Source: Flavobacteriaceae bacterium (lineage in GTDB: Bacteria; Bacteroidota; Bacteroidia; Flavobacteriales; Flavobacteriaceae). Taken from it: a stretch of DNA of 64,000 nucleotides. Made by a program: the position numbers and the translations under genes. Under the pieces are notes generated by a model. The model was not told the DNA's origin and did not search any database. It was given only the letters and a program-made list of their open reading frames with translations. This document shows positions 1-64,000 of this stretch, in pieces (position 1 is the first letter of the stretch; each line of letters begins with the position of its first letter). The DNA lies in contig JAENXC010000002.1 of the NCBI GenBank assembly GCA_016649715.1, forward strand, positions 62,001-126,000, written 5' to 3'.

Positions 1-1
1 C

Positions 2-547
2 AATATTTTTACGCCAATACACGTAATTTTGTTGGAATTGATAATGGGTCCAACCTGCTCGATAGTTTATGAAAACGAACCGCTGGAAAAGGATTCCATG
101 CTGCAAAAACCGAGACCTGTAAGCAGTACGTTTTTCAATTGGAGCGAACTATTAACAAGTGTAATCCAAGGATTGGCAATTACGGCTGGAGTTCTTACTG
201 TATATCAAATAGCAGTAAATAATGGTGCTAACGAAGCAATAACCCTAACGATGGTCTTTACCGCGCTCATTACTGCCAACATTATGCTCACTTTCGTAAA
301 CCGTTCATTTATTCATTCCATTTTCGAAACTTTTAAATACAAAAACAACTTGGTGCCGATTATGGTTGGGATTACCATTGGCATAACGTTGTTGCTTCTT
401 TTTGTTCCACCCTTCACTAAATTCTTCGGATTTGAAAGACTTGGGTTAAGCCAGATAGGTATCAGTGTTGGGATTGGGATGATAAGTGTGCTGTGGTATG
501 AAATTGTGAAATTTTGGAAACGCAATAAAAATAAACCAAAAATATAA
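2..547 (+). CDS. Cation-transporting P-type ATPase, C-terminal part (truncated by window start)
   Basis: This is the C-terminal membrane domain of a P-type cation ATPase; the reading frame is open to the left edge, so the phosphorylation and nucleotide-binding domains lie outside the window. The visible part starts with the stretch HVILLELIMGPTCSIVYENE, which matches the C-terminal helix region of bacterial P2-type pumps (LELIMGPTCS...ENEP). About four hydrophobic segments follow, and the protein ends in a basic tail (KFWKRNKNKPKI). Such pumps move a cation such as Ca2+ across the inner membrane with ATP; the ion cannot be told from this part. A TTG at position 29 is an internal codon, not the start. 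The next gene begins 10 bases after the stop. Confidence 0.85.
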   Translation, partial: NIFTPIHVILLELIMGPTCSIVYENEPLEKDSMLQKPRPVSSTFFNWSELLTSVIQGLAITAGVLTVYQIAVNNGANEAITLTMVFTALITANIMLTFVNRSFIHSIFETFKYKNNLVPIMVGITIGITLLLLFVPPFTKFFGFERLGLSQIGISVGIGMISVLWYEIVKFWKRNKNKPKI

Positions 548-557
548 TTCTAAAACT

Positions 558-1646
558 ATGAAGGCTGTTTTTGCAATTTTTCTGATTTCTCACGGACTGA
601 TTCATATAATGGGGTTTTTAAAAGCATTCGGCTTTGCTGAAATTCCGCAACTATCACACACCTTTTCAAAACCGATTGGGCTTTTGTGGCTCGCGATTAC
701 TTTTGCTTTTATGATTGTAGCCGTAATTTTTCTACTGAAGAACAATCTCTGGTTTTGGGTGGCAATGGTTGTGGCATTTGTTTCGCAAGTATTGATTTTT
801 ATGAATTGGCAGGATGCAAAATTTGGCACCATTGCCAATTTGATTGTTTTGATAGTTGCGCTTGTGGCAATGGCGAACTGGAATTTTGAAAGAAAATATA
901 GAAATGATGTTTCCGATGCTTTTAAAAAGGTAACCTTTTCCGAAGAAATAATTTCCGAAAAAGACATTGTAAATCTTCCTGTTCTCGTTCAAAAATATTT
1001 GAAATACGTCGGGGTGCTCGGCAAGCCCAAAATTGAAACTGTTAAAGCTATTTTTAAAGGCGAAATGCGCGAAAAAGGAAAGGATTGGTTTACTTTCTCA
1101 TAGGAACAATATAACTTTTTTGAAAATCCATCCCGTTTGTTTTTTATGAAAGCGAATTTTAAAGGCCTGCCAACCCAAGGTTATCATTGTTATAAAGACG
1201 GAAAAGCTTCGATGCTCATAAAACTTTTGTCTCTTTTTCCAGTAGTAGATATAAAGAAGCCTGAAATGTTCAAAACAGAAACCGTAACCTTTTTTAATGA
1301 TATGTGTCTTTTTGCCCCTGCGGCTTTGATTGATGAAAAAATTGAATGGGAAACTATTGATGATACTTCCGTAAAAGCAATCTTCACCAATGGGGGTACA
1401 ACCATTTCGGCGACCTTGTTTTTCGACGAAAACGGCCAACTGGTCAATTTTGTTTCCGAAGATAGGATGGATGTGAATTCAAACAGAAAAATTCCGTTTT
1501 CAACACCGATAACAAAATATGGGAACATCAATGGGTATAATTTGCCAGTTGCTGCTGATGTCGTATGGCATTTTCCCGATGGCGATTTTGTGTATGGGAA
1601 GTTTTATTTGCAGGACGTTCAGTATAATTTGAAAAATTCAGATTGA
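558..1646 (+). pseudogene. DUF6544-type protein interrupted by an in-frame TAG
   Basis: Two open stretches, 558-1100 and 1104-1646, lie in the same frame and are separated only by the amber codon at 1101-1103. Read through, they give one protein of about 362 residues. The N-terminal third has several membrane segments. The soluble part follows the pattern of flavobacterial DUF6544-type proteins: a LVQKYLKYVGVLGKPK segment, then KDWFTFS, the stop, EQYNFFENPSRLFFMKA, an ETVTFFNDMC block and a NGYNLPVAADVVWHFPDGDF block. Homology resumes with no shift, so one base change (for example TCG to TAG) explains it. The second half alone could only start at TTG 1137 or ATG 1146. It is either a real pseudogene, a sequencing error, or a rare suppressed stop. 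The function of the family is unknown to me. Confidence 0.8.
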
Positions 1647-1650
1647 AAAA

Positions 1651-1998
1651 ATGCCTGATTCAAACAAAATTAAAATTATATTAATAAAAAGCATTCACAC
1701 CGCTATTTGGCTGTTTTTCAACGTGGTCATTTTCTATCTGTTGTATGCCGCCATTGCTGACAAAATTGATATATGGGTTTGGATATGCATCGGGCTGGTA
1801 TTAATGGAAGGGTTGATATTGCTCGCTTTTAAAATGTTTTGCCCGCTCACGATCCTGGCGCGAAAATATTCCAGTTCAACGAAAAATAATTTTGATATTT
1901 TTCTTCCGAATTGGTTGGCAAAATATAACAAATTGATTTATACAACCATCTTTGCAATAGCAGTTACTATTTTGATTTACAGGTTGCTATCAACTTGA
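1651..1998 (+). CDS. Small multi-pass membrane protein, unknown function
   Basis: A 115-residue protein with about three hydrophobic segments (around residues 14-35, 42-60 and 92-112). Between the second and third is a FCPLTILARKY motif; a CPLT motif after a membrane helix is also seen in DUF2784-type proteins, to which this may be distantly related. The ATG lies 2 bases after the stop of the broken gene upstream, so the two were probably cotranscribed. No catalytic motif is visible. Function unknown. Confidence 0.65.
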   Translation: MPDSNKIKIILIKSIHTAIWLFFNVVIFYLLYAAIADKIDIWVWICIGLVLMEGLILLAFKMFCPLTILARKYSSSTKNNFDIFLPNWLAKYNKLIYTTIFAIAVTILIYRLLST

Positions 1999-2059
1999 AG
2001 TTATTAATAGAACAAAGAATCAAATGAAGTTCAGTTTTTTATTTAAGCGCTATTTTCTT

Positions 2060-2854
2060 CTAAATAGTAACCATTCCCAAAATATATAATTGGGAAAGGG
2101 TAGGGGTTTCGCTTCCGTCTTCGGGCTCTAAGGTTATTCCAAAAGCTTCTGGGGCTGGGAAATTTGTAAATTTATAGATTCCGTCGCCAGCTTTGTTCTT
2201 GGGGTCAATCAAACCTATGCTGGTTGGGGTCAACGGCTCCATTTTGAGCGACCAAACTTGGTAAACTTTTCCTTGTGGGGGCGTGGGCAAACCTTTAATA
2301 TCAATGTATGCCACGTTTTCCTTTTTGTTCAAATACACTTTTGCAAAAGCTTCGGGAGCAACGGCTTGGTTCCCAGGAAGCGTATATGCTTGGTAATCCT
2401 TGGATCTTAAAATTTCAAGGGTTTCATTGTTTTCGGCCAATTGGATTTCAACAGTGGATTTTTCTTCCTTTAAAACAGTATTTTCGGTAGTGGTTATTTG
2501 TAGTGAATTGTTTAAATCATTGGTTTGTTTGAGCATCCAAAGTATTCCGCCCATAAACAATATGGCGGCGGCCCAGCCTGTCATTGCTGGCCAATTGAGG
2601 GTCCTTATTTTGGTATCTCGCATATCTTTTACATTTCTGATTGAATTTAAAATATAGGTCCACGTCATTGCCTGTACGGGTGGTGCAACGGTTTCGGCCA
2701 AGTGCAGGAATGATGCTTCAATGAGTTCGGTTTCGCGCTTCACCTCGGGATGGGCGGCAATGGCTTTTTCCACTTCAATGGCTTCGTCTGGTGGCAGTGC
2801 GCCACAAACGTAAAGCTCTAAATTTCCTGATGCTATGATTTCTTCTGGAGTCAT
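2060..2854 (-). CDS. Anti-sigma factor, RskA/anti-sigma-K type
   Basis: A 264-residue predicted inner-membrane anti-sigma factor. The N-terminal part (about 1-85) looks like a zinc-less anti-sigma domain (IIASGNLELYVCGALPPDEA...VEKAIAAHPEVKRETELIEAS). A single membrane helix lies near residues 89-107, followed by a coiled stretch with 'EEKSTVEIQLAENNETLEIL'. The C-terminal domain (about 150-264) is of the RskA type, with VAYIDIKGLPTPPQGKVYQV and FGITLEPEDGSETPT. It would hold its partner sigma factor at the membrane. The partner gene lies directly upstream on the same strand, 7 bases away, but is frameshifted, so this protein may have no cognate target unless the frameshift is an error. Confidence 0.85.
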   Translation of the reverse strand: MTPEEIIASGNLELYVCGALPPDEAIEVEKAIAAHPEVKRETELIEASFLHLAETVAPPVQAMTWTYILNSIRNVKDMRDTKIRTLNWPAMTGWAAAILFMGGILWMLKQTNDLNNSLQITTTENTVLKEEKSTVEIQLAENNETLEILRSKDYQAYTLPGNQAVAPEAFAKVYLNKKENVAYIDIKGLPTPPQGKVYQVWSLKMEPLTPTSIGLIDPKNKAGDGIYKFTNFPAPEAFGITLEPEDGSETPTLSQLYILGMVTI

Positions 2855-2861
2855 AATTGTT

Positions 2862-3396
2862 TTATCCTAACACCATTACCCGCAGTTCGTTGATGCAGGT
2901 TCGGTTTCTAGTTTTTAATGTTCCCAAAGGTATTTCCAATGTTTTTGAGGCTTCGACCTGTGTGTATCCTTTAAAATATAAAAGATCGATTATCTTGATA
3001 CATGCAGGTTTCAGTGCGTCCACAAACTTTTTTATACCAATGGCGTTGGTCATTTTGTTTAAACTATCAGAGGATGCTAATATATCTACGAAATTTGTGG
3101 TACTTAGGTTTTTTCGGGAGTTCTTATATGCTTTGGAGCGGGTTTCATCTATGGCGGTATTTCGGGCAATGTTCAAAAGCCACGTGAAGAAGCGTCCTTA
3201 TATTTACAGAATAGGAAGTTGCGTTGTTCCATACTTTAATGAAAACATCCTGCAATAATTCTTCCGAAGTATTTTCATCCAAAACAATACTGTAAATAAT
3301 TCCATAAATAGCTTCACTGTACATGGTATATAATTGAGAAAAGGCCTTTTCGTCACGGTTTTGCATTGCTATGATGAGGTCGTTAGGTTGCTCCAT
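2862..3396 (-). pseudogene. ECF (sigma-70 family) sigma factor, frameshifted
   Basis: The N-terminal part (start ATG at 3396) carries region 2: MEQPNDLIIAMQNRDEKAFS, then ENTSEELLQDVFIKVWNNATSYSVN. In the normal family order a KGRFFTWLLNIARNTAIDETRSK segment should follow. It is present, but one frame away, and continues through region 4 (YFKGYTQVEASKTLEIPLGTLKTR) to the stop at 2862. The shift lies at about 3198-3206, where one extra base (in AATATAAGG on the minus strand) fits. The span is 535 bases, one more than 178 codons. Either the gene is dead or the base is a sequencing error. The anti-sigma gene next to it is intact. Confidence 0.85.
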
Positions 3397-3610
3397 GTAT
3401 CTTCAAAATTTTTGAAAGTAAAAGTAATCAAATTATCAGTTATGTATCTGAATAGATTTTCATTGATCAAAAAGAATATTTTTTTTTCAAAAGCTAATAT
3501 GTTAATTTTTTTTAGAACTTTAAGAATTTGTTGTGAAAGTGTTATTTTTTAATAGTTTTACAAATCTTAATCTACTTATTACTAATTATTAACCCAAACA
3601 ATTCAAAAAG

Positions 3611-6600
3611 ATGAAAAAAGTTACCCAGAGTTTCATTCTGGCAATAATGTGTGTCTTTTCGGGCACATTGGTTGCACAAAATCTTTCAAAGGCAATCAAC
3701 CAGCAATTAAATTATTTTGTAGAGCAAAACGAACTATTGCCACAGGACGTCCAGTGGCAAATTACGAGCGAAACCGTTAGCAGTATCAGTGGTATTCATC
3801 ACGTATATTTCAGACAACTTTTTAATGGCATAGAAATTTATGGAACTGAATCCAGCATCCATACAATGGCTAACGGAAAAGTAATTTCAAAGGACAGTAA
3901 ATTCATTAAAAACACGGTTGAAAAACTGAAAGGTTCCAATAAACCTGGATTGACCCCAGCACTGGCTGTGAAAGCTGTGGCTTTGCAGTTGGGATATTCC
4001 GCTAGTGGTTCATTTAATGTGCTTGAAGCCTCAAAGGGTATAGATAGAGCTACTTTGCTCAGCGATGGAGGTATTTCGTTGAGTCCCATTCCTGCAAAAT
4101 TGATATATGCCATAACAGAAACAGGAGACTTGGTTTTGTCGTGGGATATTTCAATTCAAGAGAAAAGTCAGCAAGATTGGTGGAGTGTTAGAGTAAACGC
4201 AACCACAGGAGAAATCATAAACAAGGCGAACTGGATGGTTAGCTGCGGTTTAGATCACGATCATAGCAATGATGTAAAGGAGATGAATTTCAACACCAAT
4301 TTATACGATATTCCGAATTATAAAGAAGTTTTGGGCGGTGCTCCCTCTGTTTGTACAGAATGTTACGAAGTGTTTAAGCTTCCAATTGAAAGTCCATACT
4401 TTGGTGCCCGTACAATTGAAGTTCAACCTGCAAATCCAATTGCTTCTCCTTACGGATGGCACGACACTAACGGCGCCACCGGTGCAGAATATACTGTTAC
4501 CCGCGGTAACAACGCAAATGCTTATGAAGACGGAAATCATTCTGGATATCAACCAAATGGAGGTTCAAATTTAGAATTTACTGGCTATCCATTCAGCCAG
4601 ACATATACTAATGCCAATCAATACGAAGATGCCGCTATCACAAACCTTTTCTATATAAACAATGTCTTTCACGACATTATGTACCAATATGGATTTGATG
4701 AGGCTGGAGGAAACTTTCAGGAAAACAATTATGGCAACGGAGGCGCGGGAAGCGATTCGGTAAATGCAGAAGCCCAGGACGGTTCCGGAACCTGTAATGC
4801 AAATTTTGGTACCCCTCCAGATGGTGGCAACCCAACGATGCAAATGTACATCTGCGGTGATAAGGACGGTGATTTTGACTCCTTGGTAATCATACACGAA
4901 TATGGCCATGGAGTTTCCAACCGTCTTACGGGTGGTCCTAATAATGCTAATTGTTTGAGCAATCAAGAACAAATGGGCGAAGGCTGGAGCGACTTTTTTG
5001 GGGCTTTGCTCACAATAAAACCAGGAGATGTTGGGGCTACCCCGAGAGGCGTTGGAACCTATCTTTTTGGACAAGGGCCAGGCGGAGCAGGTATCCGTGA
5101 TTATCCATACAGTACCGATATGGGCGTGAACCCACAAACCTATGATTTTATTAAAACTGCCGCAGTTCCTCACGGAGTTGGTTCTGTTTGGGCCGAAATG
5201 CTCTGGGAAGTGGCTTGGGCATTGATTGCCGAACACGGGTATGATACAAACCCCTACAATTTCACGGGCGATGTTAATCAAGATGCCGGAAACATTATGG
5301 CTTTGGCCCTCGTTACCGAAGGTATGAAACTACAGCCTTGTAGTCCTGGTTTTGTGGACGGTCGGGATGCCATATTTGCAGCAGATCAAGCTATTTATGG
5401 TGGTGCCAATGAATGTCTTCTTTGGGATGCTTTTGCAAGAAGAGGTTTGGGCTACAGTGCTAGCCAAGGTTCTTCTGGTAGCAGAAGTGACGGTACCCAG
5501 GCATTTGATACTCCTTCACAAACAGCAGCTTTATCTGTACTTGAAGAAGTATGTGCTACTTCCGAAGTGCTTACAGATTTAGGTGGAGGTACACCAAGCG
5601 GAGGTATTTACAGCGGCCCAGGCGTTACCGATAACGGAAACGGATCAACCTTTACTTTTGACCCAGCAGCTGCTGGAGTTGGTGTTAAAACCATTACTTA
5701 TGACATACAGGCAGGTCCCTGCTCTGTGGCATCTTCAGCTACTGATACTATTGAAGTACTTGCCGTTCCTGCGGGCCCCGTTACTATTGGTGTAAGCGAT
5801 TTCTGTGTGGGCGATCCAGTAACCGTAACTGCAACTCTAAACGACCCAAATAACGTAATAAGATGGTTCGATGCACAAACCGGAGGAAACTTCCTTTTTG
5901 AAGGTACCTCTTATACCTTTACCCCAACAGGAACAACGAATGTATATGCACAGGAAAGTGCTCCCGGTCCACTGTCGCAATTGGTTATATCTGAAATCAG
6001 TTTAGAAACTCCAGACAGGCTGGAAATACAGAATGTGGGAATTGCCAAAAACTATACAGGTTATAAAGTTGCGGTAAGTGAGCAGCCATATAATAATATC
6101 AACGTGGTTAATTCAACGGTTAAAACCTTGGGCAATATGGGTGCGAACTCAGTTGTTGTTTACAATGACGACGGTGGTGCAGGCTATTGGGGCAGTAATA
6201 TCTGGTGGAACGAGGACGGAACAGGATGGATAGTGATTATAGACCCAAGTGGAAATGTGGTTGATTCTGTATTCTGGAATTTTTCCGCTGCACAAATAGC
6301 TGGTTTCAATGTTACTATTGGAGGGTTTAATATTACTGCTGCCGATCTTGATTGGACAGGAATAGGAGCTTCCTTTACTAGTGATTGTGGGTCTCAATCT
6401 TTCCGAAGAAATGGAGACACAAATACGGCTGCAGATTGGTCTGGAATCTGTCTACCATCAGATTTCGGTACGCCAAATAGCGATATAAACGTAGGTCTTT
6501 CAGGTTGCCCAGGCGAACGAACTCCTACGGCAGTGGTTGCTGATGCAGTAAACCCAGTAATCACTTGTCCTGCAAACGTAACTGTTCAGGTAAGCCCCGG

Positions 6601-7060
6601 ACAGCAATTTACCTTGCCTGATTATACTGGTGATGCATCTGCAACGGACAACTGTAGCCCAGCTCCGATCATTACACAAGTTCCTGTTGCTGGAACAATG
6701 GTTGGTGCAGGCGTTACCACAATGACAATGACAGCGACCGATGCTGCAGGAAACCAAGATACCTGTACTTTTACCGTAACGGTGGATGTATTGATAGGTG
6801 TTGGCGAAAATGAATTCTACAACAATCTGCTTCTTTACCCTAACCCAACAACGGGTGAACTTACGCTGATGAACAAAACCACAGCACAGTTGAAAAACCT
6901 TGTTATAACTGATGTAAAAGGCAGAATTATCAGAACGATTGACTTAACTGGAGCAGGTCTTGAAACCAATTTCTCATTGGAAAGCCTTGCAACTGGCATG
7001 TATTTTGTGAAAATAAATGCCGAAGAAACAAGTATTGTGAGACGTATTGTGAAGCAATAA
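3611..7060 (+). CDS. Secreted M36 (fungalysin-type) metalloprotease with HYR and T9SS sorting domains
   Basis: A 1149-residue exported zinc protease. Order of parts: signal peptide (1-22, ending LVAQ); FTP-type propeptide (about 30-210); M36 catalytic domain with the zinc motif HEYGH at 429-433 and the third ligand Glu 457 in EQMGEGWSDFFG; an Ig-like/CHU-type module (about 655-780); a lamin-tail-like domain starting near 788 (LSQLVISEISLETPDRLEIQ); a HYR domain (about 980-1065, ITCPANVTVQV...DNCSP...TMTATDAAGNQDTCTFTV); and a T9SS type A sorting domain (about 1075-1149, LLYPNPTTGEL...GMYFVKI). It should cross the outer membrane by T9SS and degrade extracellular protein. It stands alone, with a long AT-rich leader upstream and a strong terminator downstream. 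Confidence 0.92.
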   Translation: MKKVTQSFILAIMCVFSGTLVAQNLSKAINQQLNYFVEQNELLPQDVQWQITSETVSSISGIHHVYFRQLFNGIEIYGTESSIHTMANGKVISKDSKFIKNTVEKLKGSNKPGLTPALAVKAVALQLGYSASGSFNVLEASKGIDRATLLSDGGISLSPIPAKLIYAITETGDLVLSWDISIQEKSQQDWWSVRVNATTGEIINKANWMVSCGLDHDHSNDVKEMNFNTNLYDIPNYKEVLGGAPSVCTECYEVFKLPIESPYFGARTIEVQPANPIASPYGWHDTNGATGAEYTVTRGNNANAYEDGNHSGYQPNGGSNLEFTGYPFSQTYTNANQYEDAAITNLFYINNVFHDIMYQYGFDEAGGNFQENNYGNGGAGSDSVNAEAQDGSGTCNANFGTPPDGGNPTMQMYICGDKDGDFDSLVIIHEYGHGVSNRLTGGPNNANCLSNQEQMGEGWSDFFGALLTIKPGDVGATPRGVGTYLFGQGPGGAGIRDYPYSTDMGVNPQTYDFIKTAAVPHGVGSVWAEMLWEVAWALIAEHGYDTNPYNFTGDVNQDAGNIMALALVTEGMKLQPCSPGFVDGRDAIFAADQAIYGGANECLLWDAFARRGLGYSASQGSSGSRSDGTQAFDTPSQTAALSVLEEVCATSEVLTDLGGGTPSGGIYSGPGVTDNGNGSTFTFDPAAAGVGVKTITYDIQAGPCSVASSATDTIEVLAVPAGPVTIGVSDFCVGDPVTVTATLNDPNNVIRWFDAQTGGNFLFEGTSYTFTPTGTTNVYAQESAPGPLSQLVISEISLETPDRLEIQNVGIAKNYTGYKVAVSEQPYNNINVVNSTVKTLGNMGANSVVVYNDDGGAGYWGSNIWWNEDGTGWIVIIDPSGNVVDSVFWNFSAAQIAGFNVTIGGFNITAADLDWTGIGASFTSDCGSQSFRRNGDTNTAADWSGICLPSDFGTPNSDINVGLSGCPGERTPTAVVADAVNPVITCPANVTVQVSPGQQFTLPDYTGDASATDNCSPAPIITQVPVAGTMVGAGVTTMTMTATDAAGNQDTCTFTVTVDVLIGVGENEFYNNLLLYPNPTTGELTLMNKTTAQLKNLVITDVKGRIIRTIDLTGAGLETNFSLESLATGMYFVKINAEETSIVRRIVKQ

Positions 7061-7081
7061 TCTTTGGATTTTAGATTTTTT

Positions 7082-7117
7082 AAAACCCGTGTCAATATAT
7101 TTGGCGCGGGTTTTTTT
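7082..7117 (+). terminator. Rho-independent terminator after the M36 protease gene
   Basis: Inverted repeat 7082-7093 / 7103-7114 (AAAACCCGTGTC against GGCGCGGGTTTT, with two G-T pairs) with a 9-base loop, followed by a run of T. It begins 21 bases after the stop codon. Confidence 0.85.
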
Positions 7118-7145
7118 ACACCCCGCTTTTCAATAACTTTGGCAG

Positions 7146-7688
7146 ATGAAAAAAATTTTATTCTTTGCAGGCAGTAACAGCAGTAATTCCATGAACCATA
7201 AACTCATCAGTTTTGCCGCTACACAGATTGCTGGCCACTCTGCTGAAATTATTAAATTGACCGATTATGATTTGCCCATGTTTGGCGAAGATATTGAACG
7301 AAAAAAAGGCTATTCGGTAGATTTAAAAATGTTGAACAATAAAATCAAGGAAGCCGATGCCTTGGTTATTTCTGTTAATGAGTACAATAGAACGGTTTCC
7401 GCATTTTTCAAAAATACCATTGATTGGCTTTCAAGGCACGATAGAAATTTTTTGGAAGGAAAAAAAATATTGCTGATGAGCACTTCTGACGGAAAACGTG
7501 GCGCCGCTTCCGCTTTGGAATATACAAAAAATGTACTTCCACGTTTTGGCGGGACTGTTGTTGAAAGTTTCAGTTTTCCTTCTTTTTCCGAAAATTTTTC
7601 GGAAGAAACCCAATCTATCTCAAACGAAGTACTCTTTTTGGGCTTTACCGATGTTTTTCAGAATTTTGTACATCAAATTGAACAGTGA
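7146..7688 (+). CDS. NADPH-dependent FMN reductase family protein
   Basis: A 180-residue flavodoxin-like reductase. The N-terminal strand and phosphate loop read KKILFFAGSNSSNSMNHKL, as in NADPH-dependent FMN/quinone reductases, and the flavin-binding segment VISVNEYNRTVSAFFKNTID follows at about residues 75-95 (the family usually shows PEYN in this place). It probably transfers electrons from NAD(P)H through FMN to quinones or other acceptors in the cytoplasm. The stop codon overlaps the start codon of pabB by one base, so the two are translationally coupled. Confidence 0.85.
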   Translation: MKKILFFAGSNSSNSMNHKLISFAATQIAGHSAEIIKLTDYDLPMFGEDIERKKGYSVDLKMLNNKIKEADALVISVNEYNRTVSAFFKNTIDWLSRHDRNFLEGKKILLMSTSDGKRGAASALEYTKNVLPRFGGTVVESFSFPSFSENFSEETQSISNEVLFLGFTDVFQNFVHQIEQ

Positions 7689-8983
7689 TGCGCACCCTAA
7701 AGAAATATCCTTTTTCTTTAACGGATGATGCCAAAAAACGTTTGCTACTTTGGGCACAACAGTTTGATGAAGCCATTTGGCTGGACAGCAACAACTACCC
7801 CCAAAAGCACGGAATCTATAAAGCCATCCTTGCAGTCGATGCTTTTACGGCCTTAAAAACGGATGCGCACAATGCCTTCGATAAATTGAAGGAATATCAA
7901 ACCACCACGGCAGACTGGCTTTTTGGCTATCTTTCCTACGAACTTAAAAATGATGTGGAAAAGCTTCAATCCCATAATTTTGATGGCTTGGAATTTCCTG
8001 ATTTATATTTTTTTCAACCAAAAAAATTATTTCTTTTTACCGAATCAACTGTCGAAATCCAATATCTGAATTTGGCTGCTGATGAAATGGAAGAAGATTG
8101 GAAATCAATTTCTGAAATAGTTTATCAACCCACTGAAAATGAAGCATTCAAAGCTTTGAAAACAAGTATTCGAACCTCAAAAGAAAGCTATATTCAAAAA
8201 GTGAACGAAGTGCTTGCACACATTCAGCGCGGCGATATTTATGAGGCAAATCTTTGTCAGGAATTTTATTCGGAAACATCACAAATCAATCCTTTGGAAT
8301 CGTTTTTTCATCTCAATGAAATTTCGAGGGCACCATTTTCAGCATTTCTTAAATTGGACAACCTCTTTGCCCTTTCCGCCTCACCGGAACGCTATATTCA
8401 AAGAATTGGCGATACAGTCATTTCCCAGCCCATAAAAGGTACCGCCAAACGTTTGAAAAACAAAGCAGACGACATAAAAATAGCGCAACAATTGGCACAA
8501 GACCCCAAAGAGCGCAGCGAAAACATAATGATTACCGATTTGGTTCGAAACGACCTTTCCCGCATTGCCAAAAAAGGCAGTGTGGCGGTGGAAGAACTTT
8601 GTGCAATTTATACTTTTGAACAAGTGCACCAATTGATTTCCACCATTTCCTGTACCGTTCCACAAAATACTCCCAGTGTTTCCATTTTGCGAAATACCTT
8701 TCCAATGGGCAGTATGACTGGGGCGCCGAAAATTTCCGCAATGCAAATCATCGAAGATATGGAAGATGCCAAACGCGGGGTTTACAGCGGTGCCATTGGT
8801 TATTTTTCTCCGAATGGAGATTTTGATTTCAATGTTGTTATCCGAAGTATTTTGTATAATTCACATAAAAAATATGTAAGCTTTTCAGTAGGCAGTGCCA
8901 TTACCATCAACTCCATACCCGAAAAAGAATATGAAGAATGTTTGCTTAAAGCGAAAGCAATGCGGCAAGTTTTGAATAGTTAA
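7688..8983 (+). CDS. pabB: Aminodeoxychorismate synthase component I
   Basis: A 431-residue chorismate-using enzyme. PabB with ammonia from a glutaminase partner converts chorismate to 4-amino-4-deoxychorismate for folate. The conserved C-terminal chorismate-binding domain is clear: IQRGDIYEANLCQEF, the PIKGT motif (QPIKGTAKR), the ENIMITDLVRNDLSRIAKKG block, and PMGSMTGAPKISAMQIIEDM...RGVYSGAIGYFSPNGD. The PIKGT lysine fits the PabB type, where it forms the covalent intermediate, rather than anthranilate synthase. The ATG at 7688 overlaps the upstream TGA; an in-frame GTG three bases earlier is less likely. Confidence 0.88.
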   Translation: MRTLKKYPFSLTDDAKKRLLLWAQQFDEAIWLDSNNYPQKHGIYKAILAVDAFTALKTDAHNAFDKLKEYQTTTADWLFGYLSYELKNDVEKLQSHNFDGLEFPDLYFFQPKKLFLFTESTVEIQYLNLAADEMEEDWKSISEIVYQPTENEAFKALKTSIRTSKESYIQKVNEVLAHIQRGDIYEANLCQEFYSETSQINPLESFFHLNEISRAPFSAFLKLDNLFALSASPERYIQRIGDTVISQPIKGTAKRLKNKADDIKIAQQLAQDPKERSENIMITDLVRNDLSRIAKKGSVAVEELCAIYTFEQVHQLISTISCTVPQNTPSVSILRNTFPMGSMTGAPKISAMQIIEDMEDAKRGVYSGAIGYFSPNGDFDFNVVIRSILYNSHKKYVSFSVGSAITINSIPEKEYEECLLKAKAMRQVLNS

Positions 8984-9013
8984 TATGAGCCTTGAAATAT
9001 TTAAACTTGCATT

Positions 9014-9129
9014 ATTAGTGTTTATGCTGATAATCTCTATCTATTAGTGTTTAAGCTAATATTTATCGTTTATTAGCTATTAAACTAATATTTATCATTT
9101 ATTAGTTTAATAGCTAATAAATTCATATA
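9014..9129 (+). repeat. Four tandem 29-bp repeats with an inverted-repeat core (candidate operator array)
   Basis: Four copies of an 18-bp near-palindrome start at 9014, 9043, 9072 and 9101, exactly 29 bases apart: attagtgtttatgctgat, attagtgtttaagctaat, attagctattaaactaat and attagtttaatagctaat. The third and fourth copies are also perfect inverted repeats of each other; with flanks the arms are 9069-9089 and 9101-9121 (21 bp, 11-base spacer). The array ends 20 bases before the start of the SatD-type gene, which has a C-terminal helix-turn-helix. I infer operator sites, possibly for autoregulation. No plasmid-like replication gene is near, so an iteron origin is unlikely. Confidence 0.75.
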
Positions 9130-9149
9130 TTTGAATAAACTTTTAAGGA

Positions 9150-9836
9150 ATGGACTACTCAGTCATATCAGGCGATATTGTATCTTCAACGGGTTTGGAC
9201 AATGATGACCGTAAGTTTGTTGAAAAAAACCTAAATAATCTGCTCCTCGATTTAAAGCAGAAATTCAACGTCTATGGCCGTATCATAAAAGGCGACTATT
9301 TAGAGTGTGTAGTGCCCAACCCCTCGGAAGGACTGCAGGTTGCGCTGGCTATAAAAAGTTTTGTAAAAGCAATTCCCATTGAAACCAAAAAATATAAAAA
9401 GGACGACAATCGGATAAAACAGTTCAGAATTCACGGAATTAGGCTGGCTATAGGGTATGGCGAACTGAGCCGCTACAAACCCGAGGAAGGAATTATTGAT
9501 GGCGAGGCCATTTACTTTTCAGGCCGCGAAATAAGCGGGGAAACTACATACAACAAAGAACGCATCGTAATAAAAAACACTATGTTTTTCGCTTCAAAAG
9601 ATGAAGCTTTAAATAAAAATTTCCGACCTATTTTGGCATTGTTAGATGTTTTGATGGGCAAAGCAACCGCTAGGCAATGCGAAGTTTTGTATCTAAAATT
9701 ATTGAACAACCAAGAGGAAGAAATAGCCAAACGATTGGGAATTGGCCAATCTGCCGTAAACCAACACTCCACCAGCGTTGGCTGGAACGCCATTGAAGAA
9801 GCCGTGAACTATTTTAAATTTGTAATTTCAAACTAA
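9150..9836 (+). CDS. SatD-family protein with C-terminal helix-turn-helix
   Basis: A 228-residue SatD-type protein. It starts with MDYSVISGDIVSSTGL, a signature of the family, and has a middle region with a nucleotide-cyclase-like look (VYGRIIKGDYLECVVPNPSE, RLAIGYGELSRY, IDGEAIYFSGREIS). The C-terminal 50 residues form a LuxR/sigma-like helix-turn-helix (ARQCEVLYLKLLNNQEEEIA then KRLGIGQSAVNQHS). The biochemical role of SatD is not established. The gene is 4 bases from the DUF3307 gene and follows the 29-bp repeat array, suggesting a self-regulated two-gene unit. Confidence 0.8.
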   Translation: MDYSVISGDIVSSTGLDNDDRKFVEKNLNNLLLDLKQKFNVYGRIIKGDYLECVVPNPSEGLQVALAIKSFVKAIPIETKKYKKDDNRIKQFRIHGIRLAIGYGELSRYKPEEGIIDGEAIYFSGREISGETTYNKERIVIKNTMFFASKDEALNKNFRPILALLDVLMGKATARQCEVLYLKLLNNQEEEIAKRLGIGQSAVNQHSTSVGWNAIEEAVNYFKFVISN

Positions 9837-9840
9837 GGCT

Positions 9841-10545
9841 ATGGGAATAAAGGAATTTTTGCTGCTCCAATTTATTGCACATCTGTGTTTGGATTACTTT
9901 TTTCAGACCGATAAACTGGCTAAGCAGAAAAATTCAATCGGTTTTAAAAGTCCTTTTTTATATTGGCACGGGCTGGCGTGTTTTGCCCTGTCTTGGCTTT
10001 TTTCTTTGCAGATAAGTTTCGTCTTCGGTGCTGCAATTATCGCCGCAACACATTTTTTAATGGACGGTTTTAAACGACATCTCAATAATAGCAGGTATTT
10101 TGGGCGGTATGCTTTTTTTATTGATCAGGCCATTCACTTGTTTATAATGGTTGTAGTAGTACTTCTTTTTGATAAATGGCACGGAATAAATCCATCGTTT
10201 AATATTTCCATCAACTTCAAATATTTACTGATTATAGCTAGCTACTTGGTTTGCCTAAAACCAGCAAATATTTTTATAAAGGAAGTATTTAGAGTCACGG
10301 AAATTCAGGTTAGCAGCGACAACGAAATGCCCAATGCTGGAAAGGTAATCGGTGTTTTGGAGCGGATTTTAACGTTAACTTTCATCATAGTTTCACAATA
10401 TTCGGCAGTTGGGTTTTTGATAGCGGCCAAGTCCATTTTGCGTTACGGAAACAATGAAACCTTAAAAACGGAATACGTGCTCATCGGCACTATGCTCAGT
10501 TTCGGAATTGCCGTGATTGCTGGAATAATCATTAATTTCTTATAA
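9841..10545 (+). CDS. DUF3307 membrane protein
   Basis: A 234-residue integral membrane protein of the DUF3307 family, with about six hydrophobic segments. Family features are the N-terminal FIAHLCLDYFFQTDKLAKQK, the THFLMDGFKRH stretch at about residues 75-86, and FFIDQAIHLFIMVVVVLLFD. DUF3307 genes are commonly paired with SatD genes, as here. Function unknown; a membrane sensor or effector acting with the soluble partner is conceivable but not shown by sequence. Confidence 0.8.
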   Translation: MGIKEFLLLQFIAHLCLDYFFQTDKLAKQKNSIGFKSPFLYWHGLACFALSWLFSLQISFVFGAAIIAATHFLMDGFKRHLNNSRYFGRYAFFIDQAIHLFIMVVVVLLFDKWHGINPSFNISINFKYLLIIASYLVCLKPANIFIKEVFRVTEIQVSSDNEMPNAGKVIGVLERILTLTFIIVSQYSAVGFLIAAKSILRYGNNETLKTEYVLIGTMLSFGIAVIAGIIINFL

Positions 10546-10557
10546 ATTACAATAAGA

Positions 10558-11862
10558 TTGCTCGCTCGTTTTAAAAAAAATATCGAAACTGTTTTTCCTT
10601 TTTTAATCGGAAAAAAACTGCTCGTCGCCTGTAGCGGCGGAGTGGACAGTGTGGTTTTGACACATTTAATGAAAGAATTGGATTTTGAAATCGCTTTGGC
10701 ACATTGCAATTTTTCACTCCGCGGAAAGGAAAGTGATGGCGATGAAATGTTCGTGATCGGATTGGCAAAAAACATGGAAATTCCAGTTTTTGCAGAAACT
10801 TTTGATACCCATAAGTTCGCTGAAGATCATAAAATATCAACCCAAATGGCGGCCAGAACCCTTCGCTATAATTGGTTTGATGAAGTTTTGAACAATTTTA
10901 AATACGATTATCTTTTGACTGCCCATCAGTTGGACGACGATCTGGAAACATTTTTCATCAATCTTTCCCGCGGCACAGGTTTAAACGGACTGACAGGAAT
11001 TCCGAAGGAAAACAACAAAGTTATAAGACCACTTTTAAATTTTTCAAGAGAAGAAATTTTGCAGTATGCTGAGGAAAATAATTTGAAATGGCGTGAAGAC
11101 AGCAGCAACAAAAAAACCGATTATCTTCGGAATAAGCTGAGGTTGGAGGTATTGCCACAATTCAAGGAAACCAACGAAGCGTTGTTGAAAAATTTTCAAA
11201 AAACCCAAAAAAACTTACAATCTTCCCGAAACCTCATAGATGATTATATGGCTTTGGTCTATAAATTGGTTGTTTCAGAATCATCTGATTGTTATAAAAT
11301 CAATATTCAAAAACTTGAGGAATTGCCCCATACCGAAGCATTGCTTTACGAATTGTTGCACGGTTTCGGGTTTACAGAATGGGATGACGTTTCAAATTTA
11401 CTCGAAGCACAAACGGGCAAGCAGGTTTTTTCAAAAACACATCGACTTCTGAAAAACCGAGACGAACTTTTACTTACGGAAATCAATTTAGAAATAGACG
11501 ACGAAGAATATTTTGTTTTCGAAGAAGGAATAGTTTCACCTATAAATTTGACAATAGAACCCTCAAAATACATAGGAGATACCGAAAAAAATTTAGAATA
11601 TTTTGATGCTGAAAAATTGAACTTTCCATTAAAACTTAGAAAATGGAAGCGTGGCGATACTTTTCAGCCTTTCGGAATGAAGGGAAAAAAGAAGTTGGGC
11701 AAATTTTTTAAAGACGAGAAAATTCCTTTGAATGAAAAAGATAAAATCTGGCTACTTTTAAGCGATGGAAAGATAGTTTGGATAATCGGCCACCGGATAG
11801 ACGACCACTTCAAAGTAGCAGAAAACACAAGACAAATCTTGAAGATGTTTTGGGAGGAGTAA
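10558..11862 (+). CDS. tilS: tRNA(Ile)-lysidine synthetase
   Basis: A 434-residue enzyme that uses ATP and lysine to convert cytidine 34 of the CAU-anticodon tRNA-Ile to lysidine, giving AUA reading; it is essential. The PP-loop SGGVDS is at residues 26-31 (KKLLVACSGGVDSVVLTHLM), followed by AHCNFSLRGKESDGDE, TAHQLDDDLETFFINLSRGTG and the C-terminal substrate-binding domain (RKWKRGDTFQPFGMKGKKKL). The only start giving the full N-terminus is TTG at 10558; the first ATG is well inside the domain. It follows the DUF3307 stop by 12 bases and ends at a hairpin terminator. Confidence 0.93.
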   Translation: MLARFKKNIETVFPFLIGKKLLVACSGGVDSVVLTHLMKELDFEIALAHCNFSLRGKESDGDEMFVIGLAKNMEIPVFAETFDTHKFAEDHKISTQMAARTLRYNWFDEVLNNFKYDYLLTAHQLDDDLETFFINLSRGTGLNGLTGIPKENNKVIRPLLNFSREEILQYAEENNLKWREDSSNKKTDYLRNKLRLEVLPQFKETNEALLKNFQKTQKNLQSSRNLIDDYMALVYKLVVSESSDCYKINIQKLEELPHTEALLYELLHGFGFTEWDDVSNLLEAQTGKQVFSKTHRLLKNRDELLLTEINLEIDDEEYFVFEEGIVSPINLTIEPSKYIGDTEKNLEYFDAEKLNFPLKLRKWKRGDTFQPFGMKGKKKLGKFFKDEKIPLNEKDKIWLLLSDGKIVWIIGHRIDDHFKVAENTRQILKMFWEE

Positions 11863-11876
11863 ATGAAATAAAAAAA

Positions 11877-11903
11877 AATCCCGACCAATGGCCGGGATTC
11901 TTT
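11877..11903 (+). terminator. Terminator after tilS
   Basis: Stem AATCCCGACC (11877-11886) against GGCCGGGATT (11890-11899), one A/C mismatch, 3-base loop, preceded by an A-run and followed by CTTT. It begins 14 bases after the tilS stop codon. The T-run on the + strand is short, while the upstream A-run would serve the other strand. Confidence 0.6.
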
Positions 11904-12068
11904 AACAAACCTAACTTAGTAAACTTTAATATGCACGAAGAACATTTTCTATCCCCACAAAAAATACTACTTTGTGCACTATCCACTAATTCTATGATTC
12001 AAATATAAGGCGGGAAATCGGTTTATACCATACGTACTTACACGTATTTTTTCCTGATCAATATCATT

Positions 12069-12097
12069 TTGAATTGCAAACAATAGTAGTAACTTTC
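12069..12097 (+). promoter_or_regulatory. Possible promoter of pfkA (Bacteroidetes type)
   Basis: TTG at 12069-12071, an 18-base spacer, then TAACTTTC at 12090-12097, close to the Bacteroidetes -7 form TAnnTTTG. The start codon follows only 4 bases later, so the leader would be very short; this makes the call tentative. Confidence 0.35.
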
Positions 12098-12101
12098 ATT
12101 T

Positions 12102-13085
12102 ATGAATTTACCAAAAAAAATAGGCGTTTTGACCAGCGGCGGAGATGCCCCGGGAATGAACGCGGCCATTCGTGCCGTAGTGCGGGCCTGTGCCTATCAC
12201 GATCTTGAAAGTGTTGGTGTTTACCGTGGTTTCCAGGGTTTATTGGAAGGCGATTTTAATCCATTGGATGCCCGGTCCGTTAAAAACATAATCAACCGTG
12301 GCGGCACTTTTCTTAAATCGGCACGGTCCGAAGAATTTAGGACCGTTGAAGGTAGAAAAAAAGCTTTCCGTAATCTTAAAAATGAAAACATAGATGCTTT
12401 GGTCGTTATTGGTGGCGACGGTACTTTTGCAGGAGCCTCAATATTTGCCAATGAATTCAATTTTCCAATTGTTGGCCTTCCCGGAACCATTGATAATGAC
12501 ATAAATGGAACCGATTACACTATTGGTTATGACACCGCTTTAAATACTGTTGTTGAAGCAATTGACAAGATTCGCGATACCGCAAATTCACACAATCGTC
12601 TTTTTTTGGTGGAAGTGATGGGCCGCGATGCGGGCGATATTGCTCTAAACGCTGGAATTGGGGCAGGAGCGGAGGAAATTTTGATTCCCGAACAAAATAT
12701 GGGCCGCGAACGTTTGTTGGAATCGTTGAGCCGAAGTAAAATATCAGGGAAAACCTCAAGTATCGTTGTGGTTTCCGAAGGAGATCAGATAGGAAAGAAT
12801 ATTTTTGGACTTGCAGAATTCATAGAAGAAAACTTGAAAGAATACGAAGTTAGGGTAACAGTCCTCGGCCACATTCAGCGCGGTGGTGCGCCCAGCTGTT
12901 ATGATCGGGTGTTGGCAAGCCGTTTGGGCGTTGGCGCAATTGATGCGCTTTTGCGAGGCGAAACCAACGTAATGATTGGCATAGTCCACAATAAAGTAAC
13001 CTCGGTTCCTTTCTCTGAAGCAACAAAAGGTAGCAATGAAATTGATGCGGAATTGATTCGGGTGGCCGATATTATTTCAATCTAA
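12102..13085 (+). CDS. pfkA: 6-phosphofructokinase, ATP type
   Basis: A 327-residue glycolytic enzyme making fructose 1,6-bisphosphate. Motifs: KKIGVLTSGGDAPGMNAAIR at the N-terminus (ATP site), VVIGGDGTFAGA with GGDGT at 104-108, the catalytic segment GLPGTIDNDINGTDYTIGYD (about residues 126-145), EVMGRDAGDIAL, and VLGHIQRGGAPSCYDRVLA. The GGDG glycine pattern fits ATP-PFK rather than the pyrophosphate form. A short gap with a dispersed repeat separates it from gapA, so the two glycolytic genes may be read together. Confidence 0.95.
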   Translation: MNLPKKIGVLTSGGDAPGMNAAIRAVVRACAYHDLESVGVYRGFQGLLEGDFNPLDARSVKNIINRGGTFLKSARSEEFRTVEGRKKAFRNLKNENIDALVVIGGDGTFAGASIFANEFNFPIVGLPGTIDNDINGTDYTIGYDTALNTVVEAIDKIRDTANSHNRLFLVEVMGRDAGDIALNAGIGAGAEEILIPEQNMGRERLLESLSRSKISGKTSSIVVVSEGDQIGKNIFGLAEFIEENLKEYEVRVTVLGHIQRGGAPSCYDRVLASRLGVGAIDALLRGETNVMIGIVHNKVTSVPFSEATKGSNEIDAELIRVADIISI

Positions 13086-13150
13086 AAGGGAAAATTTCAA
13101 ATGACAAGTACCAAATACCAAATAAAAAAAACCAAAAACCAAATTTCAAA
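13083..13150 (+). repeat. Dispersed AT-rich repeat starting at the pfkA stop codon
   Basis: A roughly 65-bp stretch that starts with the pfkA stop codon (TAAAAGGGAAAATTTC), then CAAGTACCAAATACC and CAAAAACCAAATTTC. A closely similar stretch in the opposite orientation follows panB at 47786-47846 and also starts at that gene's TAA. The rest of the gap up to gapA (13151-13263) is AT-rich with no feature that I recognise. Confidence 0.65.
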
Positions 13151-13263
13151 AATAAAAAATCAAATGGCCCAATTCCTTTTAAAATCCTGAATAAATAAGG
13201 TAAAATAAAAAACGAATAGAATTTACTAATCTCTAATCCCCAATTAACAATTAATAAATATCA

Positions 13264-14259
13264 ATGACAAAAATAGGAATCAACGGCTTTGGCCGAATTG
13301 GGCGATTGGCCCTCAGAATTGCATTACAAAGAAACGATTTAGAAATAGTAGGCGTAAACGACCTTTTGGAGGTTGATCATCTTGCATATTTGTTTAAATA
13401 TGATTCCGTTCATGGAAAATACCCTGGCACTGTTGAAGTGAAAAATGGTAATTTGATGATTGATGGAAAAAAGATAAGAGTAACTTCAGAAAAAAACCCT
13501 GAAAATTTGAAGTGGGACGAAGTTGGAGCAACAATCATAATTGATTGTACCGGAATTTTCAAGGAAGTGGATTCAGCCTCGACACACTTAAAAGCTGGAG
13601 CTAAAAAGGTAATTATTTCTGCTCCTTCCAAAACGGCCCCAATGTTCGTGATGGGTGTGAACCACCAAGACGTAAAACCGACTGATACAATAATTTCAAA
13701 CGCCTCCTGCACTACAAATTGCTTGGCCCCAATGGCAAAAATAATCAATGATGAATACGGAATAGTTGAAGCTTTAATGACCACTATTCACGCTGTTACT
13801 GCATCGCAATCCACGGTGGACCAGCCTTCAAAGAAAAACTATCGCTTGGGAAGAAGTGCTTTGAGCAACATTATTCCGACAACCACAGGTGCTGCCGTAG
13901 CGGTTACTAAAGTAATTCCCGAATTAAAAGGCAAGTTGACGGGAATGGCTTTTCGGGTTCCAACCACAGATGTTTCGGTAGTAGATTTGACTGTTCGCAC
14001 TAAAAAATCTGCTACTTATGAAGAAATAAAAGCACTTTTCAAAAAGGCTTCGGAAACTAAATATAAAGGAATCGTGAACTACACCGAAGCCGAAGTGGTT
14101 TCACAGGATTTCGTTTCGGACCCATATATTTGCACCTTTGATGCCAAGGCGGGCATTGCGCTTAATGATAATTTCTTTAAGTTAGTGGCTTGGTACGATA
14201 ATGAATACGGCTACTCTGCAAAGCTTGTGGATCTGGCTGCTCACGTTGCAAAGCTATAA
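13264..14259 (+). CDS. gapA: Glyceraldehyde-3-phosphate dehydrogenase, type I
   Basis: A 331-residue NAD-dependent GAPDH catalysing glyceraldehyde-3-phosphate to 1,3-bisphosphoglycerate. N-terminal Rossmann motif [18 protein letters not shown], catalytic Cys 149 in [12 protein letters not shown], the histidine motif in [16 protein letters not shown], and the C-terminal [18 protein letters not shown]. An acidic residue and Leu in [11 protein letters not shown] fit NAD preference. The next gene starts 3 bases after the stop, suggesting an operon with the sugar kinase. Confidence 0.96.
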
Positions 14260-14262
14260 ATT

Positions 14263-15117
14263 ATGACTCTAATAACCGATGGTGGTTCCACAAAATGCGA
14301 TTGGGTATTGCTGGATACTTCTGGCAATGTTGTCTTTAAAACCGCTACTTCAGGTTTGAATCCCACGGTGGTTTCAAGAGAGGAATTAATATCTCGCATT
14401 GCTTCAAACGAAACTTTGAAAAACGTTTTCAATACTATTGAAGTGCTTGATTTTTATGGAGCAGGCTGTGGCACTGCAACGCCTCGAAGTATTTTAAAGC
14501 AAGTTTTGGAAGAACTATTTTCAAAAGCAAACGTAACCGTTTCCGAAGATATGTCCGCCGCGGTTTTTGCTGCTACTAGCGAGCCTGGAATTGTTTGCAT
14601 TTTAGGAACAGGCAGTAACAGTTGCTATTTTGACGGAACAGAAATTCACGCGCCAATACCATCTTTGGGCTATATTTTGATGGACGAAGCCAGCGGAAAT
14701 TACTTCGGAAAAAGATTGATCCGCGATTATTATTACAAGCGAATGCCTTCTAAAATTGCCGAAGAATTTGAAAAACAATTCAATTTGGAAGCCGATGACA
14801 TAAAAATGAATCTGTACAAAAAACCTAATCCAAACGCATATTTGGCTTCATTTGCCCAATTCATCTTTACCCATAAAGAAATAAACCCATACTTTTACGC
14901 GCTGATAAAGGAAGGTATTTCAAATTTTATTGAATGTCGGATTCTTTGTTTTGAAAAAGCGCACGAAGTCCCAGTTCATTTTATCGGTTCCATCGCAAAT
15001 TTTTCGGAAGAAATAATCAGGGAATGTTTTAAAGAATACAATCTTGAACTCGGCAATATTGTTCAGCGTCCAATTGATGGGATGATTGGTTATTATAGAA
15101 ACAAAATTTCTAATTAA
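14263..15117 (+). CDS. N-acetylglucosamine kinase / BadF-BadG-type ATPase
   Basis: A 284-residue member of the ASKHA (actin/sugar kinase) superfamily. The N-terminal phosphate-1 loop is MTLITDGGSTKCDWVLLD, phosphate 2 is GIVCILGTGSNSCYFDG, and SLGYILMDEASGNYFGKRLI follows, a pattern typical of N-acetylglucosamine kinases of Bacteroidota. It probably phosphorylates an amino sugar with ATP in the cytoplasm, feeding cell-wall recycling or catabolism. The substrate is by family likeness only. It is 3 bases downstream of gapA. Confidence 0.8.
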   Translation: MTLITDGGSTKCDWVLLDTSGNVVFKTATSGLNPTVVSREELISRIASNETLKNVFNTIEVLDFYGAGCGTATPRSILKQVLEELFSKANVTVSEDMSAAVFAATSEPGIVCILGTGSNSCYFDGTEIHAPIPSLGYILMDEASGNYFGKRLIRDYYYKRMPSKIAEEFEKQFNLEADDIKMNLYKKPNPNAYLASFAQFIFTHKEINPYFYALIKEGISNFIECRILCFEKAHEVPVHFIGSIANFSEEIIRECFKEYNLELGNIVQRPIDGMIGYYRNKISN

Positions 15118-15391
15118 AAATTAATCATTAGTCGAGCATAGTCAAGCATAGTCAAGACCTATTATCATACTTCCAAAATATCAATACCCACAGTAAATCC
15201 TAAAAAATCAAAGCATAGAAAGCGCTTGAAAAATATTTTGGAGAAATTGAGAAGCTCCAAATGCAAGACAGAATTGAAAGGTAAAGCGAGCGTTAAAAAC
15301 GTTTAAGCATAAACTTCAGACTTATAGTCTCAAATTTCCAACATTTTTCATATCTTTCAACTGTAAACTCCCCGTTTATACTAACTGAATT
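15118..15391 (+). other. Intergenic stretch without a gene
   Basis: 274 bases between the sugar kinase and the YifB gene. It has short direct repeats (agtcgagcatagtcaagcat then agtcaag, 15129-15157) and nothing that codes. TATCTTTC near 15352-15359 resembles a -7 element for the downstream gene, but I see no good -33 partner. Confidence 0.5.
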
Positions 15392-16933
15392 ATGCTGACA
15401 AAAGTCTATGGAAGTGCAGTTTTTGGCGTTGAGGCCACAACAATTACTGTTGAAGTTAACGTTGACATTGGTATAGGTTATCATTTGGTAGGCCTTCCCG
15501 ATAACGCTATCCGCGAAAGCAATTTTCGAATTGCCGCCGCGCTGCAAAACAATGGCTACAAAATTCCCGGAAAGAAATTAATTCTCAATATGTCTCCCGC
15601 CGATCTTCGGAAGGAAGGTTCTGCCTATGATCTCCCTTTAGCTATGGGAATTCTGGTTGCCACGGAACAGATTGAAGAGAAAAATCCTCTTTCCGAATAC
15701 ATAATTATGGGCGAACTTTCGCTCGATGGAAACCTGCAGCCCATTCGGGGAGCTCTCCCCATTTCTTTAAAAGCAAAGGAAGAAGGTTTTAAAGGATTTA
15801 TCCTTCCAAAGCAAAATGCGAAGGAAGCGGCCATCGTTGAGGGCATTGAAGTTTTTGGGATTGAAAATATAAAAGAAGTAATCGATTTTTTTAATGAAGG
15901 TGTCCCGTTGGAGCAGACAATAGTAGATATTGAAGCTGAATTTTACGACCACCTCGAACATCCCGATCACGACTTTGCCGATGTGAAAGGACAAGAATCC
16001 ATTAAACGCTGCATGGAAATTGCCGCAGCAGGTGGGCACAATATAATTTTGATCGGTCCACCGGGTTCGGGAAAAACAATGCTCGCTAAAAGATTGCCAA
16101 GTATTCTTCCGCCAATGACGTTACAGGAAAGCCTTGAAACCACAAAAATCCACAGCGTTGCGGGACGCACGATGGAAAAGGGAGGGATTATGACTTCGCG
16201 ACCTTTCCGAAGTCCGCATCATACCATATCTGATGTTGCCTTGGTTGGCGGAGGCCAATATCCGCAGCCGGGCGAAATAAGCTTGGCGCACAATGGCGTT
16301 TTGTTTTTAGACGAGCTGCCCGAATTTAAACGTGGCGTTTTGGAAGTAATGCGCCAACCGTTGGAGGATCGCGAGGTAACCATTTCGCGAGCGAAATTTA
16401 CGGTTACCTATCCTTCCAGTTTTATGCTTGTGGCGAGTATGAACCCAAGTCCGGGTGGTTATTTTAACGATCCCAATGCGCCTGTAATGTCTTCACCGGC
16501 TGAGATGCAGCGGTATTTAAGCAAAATTTCAGGACCGTTATTGGATAGAATAGATATTCATATTGAAGTAACGCCTGTTCCTTTTGAAAAACTCAGCGAA
16601 GAACGCCGCGGTGAGTCTAGTATCGTTATTCGTGAACGTGTTACCAATGCACGCAAATTACAGTCCGAACGCTTTTTGATGTTTGAAAACATACACTACA
16701 ATGCCCAAATGGGCGTGAAGCAAATACGCCAATTTTGTAAACTGGATGAAGCTTCGCTCGCCCTTTTAAAAACCGCAATGGAACGCTTGAACCTTTCCGC
16801 TCGGGCATATGACCGGATTTTAAAAGTTGCAAGAACAATTGCTGATTTGGAAACTTCAGAAAATATAACCGGAAATCACATTTCCGAAGCAATTCAATAC
16901 AGAAGTTTGGATCGGGATGGGTGGTTTGGGTAA
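15392..16933 (+). CDS. YifB/ComM-family Mg-chelatase-like AAA+ ATPase
   Basis: A 513-residue protein with an N-terminal Lon-protease-like domain ([20 protein letters not shown]...[18 protein letters not shown]; about 1-170) and a Mg-chelatase-type AAA+ domain: Walker A GPPGSGKT at 222-229, Walker [11 protein letters not shown] near 304-313, and sensor residues around [12 protein letters not shown]. The C-terminal part has [17 protein letters not shown]. ComM homologues act as helicases for branch migration in natural transformation. Whether this strain is competent cannot be said. Confidence 0.92.
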
Positions 16934-17035
16934 TCATACATCCTAAACATAATCCGGACTTCTTTTTAACTTATTTTTAAGACTTAAACACACCTCACAT
17001 AGTATCTTTAAAACTTTCATTAAAATCAATTTAAT

Positions 17036-19903
17036 ATGTTTAAAATATCTCTTAATAAAAATGCATTCGTCTTCGCATCCCTTGTGTTGTTTGTATTTTC
17101 CGTTAAAGCTCAAAATCCCACAACTGGACAGGATGATAGCAAACTATCCGTCCCTTACGAAAAATACGAACTTGCAAACGGGCTCGATGTAATTCTTCAC
17201 CAAGATAAAAGTGATCCAATTGTTTCCCTCGCCATTCAATACGGAGTGGGTTCTAACCGTGAATCAATTGGACATACAGGATTTGCCCACTTGTTTGAGC
17301 ACATGCTTTTTCAGGAATCTGAAAACGTACCGCAGGATCAATTCTTCAAAACTATCCAAGATGCCGGAGGAACGCTGAACGGTGGCACATGGAAAGACGG
17401 AACTGTTTATTATGAAGTGGTGCCAAAAAACGCTATGGAAACCGTGATGTGGCTGGAGAGCGACCGAATGGGCTATTTGATAAACACCGTAACTGAATCT
17501 GCCTTTGAAAACCAGCAGGAAGTGGTTCAAAACGAAAAGCGCCAACGGGTGGACAACAATCCCTATGGTCACACCAATTGGGTGATTGATAAAAACTTAT
17601 ATCCCGAAGGCCATCCTTATAATTGGCAAGTAATTGGCGAATTGGAAGACCTTCAAAATGCAACAGTGAAAGACGTAAAGGAATTTTATGATCGCTTTTA
17701 CGGTCCGAACAACGCAACTTTGGTTTTAGCGGGCGATTTTGATACTGCCGAAGCCAAGAAATTGATTGAAAAATATTTTGGAGAAATTAAGCGTCGTAAA
17801 GAGGTGGAACCTCTTAAACCACAACCTGTAACGCTTTCAAAAACCAAAAGACTGTATCACGAAGATAATTTTGCTACCGCGCCCCAACTAAATATGGTTT
17901 GGCCAACAGTGGAACAATACACTGACGACGCCTATGCTTTAGACTTTCTGGGCCAAATTCTTTCCGACGGGAAAAAGGTGCCGCTTTATAAAATATTGGT
18001 GAAAGAAAAGGATTTAACAGCAAAAACAAACGCTTACAACAGTTCAAATGAATTGGCTGGCGATTTCCAAATTTCTATAACGGCAAACAATAGTGTTGAC
18101 TTAGATTCTGTTGAAAGCGGAATTTATGAAGCCTTTGCTCTTTTCGAAAAAGACGGCGTTACAGATCGCGATATTGAACGGATTAAAGCAGGTCTTGAAA
18201 CCCAATTTTACAACGGCATCAGTAGTGTTTTGGGGAAATCATTTCAACTTGTGAAATATAATGTTTTTACAGGTAATCCTGGTTTTATAACCCAAGATAT
18301 TGAAAATATCAAAAAAGTTAAGAAAGAAGATGTGATGCGGGTTTACAACAAATATATCAAGGACAAACCTTATGTAATGACAAGTTTTGTTCCGAAAGGG
18401 CAACTTGAATTGATTACACAAAACTCTGAAAAAGCAAAAGTTGTTGAGGAAGAAATCAAGGAAAACATCACCAAAAAAGTGGAGGAAACAAAGGCTGAAA
18501 TTGTAAAAACACCCTCCAATTTTGACCGCTCAAAACCACCCATACAAGGACCTGCACCAGAACTTCACATTCCCGAAATGTGGACAACAAATCTAAAAAA
18601 CGGCATAAAAGTATCCGGAATTGAGCAGAATGAAATCCCGACGGTAAACTTTAGTTTGGTAATTGAAGGCGGCCATTTGCTCGACGATATGAAAAACAAT
18701 GGTGTTGCAAATTTAATGAGCGACATAATGATGGAAGGCACGGCAAACAGAACTCCGGAAGAATTGGAAGAAGCCATCGATCTTTTGGGAGCTAGCATCA
18801 GAATGTACACTACTGATGAATCTATCGTTATCCGTGGAAACACTTTGACACGCAACTTTGAAAAAACAATGGATTTGGTTACTGAAATCCTTTTGGAACC
18901 ACGTTGGGACGAGGAAGAATTGGGGCGTATTAAAACCAAAACTATCAATGCGATTGAACGTTCAGATGCAAATCCAAATGCTGTTGCAAATCGGGTTTAC
19001 AACAAAATTCTTTATGGCGCAGACCATATTTTCAGTTATCCAACTTCAGGAACTGTGGAATCTGTTAAGTCCATAACAATGGACAATTTGAAGGAATTTT
19101 ACAACAAGAATTTTTCACCTTCCGTAAGCACTTTCCAAGTAGTTGGAAAAATTGATAAACCCACTGTTTTGAAAGACTTGAAAGGTTTGGAAGAAGGTTG
19201 GGTCGCCAAAAAAGTAATCATTCCGGAATATACAGCTACAAACAACCGCAACAAGGCTTCACTTTATTTTGTTGATATGCCAAACGCCAAACAATCCGTT
19301 ATCGATATTGGTTATATAGCCTTGCCAAGAACAGATAAGGATTTCTATCCCGTGGAAGTGATGAACTACAAATTGGGTGGTTCTTTCTCAGGGAATGTGA
19401 ACTTGATACTTCGCGAGGAAAAGGGTTATACCTATGGGGCGAGGACCAATTTCAGCGGAAGCAAAATTCCTGGAACTTTTACTGCTTCTTCAAGCGTTAG
19501 AACCAACACCACAGGCGAATCCGTTCAGATTTTCAGGGATGAAATATCAAAATACAAAGAAGGCATTTCGCCCGAAGACCTTGAGTTTACAAAGAATGCG
19601 CTCATAAAATCGAACGCGCGCCGTTTTGAGACACAGGGTTCACTGTTGGGAATGTTACAGGAAATAAATGAATATAACCTTCCGGCAAATTATATTGAAA
19701 AAGAAGAAGCAACCGTAAGAAATATGACTTTGGAGCAACACAAAGCATTGGCCAATAAATATTTGGACGCTTCCAAAATGGCTTATTTGGTAGTTGGCGA
19801 CGCCGCAACTCAATATGAACAATTCAAAAATATGGGCTTTGACGAAGTGAAACTACTCGATAAAAATGGCGAGGAAGTGAAACCTGACGATGTGAAAAAG
19901 TAA
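17036..19903 (+). CDS. Exported two-domain M16 (pitrilysin-type) metallopeptidase
   Basis: A 955-residue zinc peptidase with signal peptide (about 1-25, ending SVKA). The N-terminal M16 unit has the inverted zinc motif HLFEH at 85-89 (GHTGFAHLFEHMLFQE) and the downstream glutamate in FENQQEVVQNEKR. The second M16 unit starts near residue 515 (LKNGIKVSGIEQNEIPTVNF) and lacks HxxEH, as is usual for the non-catalytic half; it still has the NLILREEKGYTYGARTNF block. It probably degrades peptides in the periplasm. It stands alone, ending at a hairpin formed by a dispersed repeat. Confidence 0.92.
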   Translation: MFKISLNKNAFVFASLVLFVFSVKAQNPTTGQDDSKLSVPYEKYELANGLDVILHQDKSDPIVSLAIQYGVGSNRESIGHTGFAHLFEHMLFQESENVPQDQFFKTIQDAGGTLNGGTWKDGTVYYEVVPKNAMETVMWLESDRMGYLINTVTESAFENQQEVVQNEKRQRVDNNPYGHTNWVIDKNLYPEGHPYNWQVIGELEDLQNATVKDVKEFYDRFYGPNNATLVLAGDFDTAEAKKLIEKYFGEIKRRKEVEPLKPQPVTLSKTKRLYHEDNFATAPQLNMVWPTVEQYTDDAYALDFLGQILSDGKKVPLYKILVKEKDLTAKTNAYNSSNELAGDFQISITANNSVDLDSVESGIYEAFALFEKDGVTDRDIERIKAGLETQFYNGISSVLGKSFQLVKYNVFTGNPGFITQDIENIKKVKKEDVMRVYNKYIKDKPYVMTSFVPKGQLELITQNSEKAKVVEEEIKENITKKVEETKAEIVKTPSNFDRSKPPIQGPAPELHIPEMWTTNLKNGIKVSGIEQNEIPTVNFSLVIEGGHLLDDMKNNGVANLMSDIMMEGTANRTPEELEEAIDLLGASIRMYTTDESIVIRGNTLTRNFEKTMDLVTEILLEPRWDEEELGRIKTKTINAIERSDANPNAVANRVYNKILYGADHIFSYPTSGTVESVKSITMDNLKEFYNKNFSPSVSTFQVVGKIDKPTVLKDLKGLEEGWVAKKVIIPEYTATNNRNKASLYFVDMPNAKQSVIDIGYIALPRTDKDFYPVEVMNYKLGGSFSGNVNLILREEKGYTYGARTNFSGSKIPGTFTASSSVRTNTTGESVQIFRDEISKYKEGISPEDLEFTKNALIKSNARRFETQGSLLGMLQEINEYNLPANYIEKEEATVRNMTLEQHKALANKYLDASKMAYLVVGDAATQYEQFKNMGFDEVKLLDKNGEEVKPDDVKK

Positions 19904-19925
19904 AAATTCATTAAGGAATTTAATG

Positions 19926-19977
19926 GCCACGAATTCACGATTATTTTACATAAAAATTCGTGAATTCGTGGCTTTTT
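19926..19977 (+). terminator. Repeat-derived hairpin and T-run after the M16 peptidase gene
   Basis: Perfect 15-bp inverted repeat gccacgaattcacga (19926-19940) / tcgtgaattcgtggc (19958-19972), 17-base loop, followed by TTTTT. The arm sequence recurs, degenerate, at 56002-56087, so the terminator is probably built from a dispersed repeat. Confidence 0.75.
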
Positions 19978-20010
19978 ATTTAATTACCTTTATCTATATC
20001 TTTCAATATT

Positions 20011-21135
20011 ATGAATAAATTCTATCTTCTTTTTTTCTCCGTAATCCTGATTTTCGGTTGTAAAAATCATCAAGATGAAAACTCAGACATTTCCCAAAAG
20101 GAAGAAAATCCTATTCAGAAATTCAAGGAACCAACCTTTACTTTGGCTCAAGCAAATAAGCTGATTGAACTTCCTTTGCATTGTGTTGGCACGGAATATC
20201 CTTATAAACCGGGTGAGACTTTGGAAAGTGAAGCAGATTTGGTTGAACCTGAAACCGTTCACCCTATTTTTTACGGATGTTTTGATTGGCACAGCGCTGT
20301 GCACGGCTATTGGTCTATGGTTACACTGCTTAAGCAATTTCCAGAAATGGACAAGGCGGAGGAAGTGCGAAAGCTGTTGAAAGAAAAGATCACGTCTACG
20401 AACGTCGCAACTGAGGTAGTATTTTTTGAAAAACCTATCAACAAATCTTTTGAAAGAACTTACGGGTGGGCGTGGCTTTTAAAACTTTCCGAAGAGCTGC
20501 ACAATTGGGATGACCCAATGGCCCGGGAACTGGAAGAAAATCTAAAACCGTTGGCTGATATTATCATACTTCGTTATAAGGAATTTCTGCCAAAATTGAA
20601 TTATCCAATCCGCGTTGGAGAGCATACCAATACTGCTTTTGGGCTTACCTTCGCTTATGATTACGCCAAATCGGTTGGCGATTTAGAACTAAAACAACTA
20701 ATTGAAAAGCGCTCCCGCGACTTTTATTTCAATGATAAAAATTGCCCAATAACATGGGAACCCAGTGGCTACGATTTTCTTTCACCCTGTTTGGAAGAAG
20801 TGGATATTATGCGCCGTGTGCTTTCTTCAGATGAATTCACAACTTGGATGGATGCTTTTCTGCCACAACTTGCCGATGATAATTATCATTTGAAAGTAGG
20901 GGAGGTGAGCGACCGAACCGATGGAAAACTGGTGCATTTAGACGGTCTTAATTTCAGCAGGGCTTGGGTTTTTTACGGCTTGGCGAAACAATATCCAAAA
21001 TACAAACACCTTGAAAATCTTGCCAATGAGCACGTGGCCTACTCATTTCCAAATTTGGTTGGCGATAGTTATGAAGGTGGTCACTGGTTGGGCAGCTTTG
21101 CCATTTATGCGCTGAACACATTGCACGGAAAATAG
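20011..21135 (+). CDS. DUF2891 family lipoprotein
   Basis: A 374-residue lipoprotein: N-terminal signal with lipobox ending at Cys 17 (VILIFGCKN). The rest belongs to the DUF2891 family, with VHPIFYGCFDWHSAVHGYWS near residues 88-108, then YGWAWLLKLSEELHNWDDPM, and VGEHTNTAFGLTFAYDYA. The family is alpha-helical and rich in Trp and His; its activity is unknown to me. It converges on the eCIS ATPase gene with only one base between the two stop codons and no visible terminator. Confidence 0.85.
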   Translation: MNKFYLLFFSVILIFGCKNHQDENSDISQKEENPIQKFKEPTFTLAQANKLIELPLHCVGTEYPYKPGETLESEADLVEPETVHPIFYGCFDWHSAVHGYWSMVTLLKQFPEMDKAEEVRKLLKEKITSTNVATEVVFFEKPINKSFERTYGWAWLLKLSEELHNWDDPMARELEENLKPLADIIILRYKEFLPKLNYPIRVGEHTNTAFGLTFAYDYAKSVGDLELKQLIEKRSRDFYFNDKNCPITWEPSGYDFLSPCLEEVDIMRRVLSSDEFTTWMDAFLPQLADDNYHLKVGEVSDRTDGKLVHLDGLNFSRAWVFYGLAKQYPKYKHLENLANEHVAYSFPNLVGDSYEGGHWLGSFAIYALNTLHGK

Positions 21136-21136
21136 T

Positions 21137-22456
21137 TTAGTGCGTGCGGTTTTCCTTTAAAAATTCCCGCTTTATTCCCTGCTGTAGAATTTCTGCGGTA
21201 AGCGTTTCACTCTTTTCATCCAGCACTTTTAAGCAGCAAAATTGAATAATATTCAAAATATTAGAGCCGGTAAGTTCATATTTTTTAGCAACTTCTTCCC
21301 AGTTGATTTCTTTGGAAATTTGCATTTTTTTGGGAAGATTTGTTTTCCAAATAACAGCCCTTTCCTTTGGCCCCGGCATCTCAAAAGCAATGATGGATTG
21401 AAACCTTCGCGTGAAAGATTCATCAATATTATCCCTAAAATTGGAAGCCAAAATAATCAGTCCGGGATGCGATTCCACTCGTTGCAATAGATAAGAAACC
21501 TCTTGGTTTGCGTATTTGTCGTGTGCATCACGAACATTGGTGCGTTTCCCGAAGATGGCATCGGCTTCGTCAAAAAATAAAATCCAGTCTTTATGTGCGG
21601 CTTTATTGAAAAGATTTGAAAGATTTTTTTCAGTCTCGCCTATATATTTTGAAACTACTGTGGAAAGGTCAATTCTGTAAACAGGTTTGTTTGTGTACTT
21701 CCCCAAAAGACTTGCGGTAAGTGTCTTTCCGGTTCCTGCTGGCCCGTGAAAAAGTACTCTGTAGCCTTCTTTCAACCGTTTGTCCATTTCCCAATTTTTG
21801 AACAAATAATCGTTGTGTTGCAACCATATTTCAAGTTCCTTGATTTGCTGTATCGTTTTTTGATTCAATATAAGGTCATCCCAACGTAATTGAGTCTCCA
21901 ATTTTTCCGCAGGAAATTGGGTACTCAATTTGGGCGGTGGAACAATACCTGTAGTCAATATATAAACAATTTCGGGGAAAAGGACCAACTTGCCGCTCAT
22001 CATCGGTTCGCCGGAGGGCACATTTTCAAGATAGAGAACGTCCTTCTTGTTGAAGAAATGTTCTTTAGAAAAAAAATCCATGCATTCCATTCGTTTTGTA
22101 AAATTGGTTCCTCCCAAAATAAATTGGACGGTTTCGCCCGTGGGAAGGATACCTCGGTGGTTTTGCCCTTTAACGCCTCCAAACTGGATAAAATCGGTTC
22201 CATTGGGGAATTCCTTTGAAACCACATCCTGCAGTAAAGATGGAAAAAAGGAGGGAACGAGTGCCAAAAGAAGTACTACGCACTCCGCTTGTGAAAAGTT
22301 TTCTTCTTTCAAAAAAGCGCCTAATTTTGATCTTCCAAGTTTTTTTAAATCCAATTTTGGTGCGTCTTTTTCAAAAACAGCCGAAGTGTTTTTAATGCGC
22401 CACGAAATCAAAGCTTCCAAGAAAGTGAATATTTTGCTGAGTTCTGTTTCTTTCAT
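21137..22456 (-). CDS. eCIS AAA+ ATPase (Afp15/Pvc15 type)
   Basis: A 439-residue AAA+ ATPase, last gene of the injection-system cluster. The N-terminal half (about 1-190) is cluster specific; the C-terminal half has Walker A GPAGTGKT at 238-245, Walker B WILFFDEADAIFG near 291-303, LILASNFRDNIDESFTRRFQ with the arginine finger, and a lid domain. In Afp and PVC the equivalent ATPase is needed for particle assembly or cargo loading. It starts 71 bases after the stop of the peptidoglycan-hydrolase-like gene and overlaps nothing. Confidence 0.88.
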   Translation of the reverse strand: MKETELSKIFTFLEALISWRIKNTSAVFEKDAPKLDLKKLGRSKLGAFLKEENFSQAECVVLLLALVPSFFPSLLQDVVSKEFPNGTDFIQFGGVKGQNHRGILPTGETVQFILGGTNFTKRMECMDFFSKEHFFNKKDVLYLENVPSGEPMMSGKLVLFPEIVYILTTGIVPPPKLSTQFPAEKLETQLRWDDLILNQKTIQQIKELEIWLQHNDYLFKNWEMDKRLKEGYRVLFHGPAGTGKTLTASLLGKYTNKPVYRIDLSTVVSKYIGETEKNLSNLFNKAAHKDWILFFDEADAIFGKRTNVRDAHDKYANQEVSYLLQRVESHPGLIILASNFRDNIDESFTRRFQSIIAFEMPGPKERAVIWKTNLPKKMQISKEINWEEVAKKYELTGSNILNIIQFCCLKVLDEKSETLTAEILQQGIKREFLKENRTH

Positions 22457-22527
22457 TGAAAAATTACTTAAAGTTCTAATTTAAAGATAATTATCAGCAA
22501 TTTGAATTTTTTTAACGCAAATGCGAA

Positions 22528-23343
22528 TTATACTAATGGCTCGATGGAAAATACATCCAATAGTGATTTTCTGAAATTTCGGGTTCTCTTTAAAACGGCA
22601 ATACCATTTCGAGAGCCAGCTTGGTTGGTGTTTCCCTCAATAGTTTCAATCACATCGTTGTTTGCTGAAATTATTATACCAGTATGTGTCCAATCGTTAC
22701 TGGATTTTTGCAATAGAAAAAAATCGCCCGGTTTCATAACCGAGGGATTATTGCGAACGGATTGATAACGGGTCAACAATCCTTTGTTAAGACCTGTTGT
22801 GCCCACAGTGTCGCAACTATAGGTAAGGGGCATCAAGCTGCGAAAATCCTTCCCAACGGCACTTGCAGCTTGGTCCAAAATGGTCTGCGCAAAACCCATA
22901 CACCAATACCATGGAGTACCTTCATGGTCATCCATATATGCCCGTACCCATGGCCCACAGTTGGACTGTCCTTGTATTTCAAGCTCGAAAGGTGCATTTT
23001 TCAAATGGTTTTCGGCTGCTTCTACAATAGCGTTTCTAAGCGAAGTTGACTTTAAAGGTTTTTCAAAAGCTTCTTTCATTCCTTCACAAAGTTTTTCAAA
23101 CAGTTGAGTTGTGACTATGCCAGTTGGACTTTCGCCTATTGCATTTTGAAAATTTTTAACGGCTTTTTCCATTGCAGGCCCAAAGTCGCCATCAATACCG
23201 GTAACAGTACCGCTTTCGGGATGCTGAATGGCATATAGCGAAAGCCATGATTGGATTTTCATCACATCTTTTTTGTTATTATCGCCATTTCTTTTTTGAG
23301 TGTCGGCGATTGTTAGTTCTTTTAAATACTTGTCTTTTTTCAT
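22528..23343 (-). CDS. Peptidoglycan-binding and CHAP-like cysteine amidase protein in eCIS cluster
   Basis: A 271-residue protein without signal peptide. Residues about 25-90 resemble a PGBD1 peptidoglycan-binding domain (IQSWLSLYAI...GDFGPAMEKAVKNFQ...GIVTTQLFEKL). The rest looks like a CHAP/NlpC-type papain fold: Cys 148 in TPWYWCMGFAQ (compare the usual WCAxFV), His 220 in DWTHTGIII, and Glu 236/Asn 238 in IEGNTN. It may cut bacterial cell wall, either to release particles from the producer or as cargo. Its lack of an export signal and its place between the propeller gene and the ATPase favour an eCIS role. Confidence 0.7.
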   Translation of the reverse strand: MKKDKYLKELTIADTQKRNGDNNKKDVMKIQSWLSLYAIQHPESGTVTGIDGDFGPAMEKAVKNFQNAIGESPTGIVTTQLFEKLCEGMKEAFEKPLKSTSLRNAIVEAAENHLKNAPFELEIQGQSNCGPWVRAYMDDHEGTPWYWCMGFAQTILDQAASAVGKDFRSLMPLTYSCDTVGTTGLNKGLLTRYQSVRNNPSVMKPGDFFLLQKSSNDWTHTGIIISANNDVIETIEGNTNQAGSRNGIAVLKRTRNFRKSLLDVFSIEPLV

Positions 23344-23351
23344 AATTTTAT

Positions 23352-24272
23352 CTATTTAGGTGGTTGCTTTTTCAATAAAATCAATTTGGAGTTTTGGATT
23401 ACTGCAAGGCTGTCTTTCCAAGCGATTACGGAAAAGACGAAACCATCAATTTCGAATACATCTGTGTTTTCTTGAATAACTACCGATTGCCATTTGTTAT
23501 CCTCATCTATTGTCGATTCTTGTTTTTGGAGCCAGAAAGTGGCCTCCTTCCCTGAAATAGCTTTGAGCTTTCCAAGGGAAGCTTTATTAATAGGAAAATC
23601 TACCAATTTATCATTTTTCAGAAATTTGAGAAAAACGGTATTAGGTTCAAGCCATCCATAAAAAATTGCATCAGTTGTTTCACCAATTGTTATTTGCTGT
23701 GAAATATCCAAATTTGCTATTTTGTTGCTAATTAAATTAATTAGGGTTGTCTTATTCTTTTCTGAAATGGCGGCAAAAATTGTTTCCTTTAAAGGAAAGA
23801 GTATGGCGGGTGGACTACTGACTGAAATTGGTGATAGTCTTTCAATTTTATGGGCCACCAAATTCAAGTTTCCACGTTCTATTTGGTTTGTGTTTTCTTG
23901 CCAAGCGATGAACAATTTATTGGAGCAGGTTGTTAATGGCCAAATGGTCGGGGTGAATTCCAAAGTGTTTTGCCATTGAATTTCTCCAGAATTATTTATG
24001 GCGATTATCATGGGTTTTCCCTCAAAATCTGCACCTGTAACGATGAGTTGTTTTTTGCAGATTGTAGCCGAAGTTGATAAAAGTGGCAGCTGAGCCATTT
24101 TTTCAAAATCTAATGAAGCGTTCAGTTTAAATAATATAGTTTCTTTATTGGCCAATACATTTATCAATATATAGACTACTTCGTCCCAGCAGACCAAAAC
24201 CGCATGGGTTTCAATAACAATTGGTAACGAAATAGTTTTTGCAATTTTCAGTATGGCTTTATTTTCTTTCAT
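23352..24272 (-). CDS. Propeller-like protein of eCIS cluster, unknown function
   Basis: A 306-residue protein from the ATG at 24272 (MKENKAILKIAKTISLPIVI), 10 bases after the stop of the DUF4157 gene; a longer reading to 24428 would overlap that gene and is less likely. It is made of repeated beta-rich blocks of about 40-50 residues (for example TICKKQLIVTGADFEGKPMI, AINNSGEIQWQNTLEFTP), which looks like a beta-propeller. No signal peptide and no catalytic motif are seen. It may be a cargo, chaperone or target-binding subunit. It ends 8 bases before the peptidoglycan-hydrolase-like gene. Confidence 0.6.
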   Translation of the reverse strand: MKENKAILKIAKTISLPIVIETHAVLVCWDEVVYILINVLANKETILFKLNASLDFEKMAQLPLLSTSATICKKQLIVTGADFEGKPMIIAINNSGEIQWQNTLEFTPTIWPLTTCSNKLFIAWQENTNQIERGNLNLVAHKIERLSPISVSSPPAILFPLKETIFAAISEKNKTTLINLISNKIANLDISQQITIGETTDAIFYGWLEPNTVFLKFLKNDKLVDFPINKASLGKLKAISGKEATFWLQKQESTIDEDNKWQSVVIQENTDVFEIDGFVFSVIAWKDSLAVIQNSKLILLKKQPPK

Positions 24273-24282
24273 TCTAAAATTT

Positions 24283-27039
24283 TTATGCGTTGTCATGAAT
24301 CCATTCGGCAAACGAAACATAGGCCGGGATAAACGCGGTTTCCACATCTGGGGTTGCACCTGCCAATGCCTGAAGCAACAGTGATATTTGTTGGCGTGCT
24401 TCAGCTCGGAAAAAGTCGGGACCAACAAATACTGTATCGCTCGCTAATGTGGCACCTGAAGGCCAAGACACCACTCCGGTAGCAAGCCCAATTATAGTTA
24501 GATCCCGTTTTACGGCGAATTTCATCATTTTGTAACGTTCCAATATAGCAGCTAATTTTACCATATCATCGAGAGTGGGTTTATTGAGCGGAACGGAAGG
24601 ATCATTTACAGGAAAGCGTAGGGCAGCTTGTTCCATATATTCTTTGGCCCAGGTTAAATCCCAAGTTATCTCATCACTCCTCACTTTTTGGGCCTCTCCA
24701 AATAATTGTCCGGTGTGGTCAGTTGCCCAATCGATTCTTTTTTCAAACTGTGCCAAAGCCATTTTCAAAGGAGCCTCATCTTCTTGATCAATTCCTATTA
24801 AAGTATCATTGGCGGGAGTAAGTATTCCTGCCGGAACCGCATTTGCATTTCCGGTAGTCTTTACTTCTTTGGCATATAATGCGAATAGCGCATAGCTGTC
24901 AGAATTTCGCAAACGGTCCGCAGGAGAAAGTAGGAACATCAGTCTCTCGTGTCTGTAAGCAACGTCTTTTGTGCCTTCGGTAGGCTTGCTGGCACCCCCC
25001 AATGGCGATGTTCCGTGCGCGCTTTCGTGGATTAAATTACGGGCCTGGTCGTTGGTATTCATTCCTTTAAACATTGGGACACATAAGGTCATCCTTGAGG
25101 CAGCATCCACCGAATGGTTATAGGCAATCACACCCGTATTCTCACAACCTCCTTTATCACATTGGCCGCCACAACGGGTAATGGCTGGCAACCCTGAAAC
25201 ATGCATTTGTAATATAGAAAGATTATTTGCTAAAGTAGTTAAAGTGGCGGTGTCCTTATTTCCAAAAAATTGTTCTACCAAAGTTGGATTAAAATCGGCG
25301 TGCGCCGGATTTGCGGCATTTATTGCCGCTGTCATAGCAGCATTGGCAATAGGCAAAGCTGTATTGAAGGCAGAGAGCGTATCCGCATCCATAGTGGCGC
25401 AGGGTTGTGTGGGTGGATTTACCTTTTCCGGAGGATTGGTTCCAGGAATCTCTGCAGCGCAATCAAGGGTGGTGGGGGTGGAAGTTCCAGTAAGAATTTC
25501 TACACTACGAGCATTGGCAAAGTCGCTTCGTGTTGCTGTGGCTCCAGCATTGCCTATTGCAGAAACTACCATTACTGCGTTGGGATTAAGTCTTAATTTT
25601 GCACTTACTAAATTTGCTCTGTTTTGGGCTAATACTGGATCTTCCTCCATACTGGTAAAACCAATTAATCGAATATTTGTTGGCGCGGTTAATTTGAGAG
25701 CATCAATTTGCGAAATCGCATTTGGAGTTAATTGATCACTACCTCCGGCGAAAAACACTTTGTCTTGTGATGATTTTGGAATTCGGTTAATTTTAAAATC
25801 AGTCGCTCCAGCGGTTGGCATTACGGTTGGCATTGACGTTGCCGTAGGCTGAAGCGTAACCAAACTTTTTCGATTTTGGGTAGTATCCACACTTGAGAAT
25901 TCCTCAGTTTCCCCGTGCGCAAATTTATGGAATGTTGCTGTTGAAGGAATTCCGGGGCTTCCGTCGCTGGGGTTTTTCAGTTCATTTTCAACTGCGTTTG
26001 CACGATCACAGGAAAGTTTCCAATTGGTTGATGCTTCTCCATCACAACTTGCGAAACCATCAATTCTTACAGTGTCATTTCTTGCGTCTGCATGCCATTT
26101 TGCAGCGATAGCTGAAATAGCAGCAATCCCCGAAGCATCTATTGCCCATTTGCCCACTACATAATTTATTTCGGTATTTTGATGCGTAGGCCGGGAAGTT
26201 TCTGTGGAACAGCCATTCATCCCTGTGGAGGGGACTGTGGCAGGTCTATTGTCGCAAAATCGCTGAATATTGTTGCGAATGCCTTTATTTTGCTGAATAA
26301 CATGAGTTAGTTCGTGTGCTAATAAATGGTTTCCGGATTTTGACGAAGGATTAAATTTCCCGCTGTTGAAATAAATATCGTTGCCATTAGTAAATGCTTG
26401 TGCACCCAATAGACGATTCATTTGAACCGAAGTACTATTATTATGTATCCTAACATTGCTGAAATCTGCTCCAAAACCTCGCTCCATTTGCATTTTGGAA
26501 TTGTGTGGTAAAACCGAACCACTACCTTTTGTGCTTTTTAGAGTTTTTTCTACTGTATTAAATGAAGAGCCTTCATTTCCTGTTGATTTTTTCTGAATTT
26601 TTTCTTCCTCCTGCTCACATGCTTCACATTTTTGCTGGAGATTAATTGATCCGCTCTCTTCTGAAACCTTTGCTTGAACTGATTCCTTTTCACATTCCTC
26701 GCACTTTCCCTGAACTTTTTCTTCTTCATTGGTTTGTAATTGCACCAATGGCTTTATAGAGTCAGAAAGTGGTTTTTTTTGAATTTCGTCTGCGTTTTCC
26801 TCTTCACTTTTTTTCTGGATAGGCGAAGTCGGAAAAAAAGTTTCAGCGGCTTTAGAAGAATTATTTTCCGCTCGCTGCACTACTTTATCTGCCACAGCAT
26901 CGGCTTCTTTTTCAAATGAATCACCAGCTTTTCCAACAGATAATTTGGCTTGAGCAGCAAAAAAAGGCGAATTACCGCTAAATTGCGACCCTGAATTAGG
27001 TTTTCCGTTTTGGACGTTATGTGATGAAAATGCTCTCAT
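24283..27039 (-). CDS. DUF4157 (eCIS core) protein with two OmpA-like domains and an aspzincin-like protease domain
   Basis: A 918-residue protein, probable cargo. The N-terminal 150 residues are low complexity with two Cys pairs (KCEECEKE and KCEACEQEEE). The DUF4157 domain spans about 185-260 and contains HELTH at 242-246 (HLLAHELTHVIQQNKG). Two OmpA-like segments follow: about 290-400 (VRIDGFASCDGEASTNWKLS, then CDRANAVENEL) and about 415-525 (IRLIGFTSMEEDPVLAQNRA). Near residue 671 is a second zinc motif, HESAH (671-675), then GTKDVAY (Asp 692), then RNSDSYALF; HExxH plus GTxDxxY is the aspzincin (M35) signature. The C-terminal 200 residues are helical and unassigned. DUF4157 is the best-known marker of proteins linked to eCIS. 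Confidence 0.85.
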   Translation of the reverse strand: MRAFSSHNVQNGKPNSGSQFSGNSPFFAAQAKLSVGKAGDSFEKEADAVADKVVQRAENNSSKAAETFFPTSPIQKKSEEENADEIQKKPLSDSIKPLVQLQTNEEEKVQGKCEECEKESVQAKVSEESGSINLQQKCEACEQEEEKIQKKSTGNEGSSFNTVEKTLKSTKGSGSVLPHNSKMQMERGFGADFSNVRIHNNSTSVQMNRLLGAQAFTNGNDIYFNSGKFNPSSKSGNHLLAHELTHVIQQNKGIRNNIQRFCDNRPATVPSTGMNGCSTETSRPTHQNTEINYVVGKWAIDASGIAAISAIAAKWHADARNDTVRIDGFASCDGEASTNWKLSCDRANAVENELKNPSDGSPGIPSTATFHKFAHGETEEFSSVDTTQNRKSLVTLQPTATSMPTVMPTAGATDFKINRIPKSSQDKVFFAGGSDQLTPNAISQIDALKLTAPTNIRLIGFTSMEEDPVLAQNRANLVSAKLRLNPNAVMVVSAIGNAGATATRSDFANARSVEILTGTSTPTTLDCAAEIPGTNPPEKVNPPTQPCATMDADTLSAFNTALPIANAAMTAAINAANPAHADFNPTLVEQFFGNKDTATLTTLANNLSILQMHVSGLPAITRCGGQCDKGGCENTGVIAYNHSVDAASRMTLCVPMFKGMNTNDQARNLIHESAHGTSPLGGASKPTEGTKDVAYRHERLMFLLSPADRLRNSDSYALFALYAKEVKTTGNANAVPAGILTPANDTLIGIDQEDEAPLKMALAQFEKRIDWATDHTGQLFGEAQKVRSDEITWDLTWAKEYMEQAALRFPVNDPSVPLNKPTLDDMVKLAAILERYKMMKFAVKRDLTIIGLATGVVSWPSGATLASDTVFVGPDFFRAEARQQISLLLQALAGATPDVETAFIPAYVSFAEWIHDNA

Positions 27040-27042
27040 GTT

Positions 27043-28389
27043 TTACCATTCCACAAAAAGTATTTTTTCTTTCCAGGGAATTTTTATCAAATGAATACTC
27101 CATGGAAGTTTCTCCAATAAAATATCTTGGGTTTTTCGCTGTACTATTAATGTTTGCTTTTCTTCAGTAATGATCAATTTTCCTTCTCGCTGTAAAAATT
27201 CGTTTTGAATGATTTTCGTTGATTTGCTTTTCAGTGCACTCCAATGTTCCAACACCGCCTGCAACAATACTTCGCACGATATTTTTTGTTCTTTGGATAA
27301 TGAAACATGACGATTTATGGGCTGGTGAAGGGAAACATTGCACAGAAATTTTTCAAAAACCAATTCGTGTTCATAAGTCTGTTCCTTTCCCGTTGACAAA
27401 TAATGTAGCAAATGAATCGCTTCATCCACTTTTTCAGTCTTAATATGTTTTCCCGAAAGAAAATCCAGTTTTTCAAAAAACATTTTTAGAAACGGGTGCA
27501 ACAGAATTAGCCCGGCATTTCTCAGTAAAATTCCGTCTTTTTCAATGCTGGATAAGCTTTCTGAAACCTCAATATTATTTGTTTTTTCAGAATTTGCTTT
27601 TTTCAATAATTCTTTATTCGTTGCCTTAATTTTCGCGAACTCTTCTATGTCAATTTGAATATTTATGCCAAATATTTCATTAGCTATTTTCAATATTTTT
27701 TCAACATCCTTTAAAGAAGTATTTTTAAGTATTTCGATTAGTGCTTTTTCATTATTTATAGAATGACTTAAAACTGCTTCCCAAAATTGATTTCTAATAT
27801 TTTTAAGGATTTTAAAACTGTTGTTTCCCTTTTTTATTAACATCAGAACAGACGAAACAATTTGAAAGAGCTGCTTATTGTCAAACTGAAAAATCAATCT
27901 TTTGCGGATTTCCTCTTTTTCAAGAAGTGCTTTTAGTTTTTTTGAAAATTCTTTTTCCGGAGGTAGGTTATTTAGAAATTCTTCCCAAATGTTTGTCTTT
28001 TCCTCAAACCACCAAGGTAATGTCCCGTGATTTAGAAAATGAAAAAATGCAGCGGTCTCATTTTCCGCTGAATTGACGATTTTAAAATTCTGGAAACTAT
28101 TGATTGAAATGTTTTCAGCATTAATTTTATTTTTTAATTCACTGATAATCAGAAATTTTAAATCGATCATTGAGCTGTTTTCTTTTAAAGAAATTTCTAT
28201 TGCAATAGAATCGATTCTAATGGTATTAGATTTATTTTTTTGAAAAGAATTAAAATAGTTATCCATTTCTGGAAAGATTTGTTCTTTAAAAAATGTATCC
28301 AAACCATCCTTTAGCTGCAAACCATTTTCAAGCGAAGGAGTATTTACCCCAATTTCTACTTTTTTTATGATATTTTTTTGCGCAACCAT
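27043..28389 (-). CDS. eCIS tape-measure protein (Afp14/Pvc14 type)
   Basis: A 448-residue protein fitting the contractile injection system tape-measure family: N-terminal IIKKVEIGVNTPSLENGLQL...FFKEQIFPEMDNYF, and C-terminal LHQPINRHVSLSKEQKISCE and LPWSIHLIKIPWKEKILFVE. The middle is helical and Lys/Glu rich. It should sit in the tube lumen and set the tail length. The stop lies 3 bases before the DUF4157 gene. It is preceded by a 247-base non-coding stretch, the largest gap in the cluster. Confidence 0.82.
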   Translation of the reverse strand: MVAQKNIIKKVEIGVNTPSLENGLQLKDGLDTFFKEQIFPEMDNYFNSFQKNKSNTIRIDSIAIEISLKENSSMIDLKFLIISELKNKINAENISINSFQNFKIVNSAENETAAFFHFLNHGTLPWWFEEKTNIWEEFLNNLPPEKEFSKKLKALLEKEEIRKRLIFQFDNKQLFQIVSSVLMLIKKGNNSFKILKNIRNQFWEAVLSHSINNEKALIEILKNTSLKDVEKILKIANEIFGINIQIDIEEFAKIKATNKELLKKANSEKTNNIEVSESLSSIEKDGILLRNAGLILLHPFLKMFFEKLDFLSGKHIKTEKVDEAIHLLHYLSTGKEQTYEHELVFEKFLCNVSLHQPINRHVSLSKEQKISCEVLLQAVLEHWSALKSKSTKIIQNEFLQREGKLIITEEKQTLIVQRKTQDILLEKLPWSIHLIKIPWKEKILFVEW

Positions 28390-28636
28390 TTGTTCTTTAG
28401 TTTTTTAGACTTATATTTACAACTCGATTCAGAGATGAATTACTGGGTTGTGTGCAGTTTAGTGTTAGTTCTTTTATAGTTTGTGCTTTAGGTTTCTCGA
28501 TTGATTTACATTCGTGTTCTTTTGTTCTTACTTGTTAGTCTAGTTCTTTAGTGTTTTAACCCATAGGGGTATCATTTGGATTGTACAATTTACCGACTGA
28601 TACCCTTCTTTTTTGCAATAGTTTTAGCAAGACCCT
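28390..28636 (-). other. Non-coding gap inside the eCIS cluster
   Basis: 247 bases between the 873-aa gene and the tape measure. On the minus strand it holds an inverted repeat GGGTATCA...TGATACCC (28599-28606 and 28568-28575), and a repeated AAAGAAC motif (ctaaagaacaa, ctaaagaactag, aaaagaactaac, aaaagaacac). It contains no good reading frame. It could be an attenuator, a processing site or a separate promoter for the tape-measure/cargo/ATPase half; I see no clear TAnnTTTG element. Confidence 0.4.
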
Positions 28637-31258
28637 TCATAATCTTATAGCATTTTCTCCAGTTGGAGTTCCAAAATAGAAATCGGCTACGGTTTTATAT
28701 TTCGCAATTGCGGTATCCAAGATTTGGGAATAATCAAAATTTTGGATGTAAATGGAAAGCTTTGTAACTCCAGTTTCATTGTGAAGAAATTTTCTCAAAT
28801 TCACAAACAGCACAATATCATCGTGGGTATTTTTCTTGTTCGCTCTGTGGTGGTCCAACATAAATTTGTTCACCCAAGTGCCATTTACCCAATCGCCATC
28901 CAATCGGAATTGAAGGTTTACGCCAGTTCCGGCAGCTTGAAAATCTTTTTTTATAGCTTGAACAGTAGTTCGTATTTCCGGGGGCAATTGTGCAAACTCT
29001 GTTATCATTCGTGTTAGACCAGCTTGTCTTATAACCGCATTGTTTATTAAACGTTCGGTCAAGAAGCTCCATTTTGCCCATTTCTCGTCAAAAGTCCCGT
29101 AATCGTCATCTTTGTTCACTGGCGCAATCTGTGCATGAAGTTTTTGATAGAAAGCTTCCCGATAACTTTTCAGATCGCGGCAGCGCATAGCATCCGGACG
29201 GAAAATTTTGTTGTTACGGAACATTCCATTATTGCTATAGGTATAGATTGCATTATTGTTTGCCTGTGAAATTTCTCTCAGGCGAATGGTGAAAGTGTCT
29301 TCTTTGGCACGAGTAATAACCAAGCGTTTTTGGCTTTCGTTAAAATCGAAAACTACCCCTTTGTCAAATTTTGTGTTGAGTGCTTCCATAACCGCATGAA
29401 TCCTTCGGAGGAAAATTTGCTCCAGCGGAATACTTATGGTTGTAGTCGTGTTTATTAAGGGTTCGCCATTTATTCTGTATTCAATAATTTGAAGAATATA
29501 ATTTTTCGGCATCGGCTTGTTTCGGCTTGGTGTGCCTTTTAAACTGCGAGAAAGATTGTTCATATATTTCAATGAACTAATCCACGGATAAGTACATTCC
29601 ATCAAGGAACAACAGCCATCGGAACTGGCACTGATTTTATTCGAAATACAAAAATCTGCGACCACATTTTCCCTTTCGGAAACCAAAACGAAGGTGCCGC
29701 CTTTTGACACGCCGCCTCTATGGCTGATTGAAGGATTTTCTTTTAAGAATGTAGTAAATGCTTGTTGGTCTTTTTGAAGGTCGAAAAGCAAACAGTCAAA
29801 ATCCAATGCATGGTCATTTTTTGAACCATTAATTCCATTGCGGCTGTCCTGCGCGGGATGCCCGAAATGCCCTTCAATTCTGTAAAAATCGTTGCAATCC
29901 AATTCAAAATTCAATGGATTTTGCACCCAACTATTTGGCGCTAGATTTTCTTTATGAAAGCTTACATTAAAGCGTTGTTTGTAGTTTTCGGTTTTGTTGA
30001 AATCCCAGGCGGTGAGCATTTCATTGTCAACTTCGTAATAGACGGGAATGGCCTTTTCACCCAAATTTCCACATGTTTTCGATGGAGTAATATCTATTTG
30101 ATTTTCATTTGAAAGATTAAAATTGTCCAAAATCAAAACCACGCGTTGCACCAAAGCTTTCGCCATTTTAAGATATTTGGCGTATTCATTATTTGTTGGC
30201 GAATGATAAAAATCGTGGCGCAGTTCGGGATAGATTTCTTCGGAAGAAAGTGCGCCCAACAGTAAATGCTTAGGAAATGCTTCAATGTTTGGGCAACATT
30301 CGGTTTTCAATTTTAAAAGAATCGCGGCTAATTCATTATAAGTATCACTTAAATCCTTAACCAAATCATAGCGGTATTGAACCTTTTCAATTGTATTGAA
30401 ATCATCCAAATTGTTGATCTGGTTCAACATAGTGTTTGAAGTGCCATCCGTAATATTTAGGATTTCAGAAAAACCTTGAAACAATTCTGCAAAGGCAGAA
30501 TGCATATTGTTTTTTGAAGATGTGATAGCAGATTTATATGCCGAAGCCAATTTTGTATAGGAACTTGTATTGTTCCCGTTCAAAATCATTTTCGGAACAG
30601 CAGTTTGGGGAAGATTTGTAAATGCTTCATAAACATTGTGTTTCGTAAAAATCCCATCTTTTGGATTGACTATATTTTCAACATCGTCTTTGTCAATCAG
30701 CAAAACTCTTAAGTTTTGAATATTTGATTGGCCTTGATTGTCGCAATTTGTAGTGGTGCAGATGTCTGCTTCTTTCGGGTAACATTCCAAATAGAGCGCC
30801 ACAACTTTTTCATTGAGCAGTTGTTGGTTTATGGAAAGATGACCGGCTTCCAAATCCACTTTTTCCTGCGGAATCAATTCCCAAAGATCAATGGTGGTAT
30901 TTCCGTTTTTGAAGTGTTTATACTTTGATTTATCATCTTCAAAATCGCGGAAATGCGAGTATTTTATACTTTCCAAAACAATGGAAGTTTCGGAAGAATC
31001 CTTGATACTTTTCTGAAGTTTAAGCAAATCGCCGTCGGTAGTAACACCGCAACCCTGTGAAATGGTTATGAGTGAATTTTGATTATTCACTGAAACCTTA
31101 AATCCACAGGCTACGCCAACGCCCACAAGACATACACGCGTCAACCGATCTTGGTCTTCAAAATATTCAATAAATTCGTTCAGCTGCCCAGAGGTTAGTA
31201 CTTGGTCGTCCACGAAGGAACGGTACTGTGGAGTAATTTCCAATAGTTTAGTGCTCAT
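28637..31258 (-). CDS. Unknown 873-residue eCIS protein in the fibre (Pvc13) position
   Basis: I do not recognise a family for this protein. The N-terminal region (LEITPQYRSFVDDQVLTSGQ, LNEFIEYFEDQDRLTRVCL, VGVGVACGFKVSV) recalls the attachment part of phage tail proteins (VLTxxQLN). The middle is helical (ITSSKNNMHSAFAELFQGFS, LKTECCPNIEAFPKHLLLG), and the later part mixes beta segments with Cys residues (SDGCCSLMECTYPWIS). There is no signal peptide or membrane helix. It lies between Pvc12-like and Pvc14-like genes, where Afp and PVC clusters carry the tail fibre, but it shows no collagen-like or adenovirus-knob-like repeats. It could be a fibre, a baseplate subunit or both. Confidence 0.65.
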   Translation of the reverse strand: MSTKLLEITPQYRSFVDDQVLTSGQLNEFIEYFEDQDRLTRVCLVGVGVACGFKVSVNNQNSLITISQGCGVTTDGDLLKLQKSIKDSSETSIVLESIKYSHFRDFEDDKSKYKHFKNGNTTIDLWELIPQEKVDLEAGHLSINQQLLNEKVVALYLECYPKEADICTTTNCDNQGQSNIQNLRVLLIDKDDVENIVNPKDGIFTKHNVYEAFTNLPQTAVPKMILNGNNTSSYTKLASAYKSAITSSKNNMHSAFAELFQGFSEILNITDGTSNTMLNQINNLDDFNTIEKVQYRYDLVKDLSDTYNELAAILLKLKTECCPNIEAFPKHLLLGALSSEEIYPELRHDFYHSPTNNEYAKYLKMAKALVQRVVLILDNFNLSNENQIDITPSKTCGNLGEKAIPVYYEVDNEMLTAWDFNKTENYKQRFNVSFHKENLAPNSWVQNPLNFELDCNDFYRIEGHFGHPAQDSRNGINGSKNDHALDFDCLLFDLQKDQQAFTTFLKENPSISHRGGVSKGGTFVLVSERENVVADFCISNKISASSDGCCSLMECTYPWISSLKYMNNLSRSLKGTPSRNKPMPKNYILQIIEYRINGEPLINTTTTISIPLEQIFLRRIHAVMEALNTKFDKGVVFDFNESQKRLVITRAKEDTFTIRLREISQANNNAIYTYSNNGMFRNNKIFRPDAMRCRDLKSYREAFYQKLHAQIAPVNKDDDYGTFDEKWAKWSFLTERLINNAVIRQAGLTRMITEFAQLPPEIRTTVQAIKKDFQAAGTGVNLQFRLDGDWVNGTWVNKFMLDHHRANKKNTHDDIVLFVNLRKFLHNETGVTKLSIYIQNFDYSQILDTAIAKYKTVADFYFGTPTGENAIRL

Positions 31259-31269
31259 AACTTTGGTAT

Positions 31270-33930
31270 TTAAAGTTTGCCCAGGTTGGTCCTGCCTAGG
31301 ATAATATCTTGTTGTTCTTGGTCATCATCACAATCGTGTAGTTTCCCCTGTGTGTAAATAGTATGCAGGGTGCTCATAATTCTGATTAATCGTTTAAGTT
31401 TTGTGGTGGGTTGTTTTTGACCGATGTCAGTTTTTGCCAACAGCCATTTTTTGTAGGCTTCTTCCAGCTCCATCATTTCGTTTTCGTCGCCTTTGGTGTC
31501 ATAGTTTTTTGGATAACCAATCCAGCAGATTTTTGCCAAAATGTGAGAAGGCAATTCCTTTTGGATCAGTTCTTCCAAAAACCTTCTGAAATCCACATTG
31601 CTGTAGCGTTCAGTCCAACCTGGCAGCACTATCGAAACTCGGAAAGAATAGGGGTCTATGCCTTCGCAACCTTCGCAGTTGTCAGTGCAGATTGGCAGAA
31701 ATATGTTTTCGGGCGCCGTGTCAGTTGTTACATCGGGACGAAGCAGAATATGCTCAATAACGTACATTCCTTCATTAAAATCGAGGGTGTTTACAAATGC
31801 TACGGTTTTAGCAATTGCAGTTTCAGCTGCTGATTGAGTTGAAAAACTCGAAATCCTTCTGGCAATTACGTGATCTTCATCTGTTGTGTCGGGAATGTTC
31901 GGATTGGTAAGATTAAAATAAAACTTTCCAGCTGTATTCACTTTTATTTCATAGTTTTCAGCAAAACGTCCGTAATTTTTTACGTCCAAAATTTCCTTAT
32001 AAAGTGAAGCCAAATTGTGATAATGCTTACTGGAGGAAGTTAGAATTTCCTTGTTTTTGCTTCGGAAACGGAAACGGTATTCAATAATGCCATCTGTGTC
32101 TATTTCTTCATAAATTTCCAAAAGGTCATTGGAGAAATTTTTTCGGAAATAATTCGGGTTGCCGCTTAAAAGTGCAATCCGTTTTTGAAATGCCGAAACA
32201 TTTCCAGTATTCCACAAATCGGCATCTTCCTGTTTGTAATAATTGAAACTCAACGGACGTTCACTGCCAATAATTCCATATTGTTGAAGAAAGCGTTCTT
32301 TCGTTTTTATAACCGCTTCATCGGTATTACTGCCGTATAATTGCTTCATTAAAAAAGCGTATTCGCTGAAGCTTTCGGCAAAGCGCGAAAGCAAATGGTC
32401 GAGCATTTGGTTGCGCCGATTTACTTTATCATCGAGGTCTGAAAACAATAGATCGGTTATGTTTTCATCTGTTGTATAATTAGCAGAAACCAATTCCGAA
32501 AGATCTTTTACGTTTTCAACAACTTGTGTGAAGTAACTTTTGTCAAGTTCACCATTGATTGAAAAAATATCTTTTACGTTTTTGAGATGTGCGAAATAGC
32601 TTGCGAAAATCTGATCAAAAAACAAAAGATAAGCTTTCAGTTGTTTCACTTTTGCCCTTTCTGCAATAGTTGCCGTACTTTTCACCCCAAGTTCGCCAAC
32701 GCCATAAACTTCGGGAAAATCATTTTGGATTGTACTGTAATTGCCAATGCCGGAATAATTTCCCACTGGTAATTCCAACGATTTCTTTTGCGAAGCAATG
32801 TTGAGGATATTAGCTTCAATTTCATCATAAATTGCTTCCAAATAATCTTCAACGGCTTTTTTGTTTATGTTCAACGGAAGAAATCCTTTGTAATAACTGA
32901 ACGAGCTTTTATCGCATCGCTTCGGTTTTTTCCCATCGGGAACACAGAGGTTCCAGATTTTTTTGGTTTCCGTTTTTCCGTCGCAATTATTGATAGTAAT
33001 ATCGCGGATAACATCAACTCCCTCGATTTTTTGGATTAAATCAATCAAATCCGTCAACCGAACTTCTTTTCGAAGTTCTGTTTTACGCAATTCCGTGTTA
33101 TCAATAAAACCATTATTAAGTAAAGGACCGTTGAAAATTTCATCGGTTGCGTACCCTTTTGCCAACATTTCCATTAATGAATAGAAGCGGAGGGAAGGCG
33201 AAAGATATTCGTCGATAGTGTACAAAATTTCGGCGTGCACTTTGTCTTCATCGGCATCGGGTTTCAGTTCCACCATGGCGCAAACGGCTACGGGATGGTT
33301 TTCAACTTCATCAATTTCAACAATGTCTTCGCAAAGGTTTCGATGTGCGTGATAAACCGTTCTAACTTCTTCTTTTAGCCTTTTTATTTCTTTGTGTTGC
33401 TTCGCTACGGTATTGAAAATTTCAGGATCCAATTCATCCAATTCCACCAAAACATCGTACAATCCATTTAGAATAAACTCCTTTTTATACTTTTCCTTTA
33501 TTTCGAAAGGTCTGTATGACAGCTTATTTTCCTTGCAATTAGCAAACACTTTCTTTTCGTGTTTTTTCAGCCAGGCATTTTTAACGCCTTCAATATCGAT
33601 AAAAAGTTTTCGGTAATCGAGGGCGGTTACTGGTTTTATTGGCAGCGCATTTTCTGCGGTCAAAAATTGGTCATTTAAAAAACTCGGATTGTTTTCTTCA
33701 GCCAAAATATTATCCAAGGGAAGGGAAAGTCTTGCTCCCAAATCTGTAATTGCATAGCACAAAACCTCCAAAATTGTGATTCCGGGGTCATGAGCATTAT
33801 AATCTGTCCACAAACCGCTTCCCAAGGCCTCGATGTATTCAATTCCCTTTTTTCGAAGGAATTCGAAGTCGAGATCATCCTGAGAGGAAGTATCTTTCGC
33901 AATGGTGCTGTATGTTTTTACGGTAGGCAT
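31270..33930 (-). CDS. eCIS baseplate protein, Afp12/Pvc12 type
   Basis: An 886-residue baseplate subunit. The start region FLRKKGIEYIEALGSGLWTD and the segment YNAHDPGITILEVLCYAITD, LGARLSLPLDNIL are typical of the large wedge protein found next to the J-type protein in eCIS and in related phage-like particles. It has a C-terminal CxxNCEGCEG stretch (PICTDNCEGCEGIDPYSFRV) that may bind metal. It should form part of the baseplate rim. It overlaps the preceding J-type gene by 13 bases and is followed after 11 bases by the 873-aa gene, so translation is coupled. Confidence 0.8.
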   Translation of the reverse strand: MPTVKTYSTIAKDTSSQDDLDFEFLRKKGIEYIEALGSGLWTDYNAHDPGITILEVLCYAITDLGARLSLPLDNILAEENNPSFLNDQFLTAENALPIKPVTALDYRKLFIDIEGVKNAWLKKHEKKVFANCKENKLSYRPFEIKEKYKKEFILNGLYDVLVELDELDPEIFNTVAKQHKEIKRLKEEVRTVYHAHRNLCEDIVEIDEVENHPVAVCAMVELKPDADEDKVHAEILYTIDEYLSPSLRFYSLMEMLAKGYATDEIFNGPLLNNGFIDNTELRKTELRKEVRLTDLIDLIQKIEGVDVIRDITINNCDGKTETKKIWNLCVPDGKKPKRCDKSSFSYYKGFLPLNINKKAVEDYLEAIYDEIEANILNIASQKKSLELPVGNYSGIGNYSTIQNDFPEVYGVGELGVKSTATIAERAKVKQLKAYLLFFDQIFASYFAHLKNVKDIFSINGELDKSYFTQVVENVKDLSELVSANYTTDENITDLLFSDLDDKVNRRNQMLDHLLSRFAESFSEYAFLMKQLYGSNTDEAVIKTKERFLQQYGIIGSERPLSFNYYKQEDADLWNTGNVSAFQKRIALLSGNPNYFRKNFSNDLLEIYEEIDTDGIIEYRFRFRSKNKEILTSSSKHYHNLASLYKEILDVKNYGRFAENYEIKVNTAGKFYFNLTNPNIPDTTDEDHVIARRISSFSTQSAAETAIAKTVAFVNTLDFNEGMYVIEHILLRPDVTTDTAPENIFLPICTDNCEGCEGIDPYSFRVSIVLPGWTERYSNVDFRRFLEELIQKELPSHILAKICWIGYPKNYDTKGDENEMMELEEAYKKWLLAKTDIGQKQPTTKLKRLIRIMSTLHTIYTQGKLHDCDDDQEQQDIILGRTNLGKL

Positions 33931-36900
33931 ACCACTGGTTTTTTAGGAGATTGAACACTGCATTTTGATTGGACTGCTGTTATAAAATGCTTTTTTGCCG
34001 AAACCAAAATTGCTTTTGGACTGGAGGGAATTACATTCATTTTTTCAATATATAATGAAGTTTCAGAGGTTCTGTGTTTCACAATCACGTCGTCCAAAAA
34101 GTCAACATAAGGCTGATTTTCCAAATAGGAAATGAGTTTGTTTTTGTGGAAAGCTACCCCGAAATTCAGAATAGAAGTTTCCGAATATGCCCAAGGGGAA
34201 AGGTATTTTTTGATGTCTTCCTCAATTTGCTTTGTGTAGAAATTTTCATCAAAACCTATGTTGAATTTCACGCCGAGTGTAACCTCAACCTCTTCGTAAT
34301 CGGGATTTATAATCTCTGCGGAAACGAAAAACGTATTCAGTTCATTGATGTAATTTTGAACTTCATTTCGTTTTGCGGTGCTCAACCGGGGTTGAAATAT
34401 ATCGAAAGCGTTGTTGTTTTGGATATCGGGAATTACAACAATGGTAACACTTCCGGGCGCGTGATAGTCATTGCCTTTTGTATGGTTTAGGCATTTCACT
34501 TTATAAACTTCCGGGAATTTTTCAAGGATTATATGCTCGTAATCCCACAATGAAATGGCGCGGTCGCGGTGGCGAACTCGTTCACTCACACGGCGATAGT
34601 AACTTTCGTCACTTTCCTCGGGTTTTCCACCAAAGGAATTGTATGGCTGGGTCACGGTTTTTATTGCAGAATCGCGCTCGGTAAGTTTGCTGATGGTGCC
34701 GGAGGGCAAGCCATTTTTAAGATGCGAAAGTTCATTACCATTATTTACAAAAGTTGACTTAATTACCTGTGCGTGGATATTTATAAACCTGCAAACCGCA
34801 TCGAAACTTTTTGGGCTTTTCGCACGTAGCCAAACCAAACCTGAGCTCAGTAATGTGTTATTATTTGTAGCTTCGCGAGGAATTGTAATGGTTACAATTC
34901 CAGTTTTTAAGAAATTATCGGTCGTATTTCCCAACAGATAATCGCTCGAAAGTTCCATCCACGAATTGTTTGAAAGCACGGCCCAAGAAATTTTTTCAGA
35001 AGAAGAAAAGCTATCCGCTAAAGGATTTTCGGTTCCTTCCAATAATTGAAACAAAAGTTGGACTTGCTGCAAAGCTTCGGTATTTTCAAGACCTATGTAA
35101 AGTTCGCCGCCCGCACAATATGTTGGGACTAAAGTTTCGGAAGTTTCTGTCTGCCCAAAAGGATGCTCATGAAAAAGTTGAATTTTTTCAAGATTTGAAG
35201 TTTGTGAAATTCCAAATTCCAAATCCTGACTTGCGGTATAGCTAAGTTCTATTTTTTCAATAATGGGTGTATACGGCTCGTTTGGAAGGACGGTATCTTC
35301 TTCCGTTGAAAGCGCGAGTGCATAAACTTTTGGAAACAAGGCGTGCAAAAACGATTGGTTCAATGAAAGTTTTATCGGCCCATTTTTTCCTGTGGTATAA
35401 TTTGCATTGTTGAGTGAAAGATTGGCTTCAAAAACACTTCCGGTTTTGGTAAAAAGTGTGAAAGCATCGTTCACGGTAGCGAGGTTTTCATTGTTTTCAA
35501 TGGAAATCTTCGCTTTAAAATAATCGTTCCCAGTTACATACAAATTGTTCGGACCAGTTGTTGGATTAAAAACTAATCCGGAAGGTTTTGTGTATTTTTT
35601 CGCCACCGCATTATAATTGAAATACAGCGTCTGAAAATACAGATTTGGCGAAAGATTGAAATTGCTATCGTCCTTTCGGTATGCTATGTAATGTTGTTTG
35701 AAATCGTCCGGGGTGTTAAGCCAAGTAGCGTGAAGCGACAAAGTGTCCCATTTTTTACTGAACATTTCCGGATAGTCAATGTAAAAGGCGGAACGTTCCA
35801 TGGGCTGCGTCCCGAATGGGAAAAAAGGTTTGTCTGCCGCAAGGGTTCCAAAATCATTTTTCAACTGCAATTTTTCAGCTTCGGAAACAGAAACTTTTAC
35901 AGTTACTTTTTTTACTTTTTTCTGAAGCAATTCAGTGTAAAGCTGGTAGCCAATGCTAAATTCCGGTTGTTTTGTTTTTAAAAGAAATCGAAATATAGGT
36001 TGCTGCGTGTCAAAATTTTCTTTGTGGATTTCTTTGTTATAGGAAACAATTGCTTTTTCGGTTTTATCGATTTTCAAGCAAAGTTGGACTGTTTTATTTC
36101 CAACAACAGAGGTAAAACCATTTGCCGAAGCCGAAATTTTAAAAGGGCCCAACCAACCTTTTTCACCTGTTGCGAAAATATCAATACATTCAATAACCTG
36201 TGAAATATTAAAAACTGAAATTGATTTTTCAAGATTGAAAATCACTTGAACAAGACGTTCACCTTCTGCTAAATTTAAAGTTGGCGCTGCGATTGCATAA
36301 CCCAAATTGGGTGTTTCCAATGGAACCGAAGGTTTAAAATGGATTGGATAACCGAAAGGCAACCAATTTGCATCAGTCTTAAAGGGCTCGCCTTTGCCAT
36401 CTGCGGAATTTACAACAGGAGCGGCGAAAAGCCCGTTAAACTCATTTGGATTTAAATTGTTGGCTTTTCTATGGTGATAAACACTTTTTATTGCGGCGAC
36501 CTTTGCTTTGTTGATTACCACTTCCTTGTCGGTTGCGTACTGAATGCGTTTTCCCGAAGCATCTTTTCCGGCCTCCAGTAGCGTGTGTTCATCTACTTTG
36601 GATTCAGAAAAATTTTTGGCCAATTCAAAAATTAGATGAACACTATCGGCAACCGGAGCTTTTTTATCAATTTGAAGAATTTCGTTGTAATAGAAATCCA
36701 AATGTCTTTTGGTGAGTGCGTTAAAATGCGTTTTGGAAATTTCGAGCAATTTCAGAAAGCAAATAAAAAGCGTTAAGTGCGGGGAGAGGCGGTTTGAAGT
36801 TTCAATTTCTGAAAGGAAATTTTTGATTTTATCTTTTTCAATAAAAAATGATTCCCAATTTCCTGAAGGAATTGTAGCATTTTCTACTGAAAAATAATTC

Positions 36901-37055
36901 ACTTCCGAAGCGAAATTGTAGGCAAATTTCATCCAATCTTCCGTTGAAAAATCATTGAGATTCAGATTTTCTGGAAGCATGGCGCTGAGTGACCTTTGGG
37001 TTTGTTCGGTTCCCTTATGGTTTATCAAGAATTTATTTTCACAGTTTTTTGCCAT
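33918..37055 (-). CDS. eCIS baseplate J-like protein (Afp11/Pvc11 type)
   Basis: A 1045-residue baseplate wedge protein. The C-terminal third has the baseplate-J pattern: RDSAIKTVTQPYNSFGGKPE, DESYYRRVSERVRHRDRAIS, LWDYEHIILEKFPEVYKVKC, SVTIVVIPDIQNNN and a FFVSAEIINPDYEEVEVTLG domain. The long N-terminal and middle parts are beta-rich and family-poor. J proteins connect the spike hub to the baseplate periphery. It starts 5 bases after the gp25 stop. It is longer than phage gpJ, as is normal for eCIS. Confidence 0.85.
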   Translation of the reverse strand: MAKNCENKFLINHKGTEQTQRSLSAMLPENLNLNDFSTEDWMKFAYNFASEVNYFSVENATIPSGNWESFFIEKDKIKNFLSEIETSNRLSPHLTLFICFLKLLEISKTHFNALTKRHLDFYYNEILQIDKKAPVADSVHLIFELAKNFSESKVDEHTLLEAGKDASGKRIQYATDKEVVINKAKVAAIKSVYHHRKANNLNPNEFNGLFAAPVVNSADGKGEPFKTDANWLPFGYPIHFKPSVPLETPNLGYAIAAPTLNLAEGERLVQVIFNLEKSISVFNISQVIECIDIFATGEKGWLGPFKISASANGFTSVVGNKTVQLCLKIDKTEKAIVSYNKEIHKENFDTQQPIFRFLLKTKQPEFSIGYQLYTELLQKKVKKVTVKVSVSEAEKLQLKNDFGTLAADKPFFPFGTQPMERSAFYIDYPEMFSKKWDTLSLHATWLNTPDDFKQHYIAYRKDDSNFNLSPNLYFQTLYFNYNAVAKKYTKPSGLVFNPTTGPNNLYVTGNDYFKAKISIENNENLATVNDAFTLFTKTGSVFEANLSLNNANYTTGKNGPIKLSLNQSFLHALFPKVYALALSTEEDTVLPNEPYTPIIEKIELSYTASQDLEFGISQTSNLEKIQLFHEHPFGQTETSETLVPTYCAGGELYIGLENTEALQQVQLLFQLLEGTENPLADSFSSSEKISWAVLSNNSWMELSSDYLLGNTTDNFLKTGIVTITIPREATNNNTLLSSGLVWLRAKSPKSFDAVCRFINIHAQVIKSTFVNNGNELSHLKNGLPSGTISKLTERDSAIKTVTQPYNSFGGKPEESDESYYRRVSERVRHRDRAISLWDYEHIILEKFPEVYKVKCLNHTKGNDYHAPGSVTIVVIPDIQNNNAFDIFQPRLSTAKRNEVQNYINELNTFFVSAEIINPDYEEVEVTLGVKFNIGFDENFYTKQIEEDIKKYLSPWAYSETSILNFGVAFHKNKLISYLENQPYVDFLDDVIVKHRTSETSLYIEKMNVIPSSPKAILVSAKKHFITAVQSKCSVQSPKKPVVCLP

Positions 37056-37060
37056 TGTTT

Positions 37061-37471
37061 TTATACTTCGGTGCCTTCTGTTTTATAGAATGGGAATACC
37101 ATATTTGCCCGTGAATTTGTGATTCGAACCACGTATTCAATATTTATTAAAATCTCGCCACTCAGTTCGTTTGTGGTATCCAGTGACACCGTTTGTGTAT
37201 CAATTCGCGGTTCGTAATACAGAATTGCGGTTTTTATAAGTTCAATTATATAAGTCTTTAAGGTTACATCCAGCGGCTGAAACAAAAGTTCTTCCAGATT
37301 GCAACCGTAATTGGGAAGCATAATCCGTTCTCCCAAACGGGTTGATAAAAGAATTTCCAGACTTTTGTTGATATCAACTATTCCGGCCGTAGTTACCAAT
37401 TCACCAGTTTTTTTATCAAAATGTGGTGGAAAACTCCATCCTTCCCCTAAAAATATTTCTGATGTATTCAT
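37061..37471 (-). CDS. GPW/gp25 family baseplate wedge protein (Afp9/Pvc9 type)
   Basis: A 136-residue gp25-type protein: LGEGWSFPPHFDKKTGELVT, then INKSLEILLSTRLGERIMLP, NYGCNLEELLFQPLD and LIKTAILYYEPRIDTQTVSL. The GERxMxPxyGxxLxxxLFxP pattern is diagnostic for the family, which joins sheath and baseplate and shows lysozyme-like likeness only in phage T4. It lies between PAAR and J genes, as in other contractile systems. Confidence 0.9.
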   Translation of the reverse strand: MNTSEIFLGEGWSFPPHFDKKTGELVTTAGIVDINKSLEILLSTRLGERIMLPNYGCNLEELLFQPLDVTLKTYIIELIKTAILYYEPRIDTQTVSLDTTNELSGEILINIEYVVRITNSRANMVFPFYKTEGTEV

Positions 37472-37503
37472 TTTAAATATTTTTTATTTTCAACAATCAA
37501 TAA

Positions 37504-37797
37504 TCATCCACCAATTTGGACTGTAAATTCTCCCAAAACTATCGTCCCGCCGTGTGCAGTACTGTCTCCCATACGCGCTGCCGGCATTCCCCCAATTAGC
37601 ACAGATGAAGAACCCAAGATTATTGAATCCGGTGGCCCCGCGCAGGGTGCCATATCACCAACTCTCGCCGCGGGCATTCCGCCAATAAGCACGGTTGGTT
37701 CCCCTGCTGGAAGTATTGGTCCGCCAACATGCGGACTTCCGTTTGGATTTACCATTGGGCAAATGTGCATATCGTTTATTCTGGCTGCTGGAGGCAT
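37504..37797 (-). CDS. PAAR-domain spike tip protein
   Basis: A 97-residue PAAR protein: PPAARINDMHICPMVNPNGS, HVGGPILPAGEPTVLIGGMP, AARVGDMAPCAGPPDSIILG, then a second IGGMPAARMGDSTAHGG. The repeated GGxPAARxGD motif and the His/Cys ligands fit the metal-bound cone that sharpens the VgrG spike. No effector extension is attached. It sits between the VgrG-like gene and gp25. Confidence 0.93.
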   Translation of the reverse strand: MPPAARINDMHICPMVNPNGSPHVGGPILPAGEPTVLIGGMPAARVGDMAPCAGPPDSIILGSSSVLIGGMPAARMGDSTAHGGTIVLGEFTVQIGG

Positions 37798-37840
37798 TTT
37801 ATTGTTAATGGTTAATTGTTAGAAGTTATTTGTTCCAAAA

Positions 37841-37867
37841 TTTCCTCTTTGGGGGTTAGAGGGCTTA
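37841..37867 (-). repeat. Dispersed C-rich repeat overlapping the stop codon of the VgrG-like gene
   Basis: On the minus strand it reads TAAGCCCTCTAACCCCC then AAAGAGGAAA. Its first three bases are the stop codon of the VgrG-like gene. Similar copies lie at 48731-48755 (also starting at a stop codon, that of sdaA) and 60663-60689. Confidence 0.7.
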
Positions 37868-39610
37868 ATTAATTTGAACCAATGATCCTTTTAAAACTGC
37901 TACGGCATTGGTTGAAACTTCGGCTCCGGCGCTCCCTTCAGCTTTAAATTGGGCATTTGCTTTTACATTTATATTCGTTGCTTCAATATTGCAATCACCG
38001 GTAGCTTTTATGCTGAAATCTTTTTCGCTTTCCATAGCGATCCCGCCGCTGTCCATTGTAATTTTGTTTGAATTTTCATCTTCAATTTTTATAACCCCGG
38101 AATCTTCATCGATGGTCACTTTTTTTCCAGCGGGAGTCTCTATTGTGATGGATTTTTTATCATCGTTGAAAATCAATTTCATTTCGCTACGGGTCACAAA
38201 TCCTTTTTCGTGATTGTCGTCAGATGCTGTCAAAGGAGCAGGTTTTGCACTACTGTGGAGCATTCCGAGAATTACGGCGTGGTTTGGATCGTCATTTATA
38301 AAACCCACAATTACTTCGTCTCCAATTTCAGGAAGAAAGAAGGAGCCTCTGTTGTTGCCAGCATCCAGTGTTGCCACGCGAGTCCAAATGCCTTGTTCGT
38401 CATTGTTGATGATTGGTATTTTCACTAAAATTCTATCCTCACCGTCGGGATCTGATTCTAATTGGGAAACTACCCCAATTTGTAATCCGCTCACTGCTGG
38501 TATAATTCCTGCAGCTGGTAATTCTGAAACGTCATAGGTTTCGCTGAACCATTTTGGGTTCATTCCGAATTCCGCATCAACGGTCCAATTTCCTTCTGCA
38601 ATTTCGTGACGTACAGCACTGATGAAAATTTTTCCGTTGAAACGATCGCCTACGCCTTCTAATTTTAAAATCGTCCCTGGTTTTACTGTTGGAATTCCTT
38701 GAAACTTTACGCGTCCACGGGTTTTTGAAAGTTGCTGAAAAAGATTTTTAGCGTCGCTCCAATTTTGTAATTGAGTTGAATTGTAATTTCCACCATGTTT
38801 CAACTCTAAATTTTCGAGATCGATTACTGTTGCCAAATCTGAAACGGAAATATTTCCATTCAAAGATATTCCCGGGTCATTGGCTTCAGCTTCCACAATT
38901 TCCTGCTCGGAAGGATTCCAACCGTAAGCTGTAATTGAGTTGAACTGGTTTCGGGCATCCATTTCGGCGTCGAAATCAAGTATAGTGGAACCAAAAGCTA
39001 CAGTCTCAATTTCAGTTTGCGAAAAGTCTGGTTTTGAAATGGTAATTTTTCCGTCATCAACAGTGCAAATCTTTCCATTTAATTGGGCGCGCGTCATAAT
39101 AAAATCCCAATCCGAAGCTCGATATTGAACCATTTCTTTGTTCGTGAAAGTGGTGGCTTCAACATCATTTTCCAAAGAATACTTTCCGATTATTTCTTCA
39201 ATAATATCGCTATCCTTGCTTTCGTAATAAAAATTGCTTTTTCTGCCAATGGTCATTTTCACGGCTTCATTCCTGCATTCCACAATCAAAATAGAATTGC
39301 TCTCACGAATTTTAATGCTGTGTTTTATAATAATTCCTTTGAAAATAGTTGCCTCATCGCTGTGATAACCCGCTTTAATTTCTATATTTTTTCCCGGCAC
39401 CAAAAAGTCTTCACTGCTCAAACTGAAATTTTGTGAAGCGGCTTCGCCATCAAAAAAAACAATTTGCGCAAAGGGAATGCGGTTGATTTCCTTTTCCACA
39501 GAAATATTCTTTACTTGATATGCAGACGAAATTTCAGTGCCCTCAATCAATATTTTGAAGGTCACCAAATCTGCGCTTCTAGAGGTTTCTATGGTTCTAC
39601 TGTTCGGCAT
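37865..39610 (-). CDS. eCIS VgrG-like spike protein (Afp8/Pvc8 type)
   Basis: A 581-residue spike hub. The N-terminal half has gp27-like barrels (VTFKILIEGTEISSAYQVKN, DFLVPGKNIEIKAGYHSDE, YRASDWDFIMTRAQLNGKIC). The gp5-type OB domain runs from about 374 to 455 (IGVVSQLESDPDGEDRILVK, FFLPEIGDEVIVGFINDDPN). The C-terminal part is a repeated beta prism (ETPAGKKVTIDEDSGVIKIE, DENSNKITMDSGGIAMES, VKANAQFKAEGSAGAEVSTN) on which PAAR sits. It starts one base after the LysM gene's stop. Its stop codon is formed by a dispersed repeat. Confidence 0.92.
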   Translation of the reverse strand: MPNSRTIETSRSADLVTFKILIEGTEISSAYQVKNISVEKEINRIPFAQIVFFDGEAASQNFSLSSEDFLVPGKNIEIKAGYHSDEATIFKGIIIKHSIKIRESNSILIVECRNEAVKMTIGRKSNFYYESKDSDIIEEIIGKYSLENDVEATTFTNKEMVQYRASDWDFIMTRAQLNGKICTVDDGKITISKPDFSQTEIETVAFGSTILDFDAEMDARNQFNSITAYGWNPSEQEIVEAEANDPGISLNGNISVSDLATVIDLENLELKHGGNYNSTQLQNWSDAKNLFQQLSKTRGRVKFQGIPTVKPGTILKLEGVGDRFNGKIFISAVRHEIAEGNWTVDAEFGMNPKWFSETYDVSELPAAGIIPAVSGLQIGVVSQLESDPDGEDRILVKIPIINNDEQGIWTRVATLDAGNNRGSFFLPEIGDEVIVGFINDDPNHAVILGMLHSSAKPAPLTASDDNHEKGFVTRSEMKLIFNDDKKSITIETPAGKKVTIDEDSGVIKIEDENSNKITMDSGGIAMESEKDFSIKATGDCNIEATNINVKANAQFKAEGSAGAEVSTNAVAVLKGSLVQIN

Positions 39611-39611
39611 C

Positions 39612-40298
39612 TTAGGAAACTTTTTCTATTGGGGGGAATTTAATTTGTTGCCCCGGTTTCAATCTTCTGAAATTTGACAGATTATTGGCGGCCGCAACCT
39701 GTAAATAATATTTTGAATCGCCATAAATACTGAAAGCCATTAAAGGCAGTGTATCTCCTTCCTTCACAATTCGGATGTGTGTAAGATCGGGGGAATTGTT
39801 GTTTTCCTTCGCCAATCTTAAAAGTTCGTCCACAACTCCTTTGAAACTTGCCGTAACCGTGGCGCGAAGTGGAACTCCTTCGGGCGAGAACAATTTGTAT
39901 TCAACGGACATCTCTGCCAAAATTCCTTTGAAAAGTAGCGTGCCCCAACCAATGATTAAATAATTTGGTTTATGCTCGTCGCCATTGTAATCGAAAACTA
40001 TTCTTTTGAAACGTTCTATATCAACAACAATTCCTACTCCGAGAGAATTGTCGTGGCCCTTGATTACTCCAGTTCTGTCAAATAGGAATTGAAGATTTAA
40101 ATCTTCCGGGAGGGATCGAACGTATTTTGGCTGAGTGGCACTCGTACCTTGGCCCTGAGCTTCGGTGTATTCCACCTTGTATTTAAAAGCGTACTTTTCG
40201 GGATTCAGCAAAGACGAAAAAACCCCATCACCCACCAATTGGATGAATTTATTATCGCGAAACGCTATAATTTTCAGCTTAGTGAGCTCGCCTTTCAT
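39612..40298 (-). CDS. eCIS tube-baseplate adaptor with LysM domain (Afp7/Pvc7 type)
   Basis: A 228-residue protein. The N-terminal part (KGELTKLKIIAFRDNKFIQL...YAFKYKVEYTEAQGQGTSAT) fits the CIS tube-protein N-terminal domain, with PKYVRSLPEDLNLQFLFDRTG. The C-terminal LysM-like domain is at about 172-226 (IRIVKEGDTLPLMAFSIYGD, NNLSNFRRLKPGQQIKFPPI). In Afp/PVC this protein joins the inner tube to the VgrG spike. Its ATG overlaps the stop codon of the DUF5908 gene by one base. Confidence 0.88.
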   Translation of the reverse strand: MKGELTKLKIIAFRDNKFIQLVGDGVFSSLLNPEKYAFKYKVEYTEAQGQGTSATQPKYVRSLPEDLNLQFLFDRTGVIKGHDNSLGVGIVVDIERFKRIVFDYNGDEHKPNYLIIGWGTLLFKGILAEMSVEYKLFSPEGVPLRATVTASFKGVVDELLRLAKENNNSPDLTHIRIVKEGDTLPLMAFSIYGDSKYYLQVAAANNLSNFRRLKPGQQIKFPPIEKVS

Positions 40299-40459
40299 TA
40301 CCGTTCTTTTTTTCTGGATTCAATATTGAAAACTTCTTCTACGCAGGCTTTTATTAAATCGTCCATTTTGCCGTCCGGTTTTTTGTTTTGGGAGACATTG
40401 GATTGATCGCTGCCGTTCACATTTATTTTTATGTGAAGTTCTTTGATTTCTATAGGCAT
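40298..40459 (-). CDS. DUF5908-type small eCIS protein
   Basis: A 53-residue reading frame on the minus strand: MPIEIKELHIKINVNGSDQS, NVSQNKKPDGKMDDLIKACV, EEVFNIESRKKER. The start PIEIKELHIK and the end with EEVxxIxxxKxER are as in the small DUF5908 proteins found in Bacteroidota contractile-system clusters. It begins one base after the stop of the second tube gene, and its TAA overlaps the ATG of the LysM gene by one base, so coupling is tight. Its role is unknown; a chaperone for tube or hub assembly is possible. Confidence 0.85.
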   Translation of the reverse strand: MPIEIKELHIKINVNGSDQSNVSQNKKPDGKMDDLIKACVEEVFNIESRKKER

Positions 40460-40460
40460 T

Positions 40461-40901
40461 TTATACGAGTGTAAAATAGTTATAGGCCAATTCTATGGTT
40501 TCGATGGTGATTTTGCTTTCTTCAGCATTGAAATCGTCAACGCTCCATTTTACTGGATATACGTGTACAACATTCCACGTTACAAGCGGTTCGTGTTTTT
40601 CGTTCAGCAATTTTACCGTGAGATCCAGTGGTTCAAATTGAAAACTTTCAATAGCATTCCTGCACCATTTTATAAGTTCGGAATCGGTGACCATGCCACG
40701 TTTCAAAACGAGATTTGGAAATTTGGACCGTACCGGAAACTTATGTCTGAACCTATTTTCGCCTCCTTCGGCAAACTCCTCGGTTTCAATATCTACGGAA
40801 AGACCGGAAACCGATTGGAATTGAACGTCCTTTTCCTGGGAGGAAAGTCCGTTGAATTCCACCTTAAAGTGAAAGCTTACCGGAGGATACGCAGTCGCCA
40901 T
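40461..40901 (-). CDS. eCIS inner tube protein 2 (Afp5 type)
   Basis: A 146-residue phage tail tube protein of the gpT/Afp tube family: YPPVSFHFKVEFNGLSSQEK, FQSVSGLSVDIETEEFAEGG, then LVLKRGMVTDSELIKWCRN and a C-terminal EESKITIETIELAYNYFTLV. In Afp and PVC a second tube paralogue forms the first layer on the hub. It is a paralogue of the gene next to it; the start codon here overlaps the stop of that gene by one base. Confidence 0.88.
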   Translation of the reverse strand: MATAYPPVSFHFKVEFNGLSSQEKDVQFQSVSGLSVDIETEEFAEGGENRFRHKFPVRSKFPNLVLKRGMVTDSELIKWCRNAIESFQFEPLDLTVKLLNEKHEPLVTWNVVHVYPVKWSVDDFNAEESKITIETIELAYNYFTLV

Positions 40902-41338
40902 TAATCGCCGTTTTGAATTGTTAAACCTTCGTGCGCAATTTCCAGGGTTTCAATCGCCGTTTCATTGCCATCGCCTTTTAAATCGGTGGACTGCACTTTT
41001 AGTGGGAAAGCATTTTTTACTTTCCAAACTATTACTGGCGCATGCTCTTCGTTTAGCAATGAAATAGTAATGTCCCGACGTTCAATGGTGTTTAGGCTTA
41101 CGGTGTTCCACCATTTGTAAAACTCGTTGTCGTTTGCAAACGAACCGCGTTTTAAAGTAATGTTGCTGTATTTCTGCATCCCCGGCATTTTTATTTTGCT
41201 GTATTCCGGGCTGGCACCGTGACGGTACTCGATCATTTCAGTTTCTACATCCAGTCCGCTGACTTCGGTAAAACCTATGTTTGTTCCTCCCCAGTCCACT
41301 GAGAAATGAAACTTTACTAAAGGATATGTGTTGGCCAT
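40901..41338 (-). CDS. eCIS main inner tube protein (Afp1 type)
   Basis: A 145-residue tail tube protein: YPLVKFHFSVDWGGTNIGFT, EVSGLDVETEMIEYRHGASP, NITLKRGSFANDNEFYKWWN and ETAIETLEIAHEGLTIQNGD. The shared F-x-V-x-W, EVSGL and LKRG blocks place it in the gpT/Hcp-like tube family. By position after the sheath it should be the main tube subunit. A 120-base gap with tandem short repeats separates it from the sheath gene. Confidence 0.9.
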   Translation of the reverse strand: MANTYPLVKFHFSVDWGGTNIGFTEVSGLDVETEMIEYRHGASPEYSKIKMPGMQKYSNITLKRGSFANDNEFYKWWNTVSLNTIERRDITISLLNEEHAPVIVWKVKNAFPLKVQSTDLKGDGNETAIETLEIAHEGLTIQNGD

Positions 41339-41348
41339 TTTTGAAAAA

Positions 41349-41460
41349 AGTTAAAAGTTAAAAGTTAAAGGTTAAAAGTTAAAGGTTAAATGTTAATCGT
41401 TAATGGGTTAATTTGGGATTTGTTAATTCGACGTTTCGAATCCCTAATCCCAGATACCTA
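41349..41460 (-). repeat. Tandem 7-8-bp AT-rich repeats between sheath and tube genes
   Basis: Repeated AAAAGTTA/AAAGGTTA units (about 41349-41410), then GTTAATCGTTAATGGGTTAA, then a GGGATTAG-type stretch that reads TGATTAGGTATCTGGGATTAG on the minus strand, its TGA close to the sheath stop. Stretches of this kind (gttaatggttaattgtt) also occur at 37806-37822. The gap holds no gene. Confidence 0.6.
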
Positions 41461-41461
41461 A

Positions 41462-42895
41462 TCACGCCTCTTGCATTTTGTGTGAGAATTTCAATATGAT
41501 GAATTCCGCTGGACGGACTGCTGCCATACCAATTTCAATATTCATAATTCCGTTAAGTATATCGTCTGCGGTCATTGTTTCACCCAAGCCTACGCGTACA
41601 TAAAATGCTTGTTCGGGTTTGGCTCCGGCAAGTGCTCCGGCGCGCCATTGAAGGATCAAGAAATTCTCAATCATTGCGCGAACTTTTACCCATGTATTTG
41701 CATCGTTGGGCTCAAAGACGAACTGGGCGGTAGCTTTGTCAACAGATTCCTCAACCATATTGAAAAAGCGGCGCACGGGAACGTATTTCCATTCGTTGTC
41801 ATTTCCAGCCAGTGTCCGTGCACCCCAAACCAAAATACCCTTTCCTGTAAAGGAACGAATGGAATTGATGGATTTCCCCGTGGTGTGTACATTCAAATCC
41901 TGTTGTGCTTCATGGGTTATTTTTATGGTGGGTTCAACACACGCACTTACAGATTCATTTGCGGGAGCTTTCCAAACACCTCGGTTGCTGTCCACTCGAG
42001 CGTAAATTCCTGCAACAGCACTACTGGGCGGAAGGGTTACGTATTGCTGTTCAAGTTCTGCCTTAATTTTATTGTACAAAACAAGATTGAAATCTGTGTC
42101 GCTGCTATCGGCAAGTTCGCTTAAGGCTTTTCCGTCATAGGCACCCGTGGTGGTAGTATTTGTTTCATCCGTTTCGTTATGGGCGAGGGTAATATCTGCA
42201 TCATCATACGCATAGCTATAAACCGTTTTTAGGAAAGGATGATATGCCGCGCCGTATTTGAGCAAATCCACGCCGTTGCCTAAAGACGCGGTGTTGCGGA
42301 TGTTATCGCTATTATTACCGTATGCGTCTATAATTATAAAGCGATCTTTCAACTTTTGCGCTTGCATCAAAGCACGATTGATCAAAGAATAATAGCTTGC
42401 GGTAGTTGAAACTGCCATAGCATCCGGAAAAAGATAGAGCGTTGGTTCGTCATATTTTTCGAGTTCGTCAACTGCTGCAGCAAGAAGCGGCTGGTTCACA
42501 ACCCCGCTGGTATAGTCTCCAACAGAAGCAATATAGCAGGGCCCACCGCCATTGTCAAAATACATTCGCATTGCATAATACATTACATAAGGGCTAGGTG
42601 TAACCACAGCAGTGCTGAATTTTTGGTCCAAAAGCTGGATGGGTGGACCACTATTTATAGTATCTTTAATGGTTACGGTAATGTTTTGCTCATTTCTCGC
42701 TTTCCCGAAATACGTTTCGTATTCCAGCAAAGAAACAATGCGAGTTGGTTTGTTCAACAGGCTGTTGCCGTTTTTCTCGGCTTTTTCGGTGTAGCCAATA
42801 AAGGCTGGGATTGCTGTTTCCACTTGAGCCACCGATGGTGGAAATTTTGATATTTCCTCCACATAGACCCCAGGTGTTTTGTAAGTAGTTGCCAT
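41462..42895 (-). CDS. eCIS contractile sheath protein (Afp2/Pvc2 type)
   Basis: A 477-residue phage tail sheath protein. It begins ATTYKTPGVYVEEISKFPPS, VAQVETAIPAFIGYTEKAEK, a standard sheath N-terminus, and ends with the conserved sheath C-terminal domain (GKGILVWGARTLAGNDNEWK, YVPVRRFFNMVEESVDKATA, IEIGMAAVRPAEFIILKFSH). It is the only sheath gene in the cluster, whereas Afp and PVC have three. It should wrap the tube and contract to drive it into a target. Confidence 0.95.
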   Translation of the reverse strand: MATTYKTPGVYVEEISKFPPSVAQVETAIPAFIGYTEKAEKNGNSLLNKPTRIVSLLEYETYFGKARNEQNITVTIKDTINSGPPIQLLDQKFSTAVVTPSPYVMYYAMRMYFDNGGGPCYIASVGDYTSGVVNQPLLAAAVDELEKYDEPTLYLFPDAMAVSTTASYYSLINRALMQAQKLKDRFIIIDAYGNNSDNIRNTASLGNGVDLLKYGAAYHPFLKTVYSYAYDDADITLAHNETDETNTTTTGAYDGKALSELADSSDTDFNLVLYNKIKAELEQQYVTLPPSSAVAGIYARVDSNRGVWKAPANESVSACVEPTIKITHEAQQDLNVHTTGKSINSIRSFTGKGILVWGARTLAGNDNEWKYVPVRRFFNMVEESVDKATAQFVFEPNDANTWVKVRAMIENFLILQWRAGALAGAKPEQAFYVRVGLGETMTADDILNGIMNIEIGMAAVRPAEFIILKFSHKMQEA

Positions 42896-42903
42896 AGTTT
42901 TTG

Positions 42904-43779
42904 TTATTGGTTAATAAATATTTCTGAAAAGGTTTTAATGATATTTCCGCCGCCGTCCTTTTCAAATATGAGCCGTGATGGAATGGCGGAAGGTCGTTCT
43001 TGGCCATCAAAACTGTAACCTATAATACCGTTTTTGGCCAGTGGAAGTTCGTTGGGATCTGTGGAGTGGAGGAGTGTGCTGTCTGAAGCATTGCGATAGT
43101 TCCAAATGGTGCTTCGGTTTTTCAGTTGAAGTTTGAAGGTTTCCGGAGTAACAGGGATTGTTCCGTTTACGTTCAAAATATTTCGGGTATTACCGTCGAA
43201 TGAAACGGTATTGTCGCCTGCCATTTCCAAGGAAATGATTCCGAAGAGACCAATTTTTTCTTTTTCGGAAAGGATTTTCCCTATTTCAGTATAACTGTTT
43301 TGGTTGATGGTGAAACCTTCAATGGGCAGGGTAGTGGTTTCTAGATCGATATATTTGAAGGAAACACCTTCCGAAACTGGTTTTTTGTTTGATAAATAAT
43401 AAGGTATAGTCGGTTTGGAATTAACGGTTGAATAGTTTTCAAAGAGTGAATCTTTCACATAAATCAAAAAGTTGAAGACGGTGGTTTGTGGAAGGCTCAC
43501 GAATGGTTTATAAGTTCCAGAGTTGGGTGCGGTTTCTTCCGCTTTCGCATAAATGGTAAATCCGAGGGGTATTGGCTTGAAAACGAGTTTGTTTCCTTTA
43601 AATAATTCCTGCGTTTCTTCCGAAGGAATTATTTCGCAGAAATCCTCAGAGTTATATTTCCCCAGTTGCTCTTCTTTTAAAGTTGGATTATTGTCAAAAG
43701 CTACACTGCCGTCATCCAAAAAATAATGATGGTAAACGTTCACGCTGAACAGTACGCGATATGTGGTGGTGAAGTTCAT
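42904..43779 (-). CDS. Unknown 291-residue eCIS protein between cap and sheath genes
   Basis: I do not recognise this family. The protein is soluble and beta-rich: TTYRVLFSVNVYHHYFLDDG at the N-terminus, FKPIPLGFTIYAKAEETAPN, TTVFNFLIYVKDSLFENYST, and at the C-terminus RLIFEKDGGGNIIKTFSEIF. No signal peptide or catalytic motif. Its ATG overlaps the stop codon of the DUF4255 gene (both include position 43779), and it lies 8 bases before the sheath gene, so it is firmly in the operon. It may be a structural accessory of the cap or an assembly factor. Confidence 0.6.
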   Translation of the reverse strand: MNFTTTYRVLFSVNVYHHYFLDDGSVAFDNNPTLKEEQLGKYNSEDFCEIIPSEETQELFKGNKLVFKPIPLGFTIYAKAEETAPNSGTYKPFVSLPQTTVFNFLIYVKDSLFENYSTVNSKPTIPYYLSNKKPVSEGVSFKYIDLETTTLPIEGFTINQNSYTEIGKILSEKEKIGLFGIISLEMAGDNTVSFDGNTRNILNVNGTIPVTPETFKLQLKNRSTIWNYRNASDSTLLHSTDPNELPLAKNGIIGYSFDGQERPSAIPSRLIFEKDGGGNIIKTFSEIFINQ

Positions 43780-44369
43780 TAGGTAATGTTGTTTAAGATT
43801 CCGGAAATCTCTGTAATTGGCGTGCCTTTATCGGTAAGGGTGTCGCTTTCAATTTTTACAATGCTTATTTTATAGAGTACGCTTGGGAGTGATTTTCCGC
43901 CCAAAGTGCCCCAGATATAATTCAATTGCTCAAAAGTTGGGGTAAATAGTTCGGCAATAAAGCGGAATTCTTTTATATTTTCCAACGCTGGAATGGACGG
44001 ATTTAAAGGAGTATTTGTTTGCGTAAATATTTTTTTTGACTGGAAGAATTCTATAATATAAGAGAGTGCTGTGAGCGAACGTGAATAAGTGCTTCTATTG
44101 GCAGAAAACAAAGCAAAAACATTTAGGTTTACGGGTGTGTTTTTATAAATGGTTTCCCCGTTTTTGAATTTTACGTTTGGGTTATTTTTTAAAGCAGTTT
44201 CTTCCTCGATGTTTAAAAGGGAAAGAACCACTTTGTCATTCATCGTAGTATTGTCCGGGTCGTCGTGTTTGGATACGTTTTCCAAAACCACCAGATTGCT
44301 GTCTGCGGTTTTTAGTTCCAAATATTTTGAAACTTGATCTTTTACTATTTCGAGTGTTTCGTAAATCAT
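43779..44369 (-). CDS. DUF4255 tail-terminator/cap protein (Afp16/Pvc16 type)
   Basis: A 196-residue DUF4255 protein, the first gene of the injection-system operon. I place the start at ATG 44369 (MIYETLEIVKDQVSKYLELK) because the family starts with M-I-x-x-x-L-x-x-x-x-x-x-L; the upstream in-frame extension to 44411 runs through the promoter. It has VVLSLLNIEEETALKNNPNV, then YKNTPVNLNVFALFSANRST and YSRSLTALSYIIEFFQSKKI. In Afp/PVC the equivalent caps the distal end of tube and sheath. Confidence 0.88.
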   Translation of the reverse strand: MIYETLEIVKDQVSKYLELKTADSNLVVLENVSKHDDPDNTTMNDKVVLSLLNIEEETALKNNPNVKFKNGETIYKNTPVNLNVFALFSANRSTYSRSLTALSYIIEFFQSKKIFTQTNTPLNPSIPALENIKEFRFIAELFTPTFEQLNYIWGTLGGKSLPSVLYKISIVKIESDTLTDKGTPITEISGILNNIT

Positions 44370-44399
44370 TTGTGAGGAACCAATAAGATGTCTGAAACT

Positions 44400-44430
44400 C
44401 AAATTTACCAAAAAACAACGAACTGGGCAA
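44400..44430 (-). promoter_or_regulatory. Promoter of the eCIS operon (Bacteroidetes type)
   Basis: On the minus strand, TTG (44430-44428), a 20-base spacer, then TAAATTTG (44407-44400), an exact match to TAnnTTTG. It lies 31 bases upstream of the DUF4255 start codon at 44369, leaving a leader of about 25 bases. Confidence 0.7.
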
Positions 44431-44477
44431 CAGTGTTTTACCTAAATTTTTGATAGGTATTCCACTTATTTTTTAAT

Positions 44478-44536
44478 AGGGAAAACCCTTAAAGCGGCAC
44501 AGGGAAAAACCCTTTTTAAAAAGGGTTTTTCCCTGT
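44478..44536. promoter_or_regulatory. 38-bp perfect palindrome plus a related half site in the divergent eCIS gap
   Basis: 44499-44536 is a perfect palindrome (19-bp arms, no spacer), each arm containing AGGGAAAAACCCT. A third related site, AGGGAAAACCCT, lies at 44478-44489. The sites lie upstream of the eCIS promoter, between it and the + strand genes for a two-component system. I infer an operator. There is no T-run after either arm to make it a typical terminator. Confidence 0.65.
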
Positions 44537-44614
44537 TTATTGGCTTACTGAAATAGTTATTTGAATGTTTTCGCTAAATTCGTTCCTTATAGAACCACTA
44601 AATCAATTTTAATT

Positions 44615-44965
44615 ATGTCAAAACCATCAAATTGTATTACCGTGGCCGAAGCAAGGCAATTGCAGGACAATTGGGTAGCCACCCGCGCTGTGGACATTGA
44701 AAGGGCTATGGGGACTTCTGACACACGAGAGTTTCTTTTCAGTGTTGAAGAGCTTGAACAGTTTTTGAATTATATAAAAGCAGGCTCCATTGGCACTGAA
44801 AATCCAGGCATTCGCATTTATTTTGCCGCTTATGATACTGATGCTTCAGACAAAGCGACGGTATTTTTGGCACCAACTTTAGGTATAACCGCTGGAGCCC
44901 CCAATAATTATCGTTTGGAACCAATGAATAAATCTATTTCAGGATTTCCTCCTACAAATTATTGA
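44615..44965 (+). CDS. Conserved small hypothetical protein next to eCIS
   Basis: A 116-residue soluble protein, starting at ATG 44615 (MSKPSNCITVAEARQLQDNW). It has REFLFSVEELEQFLNYIKAG, then GIRIYFAAYDTDASDKATVF and LAPTLGI. I have no named family or function for it. A longer frame to 44561 would run into the AT-rich leader. It is 4 bases before the membrane protein and heads a + strand set with a two-component system, divergent from the injection-system operon. Confidence 0.7.
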   Translation: MSKPSNCITVAEARQLQDNWVATRAVDIERAMGTSDTREFLFSVEELEQFLNYIKAGSIGTENPGIRIYFAAYDTDASDKATVFLAPTLGITAGAPNNYRLEPMNKSISGFPPTNY

Positions 44966-44969
44966 TTCA

Positions 44970-45674
44970 GTGATAGCCGGATTATTGATAAACTTCTTTG
45001 AGCTTGTAGCATTTCTTGTTGGAATATACTATTATAGAAAAAATAAATCCCAACCTACTTTCTATTTAGTTTGGTTTCTGGGGATTACTGTTTTTTCTGA
45101 GCTTTTTAGTTGGTATGCATATTTTGTAAAGACAGGATTTTTACATTTTTTAAAAGACACTCCATTTGAAACCAATTACTGGTGGGCAAATATTTATTCT
45201 TTACTAAGTTATTTATTTTACATAAATTATTTTAAGTGGTATTTATCGTCGAAAAAATCAATCTCAATTCTTAATATTGCTTCTATTGTTTTTTTGGTAG
45301 TTAGTCTTTTTGAAATTATTTTTTCAAGTGGCTTCTTCACTCGTTTTATGTCTATTTCCAATATACTCGGAACATTGTTTGTTTTTTTAAGTATATCGGT
45401 TTACTATTTGGAATTACTTAAAAGTGATCAAATTCTGCAAGTGCAAAGAACCTTGCCATTCTACGTGTCTATTGGGGCATTGATTTTTCATCTCTCTTCA
45501 ACCCCATTATTTATTTATAGCTCCTATTACAGCAATTCCATTGACCCGGGTTTTGTTAGGTTATACAGACTGATTATCTTTGGTATCAACTTTTTGCTAT
45601 ATTCCATTTATATTGCTGGCTTTTTAATATGCTTACGGACAAAGGACCCTTACTTCCACAAGAAAAACTTTTAA
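44970..45674 (+). CDS. Integral membrane protein, probable sensor partner
   Basis: A 234-residue protein with about seven membrane segments and short loops, starting at GTG 44970, 4 bases after the stop of the small hypothetical. It has no known catalytic motif. The last 46 bases overlap the start of the histidine kinase gene. A seven-segment membrane protein fused in operon to a soluble-type kinase with its own single helix could act as a ligand sensor; this is inference. Confidence 0.7.
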   Translation: MIAGLLINFFELVAFLVGIYYYRKNKSQPTFYLVWFLGITVFSELFSWYAYFVKTGFLHFLKDTPFETNYWWANIYSLLSYLFYINYFKWYLSSKKSISILNIASIVFLVVSLFEIIFSSGFFTRFMSISNILGTLFVFLSISVYYLELLKSDQILQVQRTLPFYVSIGALIFHLSSTPLFIYSSYYSNSIDPGFVRLYRLIIFGINFLLYSIYIAGFLICLRTKDPYFHKKNF

Positions 45675-46426
45675 TAATTTACTTTATTGCGGTACTGTTA
45701 TTCTTCGCGGTCTTTGCAATTGTGTTCGTTATCGCCTTTCAGCGCCGAAAAAATAAGTTCCTCATAGAACGCTATGAAGCAGAGAAGCGCTACCAAAGGG
45801 AACTTGCAGATTCACAAATTGAAATCCAAGAACAAACATTGAAAAACATTGCGTGGGAACTGCACGACAATGTGGGCCAGTTGCTTTCCGTTGCCAATAT
45901 CCAGCTGAACGTATTGATGAATTCTGCGCCCGAATCATTTCATAGCCAAATAAAGGAAACAAAGGAAGTGGTGCAGGAAAGCGTACAGGAAATACGCTCT
46001 CTTTCCAAAGTTCTCAATAACGACGTAGTCCTTAAAAATGGACTTATCGCTTCATTACAAGTGGAACTGGACCGTTTTAAGCGTTTGAACTATCTGGATG
46101 CTTCTCTGAAAATAAGCGGAGACATTGTACCGTTGAGCAGTGCCAGCGAAATTATCATCTTTCGAATCCTGCAGGAATCCCTATCGAACGTCATCAAACA
46201 CGCAAGAGCATCAAAATTATTCGTACATTTAGAATATAAAGAAAGAACGCTGGAAATATCTACCTTAGATGATGGAGTGGGTTTTGATATTTCACAAAAA
46301 ACAGACAGTTCGGGTATGGAAACCATGAGAAGTCGTGCAGATTTACTGCATGCAGACTTTTCAATAACGTCTGAAATTGGCAAGGGTACTCAGTTGTTTT
46401 TAAAGTACCCGTATAAAAGCAAATGA
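45629..46426 (+). CDS. Sensor histidine kinase, NarX/LiaS type (HisKA_3)
   Basis: A 265-residue kinase. One membrane helix at about 13-38, then a coiled linker, then the dimerisation/phosphoacceptor segment with His 79 in LKNIAWELHDNVGQLLSVAN. The ATPase domain shows the N-box (ILQESLSNVIKHARASKLFV), STLDDGVGFDISQ (G1) and a GMETMRSRADLL block, ending IGKGTQLFLKYP. There is no periplasmic sensor domain; the overlapping membrane protein may supply it. It overlaps the response regulator by 4 bases. Confidence 0.9.
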   Translation: MLTDKGPLLPQEKLLIIYFIAVLLFFAVFAIVFVIAFQRRKNKFLIERYEAEKRYQRELADSQIEIQEQTLKNIAWELHDNVGQLLSVANIQLNVLMNSAPESFHSQIKETKEVVQESVQEIRSLSKVLNNDVVLKNGLIASLQVELDRFKRLNYLDASLKISGDIVPLSSASEIIIFRILQESLSNVIKHARASKLFVHLEYKERTLEISTLDDGVGFDISQKTDSSGMETMRSRADLLHADFSITSEIGKGTQLFLKYPYKSK

Positions 46427-47079
46427 TGAGTAAAGGAAAAAAACATACTGTTGCCATTGTTGATGACCATTCGCTTTTTGCAGGTTCACTGGAAAAGTTG
46501 ATCAATACTTTTCCTGATTTTGAAGTGCTATTCCATGCTAAAAATGGCCAAGAATTGCAAAATATTTTAGCCGAGAAAAATGCTGATCCAGAAATCATTT
46601 TACTAGATATCAATATGCCCGTGATGAACGGTTTTGAAACCGCGGAATGGCTTTCAGAAAATCATTCGAGGATAAAAATCATGGCTCTATCTATGGAAGA
46701 TGATGAACATATAATCCTTAAAATGCTTCGGAGAGGTGCAAGGGGCTATTTGTTGAAAGACATCCATCCCGAAATTCTGAACACCGCACTGCACGAGTTG
46801 ATAGATAAAGGATATTATCATTCTGAAAAAGTTTCGGAAACACTTTTAAATTCCCTAAGTTCCGATGAAGAAGGAATACTTCTGAATTTTAAGGAAAATG
46901 AACTCACTTTCATTGAGCTGGCGTGTTCCGAAATGACTTATAAGGAAATTGCTGAAATAATGAAACTTAGCCCCAAAACCATTGATGGTTATCGGCAGGA
47001 TCTTTTCAAACGGCTTAAACTAAAAAATAGGGTGGGGTTGGTGATCTTCGCTTTAAAAAAGAATTTGATAAAGCTTTAA
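46423..47079 (+). CDS. NarL/LuxR-type response regulator
   Basis: A 218-residue transcription factor. Receiver domain: Asp 14/15 in AIVDDHSLFAGSL, phospho-acceptor Asp 62 in IILLDINMPVMNGFE, Lys in GYLLKDIHPE. C-terminal LuxR-type helix-turn-helix at about 150-210 (LTFIELACSEMTYKEIAEIM, KLSPKTIDGYRQDLFKRLKL). It would be phosphorylated by the upstream kinase and bind an inverted repeat. The palindrome at 44499-44536 is a candidate site. Its stop codon overlaps that of the convergent pseudouridine synthase gene. Confidence 0.92.
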   Translation: MMSKGKKHTVAIVDDHSLFAGSLEKLINTFPDFEVLFHAKNGQELQNILAEKNADPEIILLDINMPVMNGFETAEWLSENHSRIKIMALSMEDDEHIILKMLRRGARGYLLKDIHPEILNTALHELIDKGYYHSEKVSETLLNSLSSDEEGILLNFKENELTFIELACSEMTYKEIAEIMKLSPKTIDGYRQDLFKRLKLKNRVGLVIFALKKNLIKL

Positions 47080-47732
47080 TTGCAGGTATTCCAAATCGGA
47101 TCATCCGGAGCGGATGCATTAATGATGATTTCCTCTTTTTGAACCGGATGGATCAACGTTAATCTTTTTGCGTGAAGATGAATACTTCCATCGGCATTGC
47201 TTCGGTCAAAACCGTATTTCAAATCTCCTTTTATTGGGCTGCCAATGGCTGAAAGCTGCGACCGGATTTGGTGGTGTCTTCCGGTTTCCAAAACAATTTC
47301 CAACAAATAATAATTGTCCAGTTTTTTCAGAAGTTTATAGTGAAGCACTGCTTTTTTGCTGTCCGGCACTTCTTTAATGTGGGCGTAACTTTTGTTTTGC
47401 TTCGGGTTTCTTTTTAAATAATGCGTCAATGAATCCTCCGACTTTGGAGGCATATTTTTCACGATTGCCCAATATATTTTTTCAGTTTCCCTTTCGGAAA
47501 ACATTTTGTTCAACCGCGCCAACGCTTTTGAGGTTCTCGCAAAAACCACAATCCCGCTGGTAGGGCGATCCAAACGGTGCACAACACCCAAAAAGACTGC
47601 GCCGGGTTTGTTGTATTTTTCGGCAATGTATTCCTTCACGACTTCAGAAAGTGGCGCATCGCCCGTTTTGTCGCCCTGCACAATATCGCCCGGGCGTTTG
47701 TTTACTACAATCAGATGATTGTCTTCAAACAA
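47076..47732 (-). CDS. RluA-family pseudouridine synthase (start uncertain)
   Basis: A 218-residue enzyme that isomerises uridine in rRNA or tRNA. The catalytic Asp lies in GVVHRLDRPTSGIVVFART (the HRLDxxTSG motif), with a later ETGRHHQIRSQLSAIGSPIK block. The start shown is TTG at 47732 (MFEDNHLIVVNKRPGDIVQG). Upstream codons up to the in-frame stop near 47807 contain no ATG, GTG or TTG; the frame reads ISKKLINPKTHSTKDNLQVL, and NLQVLFEDN looks coding by family habit, so an ATT start near 47789 cannot be excluded. The dispersed repeat after panB ends in this region. Confidence 0.85.
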   Translation of the reverse strand: MFEDNHLIVVNKRPGDIVQGDKTGDAPLSEVVKEYIAEKYNKPGAVFLGVVHRLDRPTSGIVVFARTSKALARLNKMFSERETEKIYWAIVKNMPPKSEDSLTHYLKRNPKQNKSYAHIKEVPDSKKAVLHYKLLKKLDNYYLLEIVLETGRHHQIRSQLSAIGSPIKGDLKYGFDRSNADGSIHLHAKRLTLIHPVQKEEIIINASAPDDPIWNTCN

Positions 47733-47785
47733 AACCTGAAGATTGTCCTTGGTGCTATGGGTTTTTGGGTTGATGAGTTTTTTTG

Positions 47786-47846
47786 AAATTTGATTTTTGA
47801 TTATTTATTTGGAATTTGGTACTTGAAATTTGGAATTTCCCCTTTA
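47786..47846 (-). repeat. Dispersed AT-rich repeat starting at the panB stop codon
   Basis: On the minus strand it starts with the panB stop (TAAAGGGGAAATTCC), then TTCAAGTACCAAATTCC and ATAATCAAAAATCAAATTTC. The copy after pfkA (13083-13150) has the same order of blocks and the same placement relative to the stop codon. Confidence 0.65.
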
Positions 47847-48662
47847 ATATTGTTCGCTATCATTCGGAAAATCTCCACTCTTCACATCGGCACTGTATTG
47901 ACTGAAAGCGTTTTTCATTTCGGTATATAAATCCAGATACCTTCGAAGAAAACGTGGATTGAATTCGTGCGTCATTCCAACCATATCATGCGTTACCAAA
48001 ACTTGGCCGTCCACACCATTTCCGGCACCGATGCCTATTACGGGAATGCTTATTTTTCCAGCAACTTCCTTGGCGAGTTTAGCGGGAACTTTTTCTAAAA
48101 CTACAGCGAAGCAGCCTGCTTTTTCGAGCAAAATGGCATCTTCAATCAGTTTTTCGGCTTCATCTTCCTCTTTGGCGCGCACGGTGTAGGTCCCGAATTT
48201 ATAAATGGATTGTGGCGTAAGCCCCAAATGGCCCATCACGGGAATTCCTGCATTCAAAATTCTTTTTATGGATTCTTTTATTTCGGCTCCACCTTCCATT
48301 TTTACAGCGTGTCCACCGCTTTCTTTCATAATCCGTATTGCTGAACGAAGTGCTTCTTTTGGGTCGCTTTGGTAGCTTCCGAAAGGTAAATCTACCACCA
48401 CCAAACTACGTTCAATACCACGGACCACCGAGGCTGCATGATAGATCATTTGGTCGAGGGTGATTGGCAAAGTTGTTTCGTGGCCCGCCATTACATTACT
48501 GGCCGAATCGCCCACCAAAATCACATCTATCCCCGCACTGTCTAAAATCTTTGCCATCGTGAAATCATAAGCCGTAAGCATGGAGATTTTCTCGCCTTTC
48601 TTTTTCATATCCACCAAGGTTTTGGTGGTAATTCGCTTGTATTCTTTTTTTGCTGTGCTCAT
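47844..48662 (-). CDS. panB: 3-methyl-2-oxobutanoate hydroxymethyltransferase
   Basis: A 272-residue enzyme of pantothenate synthesis: ketoisovalerate plus methylene-tetrahydrofolate gives ketopantoate. Motifs: [40 protein letters not shown] (metal ligand Asp), [37 protein letters not shown], and [20 protein letters not shown]. The family length is about 265-275. It stands alone on the minus strand. Confidence 0.95.
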
Positions 48663-48681
48663 AATGGATTTGAATTAAATG

Positions 48682-48730
48682 GTAAAAGTAAGGATTTGCG
48701 ATTTACGATTTCGGATTTACGATTGTTGAT
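48682..48730 (-). repeat. Low-complexity GATTTACGATT repeats between sdaA and panB
   Basis: Repeated gatttgcgatttacgatttcgg / atttacgattgttgatttcc units, a type of AT-rich intergenic filler. It borders the C-rich repeat at 48731-48755. On the minus strand TACTTTTA at about 48682-48689 may be a weak -7 element for panB. Confidence 0.5.
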
Positions 48731-48755
48731 TTCCTCTTTGGGGCCAGGGGGCTTA
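48731..48755 (-). repeat. Dispersed C-rich repeat overlapping the sdaA stop codon
   Basis: Minus strand TAAGCCCCCTGGCCCC then AAAGAGGAA. Its TAA is the stop codon of the L-serine dehydratase gene. It matches the copies at 37841-37867 and 60663-60689. Confidence 0.7.
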
Positions 48756-50177
48756 GCAATCACTAATATTGACCTGTACCGCCAAACCGCCCTCACTGGT
48801 TTCCTTATATTTTGAAGTCATATCTTTTGCGGTTTCCCACATGGTTGCAATAACTTTATCCAAAGGGACTTTCGCTTTTGAAGGGTCGCTGTCAAGAGCT
48901 ATTTCGCAAGCGTTTATTGCTTTTATGGCGCCCATTGCATTGCGTTCTATGCACGGAATTTGCACCAAGCCGGCAATGGGGTCGCAGGTCAAGCCCAGGT
49001 GGTGCTCCATGGCTATTTCACTGGCCATTAAACATTGTTCGGGAGTTCCGCCCATCAACTCGCAAAGCGCGCCAGCAGCCATTGAAGATGAAACTCCAAT
49101 CTCTGCTTGGCAACCGCCCATTGCTGCTGAAATGGTAGCGCCTTTTTTGAAAATACTCCCTATCTCGCCCGAAGTGAGCAAAAATTTTCGCACATCCTCA
49201 AAGTTGGCATCGTGGTTTTCAATCACCATATAATACATCATCACGGCAGGAATTACGCCAGCACTTCCGTTGGTAGGTGCTGTAACTACACGGCCCAGCG
49301 AAGCATTCACTTCATTTACGGCCAAGGCGAAACACGACACCCATTTCAAAATTTGACGAAATTTTACTTCTGTATTTCTAATGGCATCAATCCATTCTTC
49401 AGCATTGGTATATTTGGGGTTGGCAATTAGGTTTTTATTCATTTCAAAAGCTCTTCGGGTAACGTTCAGTCCACCGGGCAATGTGCCTTCGGTATGGGCG
49501 CCAACGTACATAGAATCGAGCATCACGTCCCAAATTTTCTTTAGGCCATCGTTTATTTCAGCTTCGCTTCTGAGAGATTTTTCATTTTCGAGCACTATTT
49601 CCCAAATGTTTTTTCCTTCGGCTTTGCAATATGCCAAGAGTTCGGTTCCTTTTTCAATAGGGAAGGGGAATTGCTCAAATTTTGCCTGTTTAATTTTTTT
49701 GGTTTTCCGTTCTTTTTTCACTGTAAATCCACCGCCAATGGAGTAAAAAGTAGAAGATTTTTTAGAGCCGTCTTTCAAAGTTGCATTAAAAGTCATTCCG
49801 TTGGGATGAAACTCCAAAAACTTACGGTTGAAGATGATGCTTTGCTTCGGAAAAAAGGGAACATCCAATTCGCCGTTGAGCTTCAATTTATTTTCGGAAG
49901 TGATAAAATCTATTTCCTTTACAATGTTTTCAATAGGAAAAGTTACAGGGTCGAAGCCCGAAAGGCCTAGCATTACTGCAATATCAGTAGCGTGGCCTCT
50001 TCCGGTGAGCGAGAGGGAACCGTACAGGTCCACTGAAATTTCCGCTACATCTTCAAATTGATTATTCTCTTTCAGTTCACCAATCCATCGCATGGCTGCG
50101 CGCCACGGCCCCAAAGTGTGGGAACTTGAAGGTCCCACCCCGATTTTCAACATATCAAAAACGCTGATACTTTCCAT
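48753..50177 (-). CDS. sdaA: L-serine ammonia-lyase (serine dehydratase), single chain
   Basis: A 474-residue iron-sulfur L-serine dehydratase forming pyruvate and ammonia. The N-terminal beta part has [20 protein letters not shown] and [20 protein letters not shown]; the C-terminal alpha part has [39 protein letters not shown] and [20 protein letters not shown] with the cluster-binding Cys residues. Both halves in one chain is the SdaA/SdaB form. It is read alone and ends at a dispersed C-rich repeat. The 145 bases to the next gene hold nothing I recognise. Confidence 0.93.
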
Positions 50178-50322
50178 TCAAAATAATTTTGAAAACAAAT
50201 ATAGCCATAAAACTGTGCAAGAATTAACTACGGTTAAAAAAGAACCACCGTTAGGGCAATCTCTTTGGGGCGAGCAGTTTTTCGCTTGTGATTTCTCCCT
50301 GCGCCAAAATTTTCGTGATAGG

Positions 50323-50967
50323 CTACTGAAATCTATAACCAGTGCCCAAATTGATGCGAAGCCCAAAGCCGACATTGAAATAATTGACACCATTAAAGGT
50401 ATCTTCCAGCTCCGAAGGCACGTCAATATTCATAAAATCGTGGCGAAGTTCTGGGGCAACATAAACCGAAATGTAATTTGCCAACTTGTAACTCACTTCG
50501 GGCCTTAGCCAAAGTGCGGTGCCACTGTCTTCAAAAGAATCGCCCAAGCCTCTATTGAAATAGCCGGAATAGCCTACGCCCAAACCGATGGAAAGATCAA
50601 ATTTTTGGACTTGCTTTTCATATCCAACCACGCCTCCAAGTACTAAATTGTTCATTCTATCATAGTTGCCCACAAGCTCGGGGTCAGTTACTTTTCCAAA
50701 AAAGAAACTCATTGCCGGACCTACGTAAAAGTGCCCCAAAATGTTAAGTTTCAGTTGTACCTGTGCGCCTGTTTTTAGGTCCATTCCGTCATTTACAAAA
50801 TTATGGACAAAGGAAATAGGCACATATGCGCCCACGGTAATGCTCCCTACTTTGCTGCCGGAATTTTGTTGTTCTTGGTTTATATTTTTTTCGTTTTCTG
50901 TTTGCTGTGCGAAGGAAACTGCGGAAAAAAGCAGGGCGATACTAAGCGTTTTAATATTCAAAAACAT
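50323..50967 (-). CDS. Outer-membrane beta-barrel protein
   Basis: A 214-residue exported protein with signal peptide (about 1-20, ending AVSFA). The mature part has alternating beta strands (GSITVGAYVPISFVHNFVND, GAQVQLKLNILGHFYVGPAM, NLVLGGVVGYEKQVQKFDLS, YISVYVAPELRHDFMNID) and ends in GFGLRINLGTGYRFQ, as in small Bacteroidota outer-membrane barrels. It probably sits in the outer membrane; its ligand is unknown. Its start overlaps the end of the lipoprotein gene by 17 bases. Confidence 0.75.
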   Translation of the reverse strand: MFLNIKTLSIALLFSAVSFAQQTENEKNINQEQQNSGSKVGSITVGAYVPISFVHNFVNDGMDLKTGAQVQLKLNILGHFYVGPAMSFFFGKVTDPELVGNYDRMNNLVLGGVVGYEKQVQKFDLSIGLGVGYSGYFNRGLGDSFEDSGTALWLRPEVSYKLANYISVYVAPELRHDFMNIDVPSELEDTFNGVNYFNVGFGLRINLGTGYRFQ

Positions 50968-51631
50968 AGGTAGTTGGGGGGTTTGTTACTGGAATTTCAA
51001 TAGTTTGTGCAGGACCATTATTGAGTTCGTATTCAAAAATTGCAAAGGTGCCCAAAATACTTTCGCGGTTTATTGTACGGTTTTCGGAAGTTGGATTGTA
51101 ATTGCCATTTTCGGATTGGTCCAACTCACAAAAATCATTTCCATTGGCATTAAAGGGAAGGTTGCAGATATTTGATGTATAGGAAAGTGTATATTTCAAA
51201 TAATTGTCATCTCCCGATAGGTTTTTCAGAAAAAGTGAAAACGTTCCTACTCCATTAAGAGTTACTGTTCCCAAATCGATTAATAAATCGCGATTGGCCA
51301 CTCCGGAAGAGTAGATTTTGCTGGAATAATCGGAATTTTCGTTCTCAAGACTGAAGGGATCAGCTATATTAATGAGCACCTTTAGAGGCTTGTCGTTGGC
51401 GTTTAACGATGTAAACTGAAAATCCCCCACAGCATCAGAAGTTGCGCTGGCCAAAGTTTTGTAAACAGCATTGGTATGTATAGAAATGTTTTGAAGTGGA
51501 TTGCCATTTTGGTCCACTATTTTGCCCTTTACCAAAAGGCGCTCATTGCTGGAAATATCCAATCTTTCAACACAGCTTGTGGCAGACAGTACTACTGAAA
51601 ACATCAGTATTTTATAGAAATAACTTTTCAT
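50951..51631 (-). CDS. Lipoprotein with carboxypeptidase-regulatory-like domain
   Basis: A 226-residue lipoprotein: signal with lipobox at SATSC (Cys about 20). The next 80 residues resemble a CarboxypepD_reg-like/Cna-B fold (LLVKGKIVDQNGNPLQNISI, DAVGDFQFTSLNANDKPLKV). The rest is beta-rich and unassigned. It overlaps the beta-barrel gene, so the two probably act together at the outer membrane. It is divergent from the T9SS protein at 51754. Confidence 0.7.
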   Translation of the reverse strand: MKSYFYKILMFSVVLSATSCVERLDISSNERLLVKGKIVDQNGNPLQNISIHTNAVYKTLASATSDAVGDFQFTSLNANDKPLKVLINIADPFSLENENSDYSSKIYSSGVANRDLLIDLGTVTLNGVGTFSLFLKNLSGDDNYLKYTLSYTSNICNLPFNANGNDFCELDQSENGNYNPTSENRTINRESILGTFAIFEYELNNGPAQTIEIPVTNPPTTYVFEY

Positions 51632-51753
51632 TTTTTATAACTTTTAACGAAACAAGAATACATAAAATAGCAAAATCTACCTCTTGGAAAATGCTAAAGT
51701 TTTTATTTTCCGATTTGAAAGTATTCTTTATATTGCAAAAAAATAATTTACGG

Positions 51754-53802
51754 ATGAAAAATATATTACTCTTCTTAGTTTTAAGCATAAGTTCCCTTTC
51801 CATTTTTGGACAACAGATTCAAATATACCAGCAGTTTAATGGTCGTTATAATTATACCGCTATTGGTAATACACTCAATCAATCTGAAAACCAAAACCCT
51901 TCTTGTACCATACTTACCGAAAGCAGTGCGACCCTAACTTTAGGATCAGGCCAAACCTTGGTTTCGGCAAAATTATATTGGTCTGGTTCTGCCTTGGGCG
52001 ATTTTGATGTGAAATTGAACGGAAATGATATAACTGCCCAAAGAACATTTTCGCTTGTGTACAGCGGATTACCATATTTTGCTGCCTATGCAGATGTTAC
52101 CTCCATTGTTGAAGCGAATGGCAATGGCACTTACACTTTTTCTGATATGGATATTACAGCAACACTACAAAATTATTGTACGGGTGGTACTAATTATGGT
52201 GGTTGGTCCATTATTATTATTTATGAAGATCCGGCGCTTTTATGGACCCAAGTTTCCTTGTTTGATGGTTTGGAAGCTGTTTCGTCAACCCAAAATTCAC
52301 TTGATATTATCCTTACAAATATTGATGTAGTTAGTGATGTATTATCAAAAATTGGCTTTTTGGCTTGGGAAGGAGATGCTGCAATAGCCAACGGCGAAAG
52401 TTTAAAGATTAATAATAACATAGTTGGTAATCTCCCATTAAACCAGCCTAATAACGCCTTTAATAGTACAAATAGTTATACAAATTCAAGCAGTCTTTAT
52501 AATATGGATTTGGATTTTTATGACTTAACTGGCCTAATACAGCCCGGCGATACGCAAATAGATATACAACTCACTTCGCAACAGGATTTTATTATGGTAA
52601 ATAATATTATAACTGCTGTAAATTCAGAACTGCCCGATCCTACTATTGTAATAAATGGCGCCGTAGCTTTTCCGCAACAAGACCAAATACAAATAACGTA
52701 TACGGTTAGTAATGTAAATAGTACCGCCTTGTTACCTGCAAACACTCCTATTACTTTTTACGCAGATGGTATTGAGTTTGGAGAAACACAAACCAATCAA
52801 ATTGTGCCTATTGGAGGAACGCTCACAGAAGTCGCAACCTTAGCGTTGCCTTCTGGTACGCCTTCAAATTTTACATTGAAAGCTACAATTAATGCCGATG
52901 GAACTATTCCGGAAACCGACGGAACAAACAATGATTATGAACTTCAAATTACAATTTCGCCCATAACGGTAAACGAAACTCCTGACGCATTGCAAGTGTG
53001 CGATACTGATAACGATGGTTTTTCCCAATTTACTTTGCACAATGCCGATGCCGATATTACACTTGGCGATCCAAGCTTAACAACTACCTATCATTTTACG
53101 CTTTTAGACGCAGAGAACGGCCTTAATGAACTTCAAGATCCGTATGTAAACAACAATCCGTTTAATGATGAAGTTTTTGCCAGAATAGTGAATGCAGACG
53201 GAAGTAGTTTTGCGGTAGTTACTTTGCCATTAATTGTCAATGAGCAACCTCCAATTATAGCTCCCATAACACTATTTATAAACGAAGGCGATGGCGACGG
53301 CTTTGCCATTTTCGACCTAACAATAAAGATTCCCGAAATTTTGAATGGACTGAACCCTTCAGATTATGCGGTACTTTTCTATGAAACACTTGCCGATGCA
53401 GAAAATAATATAAACTCCATTGCTAATCCTTCGGCTTATGGAAATGTTACCAACCCACAAACAATTTATGTTCGGGTTGAAAACTTAAATTCGGGTTGTT
53501 ACGCAATTACTTCCTTTGAAATTGAAACAGACCGAACTATTTCTGTAGGTTCTTTTGCTTTTAAAGATTTAAGTATTACTCCAAATCCAACCTCCGAAAG
53601 TTTTACCGTTCAATCCTCACAATTGATTTCAGAAATAGCTATTTCGCTTTACGATATTCAAGGAAAACTATTGTTTTCTGAAAAAATGCTTCCACAAAAC
53701 GGAAAGTTGACGATGGATGTTTCGTCTTTTGAAAATGGAATTTATTTTGTGAAGATTTCTTCGGAAGGAAATACTGTCATTAAAAAATTGATTAAAAACT
53801 AA
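51754..53802 (+). CDS. T9SS-secreted CARDB-like adhesin or surface protein
   Basis: A 682-residue exported protein. I choose ATG 51754 (MKNILLFLVLSISSLSIFGQ) because a signal peptide follows directly; the frame is open further upstream but without a signal. The N-terminal 270 residues are a beta domain (SGQTLVSAKLYWSGSALGDF, GTYTFSDMDITATLQNYCTG) with DUF3344-like look. A CARDB-like module follows at about 295-410 (NTPITFYADGIEFGETQTNQ). The end (about 605-682) is a T9SS type A sorting domain (LSITPNPTSESFTVQSSQLI, FENGIYFVKIS). Ligand unknown. Confidence 0.82.
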   Translation: MKNILLFLVLSISSLSIFGQQIQIYQQFNGRYNYTAIGNTLNQSENQNPSCTILTESSATLTLGSGQTLVSAKLYWSGSALGDFDVKLNGNDITAQRTFSLVYSGLPYFAAYADVTSIVEANGNGTYTFSDMDITATLQNYCTGGTNYGGWSIIIIYEDPALLWTQVSLFDGLEAVSSTQNSLDIILTNIDVVSDVLSKIGFLAWEGDAAIANGESLKINNNIVGNLPLNQPNNAFNSTNSYTNSSSLYNMDLDFYDLTGLIQPGDTQIDIQLTSQQDFIMVNNIITAVNSELPDPTIVINGAVAFPQQDQIQITYTVSNVNSTALLPANTPITFYADGIEFGETQTNQIVPIGGTLTEVATLALPSGTPSNFTLKATINADGTIPETDGTNNDYELQITISPITVNETPDALQVCDTDNDGFSQFTLHNADADITLGDPSLTTTYHFTLLDAENGLNELQDPYVNNNPFNDEVFARIVNADGSSFAVVTLPLIVNEQPPIIAPITLFINEGDGDGFAIFDLTIKIPEILNGLNPSDYAVLFYETLADAENNINSIANPSAYGNVTNPQTIYVRVENLNSGCYAITSFEIETDRTISVGSFAFKDLSITPNPTSESFTVQSSQLISEIAISLYDIQGKLLFSEKMLPQNGKLTMDVSSFENGIYFVKISSEGNTVIKKLIKN

Positions 53803-53824
53803 TTTGCAACGATAATACTAACGA

Positions 53825-53847
53825 CTCCCACTAAAAACTACCCACTT
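53825..53847 (+). repeat. Inverted copy of the TAGTGGGTAGTTTTTAG repeat
   Basis: The sequence ctcccactaaaaactaccca, then ctt, is the reverse complement (with a small gap) of part of the tandem repeat at 54809-54832. The two copies flank the DUF6503 lipoprotein gene. Confidence 0.55.
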
Positions 53848-53864
53848 AATTCATAAACCTTTCT

Positions 53865-53897
53865 AAAAAGCTTCCCCAACCCGGGAAGCTTTTTTAC
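53865..53897 (+). terminator. Rho-independent terminator after the T9SS CARDB-like gene
   Basis: Perfect 12-bp stem AAAAAGCTTCCC (53865-53876) / GGGAAGCTTTTT (53883-53894) with a 6-base loop and a T-run. It lies between the two + strand genes. Confidence 0.85.
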
Positions 53898-53923
53898 ATT
53901 TAACCAACTATAAACCATTCATT

Positions 53924-54763
53924 ATGAAAAAGTTGATTTTAATACTTACAGTTGTGCTTTCCCTTTTCGCCTGTAAAAACGATAAAAAAGCAAACTCCGA
54001 AAACAGTATGGAAGACACACGTGTTGAAGGATTGGAAGTAGATTCTACGAAGACTTCTGCAACAAAAGAGGCTGAAAAACCCAAGGAATTTCCTGCGCCA
54101 CTTCAAGCTGTTTTTACTGCCCATGGCGGATTAGACCAGTGGAAAAAGATGAACAATCTCTGTTTTGAGATGAAAGGGAAAAATGGCGAGGAAACCCACA
54201 CCGTTTCACTGCCAGACCGAAAAACAAAAATAGAGTCCAAGAATTGGTCCATAGGCTATGACAGCAAAGGCGTTTGGCTGTTAAAGCACGATTTGGGTTA
54301 TGAGGGCAACCCAGTTTTCTATCACAATTTGATGTTTTATTTTTATGCAATGCCGTTCATAATTGCAGATCCGGGAACCAATTATGCTGCAGTAGAACCT
54401 ACTGAGTTGGACGGGAAAATGTACAACGGTTTTAAAGTTGCGTATAATGATGGCGTGGGCGATTCTTCTGACGATGAATATATTTTATATTTTGATCCAG
54501 AAACCAACAAAATGGCTTGGTTGGCATACACGGTAACGTTTAAGGAACAAAAGAAAAGCAATGACTGGCATTATATAAAATACGACAAATGGCAAGAGGT
54601 GAACGGTCTGTTGCTACCTAAAAAATTGGTTTGGTTCAAAGTGGAAAACGGCAAACCGAAAGGAAAAATGATGGACATTAAATTTGATAAAGTTACTGCT
54701 ACTGAAACAATGCTCGATGCCTCTGTATTTGCAAAACCTTCACAGGCACAATATGTGAAATAG
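53924..54763 (+). CDS. DUF6503 family lipoprotein
   Basis: A 279-residue lipoprotein: lipobox LSLFACKND with Cys 17. A Lys/Glu-rich linker runs to about 60. The body (PAPLQAVFTAHGGLDQWKKM, NLCFEMKGKNGEETHTVSLP, PFIIADPGTNYAAVEPTELD, DDEYILYFDPETNKMAWLAY) fits DUF6503, a periplasmic fold similar to lipoprotein carriers such as LolA/LolB. Function unknown. Flanking inverted repeats are described separately. Confidence 0.8.
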   Translation: MKKLILILTVVLSLFACKNDKKANSENSMEDTRVEGLEVDSTKTSATKEAEKPKEFPAPLQAVFTAHGGLDQWKKMNNLCFEMKGKNGEETHTVSLPDRKTKIESKNWSIGYDSKGVWLLKHDLGYEGNPVFYHNLMFYFYAMPFIIADPGTNYAAVEPTELDGKMYNGFKVAYNDGVGDSSDDEYILYFDPETNKMAWLAYTVTFKEQKKSNDWHYIKYDKWQEVNGLLLPKKLVWFKVENGKPKGKMMDIKFDKVTATETMLDASVFAKPSQAQYVK

Positions 54764-54832
54764 TTTTTAGTGGGTAGTCTATAGAGGGTAGTCTTTGAGG
54801 GTAGTCTTTAGTGGGTAGTTTTTAGAGGGGAG
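54761..54832 (+). repeat. Tandem TAGTSTTTAG-type repeat starting at a stop codon
   Basis: Units of about 13-16 bases (tagtttttagtgggtag, tctatagagggtag, tctttgagggtag, tctttagtgggtag, tttttagagggg). The first TAG is the stop codon of the DUF6503 gene. A similar unit in inverted orientation lies before that gene at 53825-53847. Confidence 0.7.
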
Positions 54833-54857
54833 AGGTGTGAGCTTTTCGATTTCAATT

Positions 54858-55925
54858 TCACAAAGGTTTATCTTTATAATAATTCACCACCAGCGCTACC
54901 ATATAATCATAGCTCATAATGCCGCGGCTCTGGTTGTTTGCTTTTAAAAAGTTGTCCCAGAATATTTTTGAGAAATCCTCAAAAGGATTTTGGTAGCTGT
55001 CCCAAAAATCTCGCATCTCCTTATAACTTTCCAGAATTCCGGGGTTAATGGTTGTTAAAATCTCCTCATATTTGGCCTCGTCGCGGCGCGCCACTTCATT
55101 GATCAAATAGCGCAAGGTAAAAATATACCCAACGTATTGCATATATGGGTCGTCATTGTGCAGCGTGGAAAGCGTAGCCAAAAAGTTGGCCTCGTTTTCG
55201 GCGGCATAGCCTATTTGGTGCGCTTCTTCGTGGCAGGCAACTACTGGAAATTTATAAGTTTTCATCAAATTGTTTACCTGTGCCTCGCCCGAAAACGGAT
55301 TCAAATAACCACTGTAGCCCATATAAGTAAGTCCCAAACTCCAGCCACTTTTTTTGATGCTCCGAGGTGATAATGCAAGTTGCGGAAATTCCTTTTCAAG
55401 ATTTTTATAACCGCTCAAGGTTTTTTTCAACATTTCTTTATGTGTATAGGGCAGTTCTATTTTCACACTGTCCGCAAAACCCAGTTCACGGTGCAGGGCG
55501 TTGCTTTTTTCAATAAAACGTTGGGTGGTTTCCAGTAGTTGCTCCGTCGTGTAATCATTCGCCAACTTCAAGGATTTATGCAGCGGAAGCCTATAATAAT
55601 TAAAACCCCAAAGCACGTGGAACATAAAATACACAACCGAAACGGCTGCCAGTATATCTACAAAAAAACTCACTTGGTCGTTACGAAGCCTTTTCACATT
55701 TTTATGCAACCACCTAATGGCCACGATGGTTATGAGCAAATAAAACAAATCGCCGACCGAAAAAGGAACCCATCCAAAAAGATATCGTGAAATTTTTGAA
55801 ATCCATGGATAGACACCGAGGCTGTAATATTTTTCCACAAATTCAGGGAAATGCTTCAAAACCTGAAGTGCAATTATCTGCACAATAAGAAATAAAGTGA
55901 GAAATGCGGAGGTTCGTTTTTGCAT
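54858..55925 (-). CDS. DUF3810 membrane protein with HEEAH metal motif
   Basis: A 355-residue DUF3810 protein. Three membrane segments lie near the N-terminus (about 8-24, 57-75 and 90-110). The soluble part carries HEEAHQIGYAAENEANFLAT (HExxH, with the downstream ENEAN supplying a glutamate), as in gluzincin peptidases, and YMGYSGYLNPFSGEAQVNN. It could be a membrane-bound zinc peptidase; activity is not proven for the family. It stands alone, on the minus strand, divergent from pepD. Confidence 0.85.
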   Translation of the reverse strand: MQKRTSAFLTLFLIVQIIALQVLKHFPEFVEKYYSLGVYPWISKISRYLFGWVPFSVGDLFYLLITIVAIRWLHKNVKRLRNDQVSFFVDILAAVSVVYFMFHVLWGFNYYRLPLHKSLKLANDYTTEQLLETTQRFIEKSNALHRELGFADSVKIELPYTHKEMLKKTLSGYKNLEKEFPQLALSPRSIKKSGWSLGLTYMGYSGYLNPFSGEAQVNNLMKTYKFPVVACHEEAHQIGYAAENEANFLATLSTLHNDDPYMQYVGYIFTLRYLINEVARRDEAKYEEILTTINPGILESYKEMRDFWDSYQNPFEDFSKIFWDNFLKANNQSRGIMSYDYMVALVVNYYKDKPL

Positions 55926-56001
55926 AATCCAAACTTACGAAGGAATTCTTTCTCCACATAATTTTTATAGCGGTTACAAAACCGTAAATTTGCGAAAATG
56001 T

Positions 56002-56087
56002 GGCCACGAATACACGAATGTTATTTTTTTATAGTATTTCGAAGAAATACTGCGCACAGAAAACACAATTTTTCGTGAATTCGCGGC
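56002..56087. repeat. Nested inverted repeat, second copy of the GCCACGAATTCACGAA element
   Basis: Outer arms resemble gccacgaatacacgaa (56003-56018) and ttcgtgaattcgcggc (56072-56087); an inner hairpin agtatttc/gaaatact is at about 56033-56051. It lies upstream of pepD, 32 bases before the start codon. The other copy forms the terminator at 19926-19977. Confidence 0.6.
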
Positions 56088-56118
56088 GAAAATTTTTCAA
56101 AATAAAAATCCACAAGCT

Positions 56119-57591
56119 ATGAACGAAGAAATAAGAAACCTCAACCCCAAAGTACTTTGGAACAAATTTGCAGACCTGAACGCCGTGCCGCGCCCTTCGA
56201 AAAAGGAAGAACGCGTTATTGCATTTATGAAAGACTTCGGAAAAAGCCTCGGTTTGGAAACTATGGAAGACGAAGTGGGCAACGTAATAATCCGCAAACC
56301 CGCCACCAAAGGATTGGAAGACCGAAAAACTGTGGTTTTGCAAAGCCATTTGGATATGGTGCACCAAAAAAACAACGATACCGATTTCAATTTTGATGCA
56401 CAGGGAATCAAAATGTATGTTGATGGCGATTGGGTTCGTGCAAAAGGAACAACATTGGGTGCTGATAACGGTATAGGCGTAGCAACCATAATGGCCATTC
56501 TTGAAAGCAACATAATTGAGCATCCAGCTCTTGAAGCACTTTTCACCATAGATGAAGAAACCGGATTGACGGGCGCCAAAGGATTGAAAGGTGGTTTGTT
56601 GAAAGGCGATATTCTGCTGAATCTGGACACCGAAGAAGATGATGAAATAGGAGTAGGTTGTGCCGGTGGAGTAGATGTTACCGCAACAGGAGCATATAAT
56701 GAAATTGAAGCACCAAAAAACTCCGCAACTTTCATCATTAAATTGAAAGGCTTAAACGGCGGCCACAGCGGGATGGACATCATCAAAGGTTTGGGCAACG
56801 CCAACAAAATGATGAACCGTTTGCTTTTTGCTACTAATGATTTTATGAAGTTAGCAAAGCTTGAGGGCGGAAGTCTTCGCAACGCAATTCCGCGTGAAAG
56901 CGTGGCGCAAGTTGTGGTTTCTTCCGAAGCCATGCCTGCCGGCAGGCAGGAAAAATTTCTTACTGAATTTGAAAAAATGAAGAAAGCGATTCTTGACGAA
57001 TACAAATCTTTGGAACCCAATCTTTCAATCACAGCTGAAAAGAGCGATGAAAATTTCACAAAAGTGATGACAGGCGATGATCAAACAACCTTTTTGAAGG
57101 CGATGAACGCCGCGCATAATGGTGTTTACCGAATGAGCCCAGATATTGAAGATTTGGTAGAAACTTCAAACAACATCTCGAAAGTTTCGGTTGCCAACGG
57201 AAAAATAAAAGTTGAATGTTTAACCCGAAGTTCCGTAGAATCTTCCAAAGAAGTTTTGGCAAACGCGCTGACCTCTACTTTTGAACTTGCTGGTTACAAA
57301 GTAAATCTTGCGGGAGATTATCCAGGTTGGGCGCCAAATATGGACAGCCCAATTTTAAAGGTTTTAGACAATCTTTATCAAAAGATGAATGGCGAAAAAG
57401 CCAACGTAGCTGCGTGTCACGCTGGACTGGAATGTGGAATCTTGGGCCAGAATTACCCAGAAATGGATATGATTTCCTTTGGACCCACCATAAAAGGAGC
57501 CCATTCACCCGATGAGCGCGCAAGTATTTCATCTGCCCAAAAGTATTGGAAGTTTGTATTGGAAATTTTAAAGAACATCCCGAAGAAATAG
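56119..57591 (+). CDS. pepD: Aminoacyl-histidine dipeptidase (M20/PepD family)
   Basis: A 490-residue cytosolic dipeptidase of the PepD type (splits Xaa-His dipeptides). Metal and catalytic motifs: VVLQSHLDMVHQKNNDTDFN (His and catalytic Asp), TTLGADNGIGVATIMAILES (bridging Asp), FTIDEETGLTGAKGLKGGLL (Glu pair), NLDTEEDDEIGVGCAGGVDV, and late ACHAGLECGILGQNYPEMDM with SFGPTIKGAHSPDER. Around residue 273 a 5-residue insert MPAGR matches a DNA palindrome (see repeat 56933-56948). The stop codon is part of a direct repeat downstream. Confidence 0.93.
   Translation: MNEEIRNLNPKVLWNKFADLNAVPRPSKKEERVIAFMKDFGKSLGLETMEDEVGNVIIRKPATKGLEDRKTVVLQSHLDMVHQKNNDTDFNFDAQGIKMYVDGDWVRAKGTTLGADNGIGVATIMAILESNIIEHPALEALFTIDEETGLTGAKGLKGGLLKGDILLNLDTEEDDEIGVGCAGGVDVTATGAYNEIEAPKNSATFIIKLKGLNGGHSGMDIIKGLGNANKMMNRLLFATNDFMKLAKLEGGSLRNAIPRESVAQVVVSSEAMPAGRQEKFLTEFEKMKKAILDEYKSLEPNLSITAEKSDENFTKVMTGDDQTTFLKAMNAAHNGVYRMSPDIEDLVETSNNISKVSVANGKIKVECLTRSSVESSKEVLANALTSTFELAGYKVNLAGDYPGWAPNMDSPILKVLDNLYQKMNGEKANVAACHAGLECGILGQNYPEMDMISFGPTIKGAHSPDERASISSAQKYWKFVLEILKNIPKK
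56933..56948. repeat. GC-rich 16-bp palindrome inserted in frame in pepD
   Basis: tgcctgccggcaggca is a perfect palindrome, GC-rich against an AT-rich gene. It encodes part of MPAGRQ between VVVSSEA and EKFLTEFEKMKK, where I would expect a short, even loop in related sequences. It looks like an intergenic palindromic repeat that entered the gene in frame. Confidence 0.65.
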
Positions 57592-57903
57592 ACCCACGAA
57601 GCACGACCGCTTCGCTGCACGAATGACGACAGATTCGGACATTGTGAATGTTGTGTAAATTTAAAAGAAATAGACCCACGACTGCTTCGATACACGACTA
57701 AAAAGAACCAAGACAAATAGACTATTCTTGGAGTTTTGTTAGATTAATATTAATGATGCTAAAGAGATTAGTGAAATTTTTATTCTTTGAATGAATTTTA
57801 CAAAACTCAAACTAAATAACAATTTGTCGTGGGTCATTTAAGTCGTGACTCTTGTTTCCCTTTAGTCGTGGTTCGTGGTTCCATTTTAAATCGTGTTTAA
57901 AAA
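57592..57903 (+). other. Intergenic stretch of repeats after pepD
   Basis: 312 bases with no gene. A direct repeat of AAGAAATAGACCCACGA occurs at 57584-57600 (containing the pepD stop) and at about 57665-57681, each followed by a CTTCG...CACGA stretch. Later, AGTCGTG/GTCGTGG units recur (57826-57890). The stretch ends at the terminator 57904-57940. Confidence 0.6.
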
Positions 57904-57940
57904 AAAAAGAGGAACCAATTTAAAACTGGTTCCTCTTTTT
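57904..57940. terminator. Bidirectional terminator between pepD and the isomerase gene
   Basis: Perfect 14-bp stem AAAAAGAGGAACCA (57904-57917) / TGGTTCCTCTTTTT (57927-57940) with a 9-base loop. The flanking A- and T-runs let it serve the minus-strand gene at 57959, whose stop is 18 bases away, and any + strand transcript. Confidence 0.85.
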
Positions 57941-57958
57941 GTATTCTAAAAACAAGAA

Positions 57959-59065
57959 TTATTTTACTATCTCAACAATTTCAAGGTTGAAAATCAATTC
58001 AGAATCTGGAGGGATTACGCCCGGGATTCCTCTTTTGCCATACGCCAAATGCGATGGGATAAAGATGGTGGCTTTGTCGCCAACTTTCATATTCAACAAC
58101 CCTTCGCGAAAACCGGGAATAAGTTGGGCATCCTTGCTGTAATCAGTAGGAACGGGAGTGTACTGCCCAGCCGCATTGCGCATCTCGTCAACCATTTCAA
58201 ACTTTTCAGCGTTTGACAATATGTTTGAATCAAACATATGGCCATCGGCAAGATAGCCCGCGTAGTTCATCATAATCTTGTCGCCTTCCTTGGGTTGTGG
58301 ACCGCTTCCTTTTTCATTAAAGTAAATTTTAATGCCTGAAGGAAGTGAATCTGCCTTTGCTCTAATGGCATTGAGCTCTTCAGCTTGCGTAGCCGCTACT
58401 TTATTGACGCGCTCTTCTTTTTCTTTCTTTTCTTTTTCAAGCTTGCCCATTTCCTCGGTGAAATAAGGAATTTTAATATCACCTTTGTTGATAATGTTTA
58501 CTTTTTCAATAATAACGGGCACTTTTGGTTTGTCGCCTGGTTTTTCGGTTTCCATCTTTCCGATTGAATCCACAACTTCCTGTCCTTTAACAATTTCGCC
58601 AAAAATGGTGTGGCGGCCGTCCAACCACGGAGTTTCTTTCAAAGTAATAAAAAACTGGCTTCCATTGGTGCCTGGGCCAGAATTTGCCATAGCCAAAAGT
58701 CCTTTTTTGTCAAAACGGATCGTGTCAGTAATTTCGTCAGGAAAAGCATATCCCGGACTTCCGGAGCCATCGCCTTTTGGATCGCCACCTTGGATCATAA
58801 AATCCTTGATAATACGGTGGAAGGTAAGTCCATCATAAAAACGTTTGCCTTTGTAAAGTGAATCTACCATGCCGTTGGTTCCTTCGGCAAGGGCAACGAA
58901 GTTTGAAACCGTAAGCGGCGCGCTTTCGTTTTTAAGTTTGGCAACAAAAGTTCCTTTGTTGGTAACAAATTCAGCATATACGCCATCTTTAAGGTCTGGA
59001 TATTTTTCCTGACAAGAGGCGAATGCAAGCGTAAGAAATAAAAATAGAAATGTTAGTTTTTTCAT
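57959..59065 (-). CDS. Cyclophilin-FKBP fusion peptidyl-prolyl isomerase lipoprotein
   Basis: A 368-residue lipoprotein. I use ATG 59065 (MKKLTFLFLFLTLAFASCQE), which gives a clean lipobox; a longer frame to 59101 is unlikely. The cyclophilin domain (about 25-190) contains FYDGLTFHRIIKDFMIQGGD, GLLAMANSGPGTNGSQFFIT and LDGRHTIFGEIVKGQEVVDS. A charged linker follows (EKLEKEKKEKEERVNKVAAT). The FKBP domain (about 245-368) has GDKIMMNYAGYLADGHMFDS, LIPGFREGLLNMKVGDKATI and PSHLAYGKRGIPGVIPPDSE. It should help fold exported proteins in the periplasm. Confidence 0.9.
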   Translation of the reverse strand: MKKLTFLFLFLTLAFASCQEKYPDLKDGVYAEFVTNKGTFVAKLKNESAPLTVSNFVALAEGTNGMVDSLYKGKRFYDGLTFHRIIKDFMIQGGDPKGDGSGSPGYAFPDEITDTIRFDKKGLLAMANSGPGTNGSQFFITLKETPWLDGRHTIFGEIVKGQEVVDSIGKMETEKPGDKPKVPVIIEKVNIINKGDIKIPYFTEEMGKLEKEKKEKEERVNKVAATQAEELNAIRAKADSLPSGIKIYFNEKGSGPQPKEGDKIMMNYAGYLADGHMFDSNILSNAEKFEMVDEMRNAAGQYTPVPTDYSKDAQLIPGFREGLLNMKVGDKATIFIPSHLAYGKRGIPGVIPPDSELIFNLEIVEIVK

Positions 59066-59078
59066 GTTTTTGTTTAAA

Positions 59079-59645
59079 TTAATTTTTGTTTGATTGTTCA
59101 ATTGAATGTAAAGTTACAGTGCTCTGCACGGGAATGTTGGTGCCAAGTTTTTCTTCAATCCCGTAATAGCCAAAGGCTTTATAGGAAGGAAAAAGGAAGG
59201 TTACTGTTTCGCCTTCCCTCATAAGTTTTATGCCTTCGCGAACGCCAGAAATAAGGTCCTGGTTGCTTTGGTCCACTTTGTATTGTTGCAGGCCGTTTTC
59301 TTTTTCTGACAGAATTACGTCACCGTTTAGGTCTTTAATATCGTAGGTAAATTTTACCACATCGCCCAAATCTGGCTTTTCAGTAGTGGCGGTATCTTTT
59401 ATATTATAGTAGTACCAAAACCCGTTTTCGGAAGAAATATAATCGTTTGCAGAGTCTTTGGCGATGATTTTTTCAATATAATCTTTCTCTTCGTCGTATA
59501 TTAATTTATTCCGCTCAGCAGATTCCTTTATGAAAGTTCCCGAGTGACTTTGCAGCGGGTGTCTGGCTTCAGGGCTTTTGCAAGAAACAATCAAGCCCGA
59601 AAAAAGTAAAATATAAACCAGCTTATGAAGCATTTGTGAGTTCAT
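59079..59645 (-). CDS. gldI: Gliding-motility-associated FKBP lipoprotein GldI
   Basis: A 188-residue lipoprotein (ATG 59645, or 59633 four codons later; both give a lipobox LIVSCK). The FKBP domain starts near 80: LGDVVKFTYDIKDLNGDVIL, DLISGVREGIKLMREGETVT, FLFPSYKAFGYYGIEEKLGT, NIPVQSTVTLHSIEQS. The N-terminal RHPLQSHSGTFIKESAERNK is typical of GldI, which supports gliding and T9SS function in flavobacteria. Its start overlaps the NrnA-type gene, and 13 bases separate it from the fusion isomerase, so the three form an operon. Confidence 0.85.
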   Translation of the reverse strand: MNSQMLHKLVYILLFSGLIVSCKSPEARHPLQSHSGTFIKESAERNKLIYDEEKDYIEKIIAKDSANDYISSENGFWYYYNIKDTATTEKPDLGDVVKFTYDIKDLNGDVILSEKENGLQQYKVDQSNQDLISGVREGIKLMREGETVTFLFPSYKAFGYYGIEEKLGTNIPVQSTVTLHSIEQSNKN

Positions 59646-60645
59646 TTTTATAACGTGGCAAGATACTAATAAATTCGTTTATGGTATTGTTAAGAGATTG
59701 CGAACTTTTTCCACCGGCAGCGTTTATGTGGCCACCGCCGCTGTAATGGTTGCGGGCAAAATCGTTAACCGAGAAATTACCGATGCTTCGGAAGGAAATC
59801 TTCACAATATTTTCCTGTTTGTTCTCAATGAAAATTGCTGCAAAAACAATTCCTTTCACCGAAAGTGCATAGTTCACAAAACCTTCGGTATCGCCTTTTT
59901 TGAAGTTGTGGTCGTCCAGTTCTTTTTGGGTCAGCGTGATATATGCCGTGTTGAATTCGGGCATTATGTTCAAATTGTTCAGCGCAACGCCCAACAGTTT
60001 CATCCGTTCGGGGCTGTTGGTGTCGTACACATTTTGGTTTATTATAGCACTTTCTGCACCAGCTTCTATCAATTTTGCTGCAACTCTGTGTGTAGTTGGG
60101 CTAGTGGTGGAGAAACGAAACGAGCCTGTATCAGTCATAATACCAGTAAAAAGATTGACGGCAATTTCTTTTGAAAGCTTTCCAGCTTCGCCCAAGGCTT
60201 CCATAAAATGAAAAACCATTTCGGAGGTGGAACTCATTTTTACATCGCTGTATGTTGCTACTGCATAATCTGCCGGTTGTTGGTGATGGTCTATCATCAC
60301 AAATTTGGCTGAAACATTTTCCAAAACTGTTTGCATATCGCCAACCCTGTCCAAACTGTTGAAATCCAACGTAAAAATTAAATCTGCAGCTTCAATTTGT
60401 TGCGCGCTTTTTTGTGTTTCTCTTTCGTGAATAAGCACTTCTTCGGCACCGGGCAGCCATTTCAGAAAATCGGGGAAATCATTCGGCATGATTACCGTGA
60501 CATTGTGCCCCAAATTTTTCAGAAAAAAAGAAAGTCCCAAACACGAGCCAACCGCGTCGCCATCGGGATTTTTATGGCCAACAATCACCACTTTTTGTGG
60601 CGTAGCGAGCAGTTTTTTAACAATTTGGGTAGTTTCTTTATTCAT
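59623..60645 (-). CDS. DHH/DHHA1 phosphoesterase, NrnA type
   Basis: A 340-residue enzyme, start ATG 60645 (MNKETTQIVKKLLATPQKVV); an upstream frame to 60723 would run through a dispersed repeat. Metal motifs: VGHKNPDGDAVGSCLGLSFF, IFTLDFNSLDRVGD, the DHH motif VMIDHHQQPADYAV, and GIMTDTGSFRFS. The DHHA1 part ends NHYSGGGHINAAGGKSSQSL. NrnA proteins degrade nanoRNA and dephosphorylate pAp; specificity here is by family only. It precedes gldI in the operon. Confidence 0.88.
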   Translation of the reverse strand: MNKETTQIVKKLLATPQKVVIVGHKNPDGDAVGSCLGLSFFLKNLGHNVTVIMPNDFPDFLKWLPGAEEVLIHERETQKSAQQIEAADLIFTLDFNSLDRVGDMQTVLENVSAKFVMIDHHQQPADYAVATYSDVKMSSTSEMVFHFMEALGEAGKLSKEIAVNLFTGIMTDTGSFRFSTTSPTTHRVAAKLIEAGAESAIINQNVYDTNSPERMKLLGVALNNLNIMPEFNTAYITLTQKELDDHNFKKGDTEGFVNYALSVKGIVFAAIFIENKQENIVKISFRSIGNFSVNDFARNHYSGGGHINAAGGKSSQSLNNTINEFISILPRYKNELTNAS

Positions 60646-60662
60646 AGGGCGCGAAGATACGA

Positions 60663-60689
60663 TAAAGCCCCTTAACCCCAAAAAGGGAA
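60663..60689 (+). repeat. Third copy of the dispersed C-rich repeat
   Basis: TAAAGCCCCTTAACCCC then AAAAAGGGAA, 18 bases before the NrnA-type start on the other strand. Compare 37841-37867 and 48731-48755. Here the first TAA is not the stop codon of any gene that I recognise. Confidence 0.6.
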
Positions 60690-60734
60690 TTGCGCTGTTA
60701 GCAATTAAAACTTTGCGAAACATTCCGTAAATAC

Positions 60735-60764
60735 TTGCATTTCATATTCAAATAGTTATTTTTG
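60735..60764 (+). promoter_or_regulatory. Promoter of ndk (Bacteroidetes type)
   Basis: TTG at 60735-60737, a 19-base spacer, then TATTTTTG at 60757-60764, an exact TAnnTTTG. The ndk start is 20 bases further on. Confidence 0.7.
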
Positions 60765-60784
60765 CCGAAATTTTAAAATACACA

Positions 60785-61204
60785 ATGAGAACAGACAGAA
60801 CATTCACAATGTTAAAGCCAGATGCGGTTGAAAAAGGACATATCGGCGCCATTCTTGAAAAAATAAATGCTTCCGGTTTTAGGATTGTGGCGTTGAAACT
60901 TACCCACATGACCACTCAGGATGCGCAAGCATTTTATGCGGTTCACAGTGCGCGCCCTTTTTATGGCGAATTGGTAGAATATATGACTCGCGGTCCAATC
61001 GTTGCAGCAATTCTTGAAAAAGAGAATGCTGTGGAGGATTTCCGTACTTTGATCGGTGCTACCAACCCAGCAGATGCTGCTAATGGTACCATCCGTAAAT
61101 TATATGCAGCTTCCATTGGCGAAAACGCCGTTCATGGCAGTGATAGCGATGAAAATGCAGCTATTGAAGGTGCTTTCCATTTTGCTGGACGCGAAATGTT
61201 TTAA
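60785..61204 (+). CDS. ndk: Nucleoside-diphosphate kinase
   Basis: A 139-residue enzyme balancing NTP pools by phosphate transfer. [20 protein letters not shown] at the N-terminus, the [20 protein letters not shown] block, and the catalytic His in [20 protein letters not shown] (with the diagnostic GSDS). Length fits the family. It is a single gene ending at a strong hairpin. Confidence 0.97.
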
Positions 61205-61227
61205 GCATTTACGAGATATTTTTACTA

Positions 61228-61258
61228 AAAACGCCTTCCAGATTGGAGGGCGTTTTTT
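61228..61258 (+). terminator. Terminator after ndk
   Basis: Stem AAAACGCCTTCCA (61228-61240) / TGGAGGGCGTTTT (61244-61256), one G-T pair, 3-base loop, then T. Its 3' end touches the stop codon of the small minus-strand gene. Confidence 0.88.
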
Positions 61259-61394
61259 ATAAATGCTTTTCATATTTTAAAATTCTTTCTTCCAATACTC
61301 TCTCCAATTCTTCGATGGAAATAAATTCAGCTGTGTCTTTATTAATTTCTTCAAATTGTTTTGAAATGCTAATTTCAAGTTTAAGGGTTTTCAT
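61257..61394 (-). CDS. Possible small protein of 45 residues
   Basis: Minus-strand frame MKTLKLEISISKQFEEINKD, TAEFISIEELERVLEERILK, YEKHL. It is acidic and helical in its second half, with no signal or membrane part, and no family I can name. No clear ribosome-binding site is seen, as is common in this phylum. It is codon-wise reasonable and fills an otherwise empty gap between ndk and the YCF48-like gene. A short antitoxin-like or regulatory role is conceivable but unsupported. Confidence 0.45.
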   Translation of the reverse strand: MKTLKLEISISKQFEEINKDTAEFISIEELERVLEERILKYEKHL

Positions 61395-61453
61395 TGATTT
61401 TTTTATTTCAAATTTACGACTATTTGGAATATTCTCTTCTCCAGAGGATGTTT

Positions 61454-62713
61454 TTACCCTTTGATTAATTTTTTACTTGCAATCATATTGCCTTCCTTCA
61501 GAAGTTTGATAAAATAAATGCCTTCGGAAATGTTTGGGAGGGAAATGGTATTGTTTTCCTTTAAATCATTTTCGGCATATATTTTCTTTCCAGTCATGTC
61601 AACAATTTCCAATGAAAGGCCTTGGGTATTTGTTGAATTGATTTTAAGGTTGAATTTGCCGTTGGTTGAAGGGTTTGGGTAAATTGTGAAAGCATTGTTT
61701 TTATTGAATCCCTCTACACCAGCGGATTCATAAGGTGTCTTTAAAATGTGCCCTGCCAGCAGGACGTAAATAACTTCTTCGGAAGCAAATTTAATTTTTC
61801 CACATCCGAAAGTGGCGTTGCAGTTTGCGGCATTGGTTAGCTCGTCATAGCTATTTTCCCAGTTTTCACCACTGTTTATTGTTTTAGATACAGTCACATA
61901 ACATTCATCACATAAGCAAGCCTCAGTTGAAATTTCAAATCCTTTTTCATCATTTACGAAAGCAAAATCGATTGCTCCTGATAAGATATTTGTGAAGTGT
62001 TCAGTCCAATTTATATTATCATTCGATTTATAAAACTTTTCGGCCGAATATGTAAAATCATCCCAATATGTGGAAGTTCCATTTAGTATATATACATAAT
62101 TTTCAGTAATTGAAATCGAAAACAAATCATCAGTAGTAGGAATGGCAAGCTGTTCCCAATCTGCCCCTCCATTTTCGGTGTAAAATAATACTCCATTATC
62201 TCCAGCTATATAGCCAATGTTTTCATCCTTGAATTTTACACTGTTCAATCGTTCCGAAGACAAGATATTGTTCAAAATCCAAATATTTCCACCGTCGGTG
62301 GAATGTAGTATAACACCATTGTTCCCAACCGTCCAAACGCTGTTTGGGGCATTCACAGTTACGGAAATTAATGCTTCGGAAGTATTGGAAGCAAGTTCGG
62401 TCCATGTTTGTCCGGCGTTTGCGGTTTTTATAATTTTTCCTTTATCCCCCACAGCGTAGCCATTATTGGGGCCATCAAAGGCTAGGTCGAGGAAAATTTC
62501 ATTCACACCACTATCAAATTGCGCCCAGTTTTCCCCACCGTTTTCGGTTTTGTAGAAAACACCGCCATCAGTGACCACTTGCACCACATTTTCATCAATA
62601 GGATAAATACTACCGTGTTGATTGTAAAGTTCAATGGGCAGATAACCCCAGTTTTCCTGTGAAAAACCAATTGCCCAGCAAAAGCAGATGGTTATTAGTA
62701 ATATTTTTTTCAT
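61454..62713 (-). CDS. YCF48-like beta-propeller protein with T9SS sorting domain
   Basis: A 419-residue exported protein, start ATG 62713 (KKILLITICFCWAIGFSQEN). Repeated propeller blocks of the YCF48/BNR kind run through about 30-330 (GGVFYKTENGGENWAQFDSG, KGKIIKTANAGQTWTELASN, NGVILHSTDGGNIWILNNIL, NGVLFYTENGGADWEQLAIP). The end is a T9SS type A sorting domain (FTIYPNPSTNGKFNLKINST, GIYFIKLLKEGNMIASKKLI). It is a tandem paralogue of the next gene. Cys residues in ACLCDECYVT and CNATFGC may form disulfides. Role unknown. Confidence 0.82.
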   Translation of the reverse strand: MKKILLITICFCWAIGFSQENWGYLPIELYNQHGSIYPIDENVVQVVTDGGVFYKTENGGENWAQFDSGVNEIFLDLAFDGPNNGYAVGDKGKIIKTANAGQTWTELASNTSEALISVTVNAPNSVWTVGNNGVILHSTDGGNIWILNNILSSERLNSVKFKDENIGYIAGDNGVLFYTENGGADWEQLAIPTTDDLFSISITENYVYILNGTSTYWDDFTYSAEKFYKSNDNINWTEHFTNILSGAIDFAFVNDEKGFEISTEACLCDECYVTVSKTINSGENWENSYDELTNAANCNATFGCGKIKFASEEVIYVLLAGHILKTPYESAGVEGFNKNNAFTIYPNPSTNGKFNLKINSTNTQGLSLEIVDMTGKKIYAENDLKENNTISLPNISEGIYFIKLLKEGNMIASKKLIKG

Positions 62714-62779
62714 AATAGCCACTTTAAGATAGAAAGGTATTGTTTTTGTTAAAAATATCCAAATCTAATTTTTTCGATG

Positions 62780-62807
62780 GTAGGCGCGCGATTAATCGTG
62801 CGCCTAC
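62780..62807. repeat. GTAGGCGCGCGATT inverted repeat between the paralogues
   Basis: Arms gtaggcgcgcgatt and aatcgtgcgcctac (14 bp, one mismatch, no spacer), GC-rich in an AT-rich gap. On the + strand it is followed by GTTTTT. It may end transcription, but the orientation is wrong for the minus-strand genes on both sides, so I leave the role open. Confidence 0.55.
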
Positions 62808-62811
62808 GTTT

Positions 62812-64000
62812 TTAATTGCCTTCTATCAGTTTTTGGTTCGCCACCATCTTTCCATCTTTCAGAAGCTTGATAAAATAAATGCCTTCGGAAATGTTGGGGA
62901 GGGAAATGGTGTTGTTTTCCTTTAAATCATTTTCGGCATATATTTTCTTTCCGGCAATGTCAATAACTTCCAGCGAAAGACCTTGAGTATTTGTTGAATT
63001 GATTTTAAGGTTGAATTTGCCGTTGGTTGAAGGGTTTGGGTAAATTGTGAAAGCATTGTTTTTATTGAAATCATCGGTATTTACGAAATCGCCATTCGCT
63101 TTAAAAATCCGTTTTCCATAGAGTAGGTAAGTTACTTCATCTGAAGCGAAGACCATCTTTCCAAAATATGCAGATGCGATACAGTTGGCAGCGTTTGTAT
63201 TATAGCTCAATTCAGGGTTCCAAGTGAAAAAATCTTCTGTTTTATCGATTTGTAGCGTACAAATATCGCATAAACATGCTTCAGCAGAAATACGATATCC
63301 TACTAAATCTTCTTTAAAAAAAAGTCCACCAACACCTTCTCCCAAAAAACCATCCATATGATAACTTACATACTGAGTGGTGTAATATATTAAAAACCGA
63401 TATTCTGCTCTATAAAAGAAATCTTCTGCGGTTCCGGATAATAGATGTACGTAACTGTCAGTTATTGAAATTGAAAATAAATCATCGTTTGTTCCAGTAT
63501 TTATTGATTCCCAATCAGTACCTGTATTGAGTGTATAAAATAAAGTGCCATTATTGCCGGCAAAATAGCCTATATTTTCATCTTTGAATTTAATTGAATG
63601 TATTGTTTCCGGTGTAACGGAATTGTTCATTTGCCAATTGATACCTCCATCTATTGAATGTAATAATGTTCCATTACTACCGCCAATCCAGATACTGTTT
63701 TCGATATTTACTGCAATTGATGTTAAGATTTCTGAGGTGCCAGAATTTATAGAGACCCATGTTTGCCCACCATCTGTTGTTTTTAAAATGCTCCCATTGG
63801 TTCCCACCGCAAATCCAACTAGATTGTCCTGAAATGTCATATCGAAAAAATCTTCATCAACGCCACTATCATAGTCGCTCCACGTGAGTCCCCCGTCCGT
63901 GGTTCTATAAAAAATACCGTCGTCTGTAACTACATTCACAATATCTTCATTTAGGGCATATAATGCTCCGTGGGAATTATTTGGAAATACAATATCAAGT
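62812..64000 (-). CDS. YCF48-like beta-propeller protein with T9SS sorting domain (cut by window end)
   Basis: The frame is open to the right edge, so the signal peptide is not in view; at least 395 residues are present. Blocks of the propeller (DGIFYRTTDGGLTWSDYDSG, NGSILKTTDGGQTWVSINSG, NGTLLHSIDGGINWQMNNSV, NGTLFYTLNTGTDWESINTG) align one by one with those of the neighbour. The T9SS tail is almost the same, including about 80 bases of identical DNA. GTG at 63939 is internal. It probably is a surface or secreted protein of unknown role. Confidence 0.82.
   Translation of the reverse strand, partial: LDIVFPNNSHGALYALNEDIVNVVTDDGIFYRTTDGGLTWSDYDSGVDEDFFDMTFQDNLVGFAVGTNGSILKTTDGGQTWVSINSGTSEILTSIAVNIENSIWIGGSNGTLLHSIDGGINWQMNNSVTPETIHSIKFKDENIGYFAGNNGTLFYTLNTGTDWESINTGTNDDLFSISITDSYVHLLSGTAEDFFYRAEYRFLIYYTTQYVSYHMDGFLGEGVGGLFFKEDLVGYRISAEACLCDICTLQIDKTEDFFTWNPELSYNTNAANCIASAYFGKMVFASDEVTYLLYGKRIFKANGDFVNTDDFNKNNAFTIYPNPSTNGKFNLKINSTNTQGLSLEVIDIAGKKIYAENDLKENNTISLPNISEGIYFIKLLKDGKMVANQKLIEGN

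Follow-up and report, generated by a model that had tools for sequence, protein, structure and literature searches.

What kind of contractile injection system lies on a chromosomal island of Aequorivita, a marine bacterium, and whether it is whole, what it carries and how it leaves the cell, are the questions raised by a run of genes within a 64,000-nucleotide stretch of DNA, referred to here in its entirety as the window. An earlier note had described this run as a complete system of Afp/PVC type. Its completeness is upheld and its type revised: the island is the gene set of an AlgoCIS-type (clade Ib) contractile injection system, complete and intact. The machine type is already known from the AlgoCIS of Algoriphagus, of which the Aequorivita set is a further member, and the interest lies mainly in sister species that carry the same syringe with other loads, or that lack both the load and the loading motor. 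Taken as a whole, the best explanation is an intact clade Ib (AlgoCIS-type) system, borne on a chromosomal island in part of Aequorivita and operating from cytoplasmic assembly through to injection, to which we assign a probability of about 0.85.

Gene content and integrity of the island

All eighteen genes run in one direction, as had been proposed, on the minus strand, and each opens with ATG and is free of stops up to the single one at its end; the frames of the sheath and tube genes, any break in which the earlier note would have counted against its reading, are thus intact. Overlaps of 1–13 bases, described there as many, do occur, at four of the 17 junctions (1, 1, 1, and 13 bases), while the other 13 have gaps, eight of 1–11 bases and five longer (32, 67, 71, 123, and 247 bases). 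The coding part spans 21137–44369 instead of reaching 44430, because the cap gene most likely begins at ATG 44369; this start, chosen by comparison with relatives, yields 196 aa, against 197 aa in Alg16A. A 64-aa open reading frame at 44236–44430, which lies in another frame and overlaps the cap, was not taken as a gene. The features, in the order in which they would be transcribed, are as follows.

44400..44432, minus: candidate island promoter, TAAATTTG (44400–44407) and TGTTG (44428–44432)
43779..44369, minus: cap protein, Pvc16_N, Alg16A-like, 196 aa (Pfam PF14065, E 2.5e-35, scanned from an upstream TTG)
42904..43779, minus: cap adaptor, Alg16B-like, 291 aa (PDB 7adz_1A, "cap adaptor protein", E 8e-23; All3326, 9e-6)
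41462..42895, minus: single sheath protein, 477 aa (PF17482, PF04984; PDB 7adz 2.6e-164, 7b5h 2.2e-157)
40901..41338, minus: tube protein 1, gp19-like (PF06841, 2.7e-49)
40461..40901, minus: tube protein 2, gp19-like (PF06841, 1.9e-46)
40298..40459, minus: spike plug, DUF5908, 53 aa (PF19265, 4.4e-15)
39612..40298, minus: Alg7/Pvc7-like tube initiator with C-terminal LysM (PF19266, 1.4e-49; LysM 0.0017, under cut-off)
37865..39610, minus: spike, gp27/gp5-like (Alg8) (PF04717, 1.5e-20; PF05954 0.0005, under cut-off)
37504..37797, minus: PAAR spike tip, Alg10-like (PF05488, 8.9e-26)
37061..37471, minus: gp25-like sheath initiator, Alg9-like (PF04965, 3e-24)
33918..37055, minus: baseplate J, Alg11-like, 1045 aa (PDB 7aeb_G, 8.9e-242)
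31270..33930, minus: baseplate wedge, Alg12-like, 886 aa (PDB 7aeb_A, 1.2e-234)
28637..31258, minus: tail fibre, 873 aa, Alg19-like over residues 1–491, with a C-terminal part of its own (PDB 9wt0_a, 9e-101)
28390..28636, minus: conserved leader that separates the fibre and tape measure genes and contains an inverted repeat and a 28-bp invariant block (10-species alignment; fold)
27043..28389, minus: tape measure protein, 448 aa (PF19268, 9.9e-100)
24283..27039, minus: cargo, eCIS_core (DUF4157), OmpA-like and M35 aspzincin protease (PF13699 6e-29, PF00691 6.7e-12, PF14521 8.7e-14)
23352..24272, minus: 306-aa protein of no known family, proposed cargo partner (no family match)
22528..23343, minus: PG_binding_1 and CHAP protein (PF01471, 3.4e-9; CHAP 5e-5, under cut-off)
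21137..22456, minus: AAA+ ATPase, Pvc15-like by role, proposed cargo loader (PF00004, 7.3e-26)

Pfam families fitting the role reach the cut-off in 14 of the 18 proteins (cap, sheath, two tubes, CIS_tube, spike OB domain, PAAR, gp25, J, CIS_TMP, eCIS_core, PG_binding, AAA, and DUF5908). The cap adaptor and the fibre have no Pfam match at E 0.01, and both match solved AlgoCIS proteins, the fibre through 9wt0_a, which we equate with Alg19 by its 1443 residues; the 886-aa protein passes in Pfam for a DUF1508 segment only, and its identity derives from the match to solved Alg12. The 306-aa protein has no match at the limits used in the databases named below. The plug is equated with Alg6 by its position between tube protein 2 and the LysM protein, and tube protein 2 may, by analogy with Alg5, be a tube initiator. 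Among the sequences upstream of 11 clusters, the window included, TAnnTTTG and TGTTG each occur in 10; together these elements make up a candidate promoter of the Bacteroidota form.

Since contractile phage tails have homologues of these parts, and the sheath matches 281 phage records, the island could be read as a phage tail module, either remnant or active. We regard this as barely credible. Every one of the 281 best matches has less than 60% identity, none covers 80% of the sheath, and coverage is at most 42% in the ten matches listed of the 281; phages are described as having neither plug nor AAA (PMC12210884). In agreement with the earlier note, no head, portal or terminase family is named by Pfam among the 18 genes and 22 flanking proteins, the latter being metabolic, regulatory, secreted, or without family.

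Assignment to the AlgoCIS type

Compared with solved structures, the island proteins favor AlgoCIS over Afp/PVC: 2.6e-164 versus 5.2e-74 (Afp3) for the sheath, whose clade Ib placement is a ranking by best solved matches; 8.9e-242 (Alg11) versus 7.4e-42 (Pvc11) for the J protein; and 1.2e-234 (Alg12) versus 7.1e-24 (Pvc12) for the wedge. The best solved match is from AlgoCIS for the sheath, cap adaptor, Alg11, and Alg12, and is an AlgoCIS-associated chain of 1443 residues for the fibre. What sets AlgoCIS apart from Afp/PVC in published work is its single sheath, its cap adaptor, its cage, and its Alg19-type fibre (PMC8894135; "cage-less PVCs," PMC13314943). PF17482 has one match in the entire genome, the single sheath protein, and the alignment of the Alg11-like protein spans cage domain IV (Alg11 residues 278–643), apart from a join at query residues 477–505 that is unaligned. 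The assignment of the earlier note to Afp/PVC, which is clade Ia, is rejected on account of the one sheath, the cap adaptor, the cage region, and similarity, and, judged from its closest solved relatives, these features and the fibre, the system appears to be of the AlgoCIS type. What it has in common with Afp/PVC is the general plan, namely the cap domain, plug, LysM protein, spike, PAAR, gp25, J, Pvc12, and AAA+ loader, whereas Afp/PVC have several sheath proteins, neither cap adaptor nor cage, and far lower similarity.

The AlgoCIS of Algoriphagus machipongonensis likewise has 18 genes, and both systems have a cap with its adaptor, one sheath, tubes, a plug, a LysM tube initiator, spike, PAAR, gp25, Alg11 (alike through the cage region), Alg12, a fibre of Alg19 type, and a DUF4157 metalloprotease cargo. 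The two nonetheless differ in sheath length (692 aa for the Alg2 chain versus 477 aa in the window), in the fibre (1443 versus 873 aa, with differing C-terminal parts), in the number of DUF4157 cargos (two versus one), and in the apparently additional 306-aa and CHAP genes of the window. Resemblance to the tCIS of Anabaena (all3313–all3327) comprises a sheath comparable in length (484 aa), Cis11 with a cage, Cis12, and Cis19 (All3314), matched by the window fibre at 8.5e-31. However, the window Alg11, Alg12, and fibre are less similar to tCIS than to AlgoCIS, and the host belongs to the Bacteroidota and has no thylakoids. By hydropathy the window fibre has no C-terminal transmembrane helix, a feature of the tCIS Cis13 fibre.

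A further difference concerns firing, for which AlgoCIS requires the Alg11 disulfide C268–C1000, a property of AlgoCIS that is not known to define clade Ib. Where Alg11 has C268, the window protein has F (a position counted by hand in the alignment), and this stretch is devoid of Cys in all 11 Alg11 orthologues. Around C1000, no Cys is found among window residues 856–1031, and among the 11 orthologues one occurs at 869 in a single cluster (G003). The disulfide thus appears to be absent from all 11 orthologues examined, the C1000 half being placed by coordinates, so triggering would have to differ in detail from that of AlgoCIS. C290 and C326, a bond between which might take the place of the AlgoCIS latch, are both conserved as cysteine in 10 of the 11 orthologues, while the remaining one has serine at both positions.

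Released or membrane-held

The lack of TssJLM and phage genes had been held to fit a free or cell-associated eCIS. The TssM (PF06761) and VipB (PF05943) profiles of T6SS i–iii match nothing in the whole 3.4-Mb genome, with an E. coli control positive for both, and this much of the argument holds for TssM. The absence of TssJLM is nevertheless no proof of an extracellular mode, because clade Ib also includes the T6SS-iv of Amoebophilus, described as working like a T6SS. That system is not known to have TssJLM proteins. An extracellular mode is likely by kinship with AlgoCIS.

The machine might instead be contact-dependent, built of the same clade Ib parts and held at the inner membrane in the manner of Amoebophilus T6SS-iv. 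Within clade Ib, AlgoCIS has its closest relatives in T6SS-iv and MACs, and plug and cage are common to all by published analysis (PMC8894135), although the relatives act in anchored or arrayed modes. Gene content is in itself compatible with such anchoring, and sequence cannot separate a released from a membrane-held particle. A simple hydropathy scan also gives values above 1.6 in three stretches (AAA residues 57–75, 2.04; the 306-aa protein, 1.66; the fibre, 1.65). These, however, have the look of globular-domain segments and never form a series within one protein, and the window fibre is related to the fibre by which AlgoCIS attaches to its target cells (PMC13314943). We therefore consider a membrane-anchored machine unlikely.

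Cargo and its proposed loading

The cargo protein has HExxH motifs at residues 242 and 671 and resembles AlgoCIS Cgo1, in which DUF4157 is joined to a predicted metalloprotease and which is located in the tube lumen (PMC8894135). Growth inhibition by Cgo1 was independent of the metalloprotease motifs, and a target sensitive to it was not found. At the limits used, PHROGs, NCBIfam, PADLOC, PDB, and Pfam (the last scanned with a longer version of 358 aa) give no match to the 306-aa protein, whose gene is present, beside the cargo, in 5/5 clusters with the M35-type cargo and in 0/5 of the others. The PG_binding_1 and CHAP protein, which has no hydrophobic segment by hydropathy, is a probable peptidoglycan hydrolase. 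The AAA+ ATPase has both Walker A and Walker B; its PADLOC match as "IetA" (2.4e-33) was judged a generic AAA+ match.

In PVC, loading needs Pvc15 (PMC11495950). Across 47 scored loci, cargo and AAA occur together in 32, AAA only in nine, neither in six, and cargo without AAA in none; the association (Fisher p 0.0005, or 0.011 without the ten Aequorivita clusters) comes from loci that lack phylogenetic independence. They were drawn from 59 tabulated loci, of which ten were left out for want of a tape-measure match in the stretch (G018, G001, G003, G026, G039, G025, G012, G016, G005B, and G010) and two (L144 and L147) have contigs that stop just past the tape measure; L150, L162, and L163 are short and were retained, the AAA counted for L162 being upstream of its tape measure. 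Also uncounted was G007, whose genome, 69% complete, has a weak eCIS_core match (1.6e-6) and a fragment of a tape measure. The cluster of G003, divided between contigs, contains both eCIS_core and AAA; G002 has two eCIS_core matches, a more distant sheath, and an adjoining AAA match (3e-48); and a further locus of the genus with cargo, L180, likewise has an AAA match. Three of the four "neither" loci outside Aequorivita are also without a fibre match and may be other kinds of system. The nine loci with AAA and no recognised DUF4157 cargo raise the prospect that the role of the ATPase may be wider than loading DUF4157 proteins.

Variation across Aequorivita

The island lies beside DUF2891 in 11 of 28 genus genomes, and the same site is free of it in five of the 28. 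Structural proteins of seven nearer clusters (one of them truncated where its contig stops) have 78–99% identity to those of the window, with 64–87% for the plug and 56–61% for the tape measure; the corresponding values in three more distant clusters are 73–94%, 64–72%, and 49–53%. Sheath dN is 0.06 and 0.11 in two pairs, with dS saturated (>2.5). The cargo slot holds an M35 protease, a probable nuclease, or a PG-binding protein, and in one Aequorivita species only the sheath is left.

Two of the 11 clusters (G020 and G008) keep their structural genes through the tape measure, and their genomes have no eCIS_core match and no close AAA orthologue. Their separation in a noisy DUF2891 single-gene tree suggests independent losses. 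Such forms invite the view that the particle is cargo-free, harms by puncture alone as an R-type tailocin does, and carries cargo as an optional add-on. For the window this is very unlikely, given its intact cargo gene with both HExxH motifs, its AAA with Walker motifs, and the presence of both cargo and AAA in nine of the 11 genus clusters.

The leader and the flanking kinase operon

The 247-bp leader preceding the tape measure gene contains the two longest invariant runs of the 10-species alignment and occurs once per genome. Its invariant blocks occupy 28424–28451 and 28592–28612. An 81-codon frame within it is open in three of ten species and interrupted or start-less in seven; a protein alone therefore fails to explain the invariant blocks, and the gap was not taken as a small gene. 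By tblastn against the loci compared, the 81-codon peptide has no match under E 0.5 other than in this type of cluster. At the gathering threshold the window has no Rfam match, and the two obtained in the gap are at chance level; an exact scan of viral contigs gives no match. Its fold has no covariation, because the blocks hardly vary.

A kinase operon beside the island invited a regulatory guess that is now corrected: it adjoins DUF2891 in five genomes without the island at that site, which weakens its candidacy as a dedicated regulator. Nor, by this evidence, are its three pieces a broken gene, as the same arrangement repeats in relatives.

Proposed action and implications

Building on the observed gene content, order, intactness and kinship, and taking the order of assembly from AlgoCIS, we propose that the particle would assemble in the cytoplasm, where plug, spike, and PAAR would nucleate the baseplate, gp25 and the Alg11/Alg12 wedges would start the sheath, the two tube proteins and the tape measure would set the tube, and cap and cap adaptor would end it. 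The DUF4157-OmpA-M35 protease would be loaded by the AAA+ ATPase, as Pvc15 and the co-occurrence suggest, with the 306-aa partner helping or guarding it. Particles would presumably exit through cell lysis and attach to the target cell by the Alg19-like fibre, after which the cage would open, the sheath contract, and the cargo be released. Bacteria are the likelier target, because the cargo and accessory proteins contain PG-binding domains.

A broader proposition, possible though on balance doubtful, is that the Aequorivita particle exists naturally in loaded (9/11) and unloaded (2/11) states, that the clade Ib loading module is separable, that the unloaded form punctures like a tailocin, and that the cage-iris disulfide falls outside the general mechanism, because 11 orthologues appear without it. 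In the literature considered, AlgoCIS is the clade Ib system having an atomic model and a firing mechanism. To it, Aequorivita adds a second well-sampled genus, whose three cargo types, forms without cargo and loader, and apparent absence of the disulfide constitute natural variants for testing the functions of the parts.

Composition and type of the island

The contractile injection island of this Aequorivita genome occupies 21137-44369 with 18 genes, all on the minus strand and each with an ATG start and a single terminal stop, which bears out the single direction claimed in the earlier note. The 21137 end of the span proposed there (21137..44430) stands, while the upper end is withdrawn to 44369, the ATG to which the cap start is reassigned (196 aa). 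The proposed coupling by 1-13-base overlaps holds at 4 of the 17 junctions, with 8 others carrying gaps of 1-11 bases. Fourteen of the 18 proteins reach a fitting Pfam family at cut-off, and the sheath profile has one match in the whole genome (3.40 Mb, 99.86% complete). The cap adaptor and fibre are identified from matches to solved structures of AlgoCIS, the system of Algoriphagus machipongonensis, as is the Alg12-like wedge protein, where only a DUF1508 segment passes the Pfam cut-off. The 306-aa protein has no match in Pfam, PHROGs, NCBIfam, PADLOC or PDB at the limits used.

An Afp/PVC type, as first assigned, fits poorly with the ranking of solved matches. The sheath best matches AlgoCIS (2.6e-164) and Anabaena (2.2e-157), with Afp3 at 5.2e-74; the baseplate J protein matches Alg11 at 8.9e-242 versus Pvc11 at 7.4e-42, and the wedge protein Alg12 at 1.2e-234 versus Pvc12 at 7.1e-24. 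The cap adaptor matches its AlgoCIS counterpart at 8e-23 and fibre residues 1-491 the AlgoCIS fibre at 9e-101. AlgoCIS is described as combining a single sheath protein with a cap adaptor, plug and cage, and as falling in clade Ib alongside MACs and T6SS-iv (PMC8894135); the island shows features that match these. On these features and match ranks, the island is best predicted to be a clade Ib, AlgoCIS-type system. Anabaena-style anchoring is reported to rely on Cis13, which carries a transmembrane helix, and on a Cis12 extension (PMC8894136); a hydropathy scan finds no helix of the Cis13 kind at the fibre C-terminus and three stretches above 1.6 elsewhere, the highest (2.04) in the AAA+ ATPase. 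Our literature search found no paper pairing Aequorivita with contractile injection, and such loci may sit in supplements or eCIS databases.

The cargo slot and the AAA+ ATPase

The interval between the tape-measure and AAA genes differs in content among the clusters of the genus. The relevant features of the window are:

21137-22456, minus strand: AAA+ ATPase
23352-24272, minus strand: 306-aa protein, proposed cargo partner
24283-27039, minus strand: cargo with DUF4157 (eCIS_core), OmpA-like and M35 parts
27043-28389, minus strand: tape measure
28390-28636: leader, between the fibre and tape-measure genes

Cargo content of Aequorivita clusters (G-numbers are genomes)
Window, G024, G017, G022, G005: M35-type cargo with 306-aa partner (Pfam for the window and G024; the other three through 76% identity, full length)
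G027: 1471-aa cargo, weak non-specific endonuclease match (26.9 bits, cut-off 27)
G021, G015: 645-aa cargo with PG-binding domain (Pfam in G021; same-size relative in G015)
G020, G008: no cargo, no AAA

The 306-aa partner accompanies the M35-type cargo in 5/5 clusters and is found in 0/5 of the others. A CHAP gene occurs in 4 of the 10 clusters; in L160, which comes from a different genus within the family, one also directly precedes the AAA gene. In G017 an 857-aa protein (L036:3350-5920) precedes the AAA gene, with same-size genes in G022 and G005 and none in the window; it has many hydrophobic segments and, as tested in G017, a patatin match (1.4e-4) below cut-off. Whole-genome searches of G020 and G008 returned no eCIS_core and no close AAA orthologue (best 30% in G020, 34% over residues 219-379 in G008).

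A CIS_TMP search matched 52 of 395 class genomes; 38 stretches from 37 of these, plus 11 tape-measure clusters and minus 2 truncated loci, gave 47 scored loci. Cargo and AAA occur together in 32, AAA alone in 9, neither in 6 and cargo without AAA in 0 (Fisher p 0.0005, kinship ignored). Removal of the ten Aequorivita clusters leaves 24, 9, 4 and 0 (p 0.011, kinship likewise ignored); three of these four loci with neither (L153, L167, L169) also have no fibre match. G002, outside this count, carries two cargo matches with an AAA match alongside. PVC particles without Pvc15 are reported to assemble with their payload missing (PMC11495950). Taken with this role of Pvc15, the co-occurrence pattern agrees with the AAA protein acting as cargo loader in clade Ib, a reading limited by the nine AAA loci without recognised DUF4157 cargo, which may hold other cargo. 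The window's ATPase also matches the defence protein IetA in PADLOC (2.4e-33); such ATPases may be miscalled by automated defence annotation.

A conserved leader before a divergent gene

Across an alignment of 10 species (17,886 columns), no invariant run is longer than the two inside the leader, which measure 28 bp (28424-28451) and 21 bp (28592-28612). Its invariant-column fraction is 0.575, against 0.51-0.67 for 12 other genes measured and 0.30 for the tape-measure gene. In relatives the leader holds an inverted repeat, GGGTATCA/TCGG ... CCGA/TGATACCC, whose exact pattern occurs once per genome in 9 of 28 genus genomes and sits at this position in the clusters examined; G008 carries a variant, and in the window the loop is shortened and one position of the 12-bp stem is unpaired. 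An 81-codon frame within the leader is open in 3 of the 10 species and not in the other 7, the window included. Tape-measure proteins are 49-61% identical across species, and the adjacent fibre and Alg12-like proteins 75-93%.

Chromosomal site and distribution

The Alg12-like protein matched nine named loci at 82-92% identity, eight from Aequorivita and one from Flavobacteriaceae. DUF2891 is present in 27 of 28 genus genomes. The island lies beside it in 11, with AAA adjoining in 9 and the tape measure in 2; in G026 the sheath stands there alone. Five genomes (G012, G013, G004, G001, G025) have the kinase operon beside DUF2891, with ~75-230 bp between, and in ten, including one with broken contigs, the ~4-kb locus shows neither island nor operon. 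The island is therefore present or absent as a unit, and the kinase/regulator operon (44561-47079) goes with the site, not with the island. A tRNA search of the window found none.

The operon comprises 134-aa and 234-aa genes without a Pfam family, a 265-aa kinase and a LuxR-type response regulator; it looks like a single broken kinase, but this layout is also seen in other members of the genus. A 34-bp palindrome, AGGGAAAAACCCTTTTTAAAAAGGGTTTTTCCCT (44501-44534), lies between island and operon, and related sequence occurs at island-free sites too.

The G026 sheath gene (G026:C22:84956-86383, L050) is stop-free and 73% identical. That genome yielded no tube or tape-measure match, and the gene looks like the sole survivor of the island; our literature search found no paper on extracellular contractile injection that mentions an orphan sheath. 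Several Aequorivita genomes hold parts of a second CIS in scattered places (L058, L060, L062, L066, L068; L103-L106, L108-L110). Its sheath gene adjoins genes that, judged by eye, look like adk and obg, with tubes elsewhere, sometimes a spike, short tape-measure C-terminus, cap or AAA, and some frames interrupted. In G012 and G025 a sheath is present and a tube was not found.

Departures from AlgoCIS and likely target

The sheath has 477 aa in the window versus 692 in AlgoCIS, and the fibre, with a C-terminal part of its own, 873 versus 1443. AlgoCIS firing on cells is reported to require the Alg11 disulfide C268-C1000 (PMC13314943). The C268 position, counted along the alignment, is phenylalanine in the window protein, and 0 of 11 genus orthologues, the window's included, has a cysteine in this stretch. 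Past residue 855 the window protein has cysteines at 1032 and 1043 only, both shared by the other ten orthologues (G003 has an extra one at window position 869); these are no match for C1000 because they lie too close to the C-terminus, an absence judged from coordinates, as the alignment covers Alg11 to residue 887. Ten of the 11 orthologues keep both C290 and C326, and the remaining one has serine at the two positions, a joint pattern that hints at a cysteine pair of the genus' own.

AlgoCIS is reported to bind Echinicola pacifica, its tube crossing the outer membrane (PMC13314943), although none of the strains or cells tested is reported to be sensitive to it (PMC8894135). The window's cargo combines an OmpA-like domain with a protease bearing HExxH at residue 671, and the CHAP protein of the window has no hydrophobic segment. 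Together with the PG-binding cargo of a relative, these features suggest that bacteria are the likelier target of the particle.
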